A DNA stretch of 64,000 nt, from positions 1-64,000 of the forward strand of contig JADFNS010000011.1 of the NCBI GenBank assembly GCA_022563255.1, read 5' to 3'. Both the position numbers and the translations under genes were made by a program. This DNA comes from Pseudomonadota bacterium. GTDB lineage: Bacteria; Pseudomonadota; Gammaproteobacteria; Steroidobacterales; Woeseiaceae. The notes under the pieces are model-generated. The model worked only from the letters and a program-made list of their open reading frames with translations. It was not told the origin of the DNA and did not search any database. This document shows positions 1-64,000 of this stretch, piece after piece. The number at the start of each line of letters is the position of its first letter. Position 1 is the stretch's first letter.

Positions 1-2
1 GT

Positions 3-1388
3 ATCCCAGTCATTGCCGCATTGATCGGTTGCACGCCTGGTGGGTCCTCCGACGATCAGATTGACTTGATTGTTGACGGACAGACAATCGTCACCATGGA
101 CGCCGCCGGAACCGTGATTGAAGAAGGCGCCGTCGCTATTGATGACGGCATCATCGTCGCCATTGGCTCTCGTGACGATATTCACACACAATACTCTGCC
201 ATCGAAGTTCTTGCCGGCACCGATCGCGTCGTGATGCCAGGACTGATCAACGGTCATTCGCACGCCGCGATGACATTGCTGCGCGGCGTCGCCGATGACC
301 TCGCGCTCATGGATTGGTTGACCAACTACATCTTCCCTGCCGAGGTTCAGTTCGTCGACGAAGAGTTCGTACGCATTGGTACGGAACTCGCTTGTTGGGA
401 GATGATTCGAGGCGGTACGACAACCTTCGTCGATATGTACTATTTTCCGGACACGATTGCCGAAGTCGTCGATTCCTGCGGCATGCGCGCACTGATTTCA
501 TCGACTGTCATCGATCAACGCAGCCCGGACGCGGAGAACGCTACCGACTCGATCAACAAGGGCATCGGCTTTATCAAGCGCTGGAAAGGAAAGAACAGCC
601 GCATCACGCCCATCTTCGGGCCGCATGCAAACTACACACTGAATGCAGAGCAGCTTAAGGCGACGCGCGCGGCGGCAATAGAGCATGGCGTCGGCATCAG
701 CATTCACGTGTCGGAATCGCTGTTTGAACAGCAGTATTCCCAGGACACTTTCGGCATGACCAGCGTTAATTTGTACGAGTCGATCGGTTTTTTCGATGGC
801 CCGACGATTGCCGCACATATGGTCTGGCCGACGAAAGCTGAGATTCAGATACTGGTTGAACGCAAAGTCGGTGTTATTCATAACCCGACATCCAATATGA
901 AGATCGCGTCCGGAATCTCACCGGTCACCGAAATGTTGCAGGCTGGCGTACTGATCGGTCTCGGTACCGATGGCGCGGCCAGCAATAACGACCTCGATAT
1001 GTGGGAGGAGATGCGCCTGGCTTCGTTGCTGCAAAAAGTCGATCGCATGGACCCACAGGCACTCTCAGCATCCACTGTGCTGACGATGGCGACTCGTGGT
1101 GGTGCAACCGCGATTGGCCTGGGTGACACGATTGGATCTATCGAAATTGGCAAGCGGGCAGACATCATCCAAATCGATTTCGGCGACGTACATCATGTAC
1201 CCACGTACGACGTTATCTCGCATCTCGTCTATGTTACCGACGAACAGGACGTCGTGACCGTCATCGTAGACGGTCAAGTGCTCATGAGAGATCGGGAAAT
1301 TTTAACAATTGACACTAAACGGGTTGCTGCACAGGCCAATGCGCTCGCCGCGAAGATTCAGAGCGCACTGAACGAAAGAAACCGTTAA
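3..1388 (+). CDS. mtaD: MTA/SAH deaminase-like amidohydrolase, exported lipoprotein form (5' partial)
   Basis: Metal-dependent amidohydrolase resembling 5'-methylthioadenosine/S-adenosylhomocysteine deaminases, which deaminate the adenine ring in nucleoside salvage. The metal site motif GHSHAAMTLLRG lies near nt 250, followed by HVSES, AAHMVWPT and GTDGAASNNDLDMW, all in family order, and the length fits. The reading frame is open to the window edge. The codons before the first possible start (a TTG at 21) read IPVIAALIGC, a hydrophobic stretch ending in a lipobox. I therefore infer that the true start lies upstream and that the protein is a lipoprotein, which is odd because characterised relatives are cytosolic. 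The exact substrate is not provable from sequence. It ends 27 bp before the next gene and is probably co-transcribed with it. Confidence 0.8.
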   Translation: MPVIAALIGCTPGGSSDDQIDLIVDGQTIVTMDAAGTVIEEGAVAIDDGIIVAIGSRDDIHTQYSAIEVLAGTDRVVMPGLINGHSHAAMTLLRGVADDLALMDWLTNYIFPAEVQFVDEEFVRIGTELACWEMIRGGTTTFVDMYYFPDTIAEVVDSCGMRALISSTVIDQRSPDAENATDSINKGIGFIKRWKGKNSRITPIFGPHANYTLNAEQLKATRAAAIEHGVGISIHVSESLFEQQYSQDTFGMTSVNLYESIGFFDGPTIAAHMVWPTKAEIQILVERKVGVIHNPTSNMKIASGISPVTEMLQAGVLIGLGTDGAASNNDLDMWEEMRLASLLQKVDRMDPQALSASTVLTMATRGGATAIGLGDTIGSIEIGKRADIIQIDFGDVHHVPTYDVISHLVYVTDEQDVVTVIVDGQVLMRDREILTIDTKRVAAQANALAAKIQSALNERNR

Positions 1389-1415
1389 AGCAGTCAGGCC
1401 CGAAGGGGGGACATC

Positions 1416-1832
1416 ATGGGAAGAAATATCGCTGCGGGCGTCGCAGGTATTCTCGTCGCAGTTGGCCTCGTCTGGATGGTCGAAATGGTCGGCCACTCTG
1501 TATATCCGCCACCGCCGGACCTCGATTTTTCGGACACTGAGGCCATTCGCACCTACCTGTCGAACGTAGCACTGGGGGCGTTCCTCTTTATTGGCGGCGC
1601 GTGGTTCATCGCCGCGCTCGGCGGTACGTTTGCAGCATGCAAGATCGGCCGCGCGAAACCGCTCATATTTTCGATGGTCGTCGGCGGGTTCGTGCTCATC
1701 GCGACAATGGCAAATCTCGTCATGATTCCACATCCATTGTGGTTTTCGTTGACCGGTATCGCAGGCGTTGTCGTTGGAGCGTGGCTGGGCATGGTTCTGG
1801 CCGGTAAAACGTCCGGGGAGTCGGCGGAGTGA
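1416..1832 (+). CDS. Small integral membrane protein, unknown function
   Basis: A 138-residue protein with about four hydrophobic segments (roughly residues 5-27, 50-73, 83-101 and 108-130) and a proline-rich periplasmic loop after the first (YPPPPDL). A strong ribosome binding site, AAGGGGGG, sits five bases before the ATG. Its stop overlaps the GTG start of the thioesterase by four bases, so the two are probably translationally coupled. I do not recognise a named family; it is a generic four-helix membrane protein. Confidence 0.7.
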   Translation: MGRNIAAGVAGILVAVGLVWMVEMVGHSVYPPPPDLDFSDTEAIRTYLSNVALGAFLFIGGAWFIAALGGTFAACKIGRAKPLIFSMVVGGFVLIATMANLVMIPHPLWFSLTGIAGVVVGAWLGMVLAGKTSGESAE

Positions 1833-2296
1833 CAGCCATTCAGGACAAGATGCCTGATAACAACTGTTACGGCTGCGGCCCTGACAATCCCGCAGGTATG
1901 CGGATCAAGAGTCACTGGGACGGTGACGAGAGCGTCTGCCGCTACATGCCGAAGCCCGAGCAATGCGCTGGTCCGCCGCAATTCGTCTACGGCGGTACCA
2001 TCGCAAGCCTGATCGATTGCCACAGCGTCTGCACAGCAACAGCCAACTATTACCGCCAGGAAGGCCGCGACGTTGGAGAGGCGCCGGAAATCTGGTGCGT
2101 CACCGGCCGCTTGACCGTTAATTATCTGGTGCCGACGCCGATCGACAAGGAAATCGAGCTTCGCGCGACGATAGCGGAGTGTGGTGAAAAAAAGACGATC
2201 GTCAAATGTCGTGTTTACTCGGACGGTGTTCAGGTCGCTGACGGCGAGGTTGTCGCGATACGAGTTGCGGATTCCTGGAGGAAGCTTGTTCCGTAA
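1829..2296 (+). CDS. PaaI-like hot-dog fold thioesterase
   Basis: A 155-residue single-domain hot-dog protein of the PaaI/acyl-CoA thioesterase type, expected to hydrolyse acyl- or aryl-CoA in the cytoplasm. It has the N-terminal [14 protein letters not shown] motif of this group, a central [13 protein letters not shown] helix and a typical closing strand region. The start is GTG at 1829, overlapping the preceding stop by four bases. Its last 67 bases overlap convergently with the 3' end of phosphopentomutase on the other strand. The substrate is unknown. Confidence 0.8.
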
Positions 2297-3474
2297 TCCA
2301 TCGGCTCCAAATCGAAATGCGAGGCCAGGGACTGACCGATGTCTGCAAACGTTTCGCGCAACCCGAGCGAACCTGCGGCGAGTCCTGCGCCGTAGGCCAA
2401 CACCGGAATATGCTCACGGGTGTGATCGCTGCCCGGCCAGGTTGGATCGCAGCCGTGGTCCGCACAGATAATCAACAAATCGTCTCGCCGCAGGATTTGC
2501 ATTATTTCCGGCAGGCGTTGATCAAAATATTCGAGTGCGGCGGCGTAGCCCTCAACATCCCGACGATGCCCGTACAGCATGTCAAAATCGACGAAGTTCG
2601 TGAACACAATGGAGCGATCGCCCGCGTCCTGTACTGCCGTCACCGTGGCATCGAACAACGCGGCGTTACCGTTGGCTTTTATTTTCCTGGTAATGCCCAT
2701 GTGTGCATAGATATCGGATATTTTTCCGATGCTGATCACCTCGCCACCACTGGCAGCGAGCTTGTCGAGAACCGTCGGCGCATGCGGCGGCGTCGTCAAG
2801 TCGCGCCGATTGCCGGTACGAACGTAGGTATCCGCCCCTGCGCCAATAAAGGGTCTGGCGATCACGCGGCCAATGTTGTACTTGTCGACTAATTTTCGCG
2901 CTATGTCACAAAGATCGTACAAACGATCGAGTCCAAACGCTTCCTCGTGGCAAGCAATTTGAAAGACGCTATCTGCAGATGTGTAAACGATCGGCTTACC
3001 GCTGGCGACGTGTTCGTCCCCCAGCTCCGCGATGATCGTCGTTCCGGAGGCATGACAATTACCAAGCACGCCGGGGAGGCCCGCTTGCTCAATCAATTCA
3101 TCGAGTAATTCCGACGGAAATGTATCCGGGGTTCCCGTGAAATATCCCCACTCAAACAGCACCGGCACTCCGGCGATCTCCCAGTGACCGCTAGGAGTAT
3201 CCTTGCCAGTGCTCAGTTCTGCCGCGTACCCATATGCGCCGATGACTTCAACATCGTGTGCAACTCCGACTGGAAAATGTCCGGTGCTTTCTTTGCTGGC
3301 ATGACACAGACCCAACTTCGCGAGATTCGGGAGGCGTAATGGCCCTGCATCGGAGTTCGCTCGGAAGCGTGCAATATTACCGAACGTATCGGCTCCTGTA
3401 TCGCCGAATTTTTCGGCGTCGGCTGTCGCGCCAATGCCGAAAGAGTCCAACACCAAGATTATTGCTCGAGCCAT
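2230..3474 (-). CDS. deoB: Phosphopentomutase
   Basis: Converts (deoxy)ribose-1-phosphate to the 5-phosphate in nucleoside catabolism, in the cytoplasm, using two manganese ions. It begins [16 protein letters not shown] with the metal-binding Asp, carries DTFGNIA and PSGHWEIAG motifs and the late metal motif [10 protein letters not shown]...[10 protein letters not shown] chose the ATG at 3474, with AGGA upstream, over longer upstream possibilities because the family starts here. The family usually ends near MDYGTSFL; this copy has about 16 extra residues ([15 protein letters not shown]) running into the 3' end of the convergent thioesterase gene. It is the last gene of a short operon after the VOC and secreted-protein genes. 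Confidence 0.93.
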
Positions 3475-3500
3475 GTCTTCATTCCTGACTGGAGATACAC

Positions 3501-3899
3501 CTATCGCCAAGACGGTGAAACGACGAGCGACAAGTCCAACTGCACGCCGATAGCGGCCCATTTGTACTCAAGAGGAATACCGTAAGATCCGTCGAAAGTT
3601 ATTTCCTGAGAATTGACTTCGAACCATGTGTCCTGAGAATTCTTGAAAATACTCAAGTTGATCGTATATTTGTCCTCATGCGGAATCCCGGTCACTCGAA
3701 TCTGCAATTTGTAGCCTTGCATTTCGATCGGAAACATACTTCCATTTCTAAGCTGGACGCGGCTTCGTAATTCGCTAAAGCTACCGTCCACGATAAGAAC
3801 TGCGTCATAGTTGCAGAAAAACATGAGCGGTGATTGCGCCCCACCTGCATTAGCAAAAAACAGACCGCCGATAAGGAGAATAATTTTTATGTGCTTCAT
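3501..3899 (-). CDS. Secreted protein, unknown function
   Basis: A 132-residue protein with a clear Sec signal peptide ([20 protein letters not shown], predicted cut after ANA or GGA), followed by a beta-rich domain without a recognised motif. It overlaps the upstream VOC gene by four bases (ATGA) and lies 26 bp before deoB, so the three genes appear to form one operon. No function can be assigned; the mature part looks like a small periplasmic beta-sandwich. Confidence 0.65.
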
Positions 3900-4291
3900 A
3901 ATGAGGGCTTGTGAAATTCGATTATGTTGCCGTCCGGATCGCGGACGAAGAAAAAGATCGCACCATCGAACTCAACAGTTTCCGTGATGTCGATTCCGAG
4001 GTTTCCGAGTTGCTCCTTAACGGCGTCGACATCGGTGATTTCAAGGGCGATATGCGTGAACCCTGCATGTTTTACCGCTTCATCCATCAGGATATTCGTC
4101 GGTGATGCATTCCCGGACGCGTTCAGGATGAAGTTGATGTTGACGCCCGAAGGATGTTCCACAATGGCGACTGGCTCCGGTCCTACTGGTCCCGCGATGA
4201 ACTCGAAACCCAGCTTCTCGTAAAATTCCCTGGCAACGCTTAGGTCCCTTACCCGGAGGCCTACGTGGTTGATACCGGTGATTTCTTTCAA
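3896..4291 (-). CDS. VOC-family (glyoxalase-like) protein
   Basis: A 131-residue vicinal-oxygen-chelate protein of paired beta-alpha-beta-beta-beta modules. Likely metal ligands are visible: His in INHVGLRV near the N-terminus, Glu in AIVEHPSG, His in FTHIALEI and Glu in NIIEFHKP near the C-terminus. The arrangement resembles glyoxalase I and methylmalonyl-CoA epimerase-type members, but the sequence does not decide the substrate. It is the first gene of a three-gene minus-strand run with the secreted protein and deoB. Confidence 0.8.
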   Translation of the reverse strand: MKEITGINHVGLRVRDLSVAREFYEKLGFEFIAGPVGPEPVAIVEHPSGVNINFILNASGNASPTNILMDEAVKHAGFTHIALEITDVDAVKEQLGNLGIDITETVEFDGAIFFFVRDPDGNIIEFHKPSL

Positions 4292-4365
4292 AGTGCCTCC
4301 TGCAGAATCAAGACGCTAGCCAGAAACTATCGTACGGCGCGATGCTTGCGGAGGCAAGGGGCATG

Positions 4366-4664
4366 TTATAGACCAAAGTGCAGTCGCCGTGGACGAACCC
4401 AGAACCAGATAGCAATGACAACGGCAGCGAATACCGTATAACAGACAACGAATACCCACGCAGGAGCTTGATAATACACAAGAGTTTCAAGCCAGTGTGA
4501 AATGAAGGAGCCTGAGTACGCGATTTCGCCGGCGCGCTCCAGGACCAATCGGAAAATTTCCCGATAAAAATTAGTGCCAAGCCGAAGACCACAAAGGCAA
4601 CGAATAAAGCATGACCAAAGAGAAGCGCATCAGCCGCCAGAAGAAACAGGAAGTCGGACTCCAT
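4366..4664 (-). pseudogene. DUF2784 membrane protein, broken by internal deletion and frameshift
   Basis: DUF2784 proteins are about 120-residue, multi-helix inner-membrane proteins of unknown role. The N-terminal part (ADALLFGHALFVAFVVFG ... IGKFSDWSW) is in one frame from the ATG at 4664. The C-terminal part (RAGEIAYSGSFISHWLETL ... WFWVRPRR) is in another frame down to 4366. From memory of the family, a central helix and the CPLT-containing stretch, about 30 codons, are missing at the join. The gene therefore cannot make a normal product. Neither half alone looks functional. Confidence 0.75.
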
Positions 4665-4839
4665 ATGCACCACGTAACGTCTAAACCAACTTGATCTCAG
4701 CTTATGGCGCGAAGGTTGGGCGTGCAAGTTTCGTGACAGAAGTCTGAGTGCAAGCGCAGCGCATTGTTAGGTGTCTTCACCAACGTACATCGTCCCAAAT
4801 AGTCCGTACAACTTCGATTTCCAATGCGCTGGACAAGCC
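4665..4839. other. Intergenic stretch with no recognised gene
   Basis: Between the broken DUF2784 gene and the terminator of the oxidase operon I see no coding sequence, RNA gene or convincing repeat. Confidence 0.4.
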
Positions 4840-4868
4840 AAAAAAAAGGCCTTACGGCCCCTTTTTTC
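4840..4868 (-). terminator. Rho-independent terminator of the cytochrome oxidase operon
   Basis: Read on the minus strand, a GGCC-GTAA-GGCC hairpin with a GNRA-like loop is extended by two G-U pairs and an A-run/U-run pairing, and is followed by eight U residues. It lies just after the stop of the subunit IV gene. The flanking A-run means it could also stop transcription from the opposite direction. Confidence 0.85.
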
Positions 4869-4885
4869 GTCAACGAAAGTCGCGC

Positions 4886-5233
4886 TTACTCGTGATGCGG
4901 AACAGCCTCGGGCACGAAGGTACTCTCACCGTAATGTTCGAGTCTCGAGCCTTCGATGTAACCACCTTCCATGGACATCAGGGCGATGAGCACCAGAATA
5001 GCGACCGGCGGACCGAGAATGGCCATCTTTAGTGCGAGGCGCTCCCACTTCATGTGCATGAAGATTCCGATAATGAGACCGGCCTTCACCAACATGAATA
5101 TCAGTATCAGAGTCCAGCGCAGCATTCCCTGAACCTGCATATAATCCACCATGTAGGAGAAGAAACTGATTATGAATAACAGTAACCAGATCCACAGGTA
5201 AATTTTGAGCGGATGTTGCTGTCCCTCGGCCAT
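4886..5233 (-). CDS. Cytochrome c oxidase subunit IV (caa3 type)
   Basis: A 115-residue protein with three hydrophobic helices (about residues 10-30, 40-60 and 68-88) and the family hallmark FMHMKWERLALK. It is the small accessory subunit of haem-copper oxidases of the caa3/CoxMOPN type and sits in the inner membrane. It is last in the operon, 21 bp after subunit III, and directly followed by the terminator. Confidence 0.88.
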   Translation of the reverse strand: MAEGQQHPLKIYLWIWLLLFIISFFSYMVDYMQVQGMLRWTLILIFMLVKAGLIIGIFMHMKWERLALKMAILGPPVAILVLIALMSMEGGYIEGSRLEHYGESTFVPEAVPHHE

Positions 5234-5254
5234 ACGGACGACTCCTGAATTCTC

Positions 5255-5944
5255 TTACCAGAGATAGAAAAACGCGAAAATAAATACCCAGACCAGATCG
5301 ACGAAATGCCAGTACAGCCCCGTGATCTCGACGATTTCATAATTGCCACCGCGCCTCTCATAAAACCCGTTCTTGACGCGAAAGGCGATGACCAGCAGGT
5401 AGATGACACCGGCCGATACATGCAATCCATGGAAACCGGTGATCATGAAGAAGCTGGATCCGAATTGAGTAGCGCCCATCGGATTAACCCAGGGTCGCAC
5501 GCCTTCGTCGATGATCAGCTTGCTCCACTCGAAAGCCTGCATCCCGACAAACGAAGCACCCAAAGCCGCCGTCGACACCATGAGCCAGAAGGTCTTCTTA
5601 CGATCCTTGCGATAACCCATGTTGACGGCCAGCGCCATCGTTCCCGACGAGGTGATCAGGATGAACGTCATGATCGCAATCAGCACCAGCGGTATGGGAT
5701 CACCGCCGAACGACAGTGCGAACACCTCACTGGGTATCGGCCACGGATCCGTTGTCGATATCCGCACCGACATGTAACCGACGAGGAAACAGCTGAAAAT
5801 AAATGTGTCCGACACCAGGAAGATCCACATCATGGCCTTGCCCCAGGGCACGCCAAAGACCTGCTTGTCCCGCGACCAGTCTTCTACAACTCCACTGGTG
5901 GCGGGTACACTTCCTGCTTCGCTATCTAGTACCGCTTCTGACAT
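5255..5944 (-). CDS. coxC: Cytochrome c oxidase subunit III
   Basis: A 229-residue inner-membrane subunit III of the terminal oxidase. It has a hydrophilic N-terminus containing SRDKQVFGVPWGK, then five or more helices, with family motifs QAFEWSKLI, GSSFFMITGFHGLHVSAGV and a closing GLYWHFVDLVWVFIF. I chose the ATG at 5944, which has GAGGGG seven bases upstream, rather than longer extensions that would run back into the preceding gene. It lies between a second subunit III-like gene and subunit IV. Confidence 0.92.
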   Translation of the reverse strand: MSEAVLDSEAGSVPATSGVVEDWSRDKQVFGVPWGKAMMWIFLVSDTFIFSCFLVGYMSVRISTTDPWPIPSEVFALSFGGDPIPLVLIAIMTFILITSSGTMALAVNMGYRKDRKKTFWLMVSTAALGASFVGMQAFEWSKLIIDEGVRPWVNPMGATQFGSSFFMITGFHGLHVSAGVIYLLVIAFRVKNGFYERRGGNYEIVEITGLYWHFVDLVWVFIFAFFYLW

Positions 5945-5954
5945 CAAAGACCCC

Positions 5955-6620
5955 TCAGGTCGATAACAGCAATCCAAAAAGAACCAACCAAACGAGCAAC
6001 AGGTAATGCCAGTAAATCGTGCAGAGCTCGATACTGCGACGAATACCCTCAACATCCTGACTGCCCGATACGACCTTGATCGTCGCCCTGGCCCACACGT
6101 ACATGCCGCCCAGAATATGCACGGCATGGGCGCCCGTTAAAAAATAGAAAAACGCGTTCGCCGGGTTGCTCGTGATCAGCTGACCCGAGTTCTGCAGCTG
6201 CTGCCAGGCGATGAATTGTCCGAGAACGAATCCAAGCGTTAATACGCCCGTGAGTAGCAATCCCGCCTGCAATCTGCCCGGCTGCTCGTTAACCGCCGCA
6301 TTGCGCGTCCATTGAAACACGATACTCGCCATAATCAGCATGACCGTGTTGCTCCACAGTAGCTGCGGCTCCGTCAGCGGAATCCAGTCACCGAGTTCCA
6401 TGCGTAACGCATACGCACTCAGTATCAATGCGAAGAATGCCGTTACCACGGCGAGCAACGTCAGTAGCCCGGTGAGCTTGGGGCTGTTTCCCAGCGGCCC
6501 ATGGTGAGCCGACTCACCGACAGTTTCCGCTACCCACGGCTGGACGTTGATCGTCTGCTTTAACAACCAACCGAGCAGCGTTACGAGGATAATCCCCAGG
6601 AAACCCAGCGCGATGGTCAC
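5955..6620 (-). CDS. Second subunit III-like haem-copper oxidase protein
   Basis: A 221-residue membrane protein of the haem-copper oxidase subunit III superfamily, distinct from the next gene. It has several hydrophobic helices and the motifs LGQFIAWQQL, FFYFLTGAHAVHILGGM and a final CTIYWHYLLLVWLVLF. Its GTG start overlaps the coxA stop by one base (TAGTG), implying coupled translation. Tandem subunit III-like genes are known in CoxMOPN-type operons; whether both assemble into one complex is not decided by sequence. Confidence 0.85.
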   Translation of the reverse strand: MTIALGFLGIILVTLLGWLLKQTINVQPWVAETVGESAHHGPLGNSPKLTGLLTLLAVVTAFFALILSAYALRMELGDWIPLTEPQLLWSNTVMLIMASIVFQWTRNAAVNEQPGRLQAGLLLTGVLTLGFVLGQFIAWQQLQNSGQLITSNPANAFFYFLTGAHAVHILGGMYVWARATIKVVSGSQDVEGIRRSIELCTIYWHYLLLVWLVLFGLLLST

Positions 6621-8383
6621 TAGTGCTTGACTCCATGCTCACGTCCCGCAGGCGCCTCATCGGGCGGCACGTTTTGTGGAATGAAGTCGTCCTTGTAACC
6701 CGGAACGCTGTAATCGTAAGCCCAGCGATACACTACCGGCAGCTTGTCGCCCCAGTTACCGTGCTTGGGTGGATGATCCGGCGTCTGCCACTCCAGCGTC
6801 GTGGCATCCCAGGGATTCGGGTCAGACTTCGGACCCTTTACAAGACTCCAGATAATATTGATGAAAAACAGGATCTGCGCTACCGCCACTAACAGGGCCG
6901 CCATCGTGATGCTGGCGTTGAGCGCCTGCGCCGACTCTGGCAGGAACTCGGTATTGCCCATCGCATAATAGCGTCGCGGCACGCCCTGGAAGCCAAGGTA
7001 ATGCATCGGCAGGTAGATCGCATACGTACCAAGAAAGGTCATCCAGAAATGCCACTTACCGAGCGTCTCGTTGTACATTTTTCCGGAAATCTTCGGCCAC
7101 CAGTGGTAGATCGCGCCGAAGACCACCATGATCGGCGATACACCCATCACCATGTGGAAGTGGGCGACCACGAAATACGTATCCGACAACGGCATGTCGA
7201 TCGTTACGTTACCCAGGAACAAACCGGTGAGGCCACCGTGGATAAACGTAAATATGAATCCGATCGCAAACAACATCGGCACCCGCAGGTGAATGTTGCC
7301 TTGCCAAAGCGTCAGCACCCAATTATAGACTTTGATGGCCGTTGGTACCGCAATAATCAGCGTGGTCGTCGCAAAGAAGAATCCGAAGTACGGGTTCATA
7401 CCGCTGACGTACATGTGGTGCGCCCAGACTATGAAGCTCAATCCACCGATAGCGATAATGGCCCATACCATCATGCGATAACCAAAAATATTCTTGCGCG
7501 CATGCGTGCTCAGCAGGTCGGAAACGAGACCGAACGCCGGCAACGCCACAATATAAACTTCGGGATGACCGAAGAACCAGAACAAATGCTGGAACAAGAT
7601 CGGGCTGCCGCCGGTATAGCCCGGATCAATACCCATGGAACTGATCGCCGGCATGAAAAAGCTGGTGCCCAATAATTTGTCGAACAGCATCATCACGGCA
7701 CTGACCAGCAACGCCGGGAACGCCAGCAACCCGAGAATGGTCGCGATGAATATGCCCCACACCGACAGCGGCAACCGCATCAGCGTCATACCCTTGCAAC
7801 GGGCCTGCAACACGGTAGTGACGTAGTTCAGGCCGCCCATCGTGAACGCGACGATAAACAGCGCGAGCGAGCCCAGCATCAATACGATGCCCAAATCTTT
7901 ACCGGGGGTACCGGGCAAAATCGCTTGCGGCGGATACAGCGTCCAGCCCGCACCTGTCGAACCTCCAGGCACGAAGAAACTGATCAACAAGACGATGACG
8001 GACAGCAGATAGACCCAGTAACTCAACATATTCATGTACGGGAATACCATGTCACGGGAACCGCACATCAACGGGATCAGATAGTTGCCAAAGCCGCCGA
8101 GGAACAGCGCTGTCAGCAGGTAGATCACCATGATCATGCCGTGCATCGTTATGAACTGATAATAGTTTTCAGGGTTGATGAACGCGAACTCGTTTGGAAA
8201 CCCGAGCTGGAGTCGCATCATGACCGACAAGCCCAACGCAATCAGCCCGACGAATATCGCCGTAATACCGTACTGGATAGCGATGACCTTGTGGTCCTGA
8301 CTCCAGATGTATTTGGTGATAAACGTTTGCGGTTCGTGGTGCTCTCGTTCGTGATCCCGATCAGCTATTGCAGCATATGACAT
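6620..8383 (-). CDS. coxA: Cytochrome c oxidase subunit I
   Basis: A 587-residue catalytic subunit of an aa3-type proton-pumping oxidase: twelve membrane helices, haem a, haem a3 and Cu-B. Visible ligand motifs are TMHGMIMV (low-spin haem), FGHPEVYIVALPAFG (Cu-B His, cross-linked Tyr and the proton-channel Glu), WAHHMYVSG (two Cu-B His) and VAHFHMVMG (haem a3 and haem a). Length and order match family A oxidases. It lies 13 bp after coxB and overlaps the next gene by one base. Confidence 0.97.
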   Translation of the reverse strand: MSYAAIADRDHEREHHEPQTFITKYIWSQDHKVIAIQYGITAIFVGLIALGLSVMMRLQLGFPNEFAFINPENYYQFITMHGMIMVIYLLTALFLGGFGNYLIPLMCGSRDMVFPYMNMLSYWVYLLSVIVLLISFFVPGGSTGAGWTLYPPQAILPGTPGKDLGIVLMLGSLALFIVAFTMGGLNYVTTVLQARCKGMTLMRLPLSVWGIFIATILGLLAFPALLVSAVMMLFDKLLGTSFFMPAISSMGIDPGYTGGSPILFQHLFWFFGHPEVYIVALPAFGLVSDLLSTHARKNIFGYRMMVWAIIAIGGLSFIVWAHHMYVSGMNPYFGFFFATTTLIIAVPTAIKVYNWVLTLWQGNIHLRVPMLFAIGFIFTFIHGGLTGLFLGNVTIDMPLSDTYFVVAHFHMVMGVSPIMVVFGAIYHWWPKISGKMYNETLGKWHFWMTFLGTYAIYLPMHYLGFQGVPRRYYAMGNTEFLPESAQALNASITMAALLVAVAQILFFINIIWSLVKGPKSDPNPWDATTLEWQTPDHPPKHGNWGDKLPVVYRWAYDYSVPGYKDDFIPQNVPPDEAPAGREHGVKH

Positions 8384-8396
8384 GAAAAATCGCCCT

Positions 8397-9749
8397 TTAT
8401 AGAGTATTTATGTAAGCGACGACGTCGCTGATCGCCTGTTCGTCCTGCAAGGTGGCGCCCATCAGGCCCATCTGGAATCCGTAGAAATCCTGCAGATGTG
8501 CTCCGCGAACGCCGTCCTTGAAGTATTGCAACTGGCGCTTCATGTACCAGTCGGACATGCCAGCCGCCCGCGGCGCATTCAACGATTCATTACCCATGCC
8601 ATTTCCACCGTGACAATAGGCGCAGACCCGGAAGAGTTTTTCACCGTGCGCGACATCGCCGGTGATCGTTGCCGGCGCCGGATTGTCCGGCATAGTAGCG
8701 ATGTAGGCAACAACGTTATTAACAGCAGCTTCATCCGCCAGCGTTGCCACCATGCCAATCATCTGCCGGCCAAACATGTCATCGGCATGCGTACCACGCA
8801 GACCGTTCCTGTAATTCATGATCTGGCGTTTCAGGTACCAGGGAGACTGACCAGCTAGTTTGGGCGCATTCATTATCAGCACGCCCTCACCTTGCGCACC
8901 GTGGCAGGTCGCACATACCGCGTACTGTGTAGCACCGGCGACCGGGTCGCCTTTAGCCTTCGCATTGTGTTCGCTGAACGTCTCCTGGTTTGCCAGCCAG
9001 GTATCGAAGTCGCTTTGATCCTCGACGATGACCGCACCACGCATTGTAAAATGACCGATGCCGCACAACTCTTCGCAGAGTATTTCAAAACGGCCTTTTC
9101 TTGTCGGCGTTAGCCACAGGAACGTGTTCATGCCGGGAACCAGGTCCATTTTCATGCGAAATTGTGCGACCGCGAAATCATGCAACACATCCTTGGACCG
9201 CAGCAGAAATTTCACGGGTTTGTCGATCGGAATATGCGCTTCAGGATTGTAGACAATAATATCGTCCTGACCATTGGGATCTTCAGGATCAATCCCAAAC
9301 GGGTTGTCGCTGGTGATGCGCTCGGCATCCACTTCTCCCAGCTTGCCATCCTCGCCCGGATAGCGAAATGTCCAGTGCCACTGCTGTCCGACGACCTCGA
9401 CCACGTGCGCATCCTCGGGGACGTCTACGAACTTGGCCCACACAAACAAACCGGGTGCCAGCATGGCTGCAACACCGATTGCAGTAATACCAGCCAACCA
9501 GGATTCGAGCTTCTTATTCTCGGGTTCATACGCTGCCCGAGCCCCCTTCTTATAGCGGAACTTGATAACGCAATACGCCATGAACAAGTTCACGACCACG
9601 AAGACGAAGCCTGTGACGTAAAGCGTGATGTCGAACGTCAAGTCCACCATTCCCCAGTTGGAAGCCAACTCGGTAAATGTCCAGGGACTTAGAATGTGAA
9701 AAATAATGGAGCCGACGACGAGCAGAATCAAGACAACAGCTAAAGGCAT
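8397..9749 (-). CDS. coxB: Cytochrome c oxidase subunit II fused to two cytochrome c domains
   Basis: Receives electrons for the oxidase. Numbered from the ATG at 9755, two or three N-terminal membrane helices (about 5-24, 40-62, 86-108) precede the Cu-A domain with H192, C227, C231, H235 and M238 (CEELCGIGHFTM). Two haem-c modules follow with CATCH at 281 and CAYCH at 378. This makes it caa3-like, with the electron-entry cytochrome built in. AAGG abuts the ATG at 9755 but is six bases from the ATG at 9749, so I chose 9749. The first 71 codons are duplicated at 32681-32893. Confidence 0.95.
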   Translation of the reverse strand: MPLAVVLILLVVGSIIFHILSPWTFTELASNWGMVDLTFDITLYVTGFVFVVVNLFMAYCVIKFRYKKGARAAYEPENKKLESWLAGITAIGVAAMLAPGLFVWAKFVDVPEDAHVVEVVGQQWHWTFRYPGEDGKLGEVDAERITSDNPFGIDPEDPNGQDDIIVYNPEAHIPIDKPVKFLLRSKDVLHDFAVAQFRMKMDLVPGMNTFLWLTPTRKGRFEILCEELCGIGHFTMRGAVIVEDQSDFDTWLANQETFSEHNAKAKGDPVAGATQYAVCATCHGAQGEGVLIMNAPKLAGQSPWYLKRQIMNYRNGLRGTHADDMFGRQMIGMVATLADEAAVNNVVAYIATMPDNPAPATITGDVAHGEKLFRVCAYCHGGNGMGNESLNAPRAAGMSDWYMKRQLQYFKDGVRGAHLQDFYGFQMGLMGATLQDEQAISDVVAYINTL

Positions 9750-9857
9750 ATGCATCCTTACCGGTTATTTTTCGAGCTTGTTCAGTCCACATTTCCGATC
9801 CCTGCGAACTGACCCCGGCACCGAGGATAGTGGAAAAAGTAGGCATTTTCCACAGAA

Positions 9858-10262
9858 TCAAAGGCCGATATCTTGCTTGACCTTGTGCTCAACTTTTCTG
9901 AGGTCCGCTGGCAAGTCCTCCAGCTCCTGCCGGAGCGGGCTCGTTAGCATAGCGGACTCCGCTCTCCAGGCTATACTGGGCGCCGCCACGGTCAGCACCG
10001 GTGAAATCGAGGCAGTCGTTGCAGGCGGGATTTCGGGCTGCGAACGTGAATTGAGCACCGCAATAACGGCCAGGGCCACCACCATGCCCATCAGGCTGCT
10101 CGCTCACCAAAATCCGGCGGGACGGCCCTTGGGCAGAACCTGCCCGGCGCTTTTTGGTGTGACGCCCCGCAGTGACGCCTCGATCCTGCGATCAAGCTCC
10201 GCAGATACCTGCACGTCAATGCGCCCGGCATCCGTTTTTAGTTGTTCCGCCAGCTTATCCAT
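9858..10262 (-). pseudogene. Anti-sigma factor, left copy, with nonsense codon
   Basis: Homologous to the intact anti-sigma gene at 32995-33402. A TGG codon (Trp54 of the intact copy) is TGA here, at 10104-10106, just before the membrane segment, and one codon is deleted upstream. The product would be a soluble fragment of about 52 residues without its membrane anchor. A downstream ATG created by an ACG-to-ATG change could in principle restart translation, but I see no ribosome binding site supporting it. Confidence 0.85.
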
Positions 10263-10478
10263 AGGCTTCGTCCTTAGCACTTTGGCTGTTCATTTCCGTA
10301 CCCGGCGCTTTCGAAATATCGTTGATTGACATGTCTTCTGCGTATCGACGATGCACTGCAGTAACGGGTCGTTTTCTGCGCGTTACGGATGGCGATCCGG
10401 TACAGCCAGGTGCTGAAGCGCCAGCGAGGATCGTAGCTATGCAGGTAGCGATACGCAATAATCGATTTCGATAACTGC
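10255..10478 (-). pseudogene. ECF sigma factor remnant, left copy
   Basis: Compared with the intact sigma gene at 33395-33937, this copy has lost its first about 23 codons at the block boundary and four internal pieces of 54, 76, 49 and 70 bases. Three of the four disrupt the frame. The deletions lie at short repeats: an 8-base TTTCTGCG repeat for the 49-base loss and CGCA for the 70-base loss. Parts of region 2 (SYDPRWRFSTWLYRIAIRNA) and region 4 are still readable. It cannot encode a working sigma factor. Confidence 0.88.
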
Positions 10479-10527
10479 CATGTCCCGAGCGACCACTTTC
10501 TTGGCGACCGTCGCGTAAGGCTCACGT

Positions 10528-13500
10528 TTACAAACTGCCTGTTACGTTCAGGAAAACTCCCTGGTGGTCGTAGCTCAAGTCGGTCAGGTCGTCGGAGAAG
10601 TCCGTGAAGTTATAGCCCAAACCGATCTTGAGATGGTCGCCAAGATATCGGGATACGGTCGTTAGAAAACCGCTGCGGCTTTCGCTCAGGTCCGGCATAT
10701 CCAACACGCGAACTTCAACCATGAGCTCCCAATCATCGCGGAACTTATAGTCGCCGCGGAGCACGTACAAGCTCGCATTGTTTTCAAAGAAAATCGGGTT
10801 TTCCCGATCGAGGCTCACCTGGCCAAGCCGGTAGGCATACTTACCGCCGATCGAGATGCGCGGCGTGACATCGTAGTTGATATCGACGGCTGCGATATGA
10901 GTCTTCTGAATGAACTCAGCGGCGATGTTTTGCAGCGTAATCTGATCCGTCGTCGGCACATTGTAGAAATAAGTGTATTTGACCACGGCATTGAGGCGAT
11001 CATTGCTGACCGGACGATAGGCGTAACCGGCTACTGCTTCGGTAAATCCGCCATCGTAGAACGTGCCTAACGAACTCTCACTCTCTGAATGGTTCAGTTT
11101 TCCTACGATGCTTCCCGAGGGTCCCATCTGATATTTGAGACTGTTGCGAAACAACCAGGTCTTGTGTTCGTTTCGACTCATATCCAGTTGTTCAATATCG
11201 TCGTTGCGGTATTCGATGCCGCTGACGAATTGCAGTCTGGCCGATCCGAAGGCGATCTGAATCCCGCCCGCTATTCGGGCGGTCTCCGCACCGGTAACCG
11301 TGTCATGCAAGGTTCCAATGTCCGTATTAAGACCGAGACTCCATTTATCGCCCGGAGCAATACTGATACCTGTCGAATGAGTCAAACCCGTCATCGTATC
11401 GCTGCGTTGGTAGCGCTCTTCAAGGAAAACGCTGGCACTGTCCGAGAAGCGTGACTTGACACCGACGACCAGGTTCCCCTGGCTGCCGCGACCAGAATTC
11501 AGGCCATTGTCCGCCCGTTCGTTTTCGAGGGTGTAGTTGAGGTACATGCTCGTGCTATCGGAGTACTTGTAATTCGTTCCAAGCCGTCCTCCGGCGCCGA
11601 GATCGCCACTGGAAACTTCGGCGTCCAATCGCAGTATTTCAGAAAATTGCAGGGTGCCACCGATGCCGGCACGCGCGTTTTCCTTTCGCGTTCCGGTTAC
11701 AGAAAGCGTGTCTTGCACAAAGCCGTAGAGGTTCCAGTCAGCCTTCGAGTCATAACCAAGCTGCACGACTGCATCGGCTCGCTCACCTTCGTCCTGAGTG
11801 AGCGGCACAACGATCGATCGGTCAATGCGCTCGTCCGCACGATAACCGACGCTTACGTCCCAACGATCACCAAGTTTGTAAGCAAAAGTGTATTCCTGTG
11901 CCCGTGTCTCGATGCCTTGGGCCTGAATTCGATGATCGACTTTGGCACCGAAAACAAAGCGCTCTGCGACAGGCAGACTAAACGTGCCGCCGTAGAACTT
12001 TGTGTCAGTCAATGTCGTTAGTCCCGGTGCCGAGTAGCCGGCGTCGACTTCCTGCACATACAAAGTCATGCGTGCATCGACGCCGAGGTCGACTGCATCG
12101 GTAAAGCGCAAGCTGATATCTGCACGGCTGGCATCCGCTTTGGCGTTGACGAACTGTGTCGCGTCGTAACTGCTGAATTCATAACCACCGTCGGTCGAAA
12201 ACAACGGCATCGCCAACAGGCCCTCACTCGTCGCTTGTTGAACCTTGAGCCAGGACTCGGAGGTAAGTCTGAATGTCAGGTCCGCGGCCTGCAAGGTGCT
12301 GTCTTCGCCGTCTTGCTCATTCACGTTTGACGTCACGCCCAGCTTCACGTGGTCGCCAAACCAGTAATGCGCCTGACCGCCGATGGATAGTGCATCGATA
12401 GTGCCGAAACCAGGGCTGTACTCATAACGCACTACCAGGTACACCTCGTCACCGGAAACGGCCCCGCTGCGAATGAGCAAGTTGTCGTCGGCGGATGAGG
12501 CCAACGGCTCGTTTAGCACGACGCGGCCTTGCAGATAATCAATGTCGTAGTCGATCGTTGGTGTCAGGTTGACAACGCCGGTCACAATGCCCGACGCCTT
12601 GTCGCGCAACTCGATCCGGATTCGCTCCGACCCTGCGAGCAGGTCCTGGCGACGCAGAAAATACAGGGATCCGCCCGTTCCACGGAATTCCTCACGACTG
12701 CCGATCGTACCCGGTTCCGCGGCATAAACATCCACTGCGTACCGCTGCTTGCCAAAGTCTGTCGTTGCCACGGACTGATAATGCGCATTCGCGCCGTACA
12801 ATCCACGGTCAACATGTGCCAGCTCGTTGTTCACGTAGCCAATCTTGAAGTTACCCCACTGACCGTAATTGTTGTGCTGACTGACGCGTACGAAGAACTT
12901 GCCCATTGTCGGGGCCATCTCTGCCACGGTGCTGTCGTCACCAAAGGTCGGGTAGTAATACTTTTCATCGATACGCCTGAAAAACGCGTCGGGCGACTTG
13001 TCCATAAAGCCACTGAATATGTCCTTTATCGGTCCTTCTCGCGTATCGGCACTGGCCATCAGGTGCCAATCGTCGCCAAACTTTCCATTCACGAAGAACG
13101 CCAGTCGTCCATCGACGTTGGAATCAGGGTCGCTCGTTGAATTCGCACCTTGCAAGAGATTGATCGGTCCGTTCGATTTACTGCCGGAAACCGTAAGGTC
13201 CGCCATACCAACGTAGAACCAGTCGTTTTCTTTGAATTCAAGGTCACGCAGATATAGCTCACCACGTCCTTTTTTATCGAGTACAGAAACCTCAACCGTA
13301 TGCAATCCCTGCGGCAAGATTTCTTCGGCAACGAATTCGCCGTTTTCATCGACCGGAATCGGCCGACCGGCTACCCAGACTTCCTGCTCTTGCGAAATTC
13401 CACTACCACGTACGCTGACGGTGCCGCTACTGAGAGCGATATTTTGCAGGGCGAGCGTGTTTTGACCGTAGGCGGAAAACAACACGGCAGCCTCATCGGT

Positions 13501-15594
13501 TTCTACCGTCGGAAACTCATCGTCATAGTCGACCCACAATGCTTGCGGCGCCGTCTCATCGAAATTGCCATCGGTACTGTAGACTCTCAGCACGTAGGCC
13601 AGCTTCTTTGCAGGTGCCCGGAAGCTATTCGATGTCGGCCGCCAGGTCGACGAACTGTCGAGTTCCATCTTGATAACATCGAGCGGCTCGTCTTCGAGTG
13701 ATTGCCCGTTCTCGAATACTCGAATTTCCGCGCGATCGAAGAAATATGAATAATTTGTGTACATCCGGAACTGCACTTCGGATGCGAAGGTCTCACCATC
13801 TTCGAGCGTCATAACTGCGATGCGCGCAGGCGCAGCCGCCACGCTGAGTCGCGGAGCGGACTTCAGGTTGTCGAAGCCAAACTTGATATCAGCCTTCGCC
13901 AATGCAACGTCTGTACATCGTTGAATGTCCGCCGAACTGCGTTTTGGATCATCGATCGGCTCGCCGTCTACCGTGATTCGCATCAGGTTCAGTCGCAGCG
14001 GATTCTCGGGGCTGATTTCGCGGGTCATGCGTATGATATCAACGCCCTCATAGTCATCCAACACCGCGAGTTCGTCGAAAACAATCTGGACTGCAACATG
14101 TGATGTGCCGCCCTGAACAAATCCAGCATTGACGACATCATCCGAATGCACATAACCGCGACCTTCGAATTCAACCTGTGACGGTTCAAGCCCCATATCG
14201 ACAGCTATCTGCTGCATTGCTCGACGTGCCCGCGAGGCAGACAGACCAACGTCATCTGTGTAGACGCCCGCCGTACGGCGCGCGAGTCGTTCGTTGCGCG
14301 TGTAGCCAACGAAACGAAGTCGTGGATTGATCTTGTCAGCCACATCTCGCAGACCTCGTAGCAACGTTGTCGTATAGCCCGCCTGGACGACCGGCCGACC
14401 GGCCGCGAAATGGATATTTTCTATTACTCCCCAAGGAGGATCGTAAACCTTCGTCACCATCTCTGCGCCGGCATTGCCCGGACACAGTTGTGGCTCATCC
14501 GGCAGATCCTGCAACGGATCGTCATACCAGAATTCAACTTCAACCCGTCGATTAAGGGCGCGGCCCTGCGCCGTTTCGTTTGTACCTAGCGGTTTCTTGG
14601 CGCCACGGCCATCGCTTTCGATAGCGCTGGTTGGCAGATCCAGCTCGTCTTGAACAGCCAGTGCAACGCGGCGCGCCTGAGCTTTGGATAAGCCAACATG
14701 ATCACCGTAAATCCTCTCTGTGCGACCAATCAGGGGCAATCCGTCAGTGAAGCCAACGAACTTCACTACAACATTTTCTTTGTCTTCGAGATTGCTAAAG
14801 CCCTGTTGAACTTGTTCGATGAACCCGTCGTTCACCTCCACCGCCTCTGCGCTGTAGTGCAGCGGGGCGATTAGATTCTGAATTCGTGCGCGTCGGGCGT
14901 GACCGTCGACATACCGCAGCTTACAAACTGTTTCGATACGACACACTTTGACTGCCGCGACCTCGTGTTCGACCAGAAATTCTTCGTAACCAACCTGGTC
15001 ACGAATTTCGTCGTACCAAACTTCTACTTCGACGCGACGATTTCTCGCTCGACCTGCCGCACTGTTGTTGGACGCTGCGGGGTTCAAATCACCTCGCCAT
15101 GAATACGCTACCGCTTCGGCCGGTAATGCGAGAGCCGTTTGCATGTACTCGGCAACCTCGCCGGCGCGTTCGCGCGACAGACCCATGTTATCTGTATAAA
15201 TCCTGGCCAGGCGTGGTGACAAGCGTTCATTGTCAGCATGCCCCACGAGGTGCAAGCGAACGTTCAAGCGGTCTTTCATTCCGTTGAGAATTTCACTCAG
15301 GGCCTCAACCGTGCCCGCAGGAATTTGTGCGATACCGGACTCGAAGAGGATCGGCGCTACTACGTTGCCGAGCTTGATCGTTTCAAGAGCGTCCTCGACT
15401 ATTTCACGTGTTTCGATTTTATCGCTCGCTTCCGTAGCAAGGCGATCCGGATCTTGTACCCACTCCGAATAATCGATGTCGTTCGTAAGGTGACGTTCGA
15501 CGGGCTCGCCCATCGATACCTCATCGACATTCTCGGCGATCACAGCAATCGGCAAGCAGAGAACCAGTGCAATCAAGCGGGTCAGTGCATTCAT
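10528..15594 (-). CDS. Giant outer-membrane protein: three OmpA-like domains plus large beta-barrel
   Basis: A 1688-residue protein with a signal peptide (cut near residue 20, VIA|EN). Three OmpA-like peptidoglycan-binding domains lie at about 80-196, 240-358 and 392-508. Each carries a GLSxxRA-type helix (GLSRERA, GLSKAQA, GLSASRA); the first two end in NRRVEVE, the third is degenerate there. A beta-sandwich region follows (about 580-790). The rest, to 1688, is a long run of alternating beta-strands ending in a polar/hydrophobic strand (GVFLNVTGSL), as expected for an outer-membrane barrel. A turn-like motif DYDIDYLQGRVVLNEPL is seen before the barrel proper. Its start overlaps the DUF11 gene stop by four bases. 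The role is inferred: an outer-membrane platform or translocon for the DUF11 protein. Confidence 0.85.
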   Translation of the reverse strand: MNALTRLIALVLCLPIAVIAENVDEVSMGEPVERHLTNDIDYSEWVQDPDRLATEASDKIETREIVEDALETIKLGNVVAPILFESGIAQIPAGTVEALSEILNGMKDRLNVRLHLVGHADNERLSPRLARIYTDNMGLSRERAGEVAEYMQTALALPAEAVAYSWRGDLNPAASNNSAAGRARNRRVEVEVWYDEIRDQVGYEEFLVEHEVAAVKVCRIETVCKLRYVDGHARRARIQNLIAPLHYSAEAVEVNDGFIEQVQQGFSNLEDKENVVVKFVGFTDGLPLIGRTERIYGDHVGLSKAQARRVALAVQDELDLPTSAIESDGRGAKKPLGTNETAQGRALNRRVEVEFWYDDPLQDLPDEPQLCPGNAGAEMVTKVYDPPWGVIENIHFAAGRPVVQAGYTTTLLRGLRDVADKINPRLRFVGYTRNERLARRTAGVYTDDVGLSASRARRAMQQIAVDMGLEPSQVEFEGRGYVHSDDVVNAGFVQGGTSHVAVQIVFDELAVLDDYEGVDIIRMTREISPENPLRLNLMRITVDGEPIDDPKRSSADIQRCTDVALAKADIKFGFDNLKSAPRLSVAAAPARIAVMTLEDGETFASEVQFRMYTNYSYFFDRAEIRVFENGQSLEDEPLDVIKMELDSSSTWRPTSNSFRAPAKKLAYVLRVYSTDGNFDETAPQALWVDYDDEFPTVETDEAAVLFSAYGQNTLALQNIALSSGTVSVRGSGISQEQEVWVAGRPIPVDENGEFVAEEILPQGLHTVEVSVLDKKGRGELYLRDLEFKENDWFYVGMADLTVSGSKSNGPINLLQGANSTSDPDSNVDGRLAFFVNGKFGDDWHLMASADTREGPIKDIFSGFMDKSPDAFFRRIDEKYYYPTFGDDSTVAEMAPTMGKFFVRVSQHNNYGQWGNFKIGYVNNELAHVDRGLYGANAHYQSVATTDFGKQRYAVDVYAAEPGTIGSREEFRGTGGSLYFLRRQDLLAGSERIRIELRDKASGIVTGVVNLTPTIDYDIDYLQGRVVLNEPLASSADDNLLIRSGAVSGDEVYLVVRYEYSPGFGTIDALSIGGQAHYWFGDHVKLGVTSNVNEQDGEDSTLQAADLTFRLTSESWLKVQQATSEGLLAMPLFSTDGGYEFSSYDATQFVNAKADASRADISLRFTDAVDLGVDARMTLYVQEVDAGYSAPGLTTLTDTKFYGGTFSLPVAERFVFGAKVDHRIQAQGIETRAQEYTFAYKLGDRWDVSVGYRADERIDRSIVVPLTQDEGERADAVVQLGYDSKADWNLYGFVQDTLSVTGTRKENARAGIGGTLQFSEILRLDAEVSSGDLGAGGRLGTNYKYSDSTSMYLNYTLENERADNGLNSGRGSQGNLVVGVKSRFSDSASVFLEERYQRSDTMTGLTHSTGISIAPGDKWSLGLNTDIGTLHDTVTGAETARIAGGIQIAFGSARLQFVSGIEYRNDDIEQLDMSRNEHKTWLFRNSLKYQMGPSGSIVGKLNHSESESSLGTFYDGGFTEAVAGYAYRPVSNDRLNAVVKYTYFYNVPTTDQITLQNIAAEFIQKTHIAAVDINYDVTPRISIGGKYAYRLGQVSLDRENPIFFENNASLYVLRGDYKFRDDWELMVEVRVLDMPDLSESRSGFLTTVSRYLGDHLKIGLGYNFTDFSDDLTDLSYDHQGVFLNVTGSL

Positions 15595-18500
15595 CGTTCA
15601 CCTCCCCGCGGCTGCGCAACCGGTCCACCCAGTCGCCAGTGAATTTCCTGCTCAATGACGAGTTCGTAGCAACAGTCGAGTTCTTCCCACACGTCCGTTA
15701 TCTGCCTCTTCAAACTGTGCAGTCGTTGCTCGACCAGCGCTTCTGGTTCAACGTCCGCGACGTAAGAAAGACGCAATATTGCCGGCGCCTTTTGCAGCTC
15801 TTCGATCAGCAGGCTGATGCGCGGCACCCACTGCTGGCGCATGGTTACTTCATTCAGTTCGAAAACTGCGTCGGCAATATCGAGACCAACGACACGATGA
15901 ATCGACGCCCCGAAGTTGACGCGCAACGTCTTGCCACGCGTCGCACGCTGCACCTGTACCGGGCGTGTCGATGGTCGGAAACCGCTCGGCAATGTCCGAT
16001 CATCGAGTTTCAATATGAAATTGCTGCCACGACTTTCGTTCGGAACGATCGCGCAGGTAATGTGATAACGACCGTAGGAGTCCGTGCTTGCAACCAGTCC
16101 TTTCGCGGTTACCAAACGGACCCCGGACAAGCCTTCTTCGTCATTGTCCTGATAGCCGTTGCGATTCGCATCGTTGAATACCTTGCCTGTGACATCGGTG
16201 CAGTCGAAGGTTGGGTCCGGGATAATTCTAACTTTCGCCGACGCTTCTTCCGATATTGCGGCACCTAATATTGAGTTCATCGCCTGCGCACGATTCACGA
16301 ACTCGCCTTCGGTGACGCCAGCACCGACCGCCAGCAGCAACTTGATCGTGTGGCGACCGTCTACGGCCAGCGTAAAGTCCGACCAGATCAATTCGCGTCC
16401 GACGATGGCCGGTTCCAGTGGCTGGTCATCGAATCTCGCCGAGCCCGCAATGTAACGAAAGCCCGCCGGGAAGCGATCGATGATACTGACGTCCTGCAAA
16501 TCGACACCAAACGAATTGCTGATCGTAATGATGTACGGAACCAGCTGTCCGCGTGTCACGTTCAGCATCGGTGTCGTCTTTGTAATCGCGACCGCACCGC
16601 CCAGGCGAGGATCAAGCGGCACATGGTTATTAAAGAGTTGACTCGTGCCGGGTACCTGAGCAGAGCTTAGCCGCAGGAAAAGGTGGTAGTCGGTCGCCGT
16701 GCTTCTCGCCGGAACGGATGCAGGAGGCGCAAACTCGGACGGCTGCGCTTCGCAAGTTTGCGCGGTCGCGAGTACGGCATCGGTTGCGGAACCCGGGCAC
16801 GATGGAACGTCAAACGGCAGCGTCGTCTGATCCGACGTCGGCGGAATCAGCTCGGACAACCCGGGCGCATAACTCGTGTCCGGTGCCGTAGCCTGAATCA
16901 GGTAATTGAGTCCACTCGGGCACGCCGGGTCCGAGAAGTTGATAGCGAATTTGTAGTAGCCGTTCGCGATCGTCACCTGGCCCTGGTGATTTGGGTCGTC
17001 GAAGCACGTGGCTGGCAGGGCAACGCCGTTGCGGGCATCCAGAAGTGTCACTACGACACCGGCAACTGGCGTCCTGGCGACAGAATCATAGATAACACCG
17101 TTCGGATCGACCGGCAGATTCAGCGCGAGCAGATTGCTGCCTGCGGTCACTTCGATTTCGTTAATCCGTTGCTGACCGTCTGTAAAGTCCGAGTCGGTTT
17201 CACCCAGCAAGGCTGTCGTAGAAACCGCCCCGGGCGCGCTAAAGCGCAGCGAATACAGCTGGCCGGTCGCGTAATTAGGGATGACATTCGTCAGCAAATA
17301 GTATCCATCAGCATCGGTGAGCACCGACCACACCGGCTGATCGTCCAGCAACAGCTGCACGGTCCATCCTTCGAGAGGCCGTTCGACCGCATCCGGTGTG
17401 TTGTCGTGGTCTGCGTCATGCCAGACGTTGCCACTCAACATGCCGGCATCCGGCATGGCGCCGACGTCGATCATGACGGTCGCGTCCGCCTGCTGTTGCG
17501 GGTCGTCCCAATAAACGCGTGCGGTGTTGACGATCGTCGTGCCTTCGACGAGGTTCGGATTGATGGTGGCACGGAAACGCAACACCACCGATTCACCCGG
17601 CAGTAGCGGTCCATACTCAGTGAAGTAGTCGGCCGTGATGACAGAGCCGGCCACATTGATGCCATTGGCCAGACCATTCAATGTCGCGGACTGGTCGACG
17701 TAGGACAGGTAGCCGGGATTCGTTTCGTCGAGGTCATCCCGCAGGGTCACGTACAGCGCAGGTACCGTGCCAACGTTCTGTACCGTAACGACGTACTCCA
17801 GTGTCGCGCCGGCAATCGCCGCTCCACCGTCAACAACCGAAACTTCTTTTACGATCGTAAGTACTTGCGCATCACCAACAACCACCACCGTCGGTTCCGG
17901 CCCGGTCGCGGGGTTGCCATCACCATCAGTCAACAGGTCCGCAAGCTCATCGCTGTACACAATCGCCTGGTTTACGATCAGGGTGCCGCGAGCGACTCCG
18001 GCATCAACCTGCAAATCGAACTGCACGATCGCAGACTCGCCCGGAGATAATATCCCCTCGCCGACACCTGGAAGCGGCGGCGTCAGGTCTGACGAACTGA
18101 CCGGGAGGCCTGCTGCCAGCGGGAATGTGCCACCGTCCGGCTGGCCGGCAGGCAGGCCGTTAAGCGTCGTCGAATCTGCAACATAGGTTGTGTTGGCCGG
18201 CACATTGTCGAACAGTTCGGCAAGCGTTGCGGGCACGTTGCTGTTGTTGTAAATCGTAATCGTATAGCGCAGCACATCGCCGGGATCGACGATTCCGGAT
18301 GAGCCATTGTCGATCTGCAGCGCTGCAGACTTTGTAGCGAACAACAACGGGAAATTGCCCACGACGTCGCGCGTCGGATCGTCCACCAATGCTGTGCGCG
18401 GATCGTCCGACGGTTGATCTGCAATACCCTGGTCGACAGCGCTGATGAATGCCTGGTTCGATATTACGGTGCCATCCGGTACGTTCGCATTAACGATGAC

Positions 18501-21500
18501 GTCGAAAGTTATCGTCGCGACGTTGTTGGCAACAGCGGCGTTCAACACGCCCGGTGTTGTGTCCTGCGGCGCGTTGAGCAGGATTCCGTCGATCAACGGT
18601 GAACTCACACCATCGGGTACGGCCACATCATTCAGCGTGGTGCTGCCCGCGATATACACAGTGTTGGCCGGCACCTGGTCGACGATGGATACGCCAGTCG
18701 CATTGTCGGTACCGACGTTTTGTACGGTGATCGTGTAGCGCAGCGTCTCGCCCGCGAGCAGTACATTCGGATCGCCGTCGAGATAGGACGATATCTTTTC
18801 TACAATGAATGACGGCGCCGACTGGATCAGAATTTCTGTCGGGTCCTCATCGCCGGCTACAGTGGGGTCGGCAACACCGTTGATGTTCGGGTCGTCGCTG
18901 ATCGCGATCGGGTAGCCGAGGAACGAGGCCTCCGACTGGTTCAGAACAACGCTGCCATTGGTGATGACGGGCACCAGTTGCACTTCGAATTCGATCAGAA
19001 GAATTTCACCAAGGCCACCGATACTCAGGCCTCTAATGTCCAGCAAGCCGGTGCTTGCGGCGCCGCCGTTCGGGTCGGTGTTCGAGCCATCAGCGCCGGC
19101 TGGCAGGGTCGTTATGATCAGTGTCCCGGCCTGGAACATTGCTGCCGCATTCAGGCTGTCGAGTTCGTCGACGATGCTGAAACCGTCGATAGGTGCGTTG
19201 CCGGCGTTTTCAATTCGCAATGTGTAACGAATCGTGTCGCCCGGCATCGCAATGGTCGCCGGGTCTTCGCCGGTCGAAACGTTGACCGCATATTTCTCGA
19301 AGATCAGCGTCGGAGTGAATACCAAAATAGTATGTGCATCTTCATGATCGACGACATTGACCGTGCCGTCGGTTATGACACGGTCATAGTCACGTGCGTA
19401 AGCCAGCGCGGCCACGTCCTCGACATCCAGGCTAAACCATTCGGTCACACCGGCAATATTTGTGAGTGCGGCATTTTCCTGGCTATCGACGTCGAGCTCT
19501 GTTGCGTAGGTGACGATCAGGTGCTCGTCAACACCGATGGCGCTGCTTGCGGTCAACATGGTCAGCGTCAACGAGCAAGTCGGGTCGCCTGCGAACACGG
19601 CTGTGTAATCCGCACCGTCAACCAGCACAGGCGATACCGGCGTAACGCCGTCGGACGCGAATACCTGCACCGCGATCTGCACGGGCGCGGCGTCGCACAT
19701 GCCACCATCGGCCTGATTTGGCAGCAGGTCGCTTATCGTCAGGTTGTAGGCCGGCGAACCGCCAGCGTTGTGAATATCGAGTGTGAATGTTTCCGGCAAC
19801 GCAATGCGCATTTGCAACGGGCCGCTCTTCGTCATGGTCAGGTCTGGCTCGACGACGCTCATCGGCCCCGTCGTGCCGGACTCGCCCGTTAGTTCGGTCG
19901 CGACGTCACCGTCGAGCTGGTTGTAGGTAAACCACGCGGTATTCGTAAATTGCAGTCCAGCAACATTGCCGGCTGTATCCACGAGGCGCACGGTGATTTC
20001 AATCACCACCTGCTCGCCGGCCGGTATATCGATGCCAATTACCGGATCTTCTATGACGAGGTTGGTTGCAGTACCCGTGTTGACCGGAGTCCACGGACCT
20101 GACCCGGAGATCTTGATGACGTCGACGAACTCCAGATCGGCCGCCGAAGCTGCCAGATCATCGAGAATCCGCACGTCGTACATATCGGCAGTATGCGGTG
20201 CGGACGGCACCGTAATTCTGTAGCTGAATTCTTCGCCGATGGTTGCAGTGGCCTGCGTATTTTCCTTGAACAGCGGCGGCGGTGGTTCTACCTCGATCAC
20301 AACACGCGTCGGGTCTTCGTCACCATTGATACTCGGATCGGACTGACCGTTGACGAACGGATCGTCACTGTCCGCCAGCTTCACCGCGCCCACCAGGTCC
20401 GCCTGATTGGTAACGACCGTGCCACCAAGAAGCCCGGATTCAAGTTCAATATCGAACTGGATCAGGACTTCGCTGTTCGCCGGCAAATCCATGCCGCGAA
20501 TGTCGAGAATACCGGCGCTGTTAGTACCGGCAAATGGATCCGTATTGCTGGTATCCGCACCCGGAGGGATCGTAGCGGCTACGAGCGTCAGCGATCCCGG
20601 TACGAAAACCGCCGTTGGATTCATCGCTCCAAGATCGTCGGTAAACGAGAAGTTGGAGAGACCGCCGTCCGTTGTCTGCAGGCGCACTGAATAGCGCAGC
20701 ATGTCGCCGGGTGCCGCTACAGTCGCCGGATAGATGCCGGTGGTCAGATTCTCAACGGTCTTCTCGAAGAAATAGCCAAATAACGCGACGGTCGTAGTAT
20801 GGGCATCTTCATGATCGTCGACACCCGGCGTGCCCGTGACAACAGTTCGTGAAAATCCGATGCGGTCTATGTTGCTATTGTCGCCGTTGTACCATTGTGT
20901 TGCTCCGGCAATGTTCGTTAACGTGGCGCCGTCCTGGCTGTCGGCATCAAGCTGCGTCCGGTAGCTGACTACCAGGCGCTCATCCGGGCCGATCGTCGCC
21001 TGCCCCGTCAGCATTACGATTGTCAGCGTACAGGTCGGCGCACCGGCATAATTCAGCGCGTAGTCGATGCCTTCGATCAGCGGACCCTTGCCCGGAACCG
21101 GTGTAACACCGTCGGCCGCAAATACCTGTGCGCTCAGAATTTCGGGCGTCGCATTACACATACCACCAGTCGGCCCGTCGGGAAGCATGTCGATAAGTGT
21201 CAGGTCCCAGGCATCGCTCAGGCCGATGTTATGCACGTCGAGGCCGAACACGCCCCATTCACCCAGGTTCAGGGTGAGACCGAGTGTCGCGGGGCCGGTC
21301 TTGGTCACGATCAGAGCTGGCGCGGCAATCGTCAGCGGCTCCGAGATACCCCATTCACCCGGCAGCGGCTCGTAGAAGACGCCATCAATGAGTCGCCCGA
21401 ATTCCCATTTCGCGGTATTGACGAATTGCGTGCCCGGTGCATTGACGGGCGTATCTTCGAGCACCACGGTGATCTCGATTACAATCTGATCACCAGCCGG

Positions 21501-22211
21501 GATAATTGGAAAATTGTCGAACGTGAGTACGCCGCCAACATTGCTGAACGTATGCGGCACCGGCAAACCGGTACCTTTCCAGTACGCCGTGTAACTGACA
21601 AATGTGAGGTCGACACCGGTTGCGTTCAGATCGTCAGTCAAGACGGCGCTGTGCAGATCGTTAACGGAACCCTGTACGTTGATGACCGTACTCGTAGCGG
21701 GATCGAACAACACCGGCATCGTCAGCGTGTAAGTAAACGGCACGCCAATGGCTACCGTGGTCGTGCCGGCGGGATTTTGTTTGTCGATCTTCTCAACCGG
21801 GATCAGAAGATTTTGACAGTTTTGACTTATCTTGCTCGACGAGCCGTTCGTAAACCAGATCTTGTGCTCGAGGACTGCGTTGCACGAAATGTTGCCGGTA
21901 TGGACGACGTTGTCGAAGACGATGAGCCAGCGTTCGTTCGTCTGCCCGGGCTGCGTAAAAAAGCTTATGTTGGTGGTCAGCTCATTGCCGGCCGGGAAAT
22001 TTCGAAAAGTGCAATTACGATCGATCTTGAGTTGTGATGGTGGTATATCGCCCGCAAACCCGTCGATGGTGCCGTTCGGGTAATCGGAGCAGCTTTGTGC
22101 GTGCGCGGTAAAGGACAGACCGAGTATTGCGACAATCGCAAGCAAGCGGACGCCAACTCGCCGCGCGACGCCAGTGCAAACCGAAGAATGTGTTTGTGCT
22201 TGGGCCATCAT
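15591..22211 (-). CDS. Giant DUF11/SdrD-B repeat surface protein
   Basis: A 2206-residue secreted protein with a signal peptide cut near residue 38 (AHA|Q). The body is about ten DUF11-type beta-sandwich modules (recurring TxxPGDxxRYTI, VxNxGxxPA and GTxxxNQA patterns). Residues about 141-640 and 646-1125 form two successive three-module super-repeats. SdrD-B-like modules appear near 1590 (SGNVWHDADHDNTPD) and 2000 (GKVFNDANRNGYQDNDEEG), with Asp-rich loops that suggest calcium binding. The C-terminus, about 2100-2190, looks like a degenerate OmpA-like domain. The protein is acidic and Cys-poor, typical of adhesins or surface fibres. A cyclic-di-GMP-I riboswitch lies in its leader. ATGs at 22211 and 22208 both follow a weak AGGG. 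Confidence 0.88.
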   Translation of the reverse strand: MMAQAQTHSSVCTGVARRVGVRLLAIVAILGLSFTAHAQSCSDYPNGTIDGFAGDIPPSQLKIDRNCTFRNFPAGNELTTNISFFTQPGQTNERWLIVFDNVVHTGNISCNAVLEHKIWFTNGSSSKISQNCQNLLIPVEKIDKQNPAGTTTVAIGVPFTYTLTMPVLFDPATSTVINVQGSVNDLHSAVLTDDLNATGVDLTFVSYTAYWKGTGLPVPHTFSNVGGVLTFDNFPIIPAGDQIVIEITVVLEDTPVNAPGTQFVNTAKWEFGRLIDGVFYEPLPGEWGISEPLTIAAPALIVTKTGPATLGLTLNLGEWGVFGLDVHNIGLSDAWDLTLIDMLPDGPTGGMCNATPEILSAQVFAADGVTPVPGKGPLIEGIDYALNYAGAPTCTLTIVMLTGQATIGPDERLVVSYRTQLDADSQDGATLTNIAGATQWYNGDNSNIDRIGFSRTVVTGTPGVDDHEDAHTTTVALFGYFFEKTVENLTTGIYPATVAAPGDMLRYSVRLQTTDGGLSNFSFTDDLGAMNPTAVFVPGSLTLVAATIPPGADTSNTDPFAGTNSAGILDIRGMDLPANSEVLIQFDIELESGLLGGTVVTNQADLVGAVKLADSDDPFVNGQSDPSINGDEDPTRVVIEVEPPPPLFKENTQATATIGEEFSYRITVPSAPHTADMYDVRILDDLAASAADLEFVDVIKISGSGPWTPVNTGTATNLVIEDPVIGIDIPAGEQVVIEITVRLVDTAGNVAGLQFTNTAWFTYNQLDGDVATELTGESGTTGPMSVVEPDLTMTKSGPLQMRIALPETFTLDIHNAGGSPAYNLTISDLLPNQADGGMCDAAPVQIAVQVFASDGVTPVSPVLVDGADYTAVFAGDPTCSLTLTMLTASSAIGVDEHLIVTYATELDVDSQENAALTNIAGVTEWFSLDVEDVAALAYARDYDRVITDGTVNVVDHEDAHTILVFTPTLIFEKYAVNVSTGEDPATIAMPGDTIRYTLRIENAGNAPIDGFSIVDELDSLNAAAMFQAGTLIITTLPAGADGSNTDPNGGAASTGLLDIRGLSIGGLGEILLIEFEVQLVPVITNGSVVLNQSEASFLGYPIAISDDPNINGVADPTVAGDEDPTEILIQSAPSFIVEKISSYLDGDPNVLLAGETLRYTITVQNVGTDNATGVSIVDQVPANTVYIAGSTTLNDVAVPDGVSSPLIDGILLNAPQDTTPGVLNAAVANNVATITFDVIVNANVPDGTVISNQAFISAVDQGIADQPSDDPRTALVDDPTRDVVGNFPLLFATKSAALQIDNGSSGIVDPGDVLRYTITIYNNSNVPATLAELFDNVPANTTYVADSTTLNGLPAGQPDGGTFPLAAGLPVSSSDLTPPLPGVGEGILSPGESAIVQFDLQVDAGVARGTLIVNQAIVYSDELADLLTDGDGNPATGPEPTVVVVGDAQVLTIVKEVSVVDGGAAIAGATLEYVVTVQNVGTVPALYVTLRDDLDETNPGYLSYVDQSATLNGLANGINVAGSVITADYFTEYGPLLPGESVVLRFRATINPNLVEGTTIVNTARVYWDDPQQQADATVMIDVGAMPDAGMLSGNVWHDADHDNTPDAVERPLEGWTVQLLLDDQPVWSVLTDADGYYLLTNVIPNYATGQLYSLRFSAPGAVSTTALLGETDSDFTDGQQRINEIEVTAGSNLLALNLPVDPNGVIYDSVARTPVAGVVVTLLDARNGVALPATCFDDPNHQGQVTIANGYYKFAINFSDPACPSGLNYLIQATAPDTSYAPGLSELIPPTSDQTTLPFDVPSCPGSATDAVLATAQTCEAQPSEFAPPASVPARSTATDYHLFLRLSSAQVPGTSQLFNNHVPLDPRLGGAVAITKTTPMLNVTRGQLVPYIITISNSFGVDLQDVSIIDRFPAGFRYIAGSARFDDQPLEPAIVGRELIWSDFTLAVDGRHTIKLLLAVGAGVTEGEFVNRAQAMNSILGAAISEEASAKVRIIPDPTFDCTDVTGKVFNDANRNGYQDNDEEGLSGVRLVTAKGLVASTDSYGRYHITCAIVPNESRGSNFILKLDDRTLPSGFRPSTRPVQVQRATRGKTLRVNFGASIHRVVGLDIADAVFELNEVTMRQQWVPRISLLIEELQKAPAILRLSYVADVEPEALVEQRLHSLKRQITDVWEELDCCYELVIEQEIHWRLGGPVAQPRGGER

Positions 22212-22279
22212 CCCTAATTTCTGTGCGCCGACGACGGCGTCACCATTGGGGATAGCGCGATCGAAAATCGTTATTCGTA

Positions 22280-22364
22280 AGCGGTCCCGCTGTCTTGGAG
22301 CTGGGTGCCCTTTTGACCGGTGACTTTGCGTCGCCCCTTTCGGTGGCTTTGCCTTTTTCCTGGA
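22280..22364 (-). ncRNA. Cyclic-di-GMP-I (GEMM) riboswitch
   Basis: In the 268-base gap before the DUF11 gene the minus strand reads AAAGGCAAAGCCACC, then GAAA, then GGGGC and GACGCAAAGTCACCGGTC, then later ACAGCGGGACCGC. These are the conserved GEMM-I elements in order: the P2 stem capped by a GAAA loop, the GACGCAAAG core that holds the ligand, the CCGGYC strand, and the AGCGGG segment closing the second helix. About 68 bases separate its end from the start codon. I see no U-tract terminator there, so control of translation is more likely than termination. Its ligand, the signal c-di-GMP, usually governs attachment and motility. Confidence 0.87.
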
Positions 22365-22479
22365 TCCAAACGTGACTATGGCGCATCGAATGTCGCCAAA
22401 AGGTGAACTGCATCACAGGTTCCGGCATTGACGTGAATTACGTCTTAAAGCGTTTGAAGTCGCTTCTTTTGAAGGCCTT

Positions 22480-23877
22480 TCAGGCCGCTGGGAGGAAGTC
22501 AATCGGATAGATTATGGTAACTGCGACAATATCTTTCTTGGCACCGAAATCAAACCCGATAACGCGCTCAACAACCTGTTCAGCGAGGGCCGGCGCGTTC
22601 ATATCGGACGACTGTGTTATGCAGAATGACACCGACCCATCGGGCTCAATTGTCAGCTTCAGAATAATCTGGCCACGGAGCGTAGGATTCTTCCGTAGCT
22701 CGCGATTGTAGAGGCGATACAGTGATGCCTTATAGCGATCGAAGACAATTTGAATTTCCTCGTCGGTGCGGCCGGCGAATGCACCACTACTGCGCGGACG
22801 ATTTGATGTGCCACTACCACCTGTGCCAATAGAACTCGAGACACGAGAAACCTGAACGCCGCCGATGCCCTGGCCACCCCCGCCCACATCGCGACTTATC
22901 TCGGCGAGATTAATACCACCACTTGAACCCGGCGCATTTGACGTAACCATAGAGCGCGTTGGCCGACCGATCGCGTTTTCCCCGGCATTGCTGAACCGGG
23001 CCTGAGAACCCAGTTGAGCGGTGAGTCGCAAATTCGCGCGACTGGCAAAGCTTTCGCGGAACGCCAATATGCCTTTCGATTTCACCTGCTCTTTCGTATT
23101 GACTTTGGCGTTATCCGCCACAGCGGGTACATTAACCGCTTCGGGTACCACTTCCTCCGGTAGCGTCTCGGCCAGCTTTTCAGGTTCGGGTTCCGGTAAG
23201 GTTTCTTCGTAAATTTGCTCGGGCTCTGGTTTCGGGCGTGCCCTGTTTTTCTGAACCAGCTTCGCTACTCGCTCAGGTACTTTGATGACCTGGTCCCGTT
23301 CAGCGATCGGAATTGCGATGGACCCAACGAGTATCGCCAAAAAGATGGATGCAGCGAGAGACGACCACAGAGATTTTCGGAAGCGCTCGTCTTCCTCGTT
23401 ACCTCGTGTCCACGGCATAATCTGGATGTGCTGGACATCGTCGGCGTCACGTTCTACAAGCCACTCATTCTTGCGAGTCTCTTGCTGCTTCGCGATATCA
23501 ATTAAATTGTAGTGCAGATCATCCAGCTCTCGATTCTGATCGCCGATTTGTTCGAGGGCGAGGTCCCGACTATTTTCGACACGTTGGATTTCGGCATTGT
23601 AATCGTCAATTTTTCGGTGTGCGCTGGCGAGTTTCGCAGCACGCATTTCGGGATCATCTTGCGTATTCCAGAATAGATCTGTCGCATCCAGACTTTCGAG
23701 CTCTTGCAGAGCACGGCAGATCTGCCCCAGAACTTCGAATTCGTAACTTTTCTCGGCGAGTGACGTAAGCTTGTCGACGATGCCCTGCAAGCCCTGTTCC
23801 AGGCCTGACAGTTGCTGCTCGGAATTTTCGAATCGATTCCTGAGTGACTGCTCTGTGTTTGAGAGATTTTCGGTCAC
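22480..23877 (-). CDS. AgmX/PglI-type TonB-like energy transducer
   Basis: A 465-residue single-pass inner-membrane protein. Residues 1-150 are hydrophilic and helical with coiled-coil character and are expected in the cytoplasm. One membrane helix lies at about 171-191. A Pro/Glu/Lys-rich periplasmic linker (about 200-250, PKPEPE and LPEPEPEK) and a Gly/Ser-rich stretch (about 315-365) lead to a TonB-like C-terminal domain at about 370-462 (YNRELRKNPTLRGQIILKL, PDGSV). TonB-like proteins transmit proton-motive energy from ExbB/ExbD to the outer envelope, and the AgmX/PglI subgroup is known from gliding systems. It follows exbD by 24 bp. The large cytoplasmic coiled coil is unusual for TonB and suggests a cytoplasmic partner. 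Confidence 0.87.
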   Translation of the reverse strand: MTENLSNTEQSLRNRFENSEQQLSGLEQGLQGIVDKLTSLAEKSYEFEVLGQICRALQELESLDATDLFWNTQDDPEMRAAKLASAHRKIDDYNAEIQRVENSRDLALEQIGDQNRELDDLHYNLIDIAKQQETRKNEWLVERDADDVQHIQIMPWTRGNEEDERFRKSLWSSLAASIFLAILVGSIAIPIAERDQVIKVPERVAKLVQKNRARPKPEPEQIYEETLPEPEPEKLAETLPEEVVPEAVNVPAVADNAKVNTKEQVKSKGILAFRESFASRANLRLTAQLGSQARFSNAGENAIGRPTRSMVTSNAPGSSGGINLAEISRDVGGGGQGIGGVQVSRVSSSIGTGGSGTSNRPRSSGAFAGRTDEEIQIVFDRYKASLYRLYNRELRKNPTLRGQIILKLTIEPDGSVSFCITQSSDMNAPALAEQVVERVIGFDFGAKKDIVAVTIIYPIDFLPAA

Positions 23878-23901
23878 GCTGGCATCTTCATACGTACGAC
23901 G

Positions 23902-24405
23902 CTAGTTCGCCGCCAGTTGTGCGCCTTTCTGCGTCACTGCCAGAGAAACCTTCTCGAAACCCTCGTCCGTACACGTTGCCATAATTGTCTTGATCACGAT
24001 GAACGGTACCGACTTGTCCGCGAGAATCGTCACTTCCTGACTCGTCGATACGGTCAGCGTATTTATCCCGATCACACTTTTCTTTAGCTGCGCAAGCCGC
24101 GCCGCAATGGGATCCAAAGCGCTCGACTTGTCTTCGAGAATGTCATTCACCATAGCTACCAATTGCCCCTGTACCAGCACTTCTGTAGGGCTGATGAATA
24201 TCACCACGGTCTCTCGCGGTTTCGTTTCTACGCGCGATTCCGGAAGACTCACTTCCTTCGGTGAGTCAAGCACCTCAATCGAACCAGAGTTTACAAGCAG
24301 GAAAAATACAAGAATTGTAAAGACGTCCATCAATGACGTTAAATCCATTTTGGAGATTTTCGAGCGATTCCGTCCCATGCGCTTGATTCGGCGAGAGTTC
24401 CTCAC
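23902..24405 (-). CDS. ExbD/TolR-family protein (second)
   Basis: A 167-residue ExbD/TolR protein: a basic cytoplasmic N-terminus, one membrane helix starting MDLTSLMDVFTILVFFLLV with the proton-path Asp, and a periplasmic domain. It partners with ExbB in a proton-driven motor. It overlaps the preceding exbD by four bases (ATGA). The two ExbD proteins differ clearly, so they are probably a heterodimer rather than a recent duplication. Confidence 0.92.
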   Translation of the reverse strand: MRNSRRIKRMGRNRSKISKMDLTSLMDVFTILVFFLLVNSGSIEVLDSPKEVSLPESRVETKPRETVVIFISPTEVLVQGQLVAMVNDILEDKSSALDPIAARLAQLKKSVIGINTLTVSTSQEVTILADKSVPFIVIKTIMATCTDEGFEKVSLAVTQKGAQLAAN

Positions 24406-24896
24406 GGCGCTTCTCCCACGGAAATTTCAGAGAACAGTGCGTACAGCTCGTACTCGTTCTCAACTTCGGTCGGCACTTCGACAGCACGAACAATGTCCAT
24501 TACCTGGATCAAATAGTCGTACGGAATATAGTCCTCCATCAGTACAGAAGCCGCGTCGATATTCGGGTATTCCTGTTTCAACGCGACCATCATTTCCGAA
24601 AGCGCGTCAAGATCGTAATCACCATCTTTCTTCGGGACCAAAGCGATAATTGCCGTCCCGTTGCTGATTTCGATGCCCGGCTCTCTAACGATAACTTCGA
24701 TCCGGAAGCTCTCCTGCCGCGGAGTAGCACCATTGGCGTTGCTCGGCAAATCAAGCTCTACAATGGTCAGTCTCGAGAAAACAGCGGTTATCAGGAGAAA
24801 CGGGATCAGCACCACCATAAGATTCAGGAATGTGGTGACATCGATATCGTATGTGTTTCCCTTGTTACGCCGCTTGTAGTGATGTTTCCGCGCCAT
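24402..24896 (-). CDS. ExbD/TolR-family protein (first)
   Basis: A 164-residue protein beginning with a Lys/Arg-rich stretch, then one membrane helix with the family Asp (YDIDVTTFLNLMVVLIPFLL) and a periplasmic domain. It forms a proton-driven motor with ExbB and the second ExbD. It lies five bases after exbB, so this is the usual exbB-exbD-exbD order seen with AgmX-type transducers. Confidence 0.92.
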   Translation of the reverse strand: MARKHHYKRRNKGNTYDIDVTTFLNLMVVLIPFLLITAVFSRLTIVELDLPSNANGATPRQESFRIEVIVREPGIEISNGTAIIALVPKKDGDYDLDALSEMMVALKQEYPNIDAASVLMEDYIPYDYLIQVMDIVRAVEVPTEVENEYELYALFSEISVGEAP

Positions 24897-24901
24897 TTCG
24901 T

Positions 24902-25552
24902 TTACGCCTCAACGACACGCATCGCCCTTCTGGAAAATACGTTCAACGCCTTGACTGTTGCCATCTCGAGACTGTCAACAATGTCGCCGGTCTTGCTTGT
25001 CAAAATCGCGTGAACGACGAGTAGCGGTATGGCGACCATGAGTCCGAACGCGGTCGTGTTCATGGCGACGGATATACTCGCCGACAACAAGTCAGCTTTT
25101 TCCGCCGGGTTAGCATTCGCAACCGCTGTGAATGCCTGTATCAAACCCATGATGGTGCCGAGCAATCCAAGCAGCGTCGCGATGCTTGATGCCAATGCTA
25201 CGTAGGGTGTTCGCTTTTCGAGGCGTGGCACTATTTCCATCATGCTCTCCTCCATCGCGATCTCGATGTCTTCACGACGGCGAACAGCGCCCTGCAGGGA
25301 CAACCCCATGTTCAAAACCTGCGAGATTGTCGATTCGTCGTTGCCGGTCATTTCCCGTGCTTTGGTGAATTCGCCGCTATCCAGCAACGGCTGTACTTTG
25401 CTCCAAACTGCCCGGTTCTTGATCGTAATCAGCGTGAGCGTTATAAAGCGCTCAACCGCAATTGCCACGCCGAACGCAAACACCAGGAGTATCGGATACA
25501 TGAACAGACCGCCCGTTGCGAAGAAGGCTACAATCGAATAGAAAAAGTCCAT
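24902..25552 (-). CDS. ExbB/TolQ/MotA-family proton channel protein
   Basis: A 216-residue inner-membrane protein with three helices: one N-terminal (MYPILLVFAFGVAIAVE) and two after a cytoplasmic loop. The latter contain the conserved ALASSIATLLGLLGTIMGL and MNTTAFGLMVAIP motifs that line the proton path. I chose the ATG at 25552, which has GAGG eight bases upstream, over a TTG at 25573. It is the first of the motor genes and follows the small secreted protein gene by 116 bases. Confidence 0.93.
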   Translation of the reverse strand: MDFFYSIVAFFATGGLFMYPILLVFAFGVAIAVERFITLTLITIKNRAVWSKVQPLLDSGEFTKAREMTGNDESTISQVLNMGLSLQGAVRRREDIEIAMEESMMEIVPRLEKRTPYVALASSIATLLGLLGTIMGLIQAFTAVANANPAEKADLLSASISVAMNTTAFGLMVAIPLLVVHAILTSKTGDIVDSLEMATVKALNVFSRRAMRVVEA

Positions 25553-25668
25553 CTCAATACCCTCGTTTAACAAAATATGCCGGCATTTAACCGAATAGAT
25601 GCCAGATTAGACTTGGAGCGCAACGAATAACGTGACGCAGTGCACGTTCGGGGGTGATCGTGAGCAGA

Positions 25669-25971
25669 TTACTCGCCTGAACGAATCTCGAAGTATTCCA
25701 GCTCGCGGAGAAAAACTTCCTTGTCGACCGGCTGGGCCCGGTCGGCCAGCGTATCTGACAAGCCGATATCATCCCCCATTTCGGAAGATTTCCACGGAAC
25801 GATTACCAGTGACTTCGGCGTCTCCTCGTTACCAAGGATCGACATACCCGACAATTTCTTTACTCCCTCTACCGGTGTTGCGTCGGTCCTGGCCGTATCG
25901 GCCTCGTCCTCCGCCGCCGATATTGACGGCGACAGCGACAGAATTAACAATAAATACAATGTCTTGTTCAT
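25669..25971 (-). CDS. Small exported protein of the AgmX-type cluster
   Basis: A 100-residue protein with a signal peptide (LLLILSLSPSISA|AE), an acidic spacer, and a compact motif SILGNEETPKSLVIVPWKSSE in its centre. Similar small proteins accompany AgmX/ExbBD/TPR clusters in other gammaproteobacteria, as far as I recall, but none has an assigned role. Its ATG overlaps the TPR lipoprotein stop by one base (TAATG). It is likely periplasmic and part of the machine by context only. Confidence 0.75.
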   Translation of the reverse strand: MNKTLYLLLILSLSPSISAAEDEADTARTDATPVEGVKKLSGMSILGNEETPKSLVIVPWKSSEMGDDIGLSDTLADRAQPVDKEVFLRELEYFEIRSGE

Positions 25972-26624
25972 TATTTCGCCTGATTTCCCCTGCGGTTACG
26001 CAAGTCGGTAATCCACATCGATACCTCCTCATCGGCCGCTACTGTCGTCATGTAGGCCTGGTACTGGTCAAGCGCGCAGTCGTAGTCGCCCAAGTAGAGA
26101 TCGCAAAGGATAGCCAGGTTTCGCCTCGCGTGGTGGTAGCCCGGATACACCGCGATCGCCGCTTCGTAATGCCGCTTCGCTTCGACGAAGCGACCGGTTT
26201 TTCGGTACACGATGCCAAGCTCATTGTGCGCAACCGGATGATTGGAATTTAGATCGAGTGCCTGAAGAAGATTTCGTGCCGCTGCATCCATATCTCCCTG
26301 GCGGTGATATGCCATGCCAAGATCGATCCTGGGCGCGGTTACCAGAGGAGCTACCGCCGCGACTTTTTCCAGAATTGCAATGCCCCGCTCGAGTTGTCCG
26401 TCACCCAGGTAGTTCAATGCTTCGTAATATCGCAAGCGCACGTCCTCGGAAATATACACTTCTTCCGTGATCGTGAATCCGACCGCCTCCTGAATTTCGA
26501 TGTTCGCTGTCTTGCGTTCCAGTTTGGTTGTTGCGTTGCAGCCGGCGAGCAAAAACACACCAGCCAGCATCGTGATCAAGGCGCGGATAATCGAACTTCT
26601 ATTGTGATACACCAGTAATGTCAT
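25971..26624 (-). CDS. TPR lipoprotein (about 217 residues)
   Basis: An N-terminal signal ends in a lipobox (FLLAGC, Cys near residue 29 from the ATG at 26624), followed by a short linker and three to four tetratricopeptide repeats (for example PRIDLGMAYHRQGDMDAAA and AHNELGIVYRKTGRFVEAK). It is probably membrane-anchored and acts as a scaffold in the periplasm. I preferred the ATG at 26624; a GTG at 26639 is also possible. It starts just after the large TPR lipoprotein stop at 26640. Confidence 0.83.
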   Translation of the reverse strand: MTLLVYHNRSSIIRALITMLAGVFLLAGCNATTKLERKTANIEIQEAVGFTITEEVYISEDVRLRYYEALNYLGDGQLERGIAILEKVAAVAPLVTAPRIDLGMAYHRQGDMDAAARNLLQALDLNSNHPVAHNELGIVYRKTGRFVEAKRHYEAAIAVYPGYHHARRNLAILCDLYLGDYDCALDQYQAYMTTVAADEEVSMWITDLRNRRGNQAK

Positions 26625-26639
26625 TGGGTCTGAGTTCAC

Positions 26640-29600
26640 CTAGTTTCTGCTGACAAGACCGGAAGGCGCTGGCGCCTGTGACTCGTCGGACTCCGCTACG
26701 CCTTCTCCATCGCCATCGGTTTCAGGCGCGATGGGCATCCGATACGCAAATACATCGATCGATCCGAGGAATCCCTCGCTACTTTCATTCTTGGCATAAC
26801 GACCTGGCATCAGTGACGCCAGCTCATCGAGGCTCTTTTGCACCCAGGCGTTGTAAATGCCGGCGGCCAGTAGTTCAAAGTTTGCTTCATGAACTTTGAT
26901 TGCCCTTTCCTCGAATGGCCAGGCCTCTTCTTCGATGACCAACTCGTACGCACTCATCTCGGCTGCGGAAAGACCGTCCGGACGCTCCGATTCCATCAAC
27001 GCCGCACTGAATTCGCGATACGTTTCGGCAATGTAATAGGTGGCTGCAGCGGTAACCCCGGCAACCTCATAGTCCACCAGTTTTTCAAACGTAGCCAATG
27101 CTGTGTCCATGTGCGTCTGTTTTTGGGCCAGGCTCGCCTCGAAAGGCTGCACCAGCTTGAGGCCCGCGAATTGTTTGTAGACTTGCTCGGCAAGGAGCAG
27201 CGCTGCGCCGGCAGCAACATAGCGACTACGGTCCGTCCGATCGACTCCGGCCTCACCGTCAACAATGACGATCGCCGCCAACTGAGCGAAGTAACGCGGG
27301 TAGTCGAGCTGTTCCTCAAAAATTTCGGCCAGACGTTTGCGCGTCTCTATGGCGTAATCTATTGGCCGTGGATAGTCCTCCACATATTGCTCGTAGACAC
27401 GCACTGCCTCTGCCATCGCCTTGGCCTCGTCATACAATTCACCCGCAGTCAGCAAGGCTTCCCGACTAAGCTCAATGTCGTCTGACTCTTCCGAGATACG
27501 TTCATGCTCGGCGGCAGACCTCGCCAGTTGACCATCTTCGCGATAGATATACGCGAGCTGCGTGGTCGCATCGTTGTGCAATTCGTGATCGGGGTTCGAT
27601 GTTCTGAACTCTTCAAGTACGTCGGCGGCCATAGTCCAGTCCTGCAGCTTCATCAACGCCGCAGCGGCGTCGTATTCTGCAGATGTTCGGATACTGGATG
27701 TTGGCGCCAACTCCTTAATGCGCAAGAAGTGATTTGCTGCACTGCGATAATCTGCAAGCAGATTCGCCTGTTCAGCCTGTTTGTAAATCGATGCGGCAAG
27801 ACCGTCAATAACCGCCGGCCGTGACTCGTCGTCTTCGGGCGTTAGCTTCAGCAGGTTCGCATAAGCATGCTCGGCGTTTTGGTATTCGGCGGTATCGATG
27901 GATGAGTGTGCGACCACGGCCCAGGCAGTACGTCTCAGGTCAGGATCTGACGCGGGATAACGCTCAATCAGCTTGCCGGCCGAATCGATCGCTCGCACAA
28001 AGTCTTTCATTTCATAAAGATCGTCTGCGGCCGCAGCAAGCACCACAGGCGCCCGATCATGCTGCATGAAAGTGTCCGCAAATCGCAGCGAGCTCTCTAC
28101 TGTCAATTCCTTTACATCGCGCTGGCGGGCGCCGGTTGCACGATCCAACTCCTGACGATAGGCGAATACCGCGGCGTAGCCCGCAGCCGACGCCTGCTCA
28201 TGATCGCCGTACTCATAGGCAGTAAGCTCATACTCAAGTGCTGCACTGATGAAATCTTCATTCTCAAGCAGCAGGTCGGCCAGCTGATAATTTATCTTTG
28301 GAGTCTCCTCATCGGCCGGAAAGGAGCTCAGCAGTTGTCGATACCAGCGATGCGCCTCATCGAAGTTGGTCGCCTTTTCTTCGGGCGACACACCTTCCTG
28401 GTAGAGTGCGTGATAGTGGCCCGCGAGGTCGGTCAGATTCGTTTTCAGAAAACCGGTAACGTCAGGCGCACTATCGACATCGTGACGATTCCAGTATTCC
28501 GATGACAGCGCGTAGCGAGTCGCGAAATCTTTCTTTGCCTCCACAACCAGCAACGGAAAATTGGCATCGTCGAATATCTCAACGACGCGCATGCCGAAGT
28601 GTGGAGACCTTTTGTGGTACGGGTACAACTCGATGAAAGAGCGATACACCGACGCCGCGTCGTTATACCGTAGTTTGGTGAAATAGAACTCGCCAAGATT
28701 GCTGTAAATTTTGTCACCGTAGCTACGGCGACCCTTTTCGGAAAAGTACTCGTCGACGACTTCCGGTCCACCCAAATTTGAGAAACTCAGGCTAACGACA
28801 CGGAAGGTATCGGTTATACGATGCTTGTCGTCGTCATCCTCATGTTCATCGAAGTCATAGCCGATTGATTTATGATAGTCGAGTAACGTAACGAAATTAT
28901 CCAACGCCTCATCGTAAAAGGTTTGCTTATACAGTGCCCACCCGCCTTTATAGAGCGATAGTTCGTAATAGATTGAGTTCGACCCAAGGCGGATCACTGC
29001 GTTGTAGGCTGCCTCGGCGTCGCGAAAGTTTTTTCTAACAAAGAAGTATTCACCGCGGCGAAACTGCACCTCATCAACGTATTTTGAGTGCGGATACTCA
29101 CTGACGAAGCGGTTCATAACATCCATCGCCTCATCAGGTTGACCGACCTCATCGTGCGCGCGCGACATTTGGTAAAGCACCTTGTCGTTGCGCTCGTAGT
29201 TGGGATAGGTCTCGAGGATCTCCTTATAGGTCTCGATGGCTGCACGCGGACCGGCCGGAATCGTCGCTCCGTCCACGGCAAGCAATTCTGGTTCGCTGCT
29301 CGTGCCCGGCGTAAGAAAATCTTCGCGCTGTGTTGCTCGTTGCTCGAACTCCCGGTCCGATTCCGAAAGTTCTACGGGTCCTCTCGACGGATCGCGAGCA
29401 GCAGTGACGCTTCGGGAGGCGACCTCCGGTTCAGTCATCTGCCGGACTTTACCGTTGCCCATGATTCCATAGGCCTGCTCGATTTGCAGGTCAGCAAGAC
29501 GGCGCATTGCTTCGGGCGTCCTCGCGCTTCCTGATGTTTCCTCGAGATAACGACGATAACTCTGGGCGGCGCGCTCCAGGCTGTCATCAAGGTAGACGTC

Positions 29601-29717
29601 TTGAAGATCCGCCTTGACCTCGCCGAGTTCAGCCAGTGTGCCGTTTCTGACCGTAGTCGTTCCGCACGCCACGACGACGCTTAGCAGAAACACGAGTACC
29701 AGTAGCTTATTGATCAT
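26640..29717 (-). CDS. Large TPR lipoprotein (1025 residues)
   Basis: Lipoprotein signal with Cys at residue 18 (SVVVAC), then many TPR-like helical hairpins along the chain (for example AIETYKEILETYPNYERND, AMDVMNRFVSEYPHSKYVD), similar to BamD/CpoB-type periplasmic TPR proteins but much longer. The C-terminus is a Pro/Asp/Glu-rich tail. It probably acts as a periplasmic scaffold between the inner-membrane motor and the outer membrane. It overlaps the preceding TPR gene by four bases. Confidence 0.85.
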   Translation of the reverse strand: MINKLLVLVFLLSVVVACGTTTVRNGTLAELGEVKADLQDVYLDDSLERAAQSYRRYLEETSGSARTPEAMRRLADLQIEQAYGIMGNGKVRQMTEPEVASRSVTAARDPSRGPVELSESDREFEQRATQREDFLTPGTSSEPELLAVDGATIPAGPRAAIETYKEILETYPNYERNDKVLYQMSRAHDEVGQPDEAMDVMNRFVSEYPHSKYVDEVQFRRGEYFFVRKNFRDAEAAYNAVIRLGSNSIYYELSLYKGGWALYKQTFYDEALDNFVTLLDYHKSIGYDFDEHEDDDDKHRITDTFRVVSLSFSNLGGPEVVDEYFSEKGRRSYGDKIYSNLGEFYFTKLRYNDAASVYRSFIELYPYHKRSPHFGMRVVEIFDDANFPLLVVEAKKDFATRYALSSEYWNRHDVDSAPDVTGFLKTNLTDLAGHYHALYQEGVSPEEKATNFDEAHRWYRQLLSSFPADEETPKINYQLADLLLENEDFISAALEYELTAYEYGDHEQASAAGYAAVFAYRQELDRATGARQRDVKELTVESSLRFADTFMQHDRAPVVLAAAADDLYEMKDFVRAIDSAGKLIERYPASDPDLRRTAWAVVAHSSIDTAEYQNAEHAYANLLKLTPEDDESRPAVIDGLAASIYKQAEQANLLADYRSAANHFLRIKELAPTSSIRTSAEYDAAAALMKLQDWTMAADVLEEFRTSNPDHELHNDATTQLAYIYREDGQLARSAAEHERISEESDDIELSREALLTAGELYDEAKAMAEAVRVYEQYVEDYPRPIDYAIETRKRLAEIFEEQLDYPRYFAQLAAIVIVDGEAGVDRTDRSRYVAAGAALLLAEQVYKQFAGLKLVQPFEASLAQKQTHMDTALATFEKLVDYEVAGVTAAATYYIAETYREFSAALMESERPDGLSAAEMSAYELVIEEEAWPFEERAIKVHEANFELLAAGIYNAWVQKSLDELASLMPGRYAKNESSEGFLGSIDVFAYRMPIAPETDGDGEGVAESDESQAPAPSGLVSRN

Positions 29718-31600
29718 GGCGAATCGTCCAGTCTCGCCTGTGCCTGGGTAGCACGGTCATAGCTGTCGGCTAGTGCGAACCGCGCCTTGTCTCCATAATT
29801 TTCGAGATGGTTGCGGCGCGCAACGAGTTCCTCAATCGCGAGCACTTCGAGTAAATGACCCTGACGAGCCATGAGCTGCTCGATTTTCTCGGCTGACTGT
29901 TGTACTTCCGCCCGCAGGCGTCTCATCGGCTTGCCATAGCCAACGTAGCTGTGAGTCGCGGCCTGGCGGATTCGTACGTACTCATCGTACTCGTCCTGGA
30001 CCATCGCCATCGCCTGATCCAGGCCACGCACGTTTTTGTCGAATTCGGTCAGGCGTTCGTGATACTCAGTGCGCAATGTGTAGTTGAGAATTCCTTTCAA
30101 TCGCTTCAGGCGCCGCAGGTTTTTCTCGTTGGTGCTGACATCCAAAGCCGCAATTTGCGCTTCGACAATTTCGATGCGACCAAGAATCGCTTGCTCATCA
30201 GGCGTTGCCAAAAAATTCGGACGCGGCATTGTCAAAAGATCGTCGCGCCGTTTGACCAGCATCTTGTGTTGCGCAAAGCGTAAACGCATGCGCGAGTCTA
30301 GCTTGCGGAATTGTTCGTCGACCTCAGGCAACAATGGAGCATAGTGGTCTGCCCGGATTTCGACCATTTCTTCAAACGCGTCGAACCCTCCGCTCCATGT
30401 CTTCAATTTACGGCGCAAATCGGCAAGGTCCAGGTAATTTTGCAAGCCGGTCTGAAAATCGTGAGATGCCAGCAACTCCATCAGGTAATAAGTTTCTGGC
30501 GTCTGTGGCAGCGTCCTGAGACGAATCACCCAGTCTTTGTTTTGTCGGATCTCTTCTCGAACCAGCGCCTCAAGAAAATGGCCTTCCCGAATGCTGTCGA
30601 CGGAGCTGTTGAGCTTTTGGATCTCGGCGCTGAACAAATCAAGCGCACGTCCATAGTTGATTGCGGCTCGACCATGAACATTCAGCTTGCCATAGGCATA
30701 CGGCAGTGCCAGCAGCGCCTCTTGCGTTGCGCTGTCTGTAACTTCCCGATCGGCGAGAATGCTCCAGGGCACCGTCGCACGCTCGAAGTCCCCGATCGAC
30801 ATACTCGCCCAACCGGCACTAAGCAGTGCCTGGTTCGAAAACGGCCCGTCCAAGCGTATCCGGTTGAGGTACTGCAGTGACCGTTCAAACTCATTGTCTT
30901 CAAGCAGGATCGTACCAAGTACGAGATTTGACTTGTCGCGAATGGCAAGCTCGCTTGGGTCGTCAGTCTTCGCTTGTCCAGCCTTTTCGAGTTGTTCGAG
31001 GGCAGCGCTGCGCTGACCGTCTTGCAGGTAGGCGATACCAAGATTGTAGGCTGCAAAACCACCATACTCGTCCGAGCCTTGCAGGTTTTTCAAGACTTCG
31101 ACAGATTCAAGTTGCTTGCCCTGCGCCAGGTAAATGTTCGCACGCAGAAACGCAATATCATCACGGATCGAGTGCGGCACTTCGCCGTCTATGCGATTAA
31201 GCGCCAGTAGCGCATCTTCCATCTGCTGTTTCTGGAAGTGGATTCGCGCGAGGCGATAAGCGGCATCATTGCGGATAACTTCATCTACAGCACCCTCAAG
31301 AACCGCCCTGATGGCGCGGCCCGCGCGGTGATGCATTCGGTAGCGCAACTCGAAGTCACCGAGCGAAAACTCGGCATCGTCAATATGCACAAATAGAGAA
31401 TCCAGTTCGGGCTCGTCGATCTGGTCGTGCTGCCAAATCTCCGTATCCAGACGTTCCAACGCCTCGAAAAACTGCCCTTGGCGAGCGTAATAGATGGCCT
31501 CGCCGAAGTAGAGATCGTTCAGTTCACCGGCGTGCGCCGGGGCCACGGCCAGGAGAACAAACAACAGGCCCAGCGCCGAATTCGATATTCGGAACACCAT
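29714..31600 (-). CDS. Periplasmic TPR protein (628 residues)
   Basis: Signal peptide cut near residue 24 (APAHA|GE), then TPR repeats in the first 330 residues (YYARQGQFFEALERLDTE, AAYNLGIAYLQDGQRSAAL) and a long helical, coiled-coil-rich C-terminal half with a basic/acidic repeat pattern. No lipobox, so it is probably soluble in the periplasm. It is co-transcribed with its neighbours: the start codon follows the upstream stop directly, and its own stop overlaps the large TPR lipoprotein start. Confidence 0.83.
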   Translation of the reverse strand: MVFRISNSALGLLFVLLAVAPAHAGELNDLYFGEAIYYARQGQFFEALERLDTEIWQHDQIDEPELDSLFVHIDDAEFSLGDFELRYRMHHRAGRAIRAVLEGAVDEVIRNDAAYRLARIHFQKQQMEDALLALNRIDGEVPHSIRDDIAFLRANIYLAQGKQLESVEVLKNLQGSDEYGGFAAYNLGIAYLQDGQRSAALEQLEKAGQAKTDDPSELAIRDKSNLVLGTILLEDNEFERSLQYLNRIRLDGPFSNQALLSAGWASMSIGDFERATVPWSILADREVTDSATQEALLALPYAYGKLNVHGRAAINYGRALDLFSAEIQKLNSSVDSIREGHFLEALVREEIRQNKDWVIRLRTLPQTPETYYLMELLASHDFQTGLQNYLDLADLRRKLKTWSGGFDAFEEMVEIRADHYAPLLPEVDEQFRKLDSRMRLRFAQHKMLVKRRDDLLTMPRPNFLATPDEQAILGRIEIVEAQIAALDVSTNEKNLRRLKRLKGILNYTLRTEYHERLTEFDKNVRGLDQAMAMVQDEYDEYVRIRQAATHSYVGYGKPMRRLRAEVQQSAEKIEQLMARQGHLLEVLAIEELVARRNHLENYGDKARFALADSYDRATQAQARLDDSP

Positions 31601-32128
31601 TTACCAGTCTCCTACCTGAATCGCGTTGGTACCAAATCCGGGTCCCGCGAGCGTAATACCGAGCACCTTGGGTTTGACGCCTTTGGTAAAAACAAAACTG
31701 CTTGATTCGTTGAAATCCTTGCCGTTCCTGAGCTTACCGATCATGGTTACGTTGAGCTGGTGGTCTCCGGTCGTCAGGTTTCCCGTGTAAATCCTTTGCA
31801 CACCACCGTTTTGCAACGCGTCCAGCTCCTTGAAGCTGTATATGTGGTGCGTGGCGAGCTCCCCATCAATCTCGAGCTTGACGGCGTCCAGTCGAAATTC
31901 ATCGTCTTCGGCAATCGACACAAATAACGATATCTGGGTATGTGAGGGAAACAGCAGGCGTTCTTCCAGCGTATTGAGCTCAGAAGCGATGCTCAGCACA
32001 TCTGACTTAATCGCCTGAACTTGTCCATCCAGGCTGCGCATGCTGTCACCGGACAACTCCTGTGCGGTGCTTGATATTGGGCTACCGGCAAGCAGCAGCA
32101 ACAATGAGCAGCACAATAGATTTGACAT
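31601..32128 (-). CDS. Small exported protein, first gene of the AgmX-type cluster
   Basis: A 175-residue protein with a signal peptide (cut near STAQ), a heptad-like helical stretch (about 33-58) and a C-terminal beta-sandwich region. It is preceded by a good ribosome binding site (AAAGGAA seven bases before the ATG). Relatives in such clusters are sometimes labelled AraC-like regulators in databases, but there is no DNA-binding domain here and it is clearly exported. Its function is unknown; by context it is part of the periplasmic assembly. Confidence 0.75.
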   Translation of the reverse strand: MSNLLCCSLLLLLAGSPISSTAQELSGDSMRSLDGQVQAIKSDVLSIASELNTLEERLLFPSHTQISLFVSIAEDDEFRLDAVKLEIDGELATHHIYSFKELDALQNGGVQRIYTGNLTTGDHQLNVTMIGKLRNGKDFNESSSFVFTKGVKPKVLGITLAGPGFGTNAIQVGDW

Positions 32129-32402
32129 CGTACGATTCCTTTTGATCTTACATAATCCTTAGGTTCGGGCCTGCGCCGTACGACGGGCACAGCACATCCC
32201 GCAGCTCAACTCAGTCTCAGGGAAGGGAGCGGGCAGGTCTGTGAACTGCTTCCCAAATCGGTCCCGTATTAGATGTGATCCGTTGTACTGCGAGCGGCTC
32301 TCTGCGGCGCAGACAGGATTCGAGGAAACCAACGCGATTGGCTCAGCCGATTGGACGACAAGTGCATCGAGGTCGCCCGTTGCCTGGTGTGCATCAGCAA
32401 TA
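32129..32402. other. Upstream region of the AgmX-type cluster, no gene
   Basis: It should hold the promoter of the 11-gene cluster. I could not pick out a convincing -35/-10 pair or a second GEMM motif here. Confidence 0.4.
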
Positions 32403-32680
32403 CTACTGCGCCTGCCAAATCAGATCGGGCATTTCACCTAGCGACGCCAATCGCGACAATGCACTGCTTTGCAGCCAATCCTGCAGTTTTTTCACGAGTT
32501 TCGGATCGCCGTAGACAATGATCTCGCCTTGCCTGACGGACTCCTTGAACGTTTTCTGACAAGTCCATACCGCTGTCATTGCAGCCAACGCGCTCTTGAT
32601 CACTATGTCGACCTCGCCAACTGGCTCGGTCAGGCAGAGATCGACATCCCCGTCTTCCGACACCAACCACCAGTCAGTTG
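32403..32680 (-). pseudogene. C-terminal fragment of an HxlR-type regulator (SCP2-like domain)
   Basis: About 90 codons, starting abruptly at the repeat junction (DWWLVSEDGDVDLC ...) and ending at a TAG. The pattern matches the SCP2-like C-terminal domain found after the winged helix in some HxlR-family regulators. The N-terminal DNA-binding half and the start codon are missing, because the sequence joins the coxB fragment at 32680/32681. This is the right end of the 22-kb block. Confidence 0.65.
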
Positions 32681-32893
32681 CCCCTTCTTATAGCGGAACT
32701 TGATGACGCAATACGCCATGAATAAGTTCACGACCACGAAGACGAAGCCTGTGACGTAAAGCGTGATGTCGAACGTCAAGTCCACCATTCCCCAGTTGGA
32801 AGCCAACTCGGTAAATGTCCAGGGACTTAGAATGTGAAAAATAATGGAGCCGACGACGAGCAGAATCAAGACAACAGCGAAAGGCATATGCAT
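32681..32893 (-). pseudogene. coxB 5' fragment (71 codons), right copy
   Basis: Start region, ribosome binding site and first 71 codons are almost identical to coxB at 9543-9755, with one Leu-to-Phe change near the start. The frame then runs into the HxlR fragment and stops at 32630. It lacks the Cu-A and haem-c domains, so it cannot function as subunit II. Confidence 0.93.
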
Positions 32894-32994
32894 CCTTACC
32901 GGTTATTTTTCGAGCTTATTCAGTCCGCATTTCCGATTCCTGCGAACTGACCCCGGCACCGAGGATAGTGAAAAAGTAGGCATTTTCCACAGAA

Positions 32995-33402
32995 TCAAAG
33001 GCCGATATCTTGCCTGACCTTGTGCTCAACTTTTCTGAGGTCCGCTTGCAAGTCCTCCAGCTCCTGCCGGAGCGGGCTCGTTAGCATCGCGGACTCAGCT
33101 CTCCAGGCTATAATGGGCGCCGCCACGGTCAGCACCGGTGAAATTGAGGCAGTCGTTGCGGGAGGAATTTCGGGCTGCGAACGCGAATTGATCACCGCAA
33201 TAACGGCCAGGGCCACCACCATGCCCGTCAGGCTGCTCGCCCACCAAAATCCGGCGGGACGGCCCTTGGGCAGAACAACCTGCCCGTCGCTTTTTGGTGT
33301 AACGCCCCGCAGTGACGCCTCGATCCTGCGATCAAGCTCCGCAGATACCTGCACGTCAATGCGCCCGGCATCCGTTTTTAGTTGTTCCGCCAGCTTATCC
33401 AT
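32995..33402 (-). CDS. Putative anti-sigma factor (intact copy)
   Basis: A 135-residue protein: a cytoplasmic N-terminal part (about 1-52), one membrane helix (about 55-75, GMVVALAVIAVI) and a periplasmic helical tail (about 95-135). Overlap of eight bases with the sigma gene upstream suggests co-translation and a sigma/anti-sigma pair. There is no ZAS zinc motif, so the assignment rests on topology and position. In the ancestral order it would sit directly before coxB, about 100 bases away. Confidence 0.6.
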   Translation of the reverse strand: MDKLAEQLKTDAGRIDVQVSAELDRRIEASLRGVTPKSDGQVVLPKGRPAGFWWASSLTGMVVALAVIAVINSRSQPEIPPATTASISPVLTVAAPIIAWRAESAMLTSPLRQELEDLQADLRKVEHKVRQDIGL

Positions 33403-33937
33403 AGGCTTCGTCCTTAGCTCTTTGGCTGTTCATTTCCGTATCCAGGGCCTTGCGAGCGCGTGACAGATTCACTTTGGTCCAGGACGCCGAACGACCCAGC
33501 GCTTTCGAAATATCGTTGATTGACATGTCTTCTGCGTATCGCAACCACATCGCAGCGAACACGTCGTCAGTGAGCACGCGCCGCGCGCTTATCCACAAAT
33601 TCTCCGTCTCCGACGCGACGATGCACTGCAGTAACGGGTCGCTTTCTGCGTCGCTCAGGTCACCAATCTCGACAACATTCATCGAGCGTATTTTCTGCGC
33701 GTTGCGGATGGCGATCCGATACAGCCAGGTGCTGAAGCGCCAGCGAGGATCGTAGCTGTGCAGATAGCGATACGCATTGATCAGTGTGTCCTGCAGTGCA
33801 TCCTCGGCATCCGCGTAACTCGCGCACCGGGTCAGCAGAAAGCGCAATAATCGATCTCGATAACTGCGAACGAGATCCGCGAAAGCGTCCGCGGACCCCG
33901 CTTTTGCCGCATCAATCAGTGCCGGCTCATCAGTCAT
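33395..33937 (-). CDS. ECF-type RNA polymerase sigma factor (intact copy)
   Basis: A 180-residue sigma-70-family protein with region 2 (DAEDALQDTLINAYRY ... WRFSTWLYRIAIRNA, about 43-81) and region 4 with a helix-turn-helix (YAEDMSINDISKALGRS ... KVNLSRARKAL, about 133-166). It overlaps the upstream exported-protein gene and the downstream anti-sigma gene by eight bases each. Its original position next to coxB suggests a link to oxidase expression, but the target promoters are not known. Confidence 0.88.
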   Translation of the reverse strand: MTDEPALIDAAKAGSADAFADLVRSYRDRLLRFLLTRCASYADAEDALQDTLINAYRYLHSYDPRWRFSTWLYRIAIRNAQKIRSMNVVEIGDLSDAESDPLLQCIVASETENLWISARRVLTDDVFAAMWLRYAEDMSINDISKALGRSASWTKVNLSRARKALDTEMNSQRAKDEAYG

Positions 33938-34871
33938 TAAGTGCGGCGACGATCACTTCCGGATCGATGGACAGCGAAATTGTGAGCGCATTGCCCGTGG
34001 CTTCTACCTTCGTTCCCTGTAGCACTGCGATGGCTTCCGAATCGATGTCGTCGTCGAAAGCGACCAGGCTGATTAATCCACGAGCCACGCTGGCCAGCGA
34101 CGCGGCCATGTGCGGTTCTTTGGTAATGAGCGTGGCTTTAATTGAGAGCTTGTTCGCCTTCGCAGCTACGATGATCGCAATCTGCTGAGCATTGCGAAGG
34201 ATGTTCGATTCCCATCCCGAATCCCCATCGTCGCCCATCGAACCGGAGTTCATGCCGGCCTGCAGTAAGGTCTTTTCGGCCGTGAGGACGACCAACGCGC
34301 CCTTGTGACCGTGACCCCTGGAAATTTTACCGTCGTTTGCCAGTAATTCTTGCATCTGAACTTCGCTCGACGTTACCAGGATCTTGTTTCTCAGCGCCAG
34401 GCTCAGCCACGCCTCGTCTTCGAGCGAGCCGATGTCAATTTCGATGTTGCCGCCGGAATTGTCCACATCGTCAGCATCCCCTTCGACGCCGGCAAAATGG
34501 TAGTAGGTCTTGCCCGATGATTTTTGCGGTCGGAGATCGCCCACAGCGGCGATAAGAAGCATGACTTTGTCTTTCGTGGCCTGACTGATATTCCCCTCCA
34601 ACAGGATGACCGGTCCCTGGTCCTGCAGTGAATATGCCGTCAGGCTGTCCAGCTCCTTTGCCAGATCGAGACCTGACTCTTTTTTGACGTTGGCAAATGC
34701 ATTTTGATCCAGCCAGGCGTAGATATCCTTGCTGGCGCTCTCGGCTTTCATGCGCTTGAGATCGACGTGTAAATACCAGTTTGCCGGCCCGGGAACATCA
34801 CTGGCATCGGCCGCCGACAGGCCGGGAATCGCCAGCAACAAACCAGCGAGAAAAATCTTCAAATACTGCAT
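33930..34871 (-). CDS. Exported protein of the sigma-factor operon, unknown function
   Basis: About 313 residues with a signal peptide (LLLAIPGLSAADA), then a DUF3352-like-looking mixed alpha/beta region without catalytic motifs that I can name. I chose the ATG at 34871 because GAGGG lies seven bases upstream; a TTG at 34877 is less likely. Its 3' end overlaps the sigma gene by eight bases, so it may be a sensor or an output of that sigma system. Confidence 0.65.
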   Translation of the reverse strand: MQYLKIFLAGLLLAIPGLSAADASDVPGPANWYLHVDLKRMKAESASKDIYAWLDQNAFANVKKESGLDLAKELDSLTAYSLQDQGPVILLEGNISQATKDKVMLLIAAVGDLRPQKSSGKTYYHFAGVEGDADDVDNSGGNIEIDIGSLEDEAWLSLALRNKILVTSSEVQMQELLANDGKISRGHGHKGALVVLTAEKTLLQAGMNSGSMGDDGDSGWESNILRNAQQIAIIVAAKANKLSIKATLITKEPHMAASLASVARGLISLVAFDDDIDSEAIAVLQGTKVEATGNALTISLSIDPEVIVAALND

Positions 34872-34900
34872 GGACAAACCCTCAAAGTTGAATTCTTATT

Positions 34901-34933
34901 GACTTATAGGGCGGCTTTGCTGATTTGGTTACA
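34901..34933 (-). promoter_or_regulatory. Possible ECF-type promoter of the sigma operon
   Basis: The minus strand has TGTAACC, a 17-base spacer, then CTATAAGTC, about 30 bases before the exported-protein start. An AAC-containing -35 box is common in ECF promoters, so autoregulation is possible. It is a single site with no second example here. Confidence 0.3.
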
Positions 34934-34943
34934 TTTGCAGAGA

Positions 34944-36362
34944 TTATTTTTTGCTCGTCAACCAGCTCACACCGTACGTCAGGCCAAAGCCGACGATGAA
35001 TCCGGGAATCGCTTCGTACAGGCCATGCGCGTTTGCCTTGAACCAGATGAGCCACACGACGCTGGTAATAAAGCCGCCCAACATGCCGGCGAGCACGCCG
35101 GCCCAGGTAATACGTTTGTAGTAAAGGATGCCAACCATGACCGGGCCAAAGGCGGAACCAAGACCCGACCACGACGCCAGCACGAAGTCGAATATGAGCC
35201 GCGGCTCCTGGATGCCAAGCACTACCGCTATGCCGCCAATAATGACCGTGACCAGCTTGCCGTAGTTCGAAAGTTCTTTGTCGCTCTTCGTCGTGCCAAC
35301 GATCTGCTGGTACGCGTCACGAACGACCGAAGAAGACGCCAGCAGCAAAAGCGAGTCGACCGTCGACATAATCGCCGACAGGACCACGACCAGCAGCATG
35401 CCGGAGATGACTTCAGGGAACAGGTTGTTTGAAAGAACCGGGAAGATCGTTTCCGCGTCTTCAAGGCCCGGGAACAGCGCGCGACCGGCAACGCCGGCCG
35501 TGACAGCGCCGATCGTAAATATCAGGAGCACCGATACCGAAACAATGCGCGCCTTTTTGATCTCGCCGTCGTCGCGTGCCGACATGAAGCGCACCAGTAA
35601 CTGCGGCATGCCCAGGAACGGCAGGCCAATGGCGACGAAGCTGGCGATTGCAATCCAGACCGGTTTGCTGCCGCCAGACAGCGCGAACATGTCGATCAGG
35701 GCCGGATCCTGCAACGCGAGATTGGTTTGCACTTCGCTCCAGCCACCCGACGCGATGACCGCCGCCATGGGCACCGCAATCAGGCCCAGCAGCATCAGCA
35801 CTCCCTGTACGACATCGGTGTACGACACGGCTTTGTACCCGCCGACGAACGTGTAGCCGATGATGAATATTGAGCCAACGATAACCCCGGTCTGGTAATC
35901 CATCCCGAGGAAACTGCTGAAGGCTTTGCCCGACGCCACCATCTGCGCGGTTACATAGGCCGTCACCATCACCAGAATAATGATGACGGCGACGCCGCGA
36001 ATCAGATGCCACCTGTCTTCGAATTTCGCCGCCAGAACATCGGGAATCGTGATCGCGTCCACATCATCGCCGAATCGCTTCAGCCGCCTGGATATGATCC
36101 ACCATGACGCGGCGATGCCCAGAATCTCACCCACGACGACCCAGTACGCCTGCACGCCGACCGCGTAGCCCATGCCCGACAATCCGAGTAACAACCAACC
36201 ACTTTCACCGGTCGCGTTCGTGCTAAAGGCCACGACCCAATAGGGAAGTTTCTTGCCCGCCAGATAATACCCTGACAACGTGTGCGTCTCGCGGCGGCTC
36301 CAGATCGCCAACGCAGCCAGGATGGCAAGGTAGACAATGAGTACGGTTACGGTGGTCGACAT
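34944..36362 (-). CDS. Sodium:solute symporter, PutP-like
   Basis: A 472-residue SSS-family transporter with about 13 membrane helices. The first helices carry YYLAGKKLPYWVVAFSTNATGESGW in two pieces typical of sodium/proline symporters, and AIMSTVDSLLLLASSSVVRD matches the sodium-site helix. It probably imports proline or a related solute. It starts directly after the phosphatidyltransferase stop (TGAATG), so it shares that operon. Confidence 0.85.
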   Translation of the reverse strand: MSTTVTVLIVYLAILAALAIWSRRETHTLSGYYLAGKKLPYWVVAFSTNATGESGWLLLGLSGMGYAVGVQAYWVVVGEILGIAASWWIISRRLKRFGDDVDAITIPDVLAAKFEDRWHLIRGVAVIIILVMVTAYVTAQMVASGKAFSSFLGMDYQTGVIVGSIFIIGYTFVGGYKAVSYTDVVQGVLMLLGLIAVPMAAVIASGGWSEVQTNLALQDPALIDMFALSGGSKPVWIAIASFVAIGLPFLGMPQLLVRFMSARDDGEIKKARIVSVSVLLIFTIGAVTAGVAGRALFPGLEDAETIFPVLSNNLFPEVISGMLLVVVLSAIMSTVDSLLLLASSSVVRDAYQQIVGTTKSDKELSNYGKLVTVIIGGIAVVLGIQEPRLIFDFVLASWSGLGSAFGPVMVGILYYKRITWAGVLAGMLGGFITSVVWLIWFKANAHGLYEAIPGFIVGFGLTYGVSWLTSKK

Positions 36363-37151
36363 TCAGGCGTCGCGCGTAATTCGACCAGCGATAATGCCAG
36401 CGATCATCAGGAAAACCCCGATTCCGAGGAGGTATTCCGGGTAGGTCCGGGTGATACCGCAGTAATAGATGCCGCCGATGACCAGGATTTGAAACACGTT
36501 GATGAAATTACTTTCACGGCGCATCGCCTTCGGAAACCGCAGTCTCGAAATCATTAATATGGCGAGTACAAACATCAGGATCGGAAAATACAAATGCAGC
36601 GGCAGCACCGCGGCCACGTCTTCGTGATGAATGAGAACCAACACCAGCGATGAGACCATGCCACCACCGGTTGCCGTTATCGGTATGCCGGTAAACCAGC
36701 CCGTACTCGGTTCATTCGATACCAGGTTGAATCGCGCCAGACGCATGGCCCCTGCAAGCACGAACGTCGCAATTGCGGCCAGCAAGACCCAGAACTGCCC
36801 GGACTGATATTCAACTCCGCCAATCTGCAGCCCCGCATTCAGAACCAACACGGCGGGCGCTACACCGAAGGCGACCAGGTCGGCCATCGAGTCGAATTCG
36901 GCGCCGAAGCTCGACGTCGCCTTGAGCAGGCGGGCTGAAAGTCCGTCCATGACGTCCAGCAAAGCGCACCAAACGATTATCCAGCCAGCAAGCTCCAGAT
37001 CGCCGAGCTGCGTCGTGACAATTGACGCAACGCCCAGAAGCAGGCTCAACGCAGTAAAGCTATTCGGAACGGTGTAGCGCAGGATACTCAAAGGCCAGAC
37101 TCCCAACCGGGTTCGCTCGATAAACTTCCTTCGGCCATTATTGTAACTCAC
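36363..37151 (-). CDS. CDP-alcohol phosphatidyltransferase, PssA-like
   Basis: About 262 residues, several membrane helices, with the family signature D-G-x2-A-R-x8-G-x3-D-x3-D visible as DGLSARLLKATSSFGAEFD and SMAD. It transfers a phosphatidyl group from CDP-diacylglycerol, probably to serine. Start is uncertain; I chose the GTG at 37151, eight bases after the preceding stop, because longer versions run into the outer-membrane gene. A phospholipid enzyme in an envelope-transport operon is notable. Confidence 0.8.
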   Translation of the reverse strand: MSYNNGRRKFIERTRLGVWPLSILRYTVPNSFTALSLLLGVASIVTTQLGDLELAGWIIVWCALLDVMDGLSARLLKATSSFGAEFDSMADLVAFGVAPAVLVLNAGLQIGGVEYQSGQFWVLLAAIATFVLAGAMRLARFNLVSNEPSTGWFTGIPITATGGGMVSSLVLVLIHHEDVAAVLPLHLYFPILMFVLAILMISRLRFPKAMRRESNFINVFQILVIGGIYYCGITRTYPEYLLGIGVFLMIAGIIAGRITRDA

Positions 37152-37158
37152 GCGACCG

Positions 37159-38370
37159 CTAGAAATACCAGGCAATTTGAGCGAACACGCCGGCGCCCCT
37201 CGACAGATAGCGTCCGGGAACGCCCGACTCAATTCCACCGAACTCCGTGCCGTTACCGCCCAGCGGGATGTTGATGCTTCCCAGCAAGCTCATATTGTCA
37301 GACAAGCTGAAATTCGTGATCAACTGAAATAACGCACTGGGATCGCTGATATTCGCAAGCACCGTGGGTGATACGCTCCATAGCGGCGTCATCTCGATCA
37401 GGACGCTGCTCCCCAGAAAATGTCGCCCGAGTGTAAAAGACTCGCCGCGAGTCAACCGCAACACCAGGTCCGGGTTGGCAATCAGCGACTGCGGATCGTA
37501 CGCGCCAGCGCGCTGACCGAAGCCATTGAAGTAATACTCCAACACGCCGCTCATGTTTCTTCCGGCCCAGTTCCACGAGTAGCTCAGGTTTGTCGTTAGT
37601 TGTATGTACGCGTCGATATCGGTGCGCGTAAAGACCAGGTCGCCGCCCCATATCGCGCCGCCCATCGCGTAATTTCCACCAACACCGACGACCGTGGCGC
37701 CGTAGTGCCGCGCAACAAGCACGTCGAACTCTCCGCCGCCGGTGATGCCGTGGTACTTGAATGCAATTGTTGACTCATCCCCATCGACGTCGCCACTCAC
37801 CGGATCGCGGCGAAAAACGTAGGCTCCCTGGATATCGGACCCACCATTCTGCAGGTACTGCACAGTCAACATGTCATCGCCGGTCTTGTACTCGGTGTCC
37901 ACGCTGGCCGGATTGAATGGGTTGACCAGATCCATCGGCGCGTAGAAAAAACCGTTCCCCCAGGACAGCGCCTGCCGCCCGAAGCGCACGACCGTCTTTT
38001 CGCCGGCATAACCAATCGAGAGCCGATCGAGCCTGTGCAGCAAGGCCGAGCGACTGCCTTGATTCAGTACAGCCGTGAGATCGAAAAAACGCCGCTTGTC
38101 GCCGGGCAACTGGAAGGTCTCGCCGTCGAACGCGACCAGTTGATAACTCGCGTCAAACGACCAGCCACCGACGCGGCTCGCAAAGTTCAGCCGCAAGTCG
38201 CCCTGTAGGTCCACGGAACTTTTGCCTGCGAGGTCGCGCAACACGCTGTCAGCCGGGTAGGTCTGGCCAACCATGCGCAACTTCGTATGGCCGCCCAGTT
38301 CGGTCTTGCCGTCATCCGCCATCGCAGACAAAGAACAGACGATCAGCAGTATAAATAGCCTAGGCAGCAC
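37159..38370 (-). CDS. Outer-membrane beta-barrel protein of the ABC operon
   Basis: A 403-residue exported protein (signal peptide MLPRLFILLIVCSLSAMA) with alternating beta-strand pattern and terminal aromatic residue (QIAWYF), typical of outer-membrane barrels. It contains FGRQALSWGNGFFYAPMDL, a motif seen in outer-membrane proteins encoded next to LolE-like permeases. It overlaps the ATPase gene by 11 bases and presumably provides the outer-membrane part of the pathway. Confidence 0.78.
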   Translation of the reverse strand: MLPRLFILLIVCSLSAMADDGKTELGGHTKLRMVGQTYPADSVLRDLAGKSSVDLQGDLRLNFASRVGGWSFDASYQLVAFDGETFQLPGDKRRFFDLTAVLNQGSRSALLHRLDRLSIGYAGEKTVVRFGRQALSWGNGFFYAPMDLVNPFNPASVDTEYKTGDDMLTVQYLQNGGSDIQGAYVFRRDPVSGDVDGDESTIAFKYHGITGGGEFDVLVARHYGATVVGVGGNYAMGGAIWGGDLVFTRTDIDAYIQLTTNLSYSWNWAGRNMSGVLEYYFNGFGQRAGAYDPQSLIANPDLVLRLTRGESFTLGRHFLGSSVLIEMTPLWSVSPTVLANISDPSALFQLITNFSLSDNMSLLGSINIPLGGNGTEFGGIESGVPGRYLSRGAGVFAQIAWYF

Positions 38371-39052
38371 GCTGGTCGATGTCTTCCACTATGCGACCGT
38401 CAAGCATACGGATCAGCCTTTTCGCATAGGTCATTATGTGCTGATCGTGGGTTGCGATAATAAACGTGCTGTTGTGGCGCTCGTTCAATGCAGTGAAAAG
38501 CTCCATCAGTTCGCCTGCGGTCTTTGAATCGAGATTCGCGGTCGGCTCGTCGGCAAGTACGAGTTCGGGTCTTGAAACGATGGCCCGTGCTACCGCAACA
38601 CGTTGCTGTTGCCCTCCCGACATCTTCGCCGGCCGGCGATCCTCGAGAGTCTCGAGCCCAACCTCATGTAATATCGCCAGCGACTTTTCCCGCCTTTCAC
38701 TGGCCGGCACGCCCTGCACTTGCATGACGAATTCAATGTTCTCGCGCGCAGTGAGGACCGGTATCAGATTATAAGCCTGGAACACAAATCCGATTTTCCG
38801 GAGGCGCAAATCTGCCAGGTCGCTTTTGCTCAGGTTATCGATTCGCTGACCGGCCACATAGACCTCGCCGCTGTCCGGCGTATCCAATCCGCCGATCGCG
38901 TTCAGGAGCGTTGTTTTGCCGCCACCGGACGGTGCTGACAGGCAAACAAAATCACCGCTCGTAATTTCCAGGTTGACGTGATCCAGAGCTTTGATGTCCT
39001 GATCTCCCTGGCGGTAGGTCTTGCACAAATCGACACAACGAACAGCACTCAT
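38360..39052 (-). CDS. ABC transporter ATP-binding protein, LolD/MacB type
   Basis: A 230-residue ATPase: Walker A SAPSGGGKTTL, Q-loop VFQAYNLIPVLT, signature MSGGQQQRVAVARA (Met in place of the usual Leu), Walker B LVLADEPTANLD, H-loop ATHD. It would power the two permeases encoded upstream, acting as a mechanotransmission-type exporter rather than a channel. It overlaps the permease gene by one base. Confidence 0.92.
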   Translation of the reverse strand: MSAVRCVDLCKTYRQGDQDIKALDHVNLEITSGDFVCLSAPSGGGKTTLLNAIGGLDTPDSGEVYVAGQRIDNLSKSDLADLRLRKIGFVFQAYNLIPVLTARENIEFVMQVQGVPASERREKSLAILHEVGLETLEDRRPAKMSGGQQQRVAVARAIVSRPELVLADEPTANLDSKTAGELMELFTALNERHNSTFIIATHDQHIMTYAKRLIRMLDGRIVEDIDQRAA

Positions 39053-40275
39053 TATCCAACCTTTGCCAGCGCTTCAACTGGCTTGTAACGCGACGCTCGC
39101 CACGCCGGTGAAAGACTAGCCAAAAAGCCAAGTACCAACACGACTTTGCTGGCCAGAATCATGTCGTCAACATTCAGTTTCGGATACAGGACGCTCGCCG
39201 CGCCGAACATTTCCAGCCCTTCCGCGACCACGGATACGTCGATGCCGCCCTGTAGCGACATCACGGTCGCCCAGGCCAGCATGTTGCCGGCTACCAACCC
39301 GATAAGCAGCAGCAACATCGATTCGATGAGGATTTGCCCGAGTATGCTGCCCGGTTTCATCCCCAGCGCCAGCATCAGGCCTATCTCGCGCACTCGTTCG
39401 AATACCGCCATCATCAGCGTGTTGACGAGACCGAAGGACAGAGCGAGAAAGATCACTATAATCCAGACGACGACAAAACCGTCCATCACATTAAGCATGC
39501 TTCCCAAGTAGGTATTGGTCTCATACCATCGTTGTACGGAAACGCTGTCATCGACTGCGTCCAGAATGACCTCATAGAGCGCCTCAACGTCACGATAATC
39601 ATCGCCGACGAACACAACTTCAGTGGTCTGGTTGCCAATGCGCAACATTTTCTGTACCGTCGCCCTGCCAACGAACGCATACGCCTCTTCCACTGCGCCC
39701 GTGCTCGCCGTATACAAACCCACGACTCTAAAGCCCCTGTCTGCGATATCGTTGTCGGGGTCCTGACTCATGATGACGACGCGCTTGCCAATTTCGGTTT
39801 CGAGAATGTTCGCCAGCTTCGCGCCGATGACGATTCCCTTGTCGTCGCTATCGACCAGAAACCGACCGTCCACTTCGTCGTATTTGATGAACGAAATATG
39901 TCGCTCGGCAACGGGATCGATGCCCAATAAAGTGATGCCACGCGATTCTCGCTCGCTGCTTATGACGGCCGGAACTTTGACACGACTTGACCATGCCACG
40001 ATTTCGGGATCATCGAAGCTTTGTTGTGCGGATATCGAAACAGGATTTGAAATACTGGGGTCGTCAAGAAACTTCGGATTGTGAATCTGCACGTGGCCGG
40101 GCAATGTTCTGATGCCCTCGATGATCATCTGGTCAACCATGCCGCGCGTCAGCGCTGTCATGAAGATCATCGCCCACACGCCAACGGCTATGGCGCAAAG
40201 CATGATGGTCGTGCGGCGATGGTTGCGCCACAAGTTGCGCCAGGCAAGTCGAAAGAGAACGCCGAATAGTCGCAT
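39052..40275 (-). CDS. ABC permease, FtsX/LolE type (second)
   Basis: About 407 residues: an N-terminal helix after RLAWRNLWRNHRRTT, a large periplasmic domain (about 50-270), then three helices near the C-terminus. This is the FtsX/MacB/LolCE topology. I chose the ATG at 40275, which overlaps the upstream stop by one base (TGATG), over an upstream start inside the previous gene. Probably a heterodimer with the other permease. Confidence 0.88.
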   Translation of the reverse strand: MRLFGVLFRLAWRNLWRNHRRTTIMLCAIAVGVWAMIFMTALTRGMVDQMIIEGIRTLPGHVQIHNPKFLDDPSISNPVSISAQQSFDDPEIVAWSSRVKVPAVISSERESRGITLLGIDPVAERHISFIKYDEVDGRFLVDSDDKGIVIGAKLANILETEIGKRVVIMSQDPDNDIADRGFRVVGLYTASTGAVEEAYAFVGRATVQKMLRIGNQTTEVVFVGDDYRDVEALYEVILDAVDDSVSVQRWYETNTYLGSMLNVMDGFVVVWIIVIFLALSFGLVNTLMMAVFERVREIGLMLALGMKPGSILGQILIESMLLLLIGLVAGNMLAWATVMSLQGGIDVSVVAEGLEMFGAASVLYPKLNVDDMILASKVVLVLGFLASLSPAWRASRYKPVEALAKVG

Positions 40276-41504
40276 CAGGCCACCCGCATTGCTTCGACGG
40301 GGTTTTGCCAACGCAGCCGCAGTGCCGGGTAGATCGCCGCGAGCATCGTAAAAACGAAAACGATGCCCGGCCCGGCCAGCAATGTGAGTAGATTTACGCG
40401 CGGATACATTTTCGCCGGAAGATTGAACTGCGCCGCCATTTCCTCCATGCCCGGGATAGCCAGACCATTAGTCGTAAACCAGGAGGTGAACAATGCGCCT
40501 GCAAATGCACCTAGCACAACACCCATCATTCCCATCAACGCAGTCTCAAGCATAATGAGTCCGCCAAGCTTCCCGGGCTTCAGCCCCAGCGCCATGACGA
40601 TACCGAATTCGCGGGTTCGTTCGAGCACCGACATCAGCTGCGTGTTCAGTACACTGAAAGACACCAGCACGACGAGCACGAAATACATGAAGAACGAACT
40701 GCTCATGTCCGCCTGAATGACTTGCCTCAGGCCCGGTTGCAGCGTATCCCAATCGAGTACCTGCAACTCGCTGCCGGCAGGCAGAACCGACTGCACTCGC
40801 ATCTGCAGTAACGGTACTTCGTCGAGGTCTTCGCCGACGACGACAATCTGATGGCCGGCGCCGCGCATGGAAAACGTTTCCTGAAACAAGCCCAGCGGAA
40901 TTTCTGCAATATTGCGGTCAATGGCCGTAACGCCGCTAGTGAATATGCCGACAACATCGACAACGGCTGCCGCAAACGAGCCGTCGGCCCCGCCGCCCAG
41001 CAATGTCATTTCATCGCCAATATCCACGCGGAGGTTCCGCGCAAGAATGCTGCCGATTACGATTTCCGCCGCGTCATGGTCTCGCAGGTATCGCCCATCA
41101 CGCACCAGGCCAGGAATATTGGATACGTTTTGCTCGAACTCAGGCTCCACGCCATAGACCATAACGCCATAACTGCGTTCTTCGCTTGAAGCCAGCACGA
41201 ACGTTCGCCCGCGCGCGGCCACGGCTTTCGACTGCAACTCAGCGCGTATCGTGTTTGCCAGCGGCAGGATATTGGGCACGACCTGCCGCATTTTTTGCTC
41301 GTCTTTGTATCCGGGCGCCTGCACCTGCAAATGGCCGGTGAAAATCTGCAGGGTATTGTCGATCATCATGCCGTACATGCCAAACTGCATGGACATCATG
41401 AAAACCAGCAAAATATTGCAGAACACCATCGCGCCCGTAGTAAGCCAGGTGCGGCGTGGCTGTCGCCAAAGATTGCGCCAGGCCAACCTGAGAACAATGT
41501 GCAC
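40275..41504 (-). CDS. ABC permease, FtsX/LolE type (first)
   Basis: A 409-residue FtsX/MacB-type permease: N-terminal helix after RLAWRNLWRQPRRTW, periplasmic domain about 50-260, three C-terminal helices (from SVLNTQLMSVLERTREFG on). It is homologous to the next gene in topology and opening motif, so the pair looks like an old duplication. It lies five bases after the LolA-like gene. Confidence 0.88.
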   Translation of the reverse strand: MHIVLRLAWRNLWRQPRRTWLTTGAMVFCNILLVFMMSMQFGMYGMMIDNTLQIFTGHLQVQAPGYKDEQKMRQVVPNILPLANTIRAELQSKAVAARGRTFVLASSEERSYGVMVYGVEPEFEQNVSNIPGLVRDGRYLRDHDAAEIVIGSILARNLRVDIGDEMTLLGGGADGSFAAAVVDVVGIFTSGVTAIDRNIAEIPLGLFQETFSMRGAGHQIVVVGEDLDEVPLLQMRVQSVLPAGSELQVLDWDTLQPGLRQVIQADMSSSFFMYFVLVVLVSFSVLNTQLMSVLERTREFGIVMALGLKPGKLGGLIMLETALMGMMGVVLGAFAGALFTSWFTTNGLAIPGMEEMAAQFNLPAKMYPRVNLLTLLAGPGIVFVFTMLAAIYPALRLRWQNPVEAMRVA

Positions 41505-41509
41505 GCTTG

Positions 41510-42262
41510 TCAGTCTCGCGGATTACGCAAGCTGAATTGCGTAAACAGGTTGTCATGAAACTCGACCTCGTACGCGACGAAAATGACGCTGATTTCGGTC
41601 CACTCCTGTGGTCTATCGACCTTACTCATGCGTTGTCTTTTCGCAATGATTCGACCACCCATCTCCGCGATTTCGACGGTCTCAAGAACCTTGACGAGTT
41701 CTCCGTCCTGATCGAAAAACGAGTGCCGAAGAATGACGTGATCTGCCCGAATTCGAAGCACTTCTTTACCCCACACAATCGCTGCGTCTTCAAGAGGCAC
41801 GGATTCGATTTCATAGACGGTCACACCGTCGATTATCTCTACGCCAAGGATACTGTGCTCATATTCATTGACGATCTCGTCGGTCCGCGCGATGTCCTTG
41901 TTGGAAAAATCCGAACCCATCCAACTCTGTCCCATCATCGAGGATGGCACCTTTATCACGCGATTTATTTTTGGCGAGTACAACCACATGTTGTTGTGAT
42001 CGATCAGCGTGCCATTACCACGGTCTTTCCTGGGTTCGACAATGCGCACCAGTGACTGGTCCTGCCCTTTGGTCCAGGCGCGCATCGTCATCGAGCGCTC
42101 CCAGTCGGGCCGATGAATCACCATGGTCATTTCGGTATAGGATGACAGGCCACGCCAGTGATCGATCGCGTCGCGAATAATGGTCTGTGCGTCACGCTCT
42201 TCCGCCCCTGAAACCGGGCGAAAAATACCCAACACAAGAATCAGCAAACAAAGTTTTTTCAT
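41510..42262 (-). CDS. Outer-membrane lipoprotein-sorting (LolA-like) protein
   Basis: About 250 residues with a signal peptide (MKKLCLLILVLGIFRPVSG). The mature part has the pattern of the LolA-like outer-membrane lipoprotein-sorting family: SSYTEMTMVIHRPDWERSM, a central NNMWLYSPKINRVIKV, SSMMGQSWMGSDFSNKD, and a late IIAKRQRMSKVD. It is a likely periplasmic carrier of lipid or lipoprotein between the ABC permeases and the outer membrane. The start is the ATG at 42262. It is the first gene of the operon. Confidence 0.83.
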   Translation of the reverse strand: MKKLCLLILVLGIFRPVSGAEERDAQTIIRDAIDHWRGLSSYTEMTMVIHRPDWERSMTMRAWTKGQDQSLVRIVEPRKDRGNGTLIDHNNMWLYSPKINRVIKVPSSMMGQSWMGSDFSNKDIARTDEIVNEYEHSILGVEIIDGVTVYEIESVPLEDAAIVWGKEVLRIRADHVILRHSFFDQDGELVKVLETVEIAEMGGRIIAKRQRMSKVDRPQEWTEISVIFVAYEVEFHDNLFTQFSLRNPRD

Positions 42263-42461
42263 GAACTTATCATAACGATTCGTCGGCAATACCTTAAATT
42301 CCGGACCTCACGGCCGCTGCGGATACGTGTTTCTCGCAATGGTTCTGCAAGCCAGAATAGCTAGACTGATGGCAGAGGTAAACACAAGAGCATGGCGCTG
42401 TTCCTGGAGAAGCACCAGATAGGCTCTCTGCCGGTTATGAAAAACAGGGAGCTTATCGGAA

Positions 42462-43523
42462 TTATAACCGGGACCGATTTTTCAGCGCGTGCTGAGCATC
42501 GCGCTCGGATCCGATGAATATCGCGATCCAGCGAGTTCGCTCGTCGCTCTCGAGCGCCAGTTTCAGCGCCATCGTCAACGGGACTGACAATAGCATCCCG
42601 ACCGGCCCGAAAACCCAGCCCCAAAAGACCAACCCGACGAATACGACCAGCGGCGAAATACCCACGCCGTAGCCCATCATTCGAGGTTCGATCACATTGC
42701 CGAACACGACATTGATCGCCGCGAAGCCCATTGCTGTCGCGCCCGCCGCGCCCGGTCCCAACTGCACTAGCGCCAACAGTATCGCGGGAACGGCGGCGAT
42801 AATCGATCCGATGGTTGGAATGTAATTCAGTAAAAACGCCAGCATCGCCCATAGCAAAGGGAAATCCAGGCCGATAGACCAGGTTAAAATGCCGACGCAC
42901 AGGCCTGTGGCCGCGCTGACAACAGTCTTGATACCCAGATAGCGGCCCAGGTTTTGCAAAAACACTCACGGACGTTCAAGAGAGTTGGCGCTGCGACCGA
43001 AAGCCGCTTCTACTTTCGTGCCAAAACTGGATGCTTCGAGCAGCATGAAGATCATCATGAATATGATCAAAAACATGTTGGTTAGTACGTCTTTAAGGCT
43101 GTTAAGAATCGCTGCGACAAGCCCCATCGCCCATCCCGGGTCGACCATGTCCGCAAGACTGTCCATCGACTGATCGCCACCGACGTGCTTAAGGAAAAAA
43201 TTAACCGCACCGTCGACGATGACATCGAGTCGTGCCTGGTATTCAGGCAGTGCCGCTGTGAAGTCCGCGATAGAGCTGCCCAGAATCGCTCCGATGACGG
43301 CTAATATGAGCGCCATCGCGGACACGATTGCCAGCGCCGCAAGAAAGTTCGGTAATCGTTTTTGCTGCAGCCACAACATGGGTCGCACGCTAATGAGCGC
43401 AAGAAACGCGGCGATAAGGAACGGTACGAGCAACACCTTCGCCATCTGCATACCAAAAATGATGACGATGACCGCCGCCAGACTGACGACGACGCTGCCC
43501 TTGCGGCCGGTCGCTTGAAGCAC
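42462..43523 (-). pseudogene. AI-2E family (PerM-like) transporter with in-frame TGA
   Basis: Two parts of one membrane protein in the same reading frame, separated by a single TGA at 42966-42968: ...SANSLERP, stop, VFLQNLGRYLGIKTVV... The upstream 185 codons and downstream 167 codons together give the normal length of about 353 and the normal order of helices. The expected residue at the stop is a polar one, so a CGA-to-TGA change is the simplest cause. It could be a pseudogene, a sequence error or read-through. Downstream motifs such as LLNYIPTIGSIIAAVPA are intact. Confidence 0.8.
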
Positions 43524-43526
43524 GCG

Positions 43527-43928
43527 TCAATTATCCTTTCTTGGCGTGTAGGCCTCTGCTTCTTCGGGCTTTATTTGCTCAATCTTGATCGTCCAGCGCG
43601 CCAGCATCGAGCTGATGCGCAATCGGTAGGTGCCGCCATCGTTAAACAATTTCAGGCCGTTGCCGACGAACTTCGTATGCAAAACGCGACCCCGGTGACG
43701 CCCGGATGGCACCTCTATGAGCGTAATGTCGAGGGCGACATGATCCTCGTAGCTACCATTGCTGCGCCAACCAGGGCCATCAAGTCGCCAATCGAGCAAC
43801 CACGGCGAATTCACGGTAAAGATCTCCGTCGTCCGATTGCCGGTGCCGCTGAACTCTTTGACGATGTCTCCGGCAAAGGCCGACGCCGGTAACATCGATA
43901 AGCACACAAGCAGTGCAAGTTTTCGCAT
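43527..43928 (-). CDS. Small secreted protein, unknown function
   Basis: About 133 residues with a signal peptide (MRKLALLVCLSMLPASAFA|GD), then a beta-rich domain (FTVNSPWLLDWRLDGPGW ... GGTYRLRISSMLARWTIKI). The beginning of the mature part is typical of small periplasmic beta-sandwich proteins. It lies three bases before the interrupted transporter gene, so the two are probably co-transcribed. The start is the ATG at 43928. Confidence 0.7.
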   Translation of the reverse strand: MRKLALLVCLSMLPASAFAGDIVKEFSGTGNRTTEIFTVNSPWLLDWRLDGPGWRSNGSYEDHVALDITLIEVPSGRHRGRVLHTKFVGNGLKLFNDGGTYRLRISSMLARWTIKIEQIKPEEAEAYTPRKDN

Positions 43929-43973
43929 AACTCTTTCCATCCAAAAGCAGATGATTCCCGCGCATCTGTTCTT

Positions 43974-45098
43974 CTAGCAATCTCCCTCGAGACTCGCTAT
44001 CCATTGAGAGACCAGTGCCACACCCTCCGTATGTACTGTACTACGCCCAAGCTCCGGCATTGCGATCGCCGGGTTCGTGTGCTCCATTCTAAATACCAAT
44101 ATCGACTCATCCGGCTTGCCGGGATGTATGTCGTACTTTCGATTGCCACTGCCTTGCCCAACCGCAGTGGGCGACTTGCAGATACCGAAATTGCGATCGA
44201 CGGCCGCCTCGATATTGAGGTACAAACCCGATGTGTCCGCGGCACCCACCGTACTGTGGCAATGCGCGCAGTTGATGTCGAGGTAGGCTCGCGCACGTTC
44301 GCTGAGCGTTGCGTCGCCGGGATCGGTCCAGCGCGCACTTGCCGGCACATCACTGTCGACGCCCGTCAGGATGCCGAGGGATTGCCAATGCTCGATCTGG
44401 TTCGCCCTGATTTCGCCGAAATCGTAGCTTCGATTAAGATGCCGCGCCTTTAATCCAATCGGTTGAATTTGCCGATTCGAATGGTTTGGTGCATGGCAGC
44501 CGGAACACTGATTGGCGTCGGGCACGACATACAGAAAATCCAGTTCACCGTGTGCATCGACCAGTGACATATTTTTCACATCTCCTGCGATCTCCAGCCA
44601 GGCCTCAGTCTGCGCGACATTCCAAACATAGGGAAACGCCTGCCAGCCGTCGTCGTAACGCACCAGCAAGCGAGTCTCGATCAACACATAGTCGTCAAGA
44701 TCGAGCTGACGATTGTCGTCGAGACGAGATTCCCTGTCCGCTCGCACCAGCTTGTATTCCGCCTGCGACCAGCCCGCCGCTTTTTGGTAGTGGAACGTCT
44801 TGCTGATAATCGTGCCAACGGGGAAGTCGAATTCCCTGGTCGCATCGTAGATGGCGGCTTTGCCCTCAGGTAACCAGACAGTGCGCAGCTTCATCGCATA
44901 ATCTGAAAAGAGCGGCGTGTTCAATTCGTACGGCAGCACACCGTCGTTCAATTCGAAATACTGTCCATCCGACAATACGACGCCCCATGCGCTGAGCTGT
45001 TCAGGAATCTGATCGGCCGCGTAAATCACAACAGGCGGATTCGGTTTCGCACAGCTCGCCAGCAAGCAAAAAAGCACGGCGACAGATAATTGGCGCAT
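43974..45098 (-). CDS. SO2930-family dihaem c-type cytochrome lipoprotein
   Basis: A 374-residue lipoprotein (FCLLASC) with two haem-c motifs, CSGCH near residue 199 and CAHCH near residue 278, and an axial-ligand candidate in MPELG near the C-terminus. The N-terminal half carries the family pattern LPYELNTPLFSDYAMKLR. It overlaps the beta-helix gene by one base; this pair recurs in many gammaproteobacteria. A role in periplasmic redox chemistry is likely, the substrate unknown. Confidence 0.87.
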   Translation of the reverse strand: MRQLSVAVLFCLLASCAKPNPPVVIYAADQIPEQLSAWGVVLSDGQYFELNDGVLPYELNTPLFSDYAMKLRTVWLPEGKAAIYDATREFDFPVGTIISKTFHYQKAAGWSQAEYKLVRADRESRLDDNRQLDLDDYVLIETRLLVRYDDGWQAFPYVWNVAQTEAWLEIAGDVKNMSLVDAHGELDFLYVVPDANQCSGCHAPNHSNRQIQPIGLKARHLNRSYDFGEIRANQIEHWQSLGILTGVDSDVPASARWTDPGDATLSERARAYLDINCAHCHSTVGAADTSGLYLNIEAAVDRNFGICKSPTAVGQGSGNRKYDIHPGKPDESILVFRMEHTNPAIAMPELGRSTVHTEGVALVSQWIASLEGDC

Positions 45099-46345
45099 TA
45101 GACGTCCAGCGGCGGCGCAAGCACTACCGGGGGCAACTTTTCATGCCGGCACGCATGCTGCTCCTCGCCAACAACGATATTCGCGCTGTCATTGCCAAGA
45201 TCGACGTTCATCACCTCTGCGTTGCCGTTATCAACGCAGATCGCAAATTCAGCGCGGAGCTTGCCATCGTCGCCCGTGTTTTCCGGATTCACGTATCCAT
45301 CCCAAATAATATCCGGGAAGCTACCCGTAAGACCAAACATGGCTACCTTGAGCGCCTTGAGTTTGAGGCCGTCCGGTGACGACCCTCCGCCTGAAAAGCG
45401 ATTGCCATACACATAAATAGTCTCTGGATACGGGTCGTATTTATCGACTACTTCGCCCTTGCCGAAATAGCCGGTCGAAAAGTAGCTGCTGACGATGATG
45501 TTCGCCGTATTGTTATCCGCAATGTCATTATCGAAAATTTCTACCCTGTCGTTTGAATTGATAACGACACCGGAGCCCGCCGGAACGCTGGCGACCGGCG
45601 TTCCTTCCGCACCGAAATTATCGGTGTTGTTGTTCGTTATCGTATTCTGATAGACACGGGTGCTGTGTCCAGACTGCAGCAGTGCGGGCATGTTGAATAC
45701 CAGGATTCCGCCCGTGTTGTTCATAACGACGTTGCCATAAACATCCGCACCGATCGAATTCTCTATTTCAATGCCGGCGACGTTGTACTCAACGCGATTA
45801 TTGCGAATAACGATGTTTTTCGACTGACCAACGTATATTCCGGCATCCGACGCCGCAATCGCGACCGAGTCCTCGATCAATACGTTTTCCGTCTGCACCG
45901 GGTAGATTCCGTACGCGCCATTTTTCTCGGCGGGACCGCCCGTCCATTCTGTTCGCAATCGACGAACGATGATATTCACGCCTTCATTGATCTTGATAGC
46001 GTCACCGGGCGTGTCCTCGATCGCGAGATCCTCGATCGTGAAGTCGCTGGCGTTGATAAGCAGCCCTTCGGCGCCCTGAACCTGGTGCTTGAATGAGAGG
46101 ATCGTCTTGTTCATTCCAGCGCCGCGTATCGTCACGCCGGATACGTTCAGTGACAGGCCGCGCGTTAACTCGTAAAAGCCTTCCGGAATGTCAATGACGT
46201 CGCCCGGCTGCGCATTGATGAATCTCGTCTGCAGCTCTTTCTGGAACGCACTGGATCCCGCATCACGCTGTGGCGGCGCTTCCTGGGTGCAAGCGGACAA
46301 TAAGACGAACGCGATCGCTATGGTTGGAAAGGCATTTTTTTGCAC
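45098..46345 (-). CDS. Parallel beta-helix lipoprotein, partner of the dihaem cytochrome
   Basis: A 415-residue lipoprotein (FVLLSAC) with right-handed parallel beta-helix repeats, about residues 55-290 (NIVIRNNRVEYNVAGIEIE, NIIVSSYFSTGYFG). It matches the beta-helix family that accompanies SO2930-type cytochromes. It begins with a pattern for a periplasmic, envelope-attached protein. Polysaccharide binding or lyase-like activity is possible, but no catalytic residues are evident. Confidence 0.85.
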   Translation of the reverse strand: MQKNAFPTIAIAFVLLSACTQEAPPQRDAGSSAFQKELQTRFINAQPGDVIDIPEGFYELTRGLSLNVSGVTIRGAGMNKTILSFKHQVQGAEGLLINASDFTIEDLAIEDTPGDAIKINEGVNIIVRRLRTEWTGGPAEKNGAYGIYPVQTENVLIEDSVAIAASDAGIYVGQSKNIVIRNNRVEYNVAGIEIENSIGADVYGNVVMNNTGGILVFNMPALLQSGHSTRVYQNTITNNNTDNFGAEGTPVASVPAGSGVVINSNDRVEIFDNDIADNNTANIIVSSYFSTGYFGKGEVVDKYDPYPETIYVYGNRFSGGGSSPDGLKLKALKVAMFGLTGSFPDIIWDGYVNPENTGDDGKLRAEFAICVDNGNAEVMNVDLGNDSANIVVGEEQHACRHEKLPPVVLAPPLDV

Positions 46346-46406
46346 GCCAAATCTCTGCTTGTTGACACCGAGAGATTATAGTACGTCCGGTACCAGCACG
46401 GGTACG

Positions 46407-46610
46407 TCAGATATCCGTGCGGCGATTCTGTTCCAGCGTCGGTAAAAAAAATGCCTTGTCGCTGTAAAAACCGGCCGGATAGGAACCCGGCGAGACGAAG
46501 GACGAGTTTGCTGGCGCTCCACTGCCCGTCCCTGCTGCGACCAGGGCTATAACGAAAGCCACATAGGCGACTATCCATGACCTGAAGAACCGTTCGGTTT
46601 TTGCAGCCAC
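46407..46610 (-). CDS. Possible small membrane protein
   Basis: A 67-residue reading frame with a membrane helix (about 10-28, WIVAYVAFVIALVAAGTG) and a Ser/Pro-rich tail, starting at GTG with AGGGA upstream. It lies alone between the beta-helix and LysR genes. No family recognised. Confidence 0.4.
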   Translation of the reverse strand: MAAKTERFFRSWIVAYVAFVIALVAAGTGSGAPANSSFVSPGSYPAGFYSDKAFFLPTLEQNRRTDI

Positions 46611-46689
46611 CTTCGTTTCCCTGTTACCAGCACTCCCCTATTCAGACCGGCTTCGAGTCGAATTTATTACCCGATCAATCTTGTGTCCG

Positions 46690-47634
46690 TTACCCCAGCC
46701 AGGACTGCCTGGCGCCGGGAGGCTCACAGTCCCGGTCCCATTGCGGCGTACCCGCGAATTTCTCCGCAAGAAAATCGATGAAAGCCCGCACCCGATAAGA
46801 GAGGTGGCGAGTCGGTGGATACACCGCGTACGCGCTTGCAATGGGCCACTGGTAGTCTGTCAGTACGGGCACGAGGTTGCCGCGGCGTATCGCCTCCGAT
46901 GCGATGAACGTCGGCTGTATGATCAGCCCCAGTCCGTGGGCTGCAACATTGGCGAGAAAATCGCCACTGCTCGCCGTCATCGCCCTGTTCACTTTGACTG
47001 TGTGCGAATTTCCAGCGCGGTCTTCGTAGGCCCATTTATCGGGATCAGCCAGATTTGAGTAGACCAGGCACTGGCGATTTCGCAAATCATCGGGCGTCTG
47101 CGGCGCACCGTGAGTACTCAGATAGCCTGGCGAGGCGCAAACAACGGCTCGAACGTCAAACAGTTTTCGGGCAATTAAAGACGAGTCGGCCAGATCGCCT
47201 ATTCGCAGGGCGACATCGAAATTCTCCTCGATCAGGTCCACCCGGCGATCGTTCAGGTCGAGATCGAACCGCACATTCGGGTGCTGCTTGCCAAAGACTG
47301 CGATGGGTCCACACATGTGACGTACACCAAACGACAGCGGCAATGCGACTCGCAACGTGCCACGCAGTTCACCGTGCTCCTGCTGGACGGCCGCTTCAGC
47401 CTCTTCGAGGTCCGCAAGAACTCGGGTGCCGCGCTCGTAGAAACTGCGCCCTGTCTCTGTCAGGTTCAATACACGGGTCGTGCGATGCAACAGCTGCACG
47501 CCGAGGCGTTCTTCCAGCGCCGATACCCTGCGGCTGATGGCGGATTTGGCCAAATTCAGGCGCTCCGCGGCCGCGGTGAACGTTCCTGCGTCGACGACCG
47601 CGATAAACGCTTGAATATCTTCGAATTTATCCAT
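46690..47634 (-). CDS. LysR-family transcriptional regulator
   Basis: A 314-residue LysR protein: an N-terminal winged helix (about 1-60, FTAAAERLNLAKSAISRR) and a substrate-binding domain (about 90-300). It is divergent from the azoreductase and pirin genes and its start overlaps a LysR-type operator, so autoregulation and control of the two genes are likely. Similar LysR-azoR-pirin sets respond to quinones or electrophiles. Confidence 0.92.
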   Translation of the reverse strand: MDKFEDIQAFIAVVDAGTFTAAAERLNLAKSAISRRVSALEERLGVQLLHRTTRVLNLTETGRSFYERGTRVLADLEEAEAAVQQEHGELRGTLRVALPLSFGVRHMCGPIAVFGKQHPNVRFDLDLNDRRVDLIEENFDVALRIGDLADSSLIARKLFDVRAVVCASPGYLSTHGAPQTPDDLRNRQCLVYSNLADPDKWAYEDRAGNSHTVKVNRAMTASSGDFLANVAAHGLGLIIQPTFIASEAIRRGNLVPVLTDYQWPIASAYAVYPPTRHLSYRVRAFIDFLAEKFAGTPQWDRDCEPPGARQSWLG

Positions 47635-47659
47635 ATTGTTGCGATAACAAGAACAATAT
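47633..47659. promoter_or_regulatory. LysR-type operator between lysR and azoR
   Basis: A perfect 8-base inverted repeat, ATATTGTT and AACAATAT, separated by 11 bases, gives the T-N11-A form of a LysR box. It overlaps the start codon of the LysR gene and lies about 90 bases before the azoreductase start, suited to autorepression and to activation of the divergent genes. Confidence 0.7.
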
Positions 47660-47745
47660 TATCTTCAGACTAGTGTTTATCTCGTCATTGTCAACAACGA
47701 AACTGTCCTGCAACCGTATTCAGCAAAGTTCAACGGAGACAGGAC

Positions 47746-48366
47746 GTGCGCAACAAGCCATTACAAATAATCGAAATCAGCTCGAGCGGCCGCCGGAACG
47801 GTTCTGTTAGCCGTCAGCTCTGTACCGATCTGATAGCCGCACTGGTGCGCCGCCATGGCGCCGTCGACGTGACGCGGCGGGATCTCAGCGACGGCATGCC
47901 GTTTGTAGACGAGGCGTGGATAGAGGCGAACTTCACCCCGGAAGAGTCCAGAAAAGAATCGCAGCACAAGTCGCTGTTGTACTCCGATCTGCTCGTCTCC
48001 GAGCTCAAAATCGCAGACGTACTCGTTATTGGCGTCCCGGTCTATAACTTTTCAATTTCAGCAGCCCTCAAAGCGTGGATCGACATGATTGCTCGCGCTG
48101 GCCTGACTTTTCGATACACTGAAAACGGCCCCAAGGGATTGTTGGAGGGCAAAAAGGCTTATCTTGTCGTGGCGACCGGCGGCGTTGAGGTAGGCGGTCC
48201 CATCGACTTCGCTACGCCGTATTTGCGGCACATATTATCCTTCGTGGGGATTACCGATGTCGAAGTGATCGCTGCGGACAAACTCAACAGCGATGCTGGG
48301 GGCTCAATGGATCGCGCGAGCGCCAGTATTGCCGAGCTCATTCATGCCGCACCGGACGCCGCTTAA
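47746..48366 (+). CDS. azoR: FMN-dependent NADH-azoreductase
   Basis: A 206-residue flavodoxin-like oxidoreductase that reduces quinones and azo compounds with two electrons, in the cytoplasm. The FMN motifs SSSGRRNGSVSRQL near the N-terminus, GVPVYNFSISAALKAWID and VVATGGV are visible. The start is GTG with GGAGA upstream. It is divergent from lysR and followed by pirin after 11 bases. Confidence 0.9.
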   Translation: MRNKPLQIIEISSSGRRNGSVSRQLCTDLIAALVRRHGAVDVTRRDLSDGMPFVDEAWIEANFTPEESRKESQHKSLLYSDLLVSELKIADVLVIGVPVYNFSISAALKAWIDMIARAGLTFRYTENGPKGLLEGKKAYLVVATGGVEVGGPIDFATPYLRHILSFVGITDVEVIAADKLNSDAGGSMDRASASIAELIHAAPDAA

Positions 48367-48377
48367 AGGAGAATGAA

Positions 48378-49076
48378 ATGATTGAAATCATCGCGTCAGA
48401 AACCCGCGGCAGCGCCGACCGCGGATGGTTGCAAGCGAAGCACACGTTTTCTTTTGCCGATTACCAGAACCCGGAGCGCGTCCGTTTCGGCCCGCTGCGC
48501 GTCATCAACGAAGACCGTATCGCCCCCGGAAAAGGATTTCCCACTCACGCGCATCAGGATATGGAGATCATTACCTACCTGATATCCGGTGCGATCGAAC
48601 ACAAGGACAGCATGGGCAACGGCACCGTCATCGTTGCCGGCGACGTCCAGCGTATGACGGCGGGCACCGGTGTACAGCACAGCGAATTCAACCCCTCGCA
48701 AGAACACGAGCTGCACTTGCTGCAGATGTGGATCATACCGGAGGAAAAAAACCTCGAACCTGGCTATGAGCAGGCCGCATTTTCTCGCGAACAAAAATTG
48801 AACAGATTGCGGCTCGTCGCGTCCAGAGACGGCCGGAACGGCTCCGTTACCGTGCACCAAAAGGTCGATTTGTACGCAAGTATCATGGAGCCAGGAACGG
48901 AGCTCGTGCACGACGTTGCCGCTGGGCACAAGGTCTTTGTGCAGGTCGTTTATGGCGAGCTTACGCTCAATGGAGAAGCACTCAAAGCGGGCGACGGCGC
49001 GCAAATCAGCGACGAAAATCGCGTGATTTTCAACGCCGAAAGCGAAACGGAACTACTCGTATTCGACATGGGCTAA
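48378..49076 (+). CDS. Pirin-family protein (quercetinase-like bicupin)
   Basis: A 232-residue bicupin of the YhhW/YhaK type with metal ligands in PTHAHQDMEIITYLISG and GVQHSE, and the paired motif GLxx substituted as MTAGTGVQHSEFNPS. Family members cleave or bind flavonols and respond to oxidative stress. AAAGGAG precedes the ATG. It pairs with azoR as a probable quinone or aromatic-compound defence unit. Confidence 0.9.
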   Translation: MIEIIASETRGSADRGWLQAKHTFSFADYQNPERVRFGPLRVINEDRIAPGKGFPTHAHQDMEIITYLISGAIEHKDSMGNGTVIVAGDVQRMTAGTGVQHSEFNPSQEHELHLLQMWIIPEEKNLEPGYEQAAFSREQKLNRLRLVASRDGRNGSVTVHQKVDLYASIMEPGTELVHDVAAGHKVFVQVVYGELTLNGEALKAGDGAQISDENRVIFNAESETELLVFDMG

Positions 49077-49085
49077 AATACGCAC

Positions 49086-50900
49086 ATGAAATATCTGGCT
49101 GTCCTGTTGAGTACGCAAATCATAGCCGCTTGGGGTGGCGTCATCCTGATCTCCGATATTCAGGGCGCGGGCGCCGCCAGCCCCATGGAAGGCCGTAGCG
49201 TTTCACTTGCGGGCATCGTCACGGGCGATTTTCAGGACAGCGACGGCACGAGCAGACTTAGCGGCTTTTACCTGCAGCAGGAATCGTCCGACGGCGACCC
49301 GTCGACGTCGGACGGAATCTTCATTTATGACGGCAAGACTCCGACGACTGACGTCAGCGTTGGCGACCGGGTCGCAGTCGATGGCACCGTCAAAGAATAT
49401 TACGGTGAAACACAAATCGACGCAGCAAGGGTGCGCATCGTCGGCTCCGGCTCTATCGCACCAACTGACATCGATTTACCAGCCGCTGCGTTGGCGAAAA
49501 ATAGCGATGGCAACGACATTGCCGATCTGGAACGTTACGAGGGCATGCTGGTACGCTTTTCACAAGAGCTGTCGGTGACGAATCTGCGGTTCCTGGAACG
49601 CTTCGGCGCCGTCGGCTTATCTCAGGGTGGCAGGCTGTACAGCTTCACAAACTCGAACACGGCAGACACCGCCAATTACGCGGCGCACAAGAAACACAAC
49701 GCCGCAAGGTCGATCGTTCTCGACGACGGCATGCATTCACTGCGTCCAAAATCTATCCGCCACCTGAGAGCGGGCAAGCGCGCAGATTACTCCATTCGAA
49801 CTGGCGACTCGATCACGGGGCTCACCGGCAATCTGCGCTACTCACGGGGTAGCGGCGGCAGCGGCGACGAGACCTGGCGCCTCATGCCCACTGCAGACCC
49901 CTTGTTTGACAACGACAACCCCCGTCCGCTTGCGCCCGCCGTGTCTGGCGCTATTCGCGTTGCCAGTTTCAACGTTCTTAACTTCTTCTCCAATATCGAC
50001 TCGGGAAAAGCGATCTGCGGACCGCAAGGAAATAACGGTTGCCGCGGCGCAGACAGTGGACTGGAACTTTCCCGGCAGCTCACCAAGACAATTTCGGCGC
50101 TGCTATTGATGGACGCCGATATCGTCGGCCTGATGGAACTGGAGAACAACGCATCCGCCTCCATCGCCATGATCGTCAATGCACTGAACGATCGCGCGGG
50201 TTCGATCGATTATGCGTACGTTGATACTGGCGCCATTCACGACGGGGCCATCAAGACCGGCTTCATATACCGAGCGCCTGCAGTGCAGTTGCGCGGACCA
50301 TTCGCGTTGCTCGATTCCAGCGTCGATCCGAAATTTGCCGATAAGCGCAATCGTCCGGCGCTCGCACAATCGTTCGTCGTCGTTGATACCGGCGCCGTAT
50401 TTACAGTCATCGTAAATCATCTGAAGTCAAAAGGATCTTCATGTGACCGCTCCGGTGACATCGATCGCGACGACGGTCAGGGAAATTGCAACATTACACG
50501 CACCGATGCCGCCGCCGCGATTGCCGCATGGATAAAAACAGACCCGACCGGCAGCGGCGATACCGACTTTCTCGTCATTGGCGATCTCAACGCCTACACG
50601 CTGGAAGACCCGCTGATTGCCCTGAAAGATGCCGGACTGATCAACTTGCTTGTGGCAATTCCGGACGCGTATTCCTTTGTTTTTGATGGCCAGGCCGGGG
50701 CATTGGACCACGCCTTCGCATCGTCCAGCATGGCCTCTCAAGTCCGCGGGGCGCTCGAGTGGCATATCAACGCCGACGAACCAGCGCTGCTCGACTACAA
50801 CCTCGAGAACGGTCGCGATCCGGACCTGTTCGATCCTGATTCACCGTATCGCGCATCCGATCACGATCCGGTGATTATCGGTCTTGATCCCGTTAAATAG
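49086..50900 (+). CDS. ExeM/NucH-family extracellular endonuclease
   Basis: A 604-residue secreted nuclease. The signal peptide is short (MKYLAVLLSTQIIAAWGG). An OB-fold-like domain (about 40-130) leads to the endonuclease/exonuclease/phosphatase domain (about 290-600) with ASFNVLNFF, LMELENN, NHLKSKGSS, GDLNAYTLEDP and SDHDPVIIG, the usual catalytic Glu, Asp, Asn and His set. It probably degrades extracellular DNA for nutrients or biofilm turnover. Confidence 0.9.
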   Translation: MKYLAVLLSTQIIAAWGGVILISDIQGAGAASPMEGRSVSLAGIVTGDFQDSDGTSRLSGFYLQQESSDGDPSTSDGIFIYDGKTPTTDVSVGDRVAVDGTVKEYYGETQIDAARVRIVGSGSIAPTDIDLPAAALAKNSDGNDIADLERYEGMLVRFSQELSVTNLRFLERFGAVGLSQGGRLYSFTNSNTADTANYAAHKKHNAARSIVLDDGMHSLRPKSIRHLRAGKRADYSIRTGDSITGLTGNLRYSRGSGGSGDETWRLMPTADPLFDNDNPRPLAPAVSGAIRVASFNVLNFFSNIDSGKAICGPQGNNGCRGADSGLELSRQLTKTISALLLMDADIVGLMELENNASASIAMIVNALNDRAGSIDYAYVDTGAIHDGAIKTGFIYRAPAVQLRGPFALLDSSVDPKFADKRNRPALAQSFVVVDTGAVFTVIVNHLKSKGSSCDRSGDIDRDDGQGNCNITRTDAAAAIAAWIKTDPTGSGDTDFLVIGDLNAYTLEDPLIALKDAGLINLLVAIPDAYSFVFDGQAGALDHAFASSSMASQVRGALEWHINADEPALLDYNLENGRDPDLFDPDSPYRASDHDPVIIGLDPVK

Positions 50901-50914
50901 GAGCGCATGCGCGC

Positions 50915-51352
50915 TCAATCCAGGCTGCGCAAGATATCGTGAGTATCGTGTCGAACGGCATCGACGGCCTGATCGATTCGCTGCTTGGCAGCGTCGCTGG
51001 ATCCAAGCGAGCTGGAATCCCTCTGCCACACCTCGAAAAGGAGCTCCGCAGATTCGGGTACGTCGCCGTCGGCAACCATCGCAATATCGCGGAGCGTCAG
51101 CACCAGCGCCCAGCCCTTTCGTAAAACCGCCTTGCCTTCCGAGTCTCTGCCATAGCGTCGGTCCAGAACGACCTGCTGCAATTCGCCCAGCATAATGAGC
51201 ATCTGTATTGAGACAAGGCGTTGATTGCGATTGTGCTCGCTCGCTTCGTTACGCCAGGTGTTGTAACCGAGACTGGTAATCGCGATGGCGAGGCTGATCA
51301 GCGCCACCGTGTTCCGTCGGATTTGCTCTCGAAATGTCGGATTGGAATTCAT
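50915..51352 (-). CDS. Single-pass membrane protein, unknown function
   Basis: A 145-residue protein with one N-terminal membrane helix (about 15-32, VALISLAIAITSLGY) and a helical periplasmic or cytoplasmic domain. It is convergent with the nuclease gene, with a 14-base gap. No family recognised, no catalytic motif visible. Confidence 0.6.
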   Translation of the reverse strand: MNSNPTFREQIRRNTVALISLAIAITSLGYNTWRNEASEHNRNQRLVSIQMLIMLGELQQVVLDRRYGRDSEGKAVLRKGWALVLTLRDIAMVADGDVPESAELLFEVWQRDSSSLGSSDAAKQRIDQAVDAVRHDTHDILRSLD

Positions 51353-51397
51353 TGGGACCTCTCCTTTTAGCGCTCCTGAAGAACCAGACCTTTGCGA

Positions 51398-52684
51398 TCA
51401 CGAATTTATTTCGCCGGCGCCCGTCTCCTCTTCATGCCACAACGCCGCAGCCCCGGGTCGACGCATCCACAACAGCCACAGGGCTATCGACACGCCAAAC
51501 ACGGCGATTGCCGCTAGAAACATAAAATAGTTTTGATGACCGACGATCCCCGGATTTGCGTCAAGTATGCGGCCCGCAATCGGCGCAAAGAATATTTCCG
51601 GCGTGTAACCGACCAGTGAAATCATGCCAACCGCCGCGCCCGTCAGGAACTTCGGTGTCCGGGTTTCCTCAAGCAAGGCGAAGTAGATGCCACGCAGCGC
51701 ATATACGGCAAAAAAGCTGACGAAAAAATTTACATAGATAACGGCGACGCCGCTGCCGGCCGGAGTCATCATCGACCACGTGCCGTATGACACGAACAGC
51801 GACACAAAGATGAAGCCGATTAAACGTGTCGCATTGAAACGATCCGCAATCAGTCCGGCAATGACGGCCGCGACGGGGCGGGTCCAGCCACCGTAGACGG
51901 CCAGCCGGGCACCTTCGACCTCGTCCATCCCAAGCACCTGCACCGCATAGAGAGAATAATTATCCAACCCTTTGAAACAGCAGTAGGCGCATACGATAAT
52001 ACCCGCCTGCGCCCACAGAATCGGTTTTCGCAGCACGAGGCCCATTCCTTGCAGCGGGTTGTATTCAATCCGCCTGGCTCTTTTCACGACGGGAATCGTG
52101 TACCAGGTGAAAAGTCCGGCGAGAAAAGTGGCGGCCGAATAATACAGAATAATCGTACGAAACCCGGTCACGCGCTGCTGCTCGGTGGCAAGATTAGCGT
52201 TCTCGGGCATGTAGAAAGCGAACAGGTTTACGGCGACGAACGCGACAATTGCCGCGACCAACCCCCTGCCCCCCTCAAGAATACCGAAAGCGAGACCTTG
52301 AGAGTTATCGCCACCCCACTCGCGGGTCGCCCGAATCAGGGCGCCCCAAAACAGGAAAATCGTCGTGACTCCCCAATACCCATAGAGGACCGCCATCTCT
52401 ACCGCGCCGGGTATCGTCGCCATATAGATGCCACCGGCCGCTGTTGAAAATAGCGAAAATGACATTAACGAGCGGGCAGAAAACCGGTCCGCGAGCGCAC
52501 CACCGGGCAAGTAACCCAACAAGGCCGTAATACCGTAAACGGCAAAAAGATCGCCGAGCTGCGTGTTGGTAAATCCGAATACTTCCAGGAGCGTCGGTCG
52601 AAATACGCGAGCAATATTAAATGGCAATCCGAATACCAGCTCGCCCGCAACAACCAGAGAGATCATCAAAAAATAACGTGGCAT
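51398..52684 (-). CDS. Major facilitator superfamily transporter
   Basis: A 428-residue MFS transporter with about twelve membrane helices and the loop motif GYLPGGALADRFSARSLM between helices 2 and 3. It ends with a short acidic cytoplasmic tail. The overall type is a uniporter or symporter for an organic solute; substrate unknown. A short gap separates it from the ABC-2 genes upstream. Confidence 0.85.
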   Translation of the reverse strand: MPRYFLMISLVVAGELVFGLPFNIARVFRPTLLEVFGFTNTQLGDLFAVYGITALLGYLPGGALADRFSARSLMSFSLFSTAAGGIYMATIPGAVEMAVLYGYWGVTTIFLFWGALIRATREWGGDNSQGLAFGILEGGRGLVAAIVAFVAVNLFAFYMPENANLATEQQRVTGFRTIILYYSAATFLAGLFTWYTIPVVKRARRIEYNPLQGMGLVLRKPILWAQAGIIVCAYCCFKGLDNYSLYAVQVLGMDEVEGARLAVYGGWTRPVAAVIAGLIADRFNATRLIGFIFVSLFVSYGTWSMMTPAGSGVAVIYVNFFVSFFAVYALRGIYFALLEETRTPKFLTGAAVGMISLVGYTPEIFFAPIAGRILDANPGIVGHQNYFMFLAAIAVFGVSIALWLLWMRRPGAAALWHEEETGAGEINS

Positions 52685-52724
52685 TTATGCCCCGGCTGCA
52701 CGTAAATCGAGTTGCGAAGTATAC

Positions 52725-53486
52725 TCAACTCCGCAGTCGGTATCCGGTTTTGAATATCCACCGGACGACCAGTAAACACGCCAGCAAAAATCCGATCGTC
52801 GCACCCAGGCTCAACACCACGCTGACATCCGCGTTCTCGTAGAAACTCCAACGAAAACCGCTGATCAAATAGACAACCGGGTTGAACAGGCTGATCGTCT
52901 GCCACACGGGCGGCAACATGCTGATTGAGTAAAAGGTGCCGCCAAGAAATGTTAGCGGCATGATAATAAGCGTGGGAACGATCGTCAGTTTTTCCCATCC
53001 GGTCGCCCAGATTCCGAGTATGAAGCCGAAGAGGCAAAACGAGACGCAAGTCAAAAGCAAAAAGGCGACCATGATGAACGGATGTGCAATCTCGATATCG
53101 ACGAAAAAACTCGCCGTAAACAAAATGATGGCGCCGATGATCACCGACTTGGTCGCAGCCGCGCCAACGTAGCCCAGCAACACCTCACGATACGACACCG
53201 GCGCAGACAGCAACTCGAAAATGGTACCTGTGAATTTCGGAAAATAAATCGCAAATGACGAATTTGAAATACTCTCCGTCATAATCGACAGCATTATCAG
53301 CCCCGGGACAATGAAGGCGCCATAACTAACGCCGTCAATTTCTGCAATGCGTGAACCTATCGCGGCCCCGAATATCACGAAATAGAGTGACGTCGAAAGT
53401 ACCGGAGCGATGATGCTTTGCACCACAGTGCGAAACATTCTGGCCATTTCATAGCGGTAGATCGCTTTGATAGCGTGATAATTCAT
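52725..53486 (-). CDS. ABC-2 type transporter permease
   Basis: A 253-residue ABC-2 permease with six membrane helices and the family motifs [16 protein letters not shown] and [18 protein letters not shown]. It partners with the ATPase encoded directly upstream, overlapping its gene by four bases. It resembles YadH. The substrate is unknown; polysaccharide or drug export is typical. Confidence 0.9.
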
Positions 53487-54409
53487 CGATTCTTGTTCAC
53501 CAGATCGACAAAAATATCCTCGAGCGAAGTTTGCGACGTTTCCAGATCGTTAAAGCGCACATTTGCCGCGTCCAACTCGCTGAGCAGCGCTGTGATTCCA
53601 GTACGGTTTTGCTGCGCGTCGTAAGTGTAGATCAACTTCCGGTGATCTTCGCTGAGCTCCAGACGATAGCCCGCAAGCTGCGACGGAACTTCAGCCAACG
53701 GCTCGTGCAGGTGCAGCGAGAGCTGCTTCTTGCCCAGCTCTCGCATCAATTTATCTTTGTCCTCCACCAGGATAATTTCGCCGCGATTAATAACGCCAAC
53801 ACGATCTGCCAGGCGTTCGGCCTCTTCAATATAGTGCGTAGTCAAAATGACCGTTACACCCTTGTCCCGCAGATCGGCGACCAAATTCCACATGTCCTGT
53901 CGCAGTTCGACGTCAACACCCGCGGTTGGTTCGTCGAGAAACAGGACCTCGGGCTCGTGAGCGAGCGCTTTGGCAATCAAGGAGCGCCGCTTCATTCCGC
54001 CGGACAGCTCCATGCTGATCGTGTCTTTCCTGTCCCACAGCGACAAAGACTTCAGCACTTTTTCGAGGTGCTCAGGATTCGCGGGCTTGCCGAACAAACC
54101 ACGGCTGAACTTCATGGAGTTCCACACGGTGACGAACGACTCTGTCGGCAGTTCCTGGGGAACAAGGCCAATCATGGCGCGCGTAACTCGAAAGTCGCTA
54201 CGTGTGTCGTAACCATCAACCAACACTTGTCCGGATGTCCCATTCACAATACCGCAGACGATATTGATCAAAGTCGTTTTACCCGCGCCATTCGGCCCAA
54301 GTAGCGCAAAAATTTCGCCGCGACTGATTTCGAGGTTGATATTGTTCAACGCGACGAGCCCGCCCGCATAAGTCTTGCCCAGGCCGTCTATCGAAATCAT
54401 TGGATGCAT
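53483..54409 (-). CDS. ABC transporter ATP-binding protein, YadG-like
   Basis: About 308 residues: Walker [14 protein letters not shown]-loop [14 protein letters not shown], signature [14 protein letters not shown], Walker [14 protein letters not shown]-loop [15 protein letters not shown]-terminal extension of about 80 residues is typical of the YadG/NodI group. The start is uncertain; I chose the ATG at 54409, with another ATG at 54400. It forms an exporter with the ABC-2 permease. Confidence 0.9.
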
Positions 54410-54529
54410 GCCATCGATGATACGACGCGTGGAGCATGATTGCTCGTAGTCAGACGGCCAGTCGTGATGAGGTTGATTTTCTCCTGCTGCTGGCGTAATA
54501 GAACGACCCATTGACCGGTCTTTTTAGCT

Positions 54530-55408
54530 ATGACGAAAACATCAATCGCGATTTGGGTAATCCTGATACTGGCTACAATTGCCGCCACTTTCTTCTGGGC
54601 AAACCGGCCTCGCAGGATCATTGTGGACGCCGCACTGCCTGTCGGTTTTTCAGAACAGGGTTTCTCTCACGACACTTTCGAGGCGCTGCTGCAAACCTAC
54701 GTGAGCCCTGAGGGCCTGGTCGACTACGACGGCTGGCACAGCTCCGCCGGCTCCGTGGCGCAGCTGGACTCCTATCTCGCTGCTGTGAGCACATACAGCC
54801 CGGATAGCGCGGCCGACAGGTTTCCAACTCGTAACGATGCGCTCGCGTATTGGCTGTATGGCTACAACGCGTACGTTATCAAATCAGTGCTCGACCACTG
54901 GCCCATAAGCAGCGTCACCGACGTGAGGGCGCCGCTGGAAGCTGTTAGAGGACTCGGCTTTTTTTACCAACTGCGATTTTCCTTCGGCGGCCGGTACCTG
55001 AGCCTGCTCGCCGTCGAAACCGAGCAAATTCGCAAGCAGTACAAGGATGCGAGAATTCATTTCGTACTGAATTGCGCGAGCGAAAGCTGCCCTATCATTC
55101 GCCCGGAATTACCGACCGGCGACAATCTGGAGCAACTATTGTCGCAGGCGACACGCGACTTCGTTAACGACTCCTCGAACGTGTCCGTCGATCATGATAA
55201 TCAAGTTGTCTACCTTTCGAAGATATTCGACTGGTATAAGAAGGACTTCATTCACGACTTGCAAATGGATGGCAAGCCGGTTGCCAACGGACTCGTCAGC
55301 TACGTCGCACAATGGGCCTCCGGTAGTCTGGCCAGCGACCTCGCGCGAGCGGGTGAATATGAGATTCGGTTTCGCGACTACGACTGGGCTTTGAACTCAC
55401 AACATTAG
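54530..55408 (+). CDS. DUF547 protein, membrane-anchored
   Basis: A 292-residue protein with an N-terminal membrane anchor (about 5-24, IAIWVILILATIAATFFWA) and a periplasmic DUF547 domain (about 60-270). It shows LAYWLYGYNAYVIKSVLD and the family CASESCP motif. DUF547 proteins occur across bacteria and plants with no known activity; papain-like or transglutaminase-like folds have been suggested. It is divergent from the ABC-2 exporter genes. Confidence 0.88.
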   Translation: MTKTSIAIWVILILATIAATFFWANRPRRIIVDAALPVGFSEQGFSHDTFEALLQTYVSPEGLVDYDGWHSSAGSVAQLDSYLAAVSTYSPDSAADRFPTRNDALAYWLYGYNAYVIKSVLDHWPISSVTDVRAPLEAVRGLGFFYQLRFSFGGRYLSLLAVETEQIRKQYKDARIHFVLNCASESCPIIRPELPTGDNLEQLLSQATRDFVNDSSNVSVDHDNQVVYLSKIFDWYKKDFIHDLQMDGKPVANGLVSYVAQWASGSLASDLARAGEYEIRFRDYDWALNSQH

Positions 55409-55458
55409 CCAAGAACCGTCAGCATCGGAAACAATACGACCAACGAAGTCACAGGCGA

Positions 55459-56457
55459 TCAGAGTTGCAGCGTATCTGCATAAGCGAATAGCCCGGCGGA
55501 ACCGCCCGTATGCAGGAAAACAATCTTCTGTCCCTTGGTGAAACGACCTTGCCGGACATAGTCGATCATGCCGGCGAGCGCCTTACCGCTGTAAACCGGG
55601 TCAAATAACAGGCCTTCCAGTCTTGCCAGCATCACCACGGCCTCGTTCATCGAGTCCGTCGGCTCGCCGTAGCCAGAACCAATGTAATTGCAGTCAGCGA
55701 CAATGTCTTCACGTTCGACGCAATCTGCGACGCCCAGCATATTCGCCGTCTCGACGGCTAAATCATAGACGCGTTCTTCCTGCACATCCGCCGGCGCATT
55801 GACGCCGAAGCCCAGTATCGGCAAGTCGCTGTCGCTGCCGCGCAAACCTACAGCGAGGCCCGCGTGAGTACCTGCGCTGCCCGTCGCAGTAACAATAGTG
55901 TCTATTTTCAACTTCTGTTCCGAAAATTGCTGCAGCAATTCGATAGCGCAGTTTACGTAGCCCAGTGCGCCAACGGGGTTCGACGCGCCACCGGGAATAA
56001 TATAAGGGCTACCACCGCCGTCGAGTACCTGTTGAGCGACTTTTTCCATCGCTGCATCAAAATCGGTGCCGCCAGGATATTCGGTGAGCGCAGCGCCGAA
56101 TATCCGGTTGAGAAATACGTTGCCCGAAGTCTTGTAGATCTCGCTGGGCTCGCTGATTCGATTCTCAAGCAGCACCTCGCACTTCAATCCAAGTTTGCAC
56201 GCTGCTGCGGCTGTTTGCCGAACGTGATTGGATTGAATGGCTCCTACCGTTATCACGGTGTCGGCTCCCTGCTGTAACGCCTCGCCCATCGAAAATTCGA
56301 GCTTGCGCGTTTTGTTGCCGCCCGTCGCGAGACCCGTGCAGTCGTCGCGCTTCACGTAAATGTCCGGCCCACCAAGGTATTCTGTGAGGCGCGGAAGAAA
56401 CTCCAGCGGCGTTGGCAGGTGAGCGAGCGTGACGCGAGGAAAAATAGACAAACGCAT
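55459..56457 (-). CDS. dcyD: D-cysteine desulfhydrase (PLP-dependent, ACC-deaminase-like)
   Basis: A fold-type II PLP enzyme, about 332 residues. The PLP Lys is in TGGNKTRKLEF, followed by TVGAIQSNHVRQTAAAA, a Gly-rich phosphate cup TATGSAGTHAGLAVG and the C-terminal FLHTGGSAGLFAY. It splits D-cysteine to pyruvate, ammonia and sulfide. I chose the ATG at 56457, which has AAGGA upstream; an ATG at 56478 overlapping the racemase stop is possible. Confidence 0.85.
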   Translation of the reverse strand: MRLSIFPRVTLAHLPTPLEFLPRLTEYLGGPDIYVKRDDCTGLATGGNKTRKLEFSMGEALQQGADTVITVGAIQSNHVRQTAAAACKLGLKCEVLLENRISEPSEIYKTSGNVFLNRIFGAALTEYPGGTDFDAAMEKVAQQVLDGGGSPYIIPGGASNPVGALGYVNCAIELLQQFSEQKLKIDTIVTATGSAGTHAGLAVGLRGSDSDLPILGFGVNAPADVQEERVYDLAVETANMLGVADCVEREDIVADCNYIGSGYGEPTDSMNEAVVMLARLEGLLFDPVYSGKALAGMIDYVRQGRFTKGQKIVFLHTGGSAGLFAYADTLQL

Positions 56458-56474
56458 GTTGTTTTCCTTTTTTT

Positions 56475-57185
56475 TCATTCAGGGCCACCCAAGGCCAGGG
56501 CGACCGCCTTTTCTGCGAGTGCATCCGTCGAAGACACGAACGCCACATCGAACATCGAGGCCTGCAACACCAATGGCAGTTCAGTGCAGGCGGCAATCAA
56601 AACCCCGGCGCCGCGAGCGATCAGCTCGTTGCCAAGCGCGCGCAAACGCTCGGCGACATCGTCTGATTTGTCGCCACCTTTGATGTGTTCGATAAGGGAC
56701 ATCGTAATGGCAAGTTCATCGGCCGTTTGATTAATGACAGGGCGACCGAGTGCCGCCAATGCCTGCTGATACAGGCCGGCCTCAAAACAGCCGGGCGTCG
56801 TCATCAGGCCAACCGCACTTTCGGCGGCGCTCAGATCAATGGCGGCAGCTACTGATACATCGACGATACTCACGAAAGGAATATCAATTGCCGCAACGAT
56901 ATCGCTTTGCCAGGCATGCGCCGTATTACAGGGCATAACCACGAAATCCGCGCCAGCCGCCTCAAGCCGGGACGCCATCGCGGCCATGACCGGACCTGGA
57001 TTTGGCCCTTCGCCGCGTATCGCAAGCTGGCGACTCGGAATTCGGGGATTGTGCTCGACGACCATCCGGACATGGTCCTGATCTGCGCTCGCTGGCGTCG
57101 CGGCCAACACTCGTGACATAAAGTCCACCGTCGCATCCGGCCCCATGCCACCGATCACGCCAATCACTTTATCCTTGCCTGCCAT
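56475..57185 (-). CDS. Aspartate/glutamate racemase-family protein
   Basis: About 236 residues of the Asp/Glu/hydantoin racemase superfamily: opening GVIGGMGPDATVDF, the first catalytic Cys in MPCNTAHAW and the second in AACTELP. The start is the ATG at 57185. It overlaps the D-cysteine desulfhydrase gene by up to four bases, so the two form a D-amino-acid unit. The substrate is likely aspartate or glutamate but not certain. Confidence 0.87.
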   Translation of the reverse strand: MAGKDKVIGVIGGMGPDATVDFMSRVLAATPASADQDHVRMVVEHNPRIPSRQLAIRGEGPNPGPVMAAMASRLEAAGADFVVMPCNTAHAWQSDIVAAIDIPFVSIVDVSVAAAIDLSAAESAVGLMTTPGCFEAGLYQQALAALGRPVINQTADELAITMSLIEHIKGGDKSDDVAERLRALGNELIARGAGVLIAACTELPLVLQASMFDVAFVSSTDALAEKAVALALGGPE

Positions 57186-57317
57186 CGCCCCGCCACCGTC
57201 AATAATCGCGGTGCTTATCTTACACGGCTTGGTCTGGGCGGTGACCGCAAGAAAACCGTTGTGCATCGCCCAGCACAAGCTTACCTTGTCGCATTGCACA
57301 CATTCAGGAGTCCGCCT

Positions 57318-57884
57318 GTGGAGCCCTTACCCCTAAAGCAATGGGATCAATCGCTGCAGCACGTCTTGGACGACATGCAGGGCCGGCCTCTCAATGTTCA
57401 TTCGCTGATGGCCAATCATCCAGAATTTCTCAACGCTTGGTGGGACTACCGCAATTACTCGGTCGGCGGAGGCGCGCTCGAACAGCGAGACCGCGAACTC
57501 GTAATCCTGCGCGTCGCCGTGCATCTGCGAGTCTGGTATGAATGGGCCTCACATGTCGTTCGCGGGCTTGCCGCCGATTTGACGATGGACGAAATAGATC
57601 GGGTATTGACCGGCCCTGCGGCTACCCAATGGTGCGACCGGGATGCGCTGCTGCTGAGTGCAGTAGACCAGTTGATTCAAAACCGCAGCATTGACGACGA
57701 TACGCAATCTGCATTAGCCAAATATTTTTCTGCAAATCAAATAATGGATGTAATCGCCGTGCAGGGCCTGTACGTCACGCTGGGCTGTATGATCAACACC
57801 TGGGGCCTGGATCTCGACGAACACGTGGCCGAGCGATTACCGCAAGGCGTTACCCGCGAAAAATTCGAGCAACGAGTTTCATAG
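57318..57884 (+). CDS. Carboxymuconolactone decarboxylase-family protein
   Basis: About 188 residues of the CMD/AhpD-like family, helical, with the pattern LEQRDRELVILRVAVHLRVWYEWASH. The usual CxxC redox pair is absent, with a Tyr-Glu-Trp stretch instead, so hydroperoxidase activity is unlikely. The start is GTG at 57318 with AGGAG eight bases upstream. The 3' end overlaps modC convergently by six bases. Confidence 0.82.
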   Translation: MEPLPLKQWDQSLQHVLDDMQGRPLNVHSLMANHPEFLNAWWDYRNYSVGGGALEQRDRELVILRVAVHLRVWYEWASHVVRGLAADLTMDEIDRVLTGPAATQWCDRDALLLSAVDQLIQNRSIDDDTQSALAKYFSANQIMDVIAVQGLYVTLGCMINTWGLDLDEHVAERLPQGVTREKFEQRVS

Positions 57885-58901
57885 CCGGACCGTGACGGAT
57901 TTGATCTGCGCATAAACCTTGACGCCGACCTGCAATTGCAACTTTTGCGATGATCGCCTGGTGATCCGCGCAATAAGAAAATCCTCTCCAAGTTTTAAAC
58001 GCAGCAATTGCGTCGCACCGGACTCCGGCACCGTCGCATCAATCACGGCTGGAAGAATGTTGAGTATCGTGCTCGACTCTGTCGGCACCACGGTCAGACT
58101 CACGTCATTGGCAGCGATTCTCAAACGAACAGCGTCCGAATCGAACTTGCCCGGCACCCATAATTCACCGCCGGAAAATCGGAACAGGGTGAGATCGTAC
58201 TCCGGGTCGTACCGTGACAACGATGCCTCAATAACCGCGCCCGCGTTGCGGCCGGCAAGCTGCGGCAGATCAAGCAACATGAGCGTACTCTGCAAATCGC
58301 CGTCCGCGACGACCCGCCCGTTGTCCATGATCAGAAGGTGATCGCTCAGGCGGCAAATTTCGTCAATGTTGTGGCTGACGTAAATGATTGGCACCGACGA
58401 TTGCGCATGAAGTCGATCAAGGTACGGCAACACGTCGTCTTTGCGTCGTTCGTCCAGCGCCGCAAGTGGCTCATCCATCAGTATCAGTTCAGGCGCCTGA
58501 CACAGGACGCGTGCGATTGACACGCGCTGCGCTTCACCGCCCGACAGCTCTGTGGCTGGCCGGTCGAGCAGACCCTCAAGTTCCAGCAGCCGCACGACGC
58601 CGGCAAACGAGACGCCGCGATCAGGATTGCGGCGCAAACCGTATTCGATATTTTTGCGGACATTTAGGTGGGCAAACAGCTGTGGTTGTTGAAAGACGTA
58701 TCCGATACGACGTTTGTGAACGGGCCGTCGATCATTCGACGATGACTCTTCGAGACCGGCGATGCAACGCAGCAACGTGGTCTTACCCGAGCCTGACTCG
58801 CCAAAGACGCCGGTGATTCCTGTGGCGGGAATCGAAACGTCCACATCAAGATGGAACGCACCTTTGTGCACCGAGTGTTTCAGTTGAATGGTAGTTACCA
58901 C
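57879..58901 (-). CDS. modC: Molybdate ABC transporter ATP-binding protein
   Basis: A 340-residue ATPase: Walker A GESGSGKTTLLR, Q-loop YVFQQPQLFAHLNVR, signature ELSGGEAQRVSIARV, Walker B ELILMDEPLAALD, H-loop VSHNIDE. A C-terminal TOBE (molybdate-binding) domain lies at about 270-340. It starts at GTG and overlaps modB by seven bases. It powers molybdate import. Confidence 0.93.
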   Translation of the reverse strand: MVTTIQLKHSVHKGAFHLDVDVSIPATGITGVFGESGSGKTTLLRCIAGLEESSSNDRRPVHKRRIGYVFQQPQLFAHLNVRKNIEYGLRRNPDRGVSFAGVVRLLELEGLLDRPATELSGGEAQRVSIARVLCQAPELILMDEPLAALDERRKDDVLPYLDRLHAQSSVPIIYVSHNIDEICRLSDHLLIMDNGRVVADGDLQSTLMLLDLPQLAGRNAGAVIEASLSRYDPEYDLTLFRFSGGELWVPGKFDSDAVRLRIAANDVSLTVVPTESSTILNILPAVIDATVPESGATQLLRLKLGEDFLIARITRRSSQKLQLQVGVKVYAQIKSVTVRL

Positions 58902-59557
58902 GATCGCCGCCGCCGGTTGACCAGAAACATGCCGAACAACACCACAAAAGCAAAACCGATGAGCAGCAACGACAGTCGATTCGCCGCCCCGTAATTGAGT
59001 GTCTCGACGTGATCGTATATTGCGATCGAGACAACCCGAGTCTTGCCGGGAATGTTACCGCCGACCATAAGCACGACGCCGAATTCGCCGAGCGTATGCG
59101 CGAAGCTCAAAACGACGGCGCCGAGGAAGCCGCGAACCGACAACGGCGCCGCTACGGAGAAAAACGCGTCTAACTTTGAAGCGCCAAGCGTCCAGGCCGC
59201 CTCCAGATTTTTCTTCGATAATGCTTCGAACGCGCTCTGCATGGGTTGTACAGCAAACGGCAAACTGTAGACGCACGAAGCGATGACTAAACCTAAGAAC
59301 GAGAACGTCAGGGCATCGCCCGTCAGCTGCACCCACCAGCCGCCGAACGTTCCCTGCGGCCCGAGCAACACCAGCAAGTAAAAACCAAGCACGGTTGGCG
59401 GCAACACGATTGGCATCGCGACGATCGCCTGTACAACCGGTTGCCAGCGAGATTGAGTTTGCGACAACCACCATGCTAGCGGCGCGCCCAATACGATGAG
59501 TACGATTGTTGTAATGATCGCTAACTGGATCGACAACCATAGCGGCCCGAACTCCAT
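58895..59557 (-). CDS. modB: Molybdate ABC transporter permease
   Basis: About 220 residues with five membrane helices and the EAA-like loop AAWTLGASKLDAFFSVAAPL that contacts the ATPase, plus MPIVLPPTVLGFYLL. The ATG at 59557 overlaps the modA stop by one base (TGATG). It forms the channel of the molybdate importer with ModC. Confidence 0.93.
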   Translation of the reverse strand: MEFGPLWLSIQLAIITTIVLIVLGAPLAWWLSQTQSRWQPVVQAIVAMPIVLPPTVLGFYLLVLLGPQGTFGGWWVQLTGDALTFSFLGLVIASCVYSLPFAVQPMQSAFEALSKKNLEAAWTLGASKLDAFFSVAAPLSVRGFLGAVVLSFAHTLGEFGVVLMVGGNIPGKTRVVSIAIYDHVETLNYGAANRLSLLLIGFAFVVLFGMFLVNRRRRSW

Positions 59558-60342
59558 CACTCGGCATCCACCGATGATTGCAGCGGCACGGAGTAGCCAC
59601 TGCGCTGCAAAATTTCGATAGCCCGGGGCGCCCGAATAAATTTCATGAAACTTCGAGCATGGTGCTGGTTGGTCGCCCTCCGCAGAATGACGCCATCTTG
59701 CAAGATCGGTGAGAGCCCGGGTGACTCCACCGGCCAGGAACACGTAGCGACGAACGGCGACAGCGCAGTAAGCTGTGAAGACGCCACGAGCCCGAGTGTT
59801 GCGTTGCCGGACGCCACGAATTGAAATGTTTGCGAGATATTCTCGCCAAACACCAGCCTGCTTTTGGCGCCCTCCCACAGATCGCTGGCCTGCAAAAACT
59901 CCCTGGCCGCCCGTCCGTACGGCGCTGTCAGCGGATTTGCTATCGCCAGATGCCTGTAGTCGCCTGCATCGAGCGCCGCCCGGCAATCCTTGCCCCGCAG
60001 CCTCGAGTCAGTCGACCAGAGCACCAGGGAACCCAGTGCGTAAGTCATTCGTGAACCTGGAACGGCAAGCCCGTTGTCCAGCAACAATCCTGGTCGTGCT
60101 GCGTCTGCCGCAAGAAAAACGTCGTATGGGGCGCCATTGACGATCTGGGCGTACAATTTGGCCGTCGACCCGCTGCTCAGGCGCACTTGCGTGCCAGTGC
60201 TTGCTGTAAATGCCGCCGATATTTCCTGCGCCGTGCTGAGAAAATTGCTGGCTACCGCTACGGCAAGCGGCTCTTCGGTGAGCGCTGCAACCGGGATTAA
60301 TGCCGCTAACAACAGAAAATTACGCACACGGCGCACTGGCAA
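59557..60342 (-). CDS. modA: Molybdate-binding periplasmic protein
   Basis: A 261-residue exported protein with a signal peptide (LLLAALIPVAALT). It binds molybdate: AVASNFLSTAQEIS, SSGSTAKLYAQI and APYDVFLAADAARP carry the oxyanion-contact Ser and Gly residues. It lies three bases after the malate synthase gene, so it may share that transcript as well as its own operon with modBC. Confidence 0.92.
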   Translation of the reverse strand: MPVRRVRNFLLLAALIPVAALTEEPLAVAVASNFLSTAQEISAAFTASTGTQVRLSSGSTAKLYAQIVNGAPYDVFLAADAARPGLLLDNGLAVPGSRMTYALGSLVLWSTDSRLRGKDCRAALDAGDYRHLAIANPLTAPYGRAAREFLQASDLWEGAKSRLVFGENISQTFQFVASGNATLGLVASSQLTALSPFVATCSWPVESPGLSPILQDGVILRRATNQHHARSFMKFIRAPRAIEILQRSGYSVPLQSSVDAE

Positions 60343-60345
60343 CGT

Positions 60346-62562
60346 CTAACGGGCAAGCTCCGCTTTCTTTTGCCGGCGGAACCGGTGCAACAGAGGCTCG
60401 GTGTAGCCGTTCGGCTGATCACAAGCTTCGAACACCAGCGCACAGGCGGCCTGGAAAGCGATGCTGCTGTCAAAGTCGTCACTCATACGTTGGTATGATG
60501 CATCACTCTCGTTCTGATTGTCGACGACTTCCGCCATACGCCTGAAGGTAGCAAGCACCTGTTCACGGGTCGTCACGCCGTGCAGCAACCAGTTCGCAAG
60601 GTGCTGGCTCGATATGCGCAGCGTTGCACGATCTTCCATCAAACCAACGTCGTCAATGTCCGGCACTTTTGAACAACCGACGCCCTGATCGATCCAGCGC
60701 ACCACATAACCCAGTATGCCTTGCGCGTTATTGTTGATTTCTGTCTGTACGTCTTCCGGCGAGAGCTGCGTGGCGTCGCCAAGAGGCGGCGTCAAAATAT
60801 CTTCGATGCTCGCGATTGTTCGGCTGGCAAGCCGTTTCTGAACGCTGCGCACATCCACTGCGTGATAGTGCATCGCGTGTAAAGTCGCCGCCGTCGGTGA
60901 CGGCACCCAGGCGCAATTCGCGCCAGCTTCAGGGTGCGCCTGTTTCGTGGCCATCATCTGCCGCATCTCGTCGGGTTTGGGCCACATGCCTTTGCCAATC
61001 TGCGCCTTGCCAGGCAGACCGCAACGAATGCCAACATCCACGTTCCAGTCTTCGTAGGCCAGAATCCAGGGTTGTTGTTTGATAATTTCCTTGGGCAGTA
61101 CGGCGCCCGCATGCATGCTCGTGTGAATCTCATCGCCAGTACGATCGAGAAATCCTGTGTTAATGAAAACAACCCGGCTTTTCACAGCATCGATGCACGC
61201 TGGAAGATTGACTGTCGTGCGTCGCTCTTCATCCATGATGCCAAGCTTGAGCGTGTCGGCCTGCAACTCAAACAGCTGTTCGACCCGACCAAACAGCGTG
61301 TTCGTGAATGCAACTTCGCCGGGACCGTGCATCTTCGGCTTCACAATGTAGATGCTACCGGTCCGACTGTTGGCCTGATAAGAATCGCGCTTGCGATCGG
61401 TGAGCGCGCACGCCGTAGTAATAATTGCGTCAAGTATCCCTTCGAACACTTCCTGCCCGTCGGCGTCAATAATCGCGTCCGTCGTCATCAGATGTCCAAC
61501 GTTGCGCACGAGCAGCAGGCTGCGTCCGGACAAGACCAATTCATCGCCCTGCGGATCGGTGTAAACGCGGTCCGCAGCCAGCGATCGCGTGATCTCCTGG
61601 CCATCTTTTGAAAACGATGCCTGCAACTCGCCCTGCATGAGGCCCAACCAGTTGCGATAAACGCCGACCTTGTCGGCGGCGTCAACCGCCGCCACCGAGT
61701 CCTCACAATCCTGGATCGTCGTGATGGCAGATTCCAGGATGACGTCGGCGACATGGGCGGTTGCATCCTTGCCTATGGCGTGGCTGGAATCGGTCCGAAT
61801 TTCCAGGTACAGGCCATGATTTCGAAACAGGTAGCCGCAGCTGCCATCGTTTTCGGCGTATCCGGCAAACTGCTCCGGGTCCATCAGGCCGACAGTGTCG
61901 CCATTCGCCAGCGATGCAACGAAACGAAGCTTGTCGCCGCTGTGATCCAGTCCATAGGAAACGACATCGCCGTGACCAGTGTCTGTGAGCGGTATTGCAC
62001 GGTTCAGAAAGTTCGTCGCAAAGCGAATGACCGCTGCACCGCGTGTTGAATTATATTCTGCACCACGCTCCTGCCCATCGTCGTCGGCAATGACGTCCGT
62101 TCCATAAAGCGCATCGTAAAGACTGCCCCATCGCGCGTTCGCAGCATTGACAGCAAAACGCGCGTTGCTCAAAGGAACCACCAGCTGCGGCCCGGCGATC
62201 TCGGCGATTTCCGCATCAACATTTTTGGTGCTTATCCTGGGAAACGTCGTGACGGGCTTTAAGTATCCTATGGCGGCGAGGAACTCGACGTATTCAGCGT
62301 GCTGCCAGTCATTTCCGGATCGCGCTTTGTGCCAGGCGTCAATTTTTCCCTGCAGCTCGACGCGAGTCTGCAGCAAATCGCGGTTCACTGGCGTCAGGTC
62401 AGTGATGATCGCCTCAACACCGGCCCAAAAGGTCGCGGCGTCGAAACCGATAGCCTGCAGCAGCTCAGACTCCACGAAGTCGTGGAAGACCGGAGCAATA
62501 CTCAAGTCGCCGATTGCGCGCCGTTCGTCGGTGGTCATGCCCATAGCTGCCGTTGATTGCAC
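60346..62562 (-). CDS. glcB: Malate synthase G
   Basis: A 738-residue monomeric malate synthase, making malate from glyoxylate and acetyl-CoA in the cytoplasm. Length and motifs fit the G isoform: GRSLLLVRNVGHLMTTDAI, the acidic metal ligands in MHGPGEVAFTN..., NTGFLDRTGDEIHTSMHAG and GKAQIGKGMWP. It starts at GTG (62562); ATGs at 62544 and 62538 are alternatives. It follows the remnant of aceA, so this was once a glyoxylate-shunt operon. Confidence 0.94.
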   Translation of the reverse strand: MQSTAAMGMTTDERRAIGDLSIAPVFHDFVESELLQAIGFDAATFWAGVEAIITDLTPVNRDLLQTRVELQGKIDAWHKARSGNDWQHAEYVEFLAAIGYLKPVTTFPRISTKNVDAEIAEIAGPQLVVPLSNARFAVNAANARWGSLYDALYGTDVIADDDGQERGAEYNSTRGAAVIRFATNFLNRAIPLTDTGHGDVVSYGLDHSGDKLRFVASLANGDTVGLMDPEQFAGYAENDGSCGYLFRNHGLYLEIRTDSSHAIGKDATAHVADVILESAITTIQDCEDSVAAVDAADKVGVYRNWLGLMQGELQASFSKDGQEITRSLAADRVYTDPQGDELVLSGRSLLLVRNVGHLMTTDAIIDADGQEVFEGILDAIITTACALTDRKRDSYQANSRTGSIYIVKPKMHGPGEVAFTNTLFGRVEQLFELQADTLKLGIMDEERRTTVNLPACIDAVKSRVVFINTGFLDRTGDEIHTSMHAGAVLPKEIIKQQPWILAYEDWNVDVGIRCGLPGKAQIGKGMWPKPDEMRQMMATKQAHPEAGANCAWVPSPTAATLHAMHYHAVDVRSVQKRLASRTIASIEDILTPPLGDATQLSPEDVQTEINNNAQGILGYVVRWIDQGVGCSKVPDIDDVGLMEDRATLRISSQHLANWLLHGVTTREQVLATFRRMAEVVDNQNESDASYQRMSDDFDSSIAFQAACALVFEACDQPNGYTEPLLHRFRRQKKAELAR

Positions 62563-62586
62563 CCGGCCTGCCCCCGAGCATTTTGT

Positions 62587-62903
62587 TCAGGCGACGAACT
62601 GCTCCTCTTCGGTACTTCCCTTGAGTGCCGTCGTCGATGACAGGCCATTCATGATCGTATTCTGTACCGCGGCGAAATAACCGGCGCCTACAAAAGACTG
62701 GTGCTTCGCAGCGCGGAACCCGAATTTTTCATCAGCGAACTCGCGCTGCTGAAGCTTCGAGTATGCATACATACCCTCGGCTTTGTAAGCGCAGCTCAGA
62801 CTGAACATGCTTGAATTCATCGCGTGCCAGCCAGCGAGGGTAATGAACTGAAATTTGTAGCCCATTCTGCCGCCAGCTTCCTTATTTGCTGCTCGCGCGA
62901 CAT
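62587..62903 (-). pseudogene. aceA: Isocitrate lyase remnant with large internal deletion
   Basis: The 5' end is intact: AGGAG, then ATG at 62903 and 14 codons reading [14 protein letters not shown], a typical isocitrate lyase start. The sequence then jumps, out of frame, to the C-terminal part ([19 protein letters not shown] ... [14 protein letters not shown]), about 105 codons. The catalytic KKCGH region is missing, so roughly 400 codons were lost. The join lies at the shared bases GAATGG. The gene cannot make an active enzyme, while glcB downstream is intact. Confidence 0.9.
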
Positions 62904-63016
62904 CGGTCTTTCTCCTCTGGCGATAGACTTTCGTTATACTACGCATGCTTTGCATCGGCGTTGACCTCGCTCCCGCCCTGAGTGCCCAGAACATAAATGC
63001 GCTCGAGACGATCGAA

Positions 63017-63268
63017 ATGACAGAGGCGAGTTGCAACCGCGGCGGTGGCGCCGCGCCGATACCGACTGAGGCCAGGGCGCAGTTGGACAGTATTGGTAAA
63101 ATATTGAATATTGACTGGATCGCGGAAGGCACACGGAAAGAGGCAACCATCATCTGTCAGCGCAGCTCCAACTGCCCGCGCAAAAAACACCGCCTTGGCA
63201 AACAGATGCCGCAGTTCAAGTCAAAAATCGACGAGATCTGCGCAGCGATTGTCGGCGAATTGAATTAA
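63017..63268 (+). CDS. Possible small protein before the metallohydrolase
   Basis: An 83-codon frame from the ATG at 63017 (an in-frame ATG also exists at 62945), basic in the middle with four Cys. It ends 17 bases before the metallohydrolase start. I recognise no family, and the ribosome binding site is weak, so it may be chance. Confidence 0.3.
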
Positions 63269-63285
63269 TGACGAGGTAGCAAGCC

Positions 63286-64000
63286 GTGAACAAACCGCGT
63301 GTGAAAGGGTTTTTTGACGAGATTACGTTCACCGTATCTTACGTCGTCAGCGATCCCGAAACGAAACAGGCAGTCATCATCGACCCGGTACTGAACTACG
63401 ATCCTGCGTCCGGTCGCACATCTACAAACTCTGCGGATACAATGATCGCGTACGTGAACGACGCAGGCCTCGACATCGGCTGGATACTTGAAACGCATGT
63501 GCACGCCGACCACCTGAGCAGCTCACCTTACTTGCAGGAACAACTGGGGGGCCAAACTGCGATAGGCGCAAACGTTACGGCTGTTCAGGTTGCTTTCAAA
63601 AACGTTTTCAACATCAAGGACCTGCAACTCGACGGCAGTCAGTTCGATCATTTGTTCGGAGACGGAGACGCGTTCGACATCGGCAACATCGCGGCACGCG
63701 TTATCGCGACACCCGGTCATACGCCTGCCTGCGTGACGTATGTTATCGGCGATAGTGCATTCATCGGCGACACGCTTTTCATGCCCGACTACGGGACCGC
63801 GCGGGCGGATTTTCCTGGCGGCAGCGCAACGCAATTGTACGATTCCATTCAGAAGATTTTTTCGCTGCCCGATGATACGCGTTTGTTTTTGTGCCACGAC
63901 TACAAGGCGCCCGGCCGCGATACCTACGTCTGGGAAACCACGGTTGCCGAACAACGAAAAGGGAATATCCTTGTCAATGAGAGCATCGGTAGAGACGAAT
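63286..64000 (+). CDS. MBL-fold metallohydrolase, persulfide-dioxygenase-like (3' partial)
   Basis: Starts at GTG with GAGGT nine bases upstream and runs out of the window in frame (238 codons visible). It has the metallo-beta-lactamase motif THVHADHL (His71, His73, Asp75, His76), the second-site ATPGHTPAC and a later FLCHDYKAPGR. This pattern is that of Blh/ETHE1-like persulfide dioxygenases, which oxidise glutathione persulfide in sulfide detoxification. A D-cysteine desulfhydrase lies elsewhere in the window as a possible sulfide source, but no direct link is shown. Confidence 0.88.
   Translation, partial: MNKPRVKGFFDEITFTVSYVVSDPETKQAVIIDPVLNYDPASGRTSTNSADTMIAYVNDAGLDIGWILETHVHADHLSSSPYLQEQLGGQTAIGANVTAVQVAFKNVFNIKDLQLDGSQFDHLFGDGDAFDIGNIAARVIATPGHTPACVTYVIGDSAFIGDTLFMPDYGTARADFPGGSATQLYDSIQKIFSLPDDTRLFLCHDYKAPGRDTYVWETTVAEQRKGNILVNESIGRDE

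What the first reader, a model, noticed from the sequence alone, without database searches (positions are those of the whole stretch)
10528..32128. Candidate PMF-driven surface system: AgmX/ExbB/ExbD motor, TPR scaffold, DUF11 fibre and OmpA-barrel
Eleven same-strand genes with frequent 1-4 base overlaps encode a proton motor, a TonB-like transducer, three periplasmic or lipid-anchored TPR proteins, two small exported proteins, a 2206-residue surface protein and a 1688-residue outer-membrane protein. The set resembles gliding-motility or envelope-spanning machinery but has no known integral homologue that I can name. I infer export, anchoring or movement of the DUF11 protein powered by the motor.
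Basis: partly seen in the sequence, partly recalled or inferred. Interest (0 to 1): 0.88.

Follow-up and report, generated by a model that had tools for sequence, protein, structure and literature searches.

The report
Motor-coupled giant surface-fibre operon
A sediment bacterium carries an eleven-gene operon that joins a proton-driven envelope motor, related to the machine that lets Myxococcus glide, to a giant fibre protein and an unusually large outer-membrane barrel, with the fibre genes placed behind a cyclic-di-GMP RNA switch; the same package recurs in several bacterial phyla and gives a long-puzzling motor complex a concrete, testable partner.

Summary
The eleven genes are there as described. 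Nine of them (sp175-GltC-GltD-GltE-small-ExbB-ExbD1-ExbD2-GltG) are not without homologue: they are the Agl-Glt/Nfs 'core complex' of unknown function described in Gammaproteobacteria in 2011. Tree and synteny show two paralogous kinds. Type B stands alone with a short GltG. Type A (this window) has a GltG with an extra N-terminal region and is tied to a DUF11 fibre gene plus a 1,688-residue OmpA/barrel gene. Of 80 nearest barrel loci in named genomes, 51 are motor-linked, 1 is not, 28 cannot be judged. In Desulfuromonadales the order is swapped but linkage kept; in some Myxococcota and Acidobacteriota fibre and barrel are one protein. Distant motor-free DUF11/barrel pairs lie outside this clade. 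New here: a c-di-GMP-I-type riboswitch directly upstream of the DUF11 gene (61 bits in the window; 20 of 45 type A loci by hand count, four phyla), with a terminator in some Desulfuromonadales. AlphaFold predicts about 40 strands for the barrel. Most likely: a cyclic-dinucleotide-controlled adhesive fibre anchored in a giant barrel, on which the motor exerts force. Force, movement and surface display are inferred, not shown.

The parts
31601..32128 (-). sp175: small protein with signal-like N-terminus, first gene of the core
   Evidence: (homologue in 21 fetched stretches, the same number as for GltC)
29714..31600 (-). GltC-like TPR protein with signal-like N-terminus (628 aa)
   Evidence: (NF033756 E 1.8e-5, under cut-off)
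26640..29717 (-). GltD-like TPR protein with lipobox (1025 aa)
   Evidence: hhalign probability 100 over 864 columns to the ORF after GltC in a Myxococcota genome
25971..26639 (-). GltE-like TPR protein with lipobox (222 aa)
   Evidence: (NF033758 E 3.9e-9, under cut-off)
25669..25971 (-). small100: small protein with signal-like N-terminus, found in both cluster types
24902..25573 (-). ExbB/TolQ-family proton channel; T140 and T174 kept in 46 of 46 aligned
24402..24896 (-). ExbD1: ExbD/TolR family, Asn25 where the proton-carrying Asp would be (Asn in 48 of 50 aligned)
23902..24405 (-). ExbD2: ExbD/TolR family, Asp27 in 50 of 50 aligned
22480..23877 (-). GltG/AgmX-type TonB-like transducer (465 aa) with an N-terminal region of about 150 residues that the type B rows lack
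22277..22363 (-). c-di-GMP-I riboswitch aptamer in the leader of the DUF11-barrel genes
   Evidence: RF01051, 61.2 bits, gathering score 35
15591..22211 (-). DUF11/SdrD_B fibre protein (2206 aa); penultimate domain predicted SdrD-B-like, last about 95 residues beta-alpha-beta-alpha-beta
10528..15594 (-). OmpA(x3)-giant-barrel outer-membrane protein (1688 aa), overlaps the DUF11 gene by 4 nt; barrel about residues 791-1688

Best explanation
A branch of the Agl-Glt/Nfs family. An ExbB-ExbD1-ExbD2 proton motor, coupled through the TonB-like GltG and a periplasmic TPR scaffold (GltC, GltD, GltE), exerts force on a dedicated outer-membrane partner: a giant OmpA/barrel protein that holds a long DUF11 fibre at the cell surface. 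The fibre-barrel unit is expressed as its own segment of the operon under a cyclic-dinucleotide riboswitch, so it is made or stopped when the cell changes between free and attached life. Shown here by computation: homology, gene order, linkage within one clade, fusions, motor residues, riboswitch. Inferred: surface location, physical contact between GltG and the barrel protein, force or movement, direction of the switch, role in attachment.
For: Core tree (43 rows): 10 type B clusters (GltG 311-364 aa where complete, no DUF11 gene) against 33 type A clusters (GltG 441-517 aa where complete), support 100 on both sides (labels partly set by hand, see full report). 51 of 80 barrel loci motor-linked, 1 not, 28 undeterminable. 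All 44 linked rows fall in one 79-row branch (support 99); 8 of 9 motor-free rows lie outside. Order swapped but linked in Desulfuromonadales. Fibre and barrel in one protein beside the motor: 5115 aa in a Myxococcota MAG, 3096 aa in an Acidobacteriota MAG. Not selected by barrel: of 8 genomes with a type A GltD (800 bits or more) among 275, 8 also hold a barrel of 44% identity or more. Riboswitch before DUF11 in the window and 19 other loci. Asp and Thr motor residues kept. OmpA domain 1 keeps Asp121 in 68 of 72 and Arg143 in 72 of 72.
Against: No experiment. In G098 the gene after GltG is a multihaem cytochrome and the fibre-barrel pair lies on another contig. L073, titled a chromosome, has the pair without the core beside it and only a GltD fragment about 0.95 Mb away. 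5 of the 50 barrel genomes searched had no GltD match at E 1e-20. No riboswitch was found in 25 of 45 type A loci; the 12 Microbulbifer and 3 Alcanivorax genomes searched have none of this family. If OmpA domain 1 holds peptidoglycan the barrel may be immobile. The 80 barrel loci are the best of 576 and lean to near kin; most type A rows of the core tree were reached through the barrel. The core-barrel distance correlation (r 0.845, n 30) is partly shared ancestry.
Confidence: 0.5

Rival explanations
1. Secretion machine: the giant barrel is a translocon and the motor drives export of the DUF11 protein through it, as PorLM and SprA do in type IX secretion.
For: Barrel predicted at SprA-like size; GltD scores with the type IX TPR lipoprotein PorW/SprE model (E 3e-15, under its cut-off), which is TPR similarity and therefore weak.
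Against: Fibre and barrel are one polypeptide in some loci, and motor-free pairs and fusions exist, so display does not seem to need the motor; motor proteins are ExbB/ExbD, with no PorL/PorM hit.
Confidence: 0.2
2. Co-regulated but mechanically separate: a static adhesin next to a core complex that does another job (for example envelope or polymer transport); linkage reflects shared timing only.
For: Type B cores occur without an adjacent DUF11/barrel; 2 of 10 type B loci searched also have a cyclic-dinucleotide riboswitch upstream; G098 keeps the parts apart.
Against: Linkage kept through a gene-order swap and over several phyla, pairing within one clade and the type A-only GltG extension.
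Confidence: 0.2
3. Polymer transporter like Myxococcus Nfs: the motor moves a polysaccharide, and DUF11 protein and barrel are its surface binding part.
For: Agl-Nfs rotates a polymer at the spore surface (PMC3858216: start of abstract, passages).
Against: None of the eleven genes matches a polysaccharide synthesis or export family; genes outside the set were not surveyed for this.
Confidence: 0.1

Closest known systems
Agl-Glt / Nfs machinery of Myxococcus xanthus
   Same: GltC-GltD-GltE-GltG order as in Myxococcota clusters, TolQ/R-type motor with two ExbD proteins, TonB-like GltG C-terminus
   Different: No over-cut-off match to other Glt models among the ten proteins scanned; instead DUF11 fibre, OmpA giant barrel, riboswitch; one ExbD lacks the Asp
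Gammaproteobacterial group B core complex (Luciano 2011, PMC3169522)
   Same: The core genes are this complex; some genomes have two copies, as reported there
   Different: The passages and section read name one extra gene, and the main text has no occurrence of DUF11; here a separate paralogous branch with DUF11 and barrel partners is defined. Figure S1 was not available to me
Type IX secretion/gliding (GldLM, SprA, SprB, SprE, PorE) of Bacteroidota
   Same: Overall plan: proton motor, TPR lipoprotein, OmpA-type parts, giant barrel, giant adhesin
   Different: Other motor family by Pfam and NCBIfam; no sequence relation of the barrel found
Tol-Pal
   Same: TolQ/R-like motor, TonB/TolA-like transducer, OmpA-type partner, TPR protein
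   Different: OmpA domains sit on a giant barrel with fibre, not on a lipoprotein; extra GltC/GltD
Motor-free DUF11 + OmpA/barrel pairs or fusions
   Same: Same fibre-barrel pairing, as neighbouring genes or one protein
   Different: Outside the motor-linked branch; the two nearest (L050, L051) are shorter and show by eye a single OmpA-like segment

Membership tests
Agl-Glt/Nfs core complex | gltD homologue | tested here: met
   A4 profile matches the ORF next to GltC in 6 of 6 Myxococcota genomes searched, the six with the best GltC scores; hhalign probability 100, E 1.3e-40 over 864 columns in G344
Agl-Glt/Nfs core complex | gltC homologue | tested here: met
   Weak: NF033756 E 1.8e-5 for the window, far under its cut-off, no hit at 1e-3 for type B L032 and L052; our profile gives 25-52 bits in Myxococcota ORFs at the right place. 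Position carries most of the weight. The single hhalign labelled GltC picked the neighbouring ORF and tests nothing
Agl-Glt/Nfs core complex | gltG with AgmX/TonB-like C-terminus | tested here: met
   NF033768 over cut-off, NF033760 E 1.2e-8 but under cut-off; hhalign probability 97.8 over 94 columns, the last part only
Agl-Glt/Nfs core complex | TolQ/TolR-like motor of one ExbB and two ExbD proteins | tested here: met
   same ExbB-ExbD-ExbD-GltG order in Myxococcota L178 and L180
Agl-Glt/Nfs core complex | gltE TPR lipoprotein | tested here: met
   NF033758 E 3.9e-9, under cut-off and behind generic TPR models; position supports it
Myxococcus gliding machinery (full) | group A genes gltA, B, F, H, I, J, K | not tested
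   No direct search for each; NCBIfam scan of ten of the eleven proteins (DUF11 left out) gave none of them over cut-off
Myxococcus gliding machinery (full) | gliding motility | not testable with these tools
   needs culture
Type IX secretion system | PorL/GldL-PorM/GldM motor family | tested here: not met
   Motor proteins match MotA_ExbB and ExbD families; no PorL/PorM hit at E 1e-3
Type IX secretion system | SprA-type giant barrel | tested here: inconclusive
   Foldseek lists a type IX chain, 8gl6_A, at rank 39, TMq 0.20; no SprA family match by sequence among those shown
OmpA peptidoglycan-binding domain | Asp and Arg of the binding site (recalled) | tested here: met
   Domain 1: Asp121 68 of 72, Arg143 72 of 72; domain 3 position 433 is Asp in only 21 of 72 and Arg in the window
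c-di-GMP-I riboswitch class | covariance-model score over gathering | tested here: met
   61.2 against 35 bits in the window; variants RF03167/RF03168 score best in L083, L099, L039

The most novel reading that the evidence does not exclude
A proton-driven surface-fibre machine, separate in origin from type IX secretion, present in at least Pseudomonadota, Myxococcota, Acidobacteriota, Thermodesulfobacteriota and one Nitrospirota MAG: an Agl-type motor with a half-active ExbD pair (one Asp, one Asn) pulls or moves giant DUF11 fibres (about 1,600 to 5,000 residues) through or along an outer-membrane barrel larger than SprA (about 40 predicted strands), under a cyclic-dinucleotide signal when cells meet a surface.
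Probability: 0.3. Interest if true: 0.92.

Novelty: new variant of a known kind. Interest (0 to 1): 0.72.

Why it matters
The Agl-Glt core complex of Gammaproteobacteria was described as having unknown function in 2011 (PMC3169522, section 7 and passages seen) and called a possible basal transport machinery in 2013 (PMC3858216, passages seen). One branch of it now has a dedicated, conserved partner and, in part of the branch, a signal that controls that partner, in cultured organisms (Microbulbifer species, Alcanivorax nanhaiticus, Geotalea sp. SG265). That makes the question of what the core does directly testable. The predicted barrel would be among the largest known, and the Asn/Asp ExbD pair bears on whether such motors need one or two proton-carrying subunits.

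Tried and rejected
Export as the main reading: lowered because motor-free pairs and fused fibre-barrel proteins exist. DUF11 C-terminal domain as an OmpA domain: hhalign probability 3.6, 5.9 and 22.6 against the three OmpA domains, and one of ten shuffled controls against the first reached 3.5; a first try with a bad alignment gave 0.1; AlphaFold shows beta-alpha-beta-alpha-beta, but the PDB lists were filled by the SdrD-like domain: left open. ECF sigma and anti-sigma genes at 32995-34877 as part of the system: these queries appear as best hit in none of the 20 stretches, of which only some reach far enough upstream, so not treated as a conserved part. Sigma-70 promoter scan of three gaps: 0 found. 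Viral structure library: nothing useful. Solved structures: GltG profile only weak TonB and prefoldin hits, GltC profile generic TPR. Type 11 secretion as a lead: in the passages seen the co-occurring domain was DUF1194, not DUF11. Literature: the listings of searches show no paper that I recognised as describing the DUF11/OmpA-motor set; only open-licence papers are held and no supplements could be read, so this is not proof of novelty.

Full report
WHAT IS THERE. The window lies in a draft genome (2.45 Mb, 34 contigs, 84% complete). Named relatives among the best protein and locus hits are Woeseiaceae, marine-sediment Gammaproteobacteria (taxonomy). Eleven minus-strand genes run from 32128 down to 10528. 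Pfam and NCBIfam give TPR, MotA_ExbB, ExbD twice, AgmX/PglI C-terminal domain, DUF11/SdrD_B and OmpA.

THE CORE HAS A NAME. In 2011 Luciano and colleagues described seven genes, gltD, E, G, C and aglR, Q, S, plus one extra gene, clustered in Gammaproteobacteria and Geobacter, function unknown, sometimes in more than one copy (PMC3169522: section 7 and passages seen). I tested membership. A GltC search of 57 Myxococcota genomes gave 47 with a match at E 1e-3 and 1 over the strict cut-off. In the six best of these, 6 of 6, my GltD profile hits the ORF next to GltC, with GltG 5-7 kb on. hhalign of our GltD family to one such ORF covers 864 columns at probability 100. Two Myxococcota clusters, L178 and L180, show sp175-GltC-GltD-GltE-ExbB-ExbD-ExbD-GltG in the same order, L178 with a small100 match too; the sp175 and small100 matches there are weak (E 3.1e-5, 3.3e-4, 0.0024). 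GltC similarity is weak and leans on position.

TWO PARALOGOUS KINDS. Searching relatives with GltD gave 15 of 20 genomes with a match, several with two copies. Reading neighbourhoods separated type A (core genes, then DUF11, then OmpA/barrel) from type B (core genes, GltG about 320 aa, no DUF11 or barrel beside it). The window's own genome has both: type A in the window, type B on contig C6 at about 95.4-104.3 kb. A tree of GltC+GltD+ExbB+ExbD1+ExbD2 from 43 clusters splits 10 type B from 33 type A rows, support 100 (FastTree). Labels of the 33: 24 had a DUF11 or barrel gene over 200 bits in the same stretch; 7 I set by hand (L043, L143 and L145, whose fibre gene runs into a neighbouring stretch; L046 and L048, where Pfam finds DUF11 after GltG at a contig end; L151, where the next ORF is not recognised; L044 = G098, where it is not DUF11); 2 (L144, L152) were tagged noDUF because their partial DUF11 genes scored 177 and 167 bits. 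Most type A rows were reached through the barrel search, so the tree shows that type A is one branch, not how often it is linked. Type A GltG has about 150 more residues before a conserved PW motif and the membrane helix; the type B rows lack them.

LINKAGE, COUNTED. One (L073) is not linked. 28 end before the motor could be seen. In 45 of the 50 genomes sent to GltD was found somewhere. In the barrel tree (87 rows: 44 linked, 9 motor-free, 34 undetermined; 12 Microbulbifer loci left out) all linked rows lie in one 79-row branch, support 99, with L073 the only motor-free row inside. Not selected by barrel: 275 class-level genomes, 102 with any GltD match at E 1e-3, 8 (own genome included) with a match of at least 800 bits; 8 of 8 also have a barrel of 44% identity or more, against 37 of 275 with any barrel match. 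Adjacency is seen in 4 of the 8 (window, G036, G146, and G176 by coordinates), DUF11 follows GltG to a contig end in 2 (G110, G252), 1 core was not fetched (G267), and 1 is not adjacent: in G098 a multihaem cytochrome follows GltG. The other way round, 8 of 9 genomes with such a barrel have the type A GltD; G220 does not.

TWO SIGNS OF PARTNERSHIP. First, in Desulfuromonadales and relatives (L083, L084, L086, L089, L096, L099, L107) and one Nitrospirota MAG (L111) the module sits upstream of sp175 instead of downstream of GltG, yet stays attached. Second, one open frame carries the barrel and far more than the barrel protein's length in L090, L091, L098, L104 and L117; DUF11 is confirmed in L104 (3096 aa) and L091 (5115 aa in all, next to the motor), and not checked in the other three. 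Motor-free fusions exist too: the window's own genome has a 1994-residue one with DUF11 and OmpA domains. The fibre-barrel unit can thus do without the motor, which is why I prefer 'the motor acts on an anchored fibre' to 'the motor exports the fibre'.

THE MOTOR LOOKS LIVE BUT LOPSIDED. ExbB keeps Thr140 and Thr174 in 46 of 46; ExbD2 keeps Asp27 in 50 of 50; ExbD1 has Asn25 in 48 of 50, Asp only in L079 and L099. That these are the proton-path positions is recalled from ExbBD/TolQR work. The Myxococcus counterparts AglQ and AglS are both said to carry a conserved aspartate, and whether they pair is not known (PMC9389320, passages seen).

THE BARREL. AlphaFold on residues 539-1688 with 56 sequences: pLDDT 78, pTM 0.70; by my count 42 strands of seven or more residues between model positions 253 and 1149. 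Closure and exact number are not shown. SprA, the type IX translocon, is called 36-stranded (PMC12611786, passage seen). Solved-structure matches are general outer-membrane barrels. Three OmpA domains precede it; they are homologous to each other (hhalign 99.9-100) and the first keeps the recalled binding residues.

THE SWITCH. The 268-nt gap holds a c-di-GMP-I riboswitch at 22277-22363, minus strand, 61.2 bits, ending 65 nt before the DUF11 start. Rfam finds the same class before DUF11 in Acidobacteriota (L106), Myxococcota (L153) and, in tandem, Desulfuromonadales (L083, L099), and about 0.5-0.6 kb upstream of sp175 in type B loci L037 and L039. A model built from 16 copies that I chose near clusters was run on 82 loci (1.58 Mb): 28 matches, 15 of them seeds; of the 13 others 11 lie directly before DUF11, 1 before sp175, 1 elsewhere (L092 and L125 repeat L027 and L024; the match in L024/L125 is weak, 31 bits). 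That is the window plus 19 distinct loci with a switch before DUF11, out of 45 distinct type A loci in which I judged the DUF11 start readable (hand count). In one search (stricter filters) 24 of 51 genomes have the class at all; the Microbulbifer ones have none. In L084, L089 and L099 a terminator-like hairpin with a T run follows the aptamer, so there it looks like a transcription switch; in Gammaproteobacteria the platform is unclear. The variant RF03167 may answer to cGAMP (recalled, not tested). Woeseiaceae are reported to grow attached to sand grains and particles (PMC12175321, passages seen), which fits but proves nothing.

VERDICT. A real, conserved machine: a new variant of a known kind. 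A force-generating role on the fibre is the most likely reading, not a shown one.

Noticed in passing
G000:C6 about 95400-104300 (locus L020): The window's own genome holds a second, type B core cluster without DUF11 or barrel beside it.
   Followed up: partly
L037:1653-1737, L039:3268-3350: c-di-GMP-I-type riboswitches lie upstream of two type B core operons (2 of 10 type B loci searched).
   Followed up: partly
L115/L116, L131/L136, L065: Tandem DUF11-barrel modules behind one motor in Microbulbifer sp. YPW16 (last 900 residues of the barrels identical) and, by coordinates, M. sediminum; a tandem pair also in a Woeseiaceae MAG.
   Followed up: no
L044:1-2176: In G098 the gene after type A GltG is a multihaem MtrC-like cytochrome instead of DUF11.
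   Followed up: no
G121:C2 near 461416-463986 (L054): Barrel match inside an 11,777-residue open frame; its other domains were not scanned.
   Followed up: no
window 33395-34877: ECF sigma factor gene and a gene for a protein with one predicted membrane helix just upstream of the operon; no homologue came up beside the type A clusters read.
   Followed up: partly
G000:C3:26366-32350 (L058): Fused DUF11-OmpA-barrel protein of 1994 residues, with no motor beside it, in the same genome.
   Followed up: partly
G001, G004, G011: Three same-genus genomes of 1.5-2.5 Mb lack any GltD match; small Woeseiaceae genomes are reported from the water column (PMC12175321 passage), so both cores may track attached life.
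   Followed up: no
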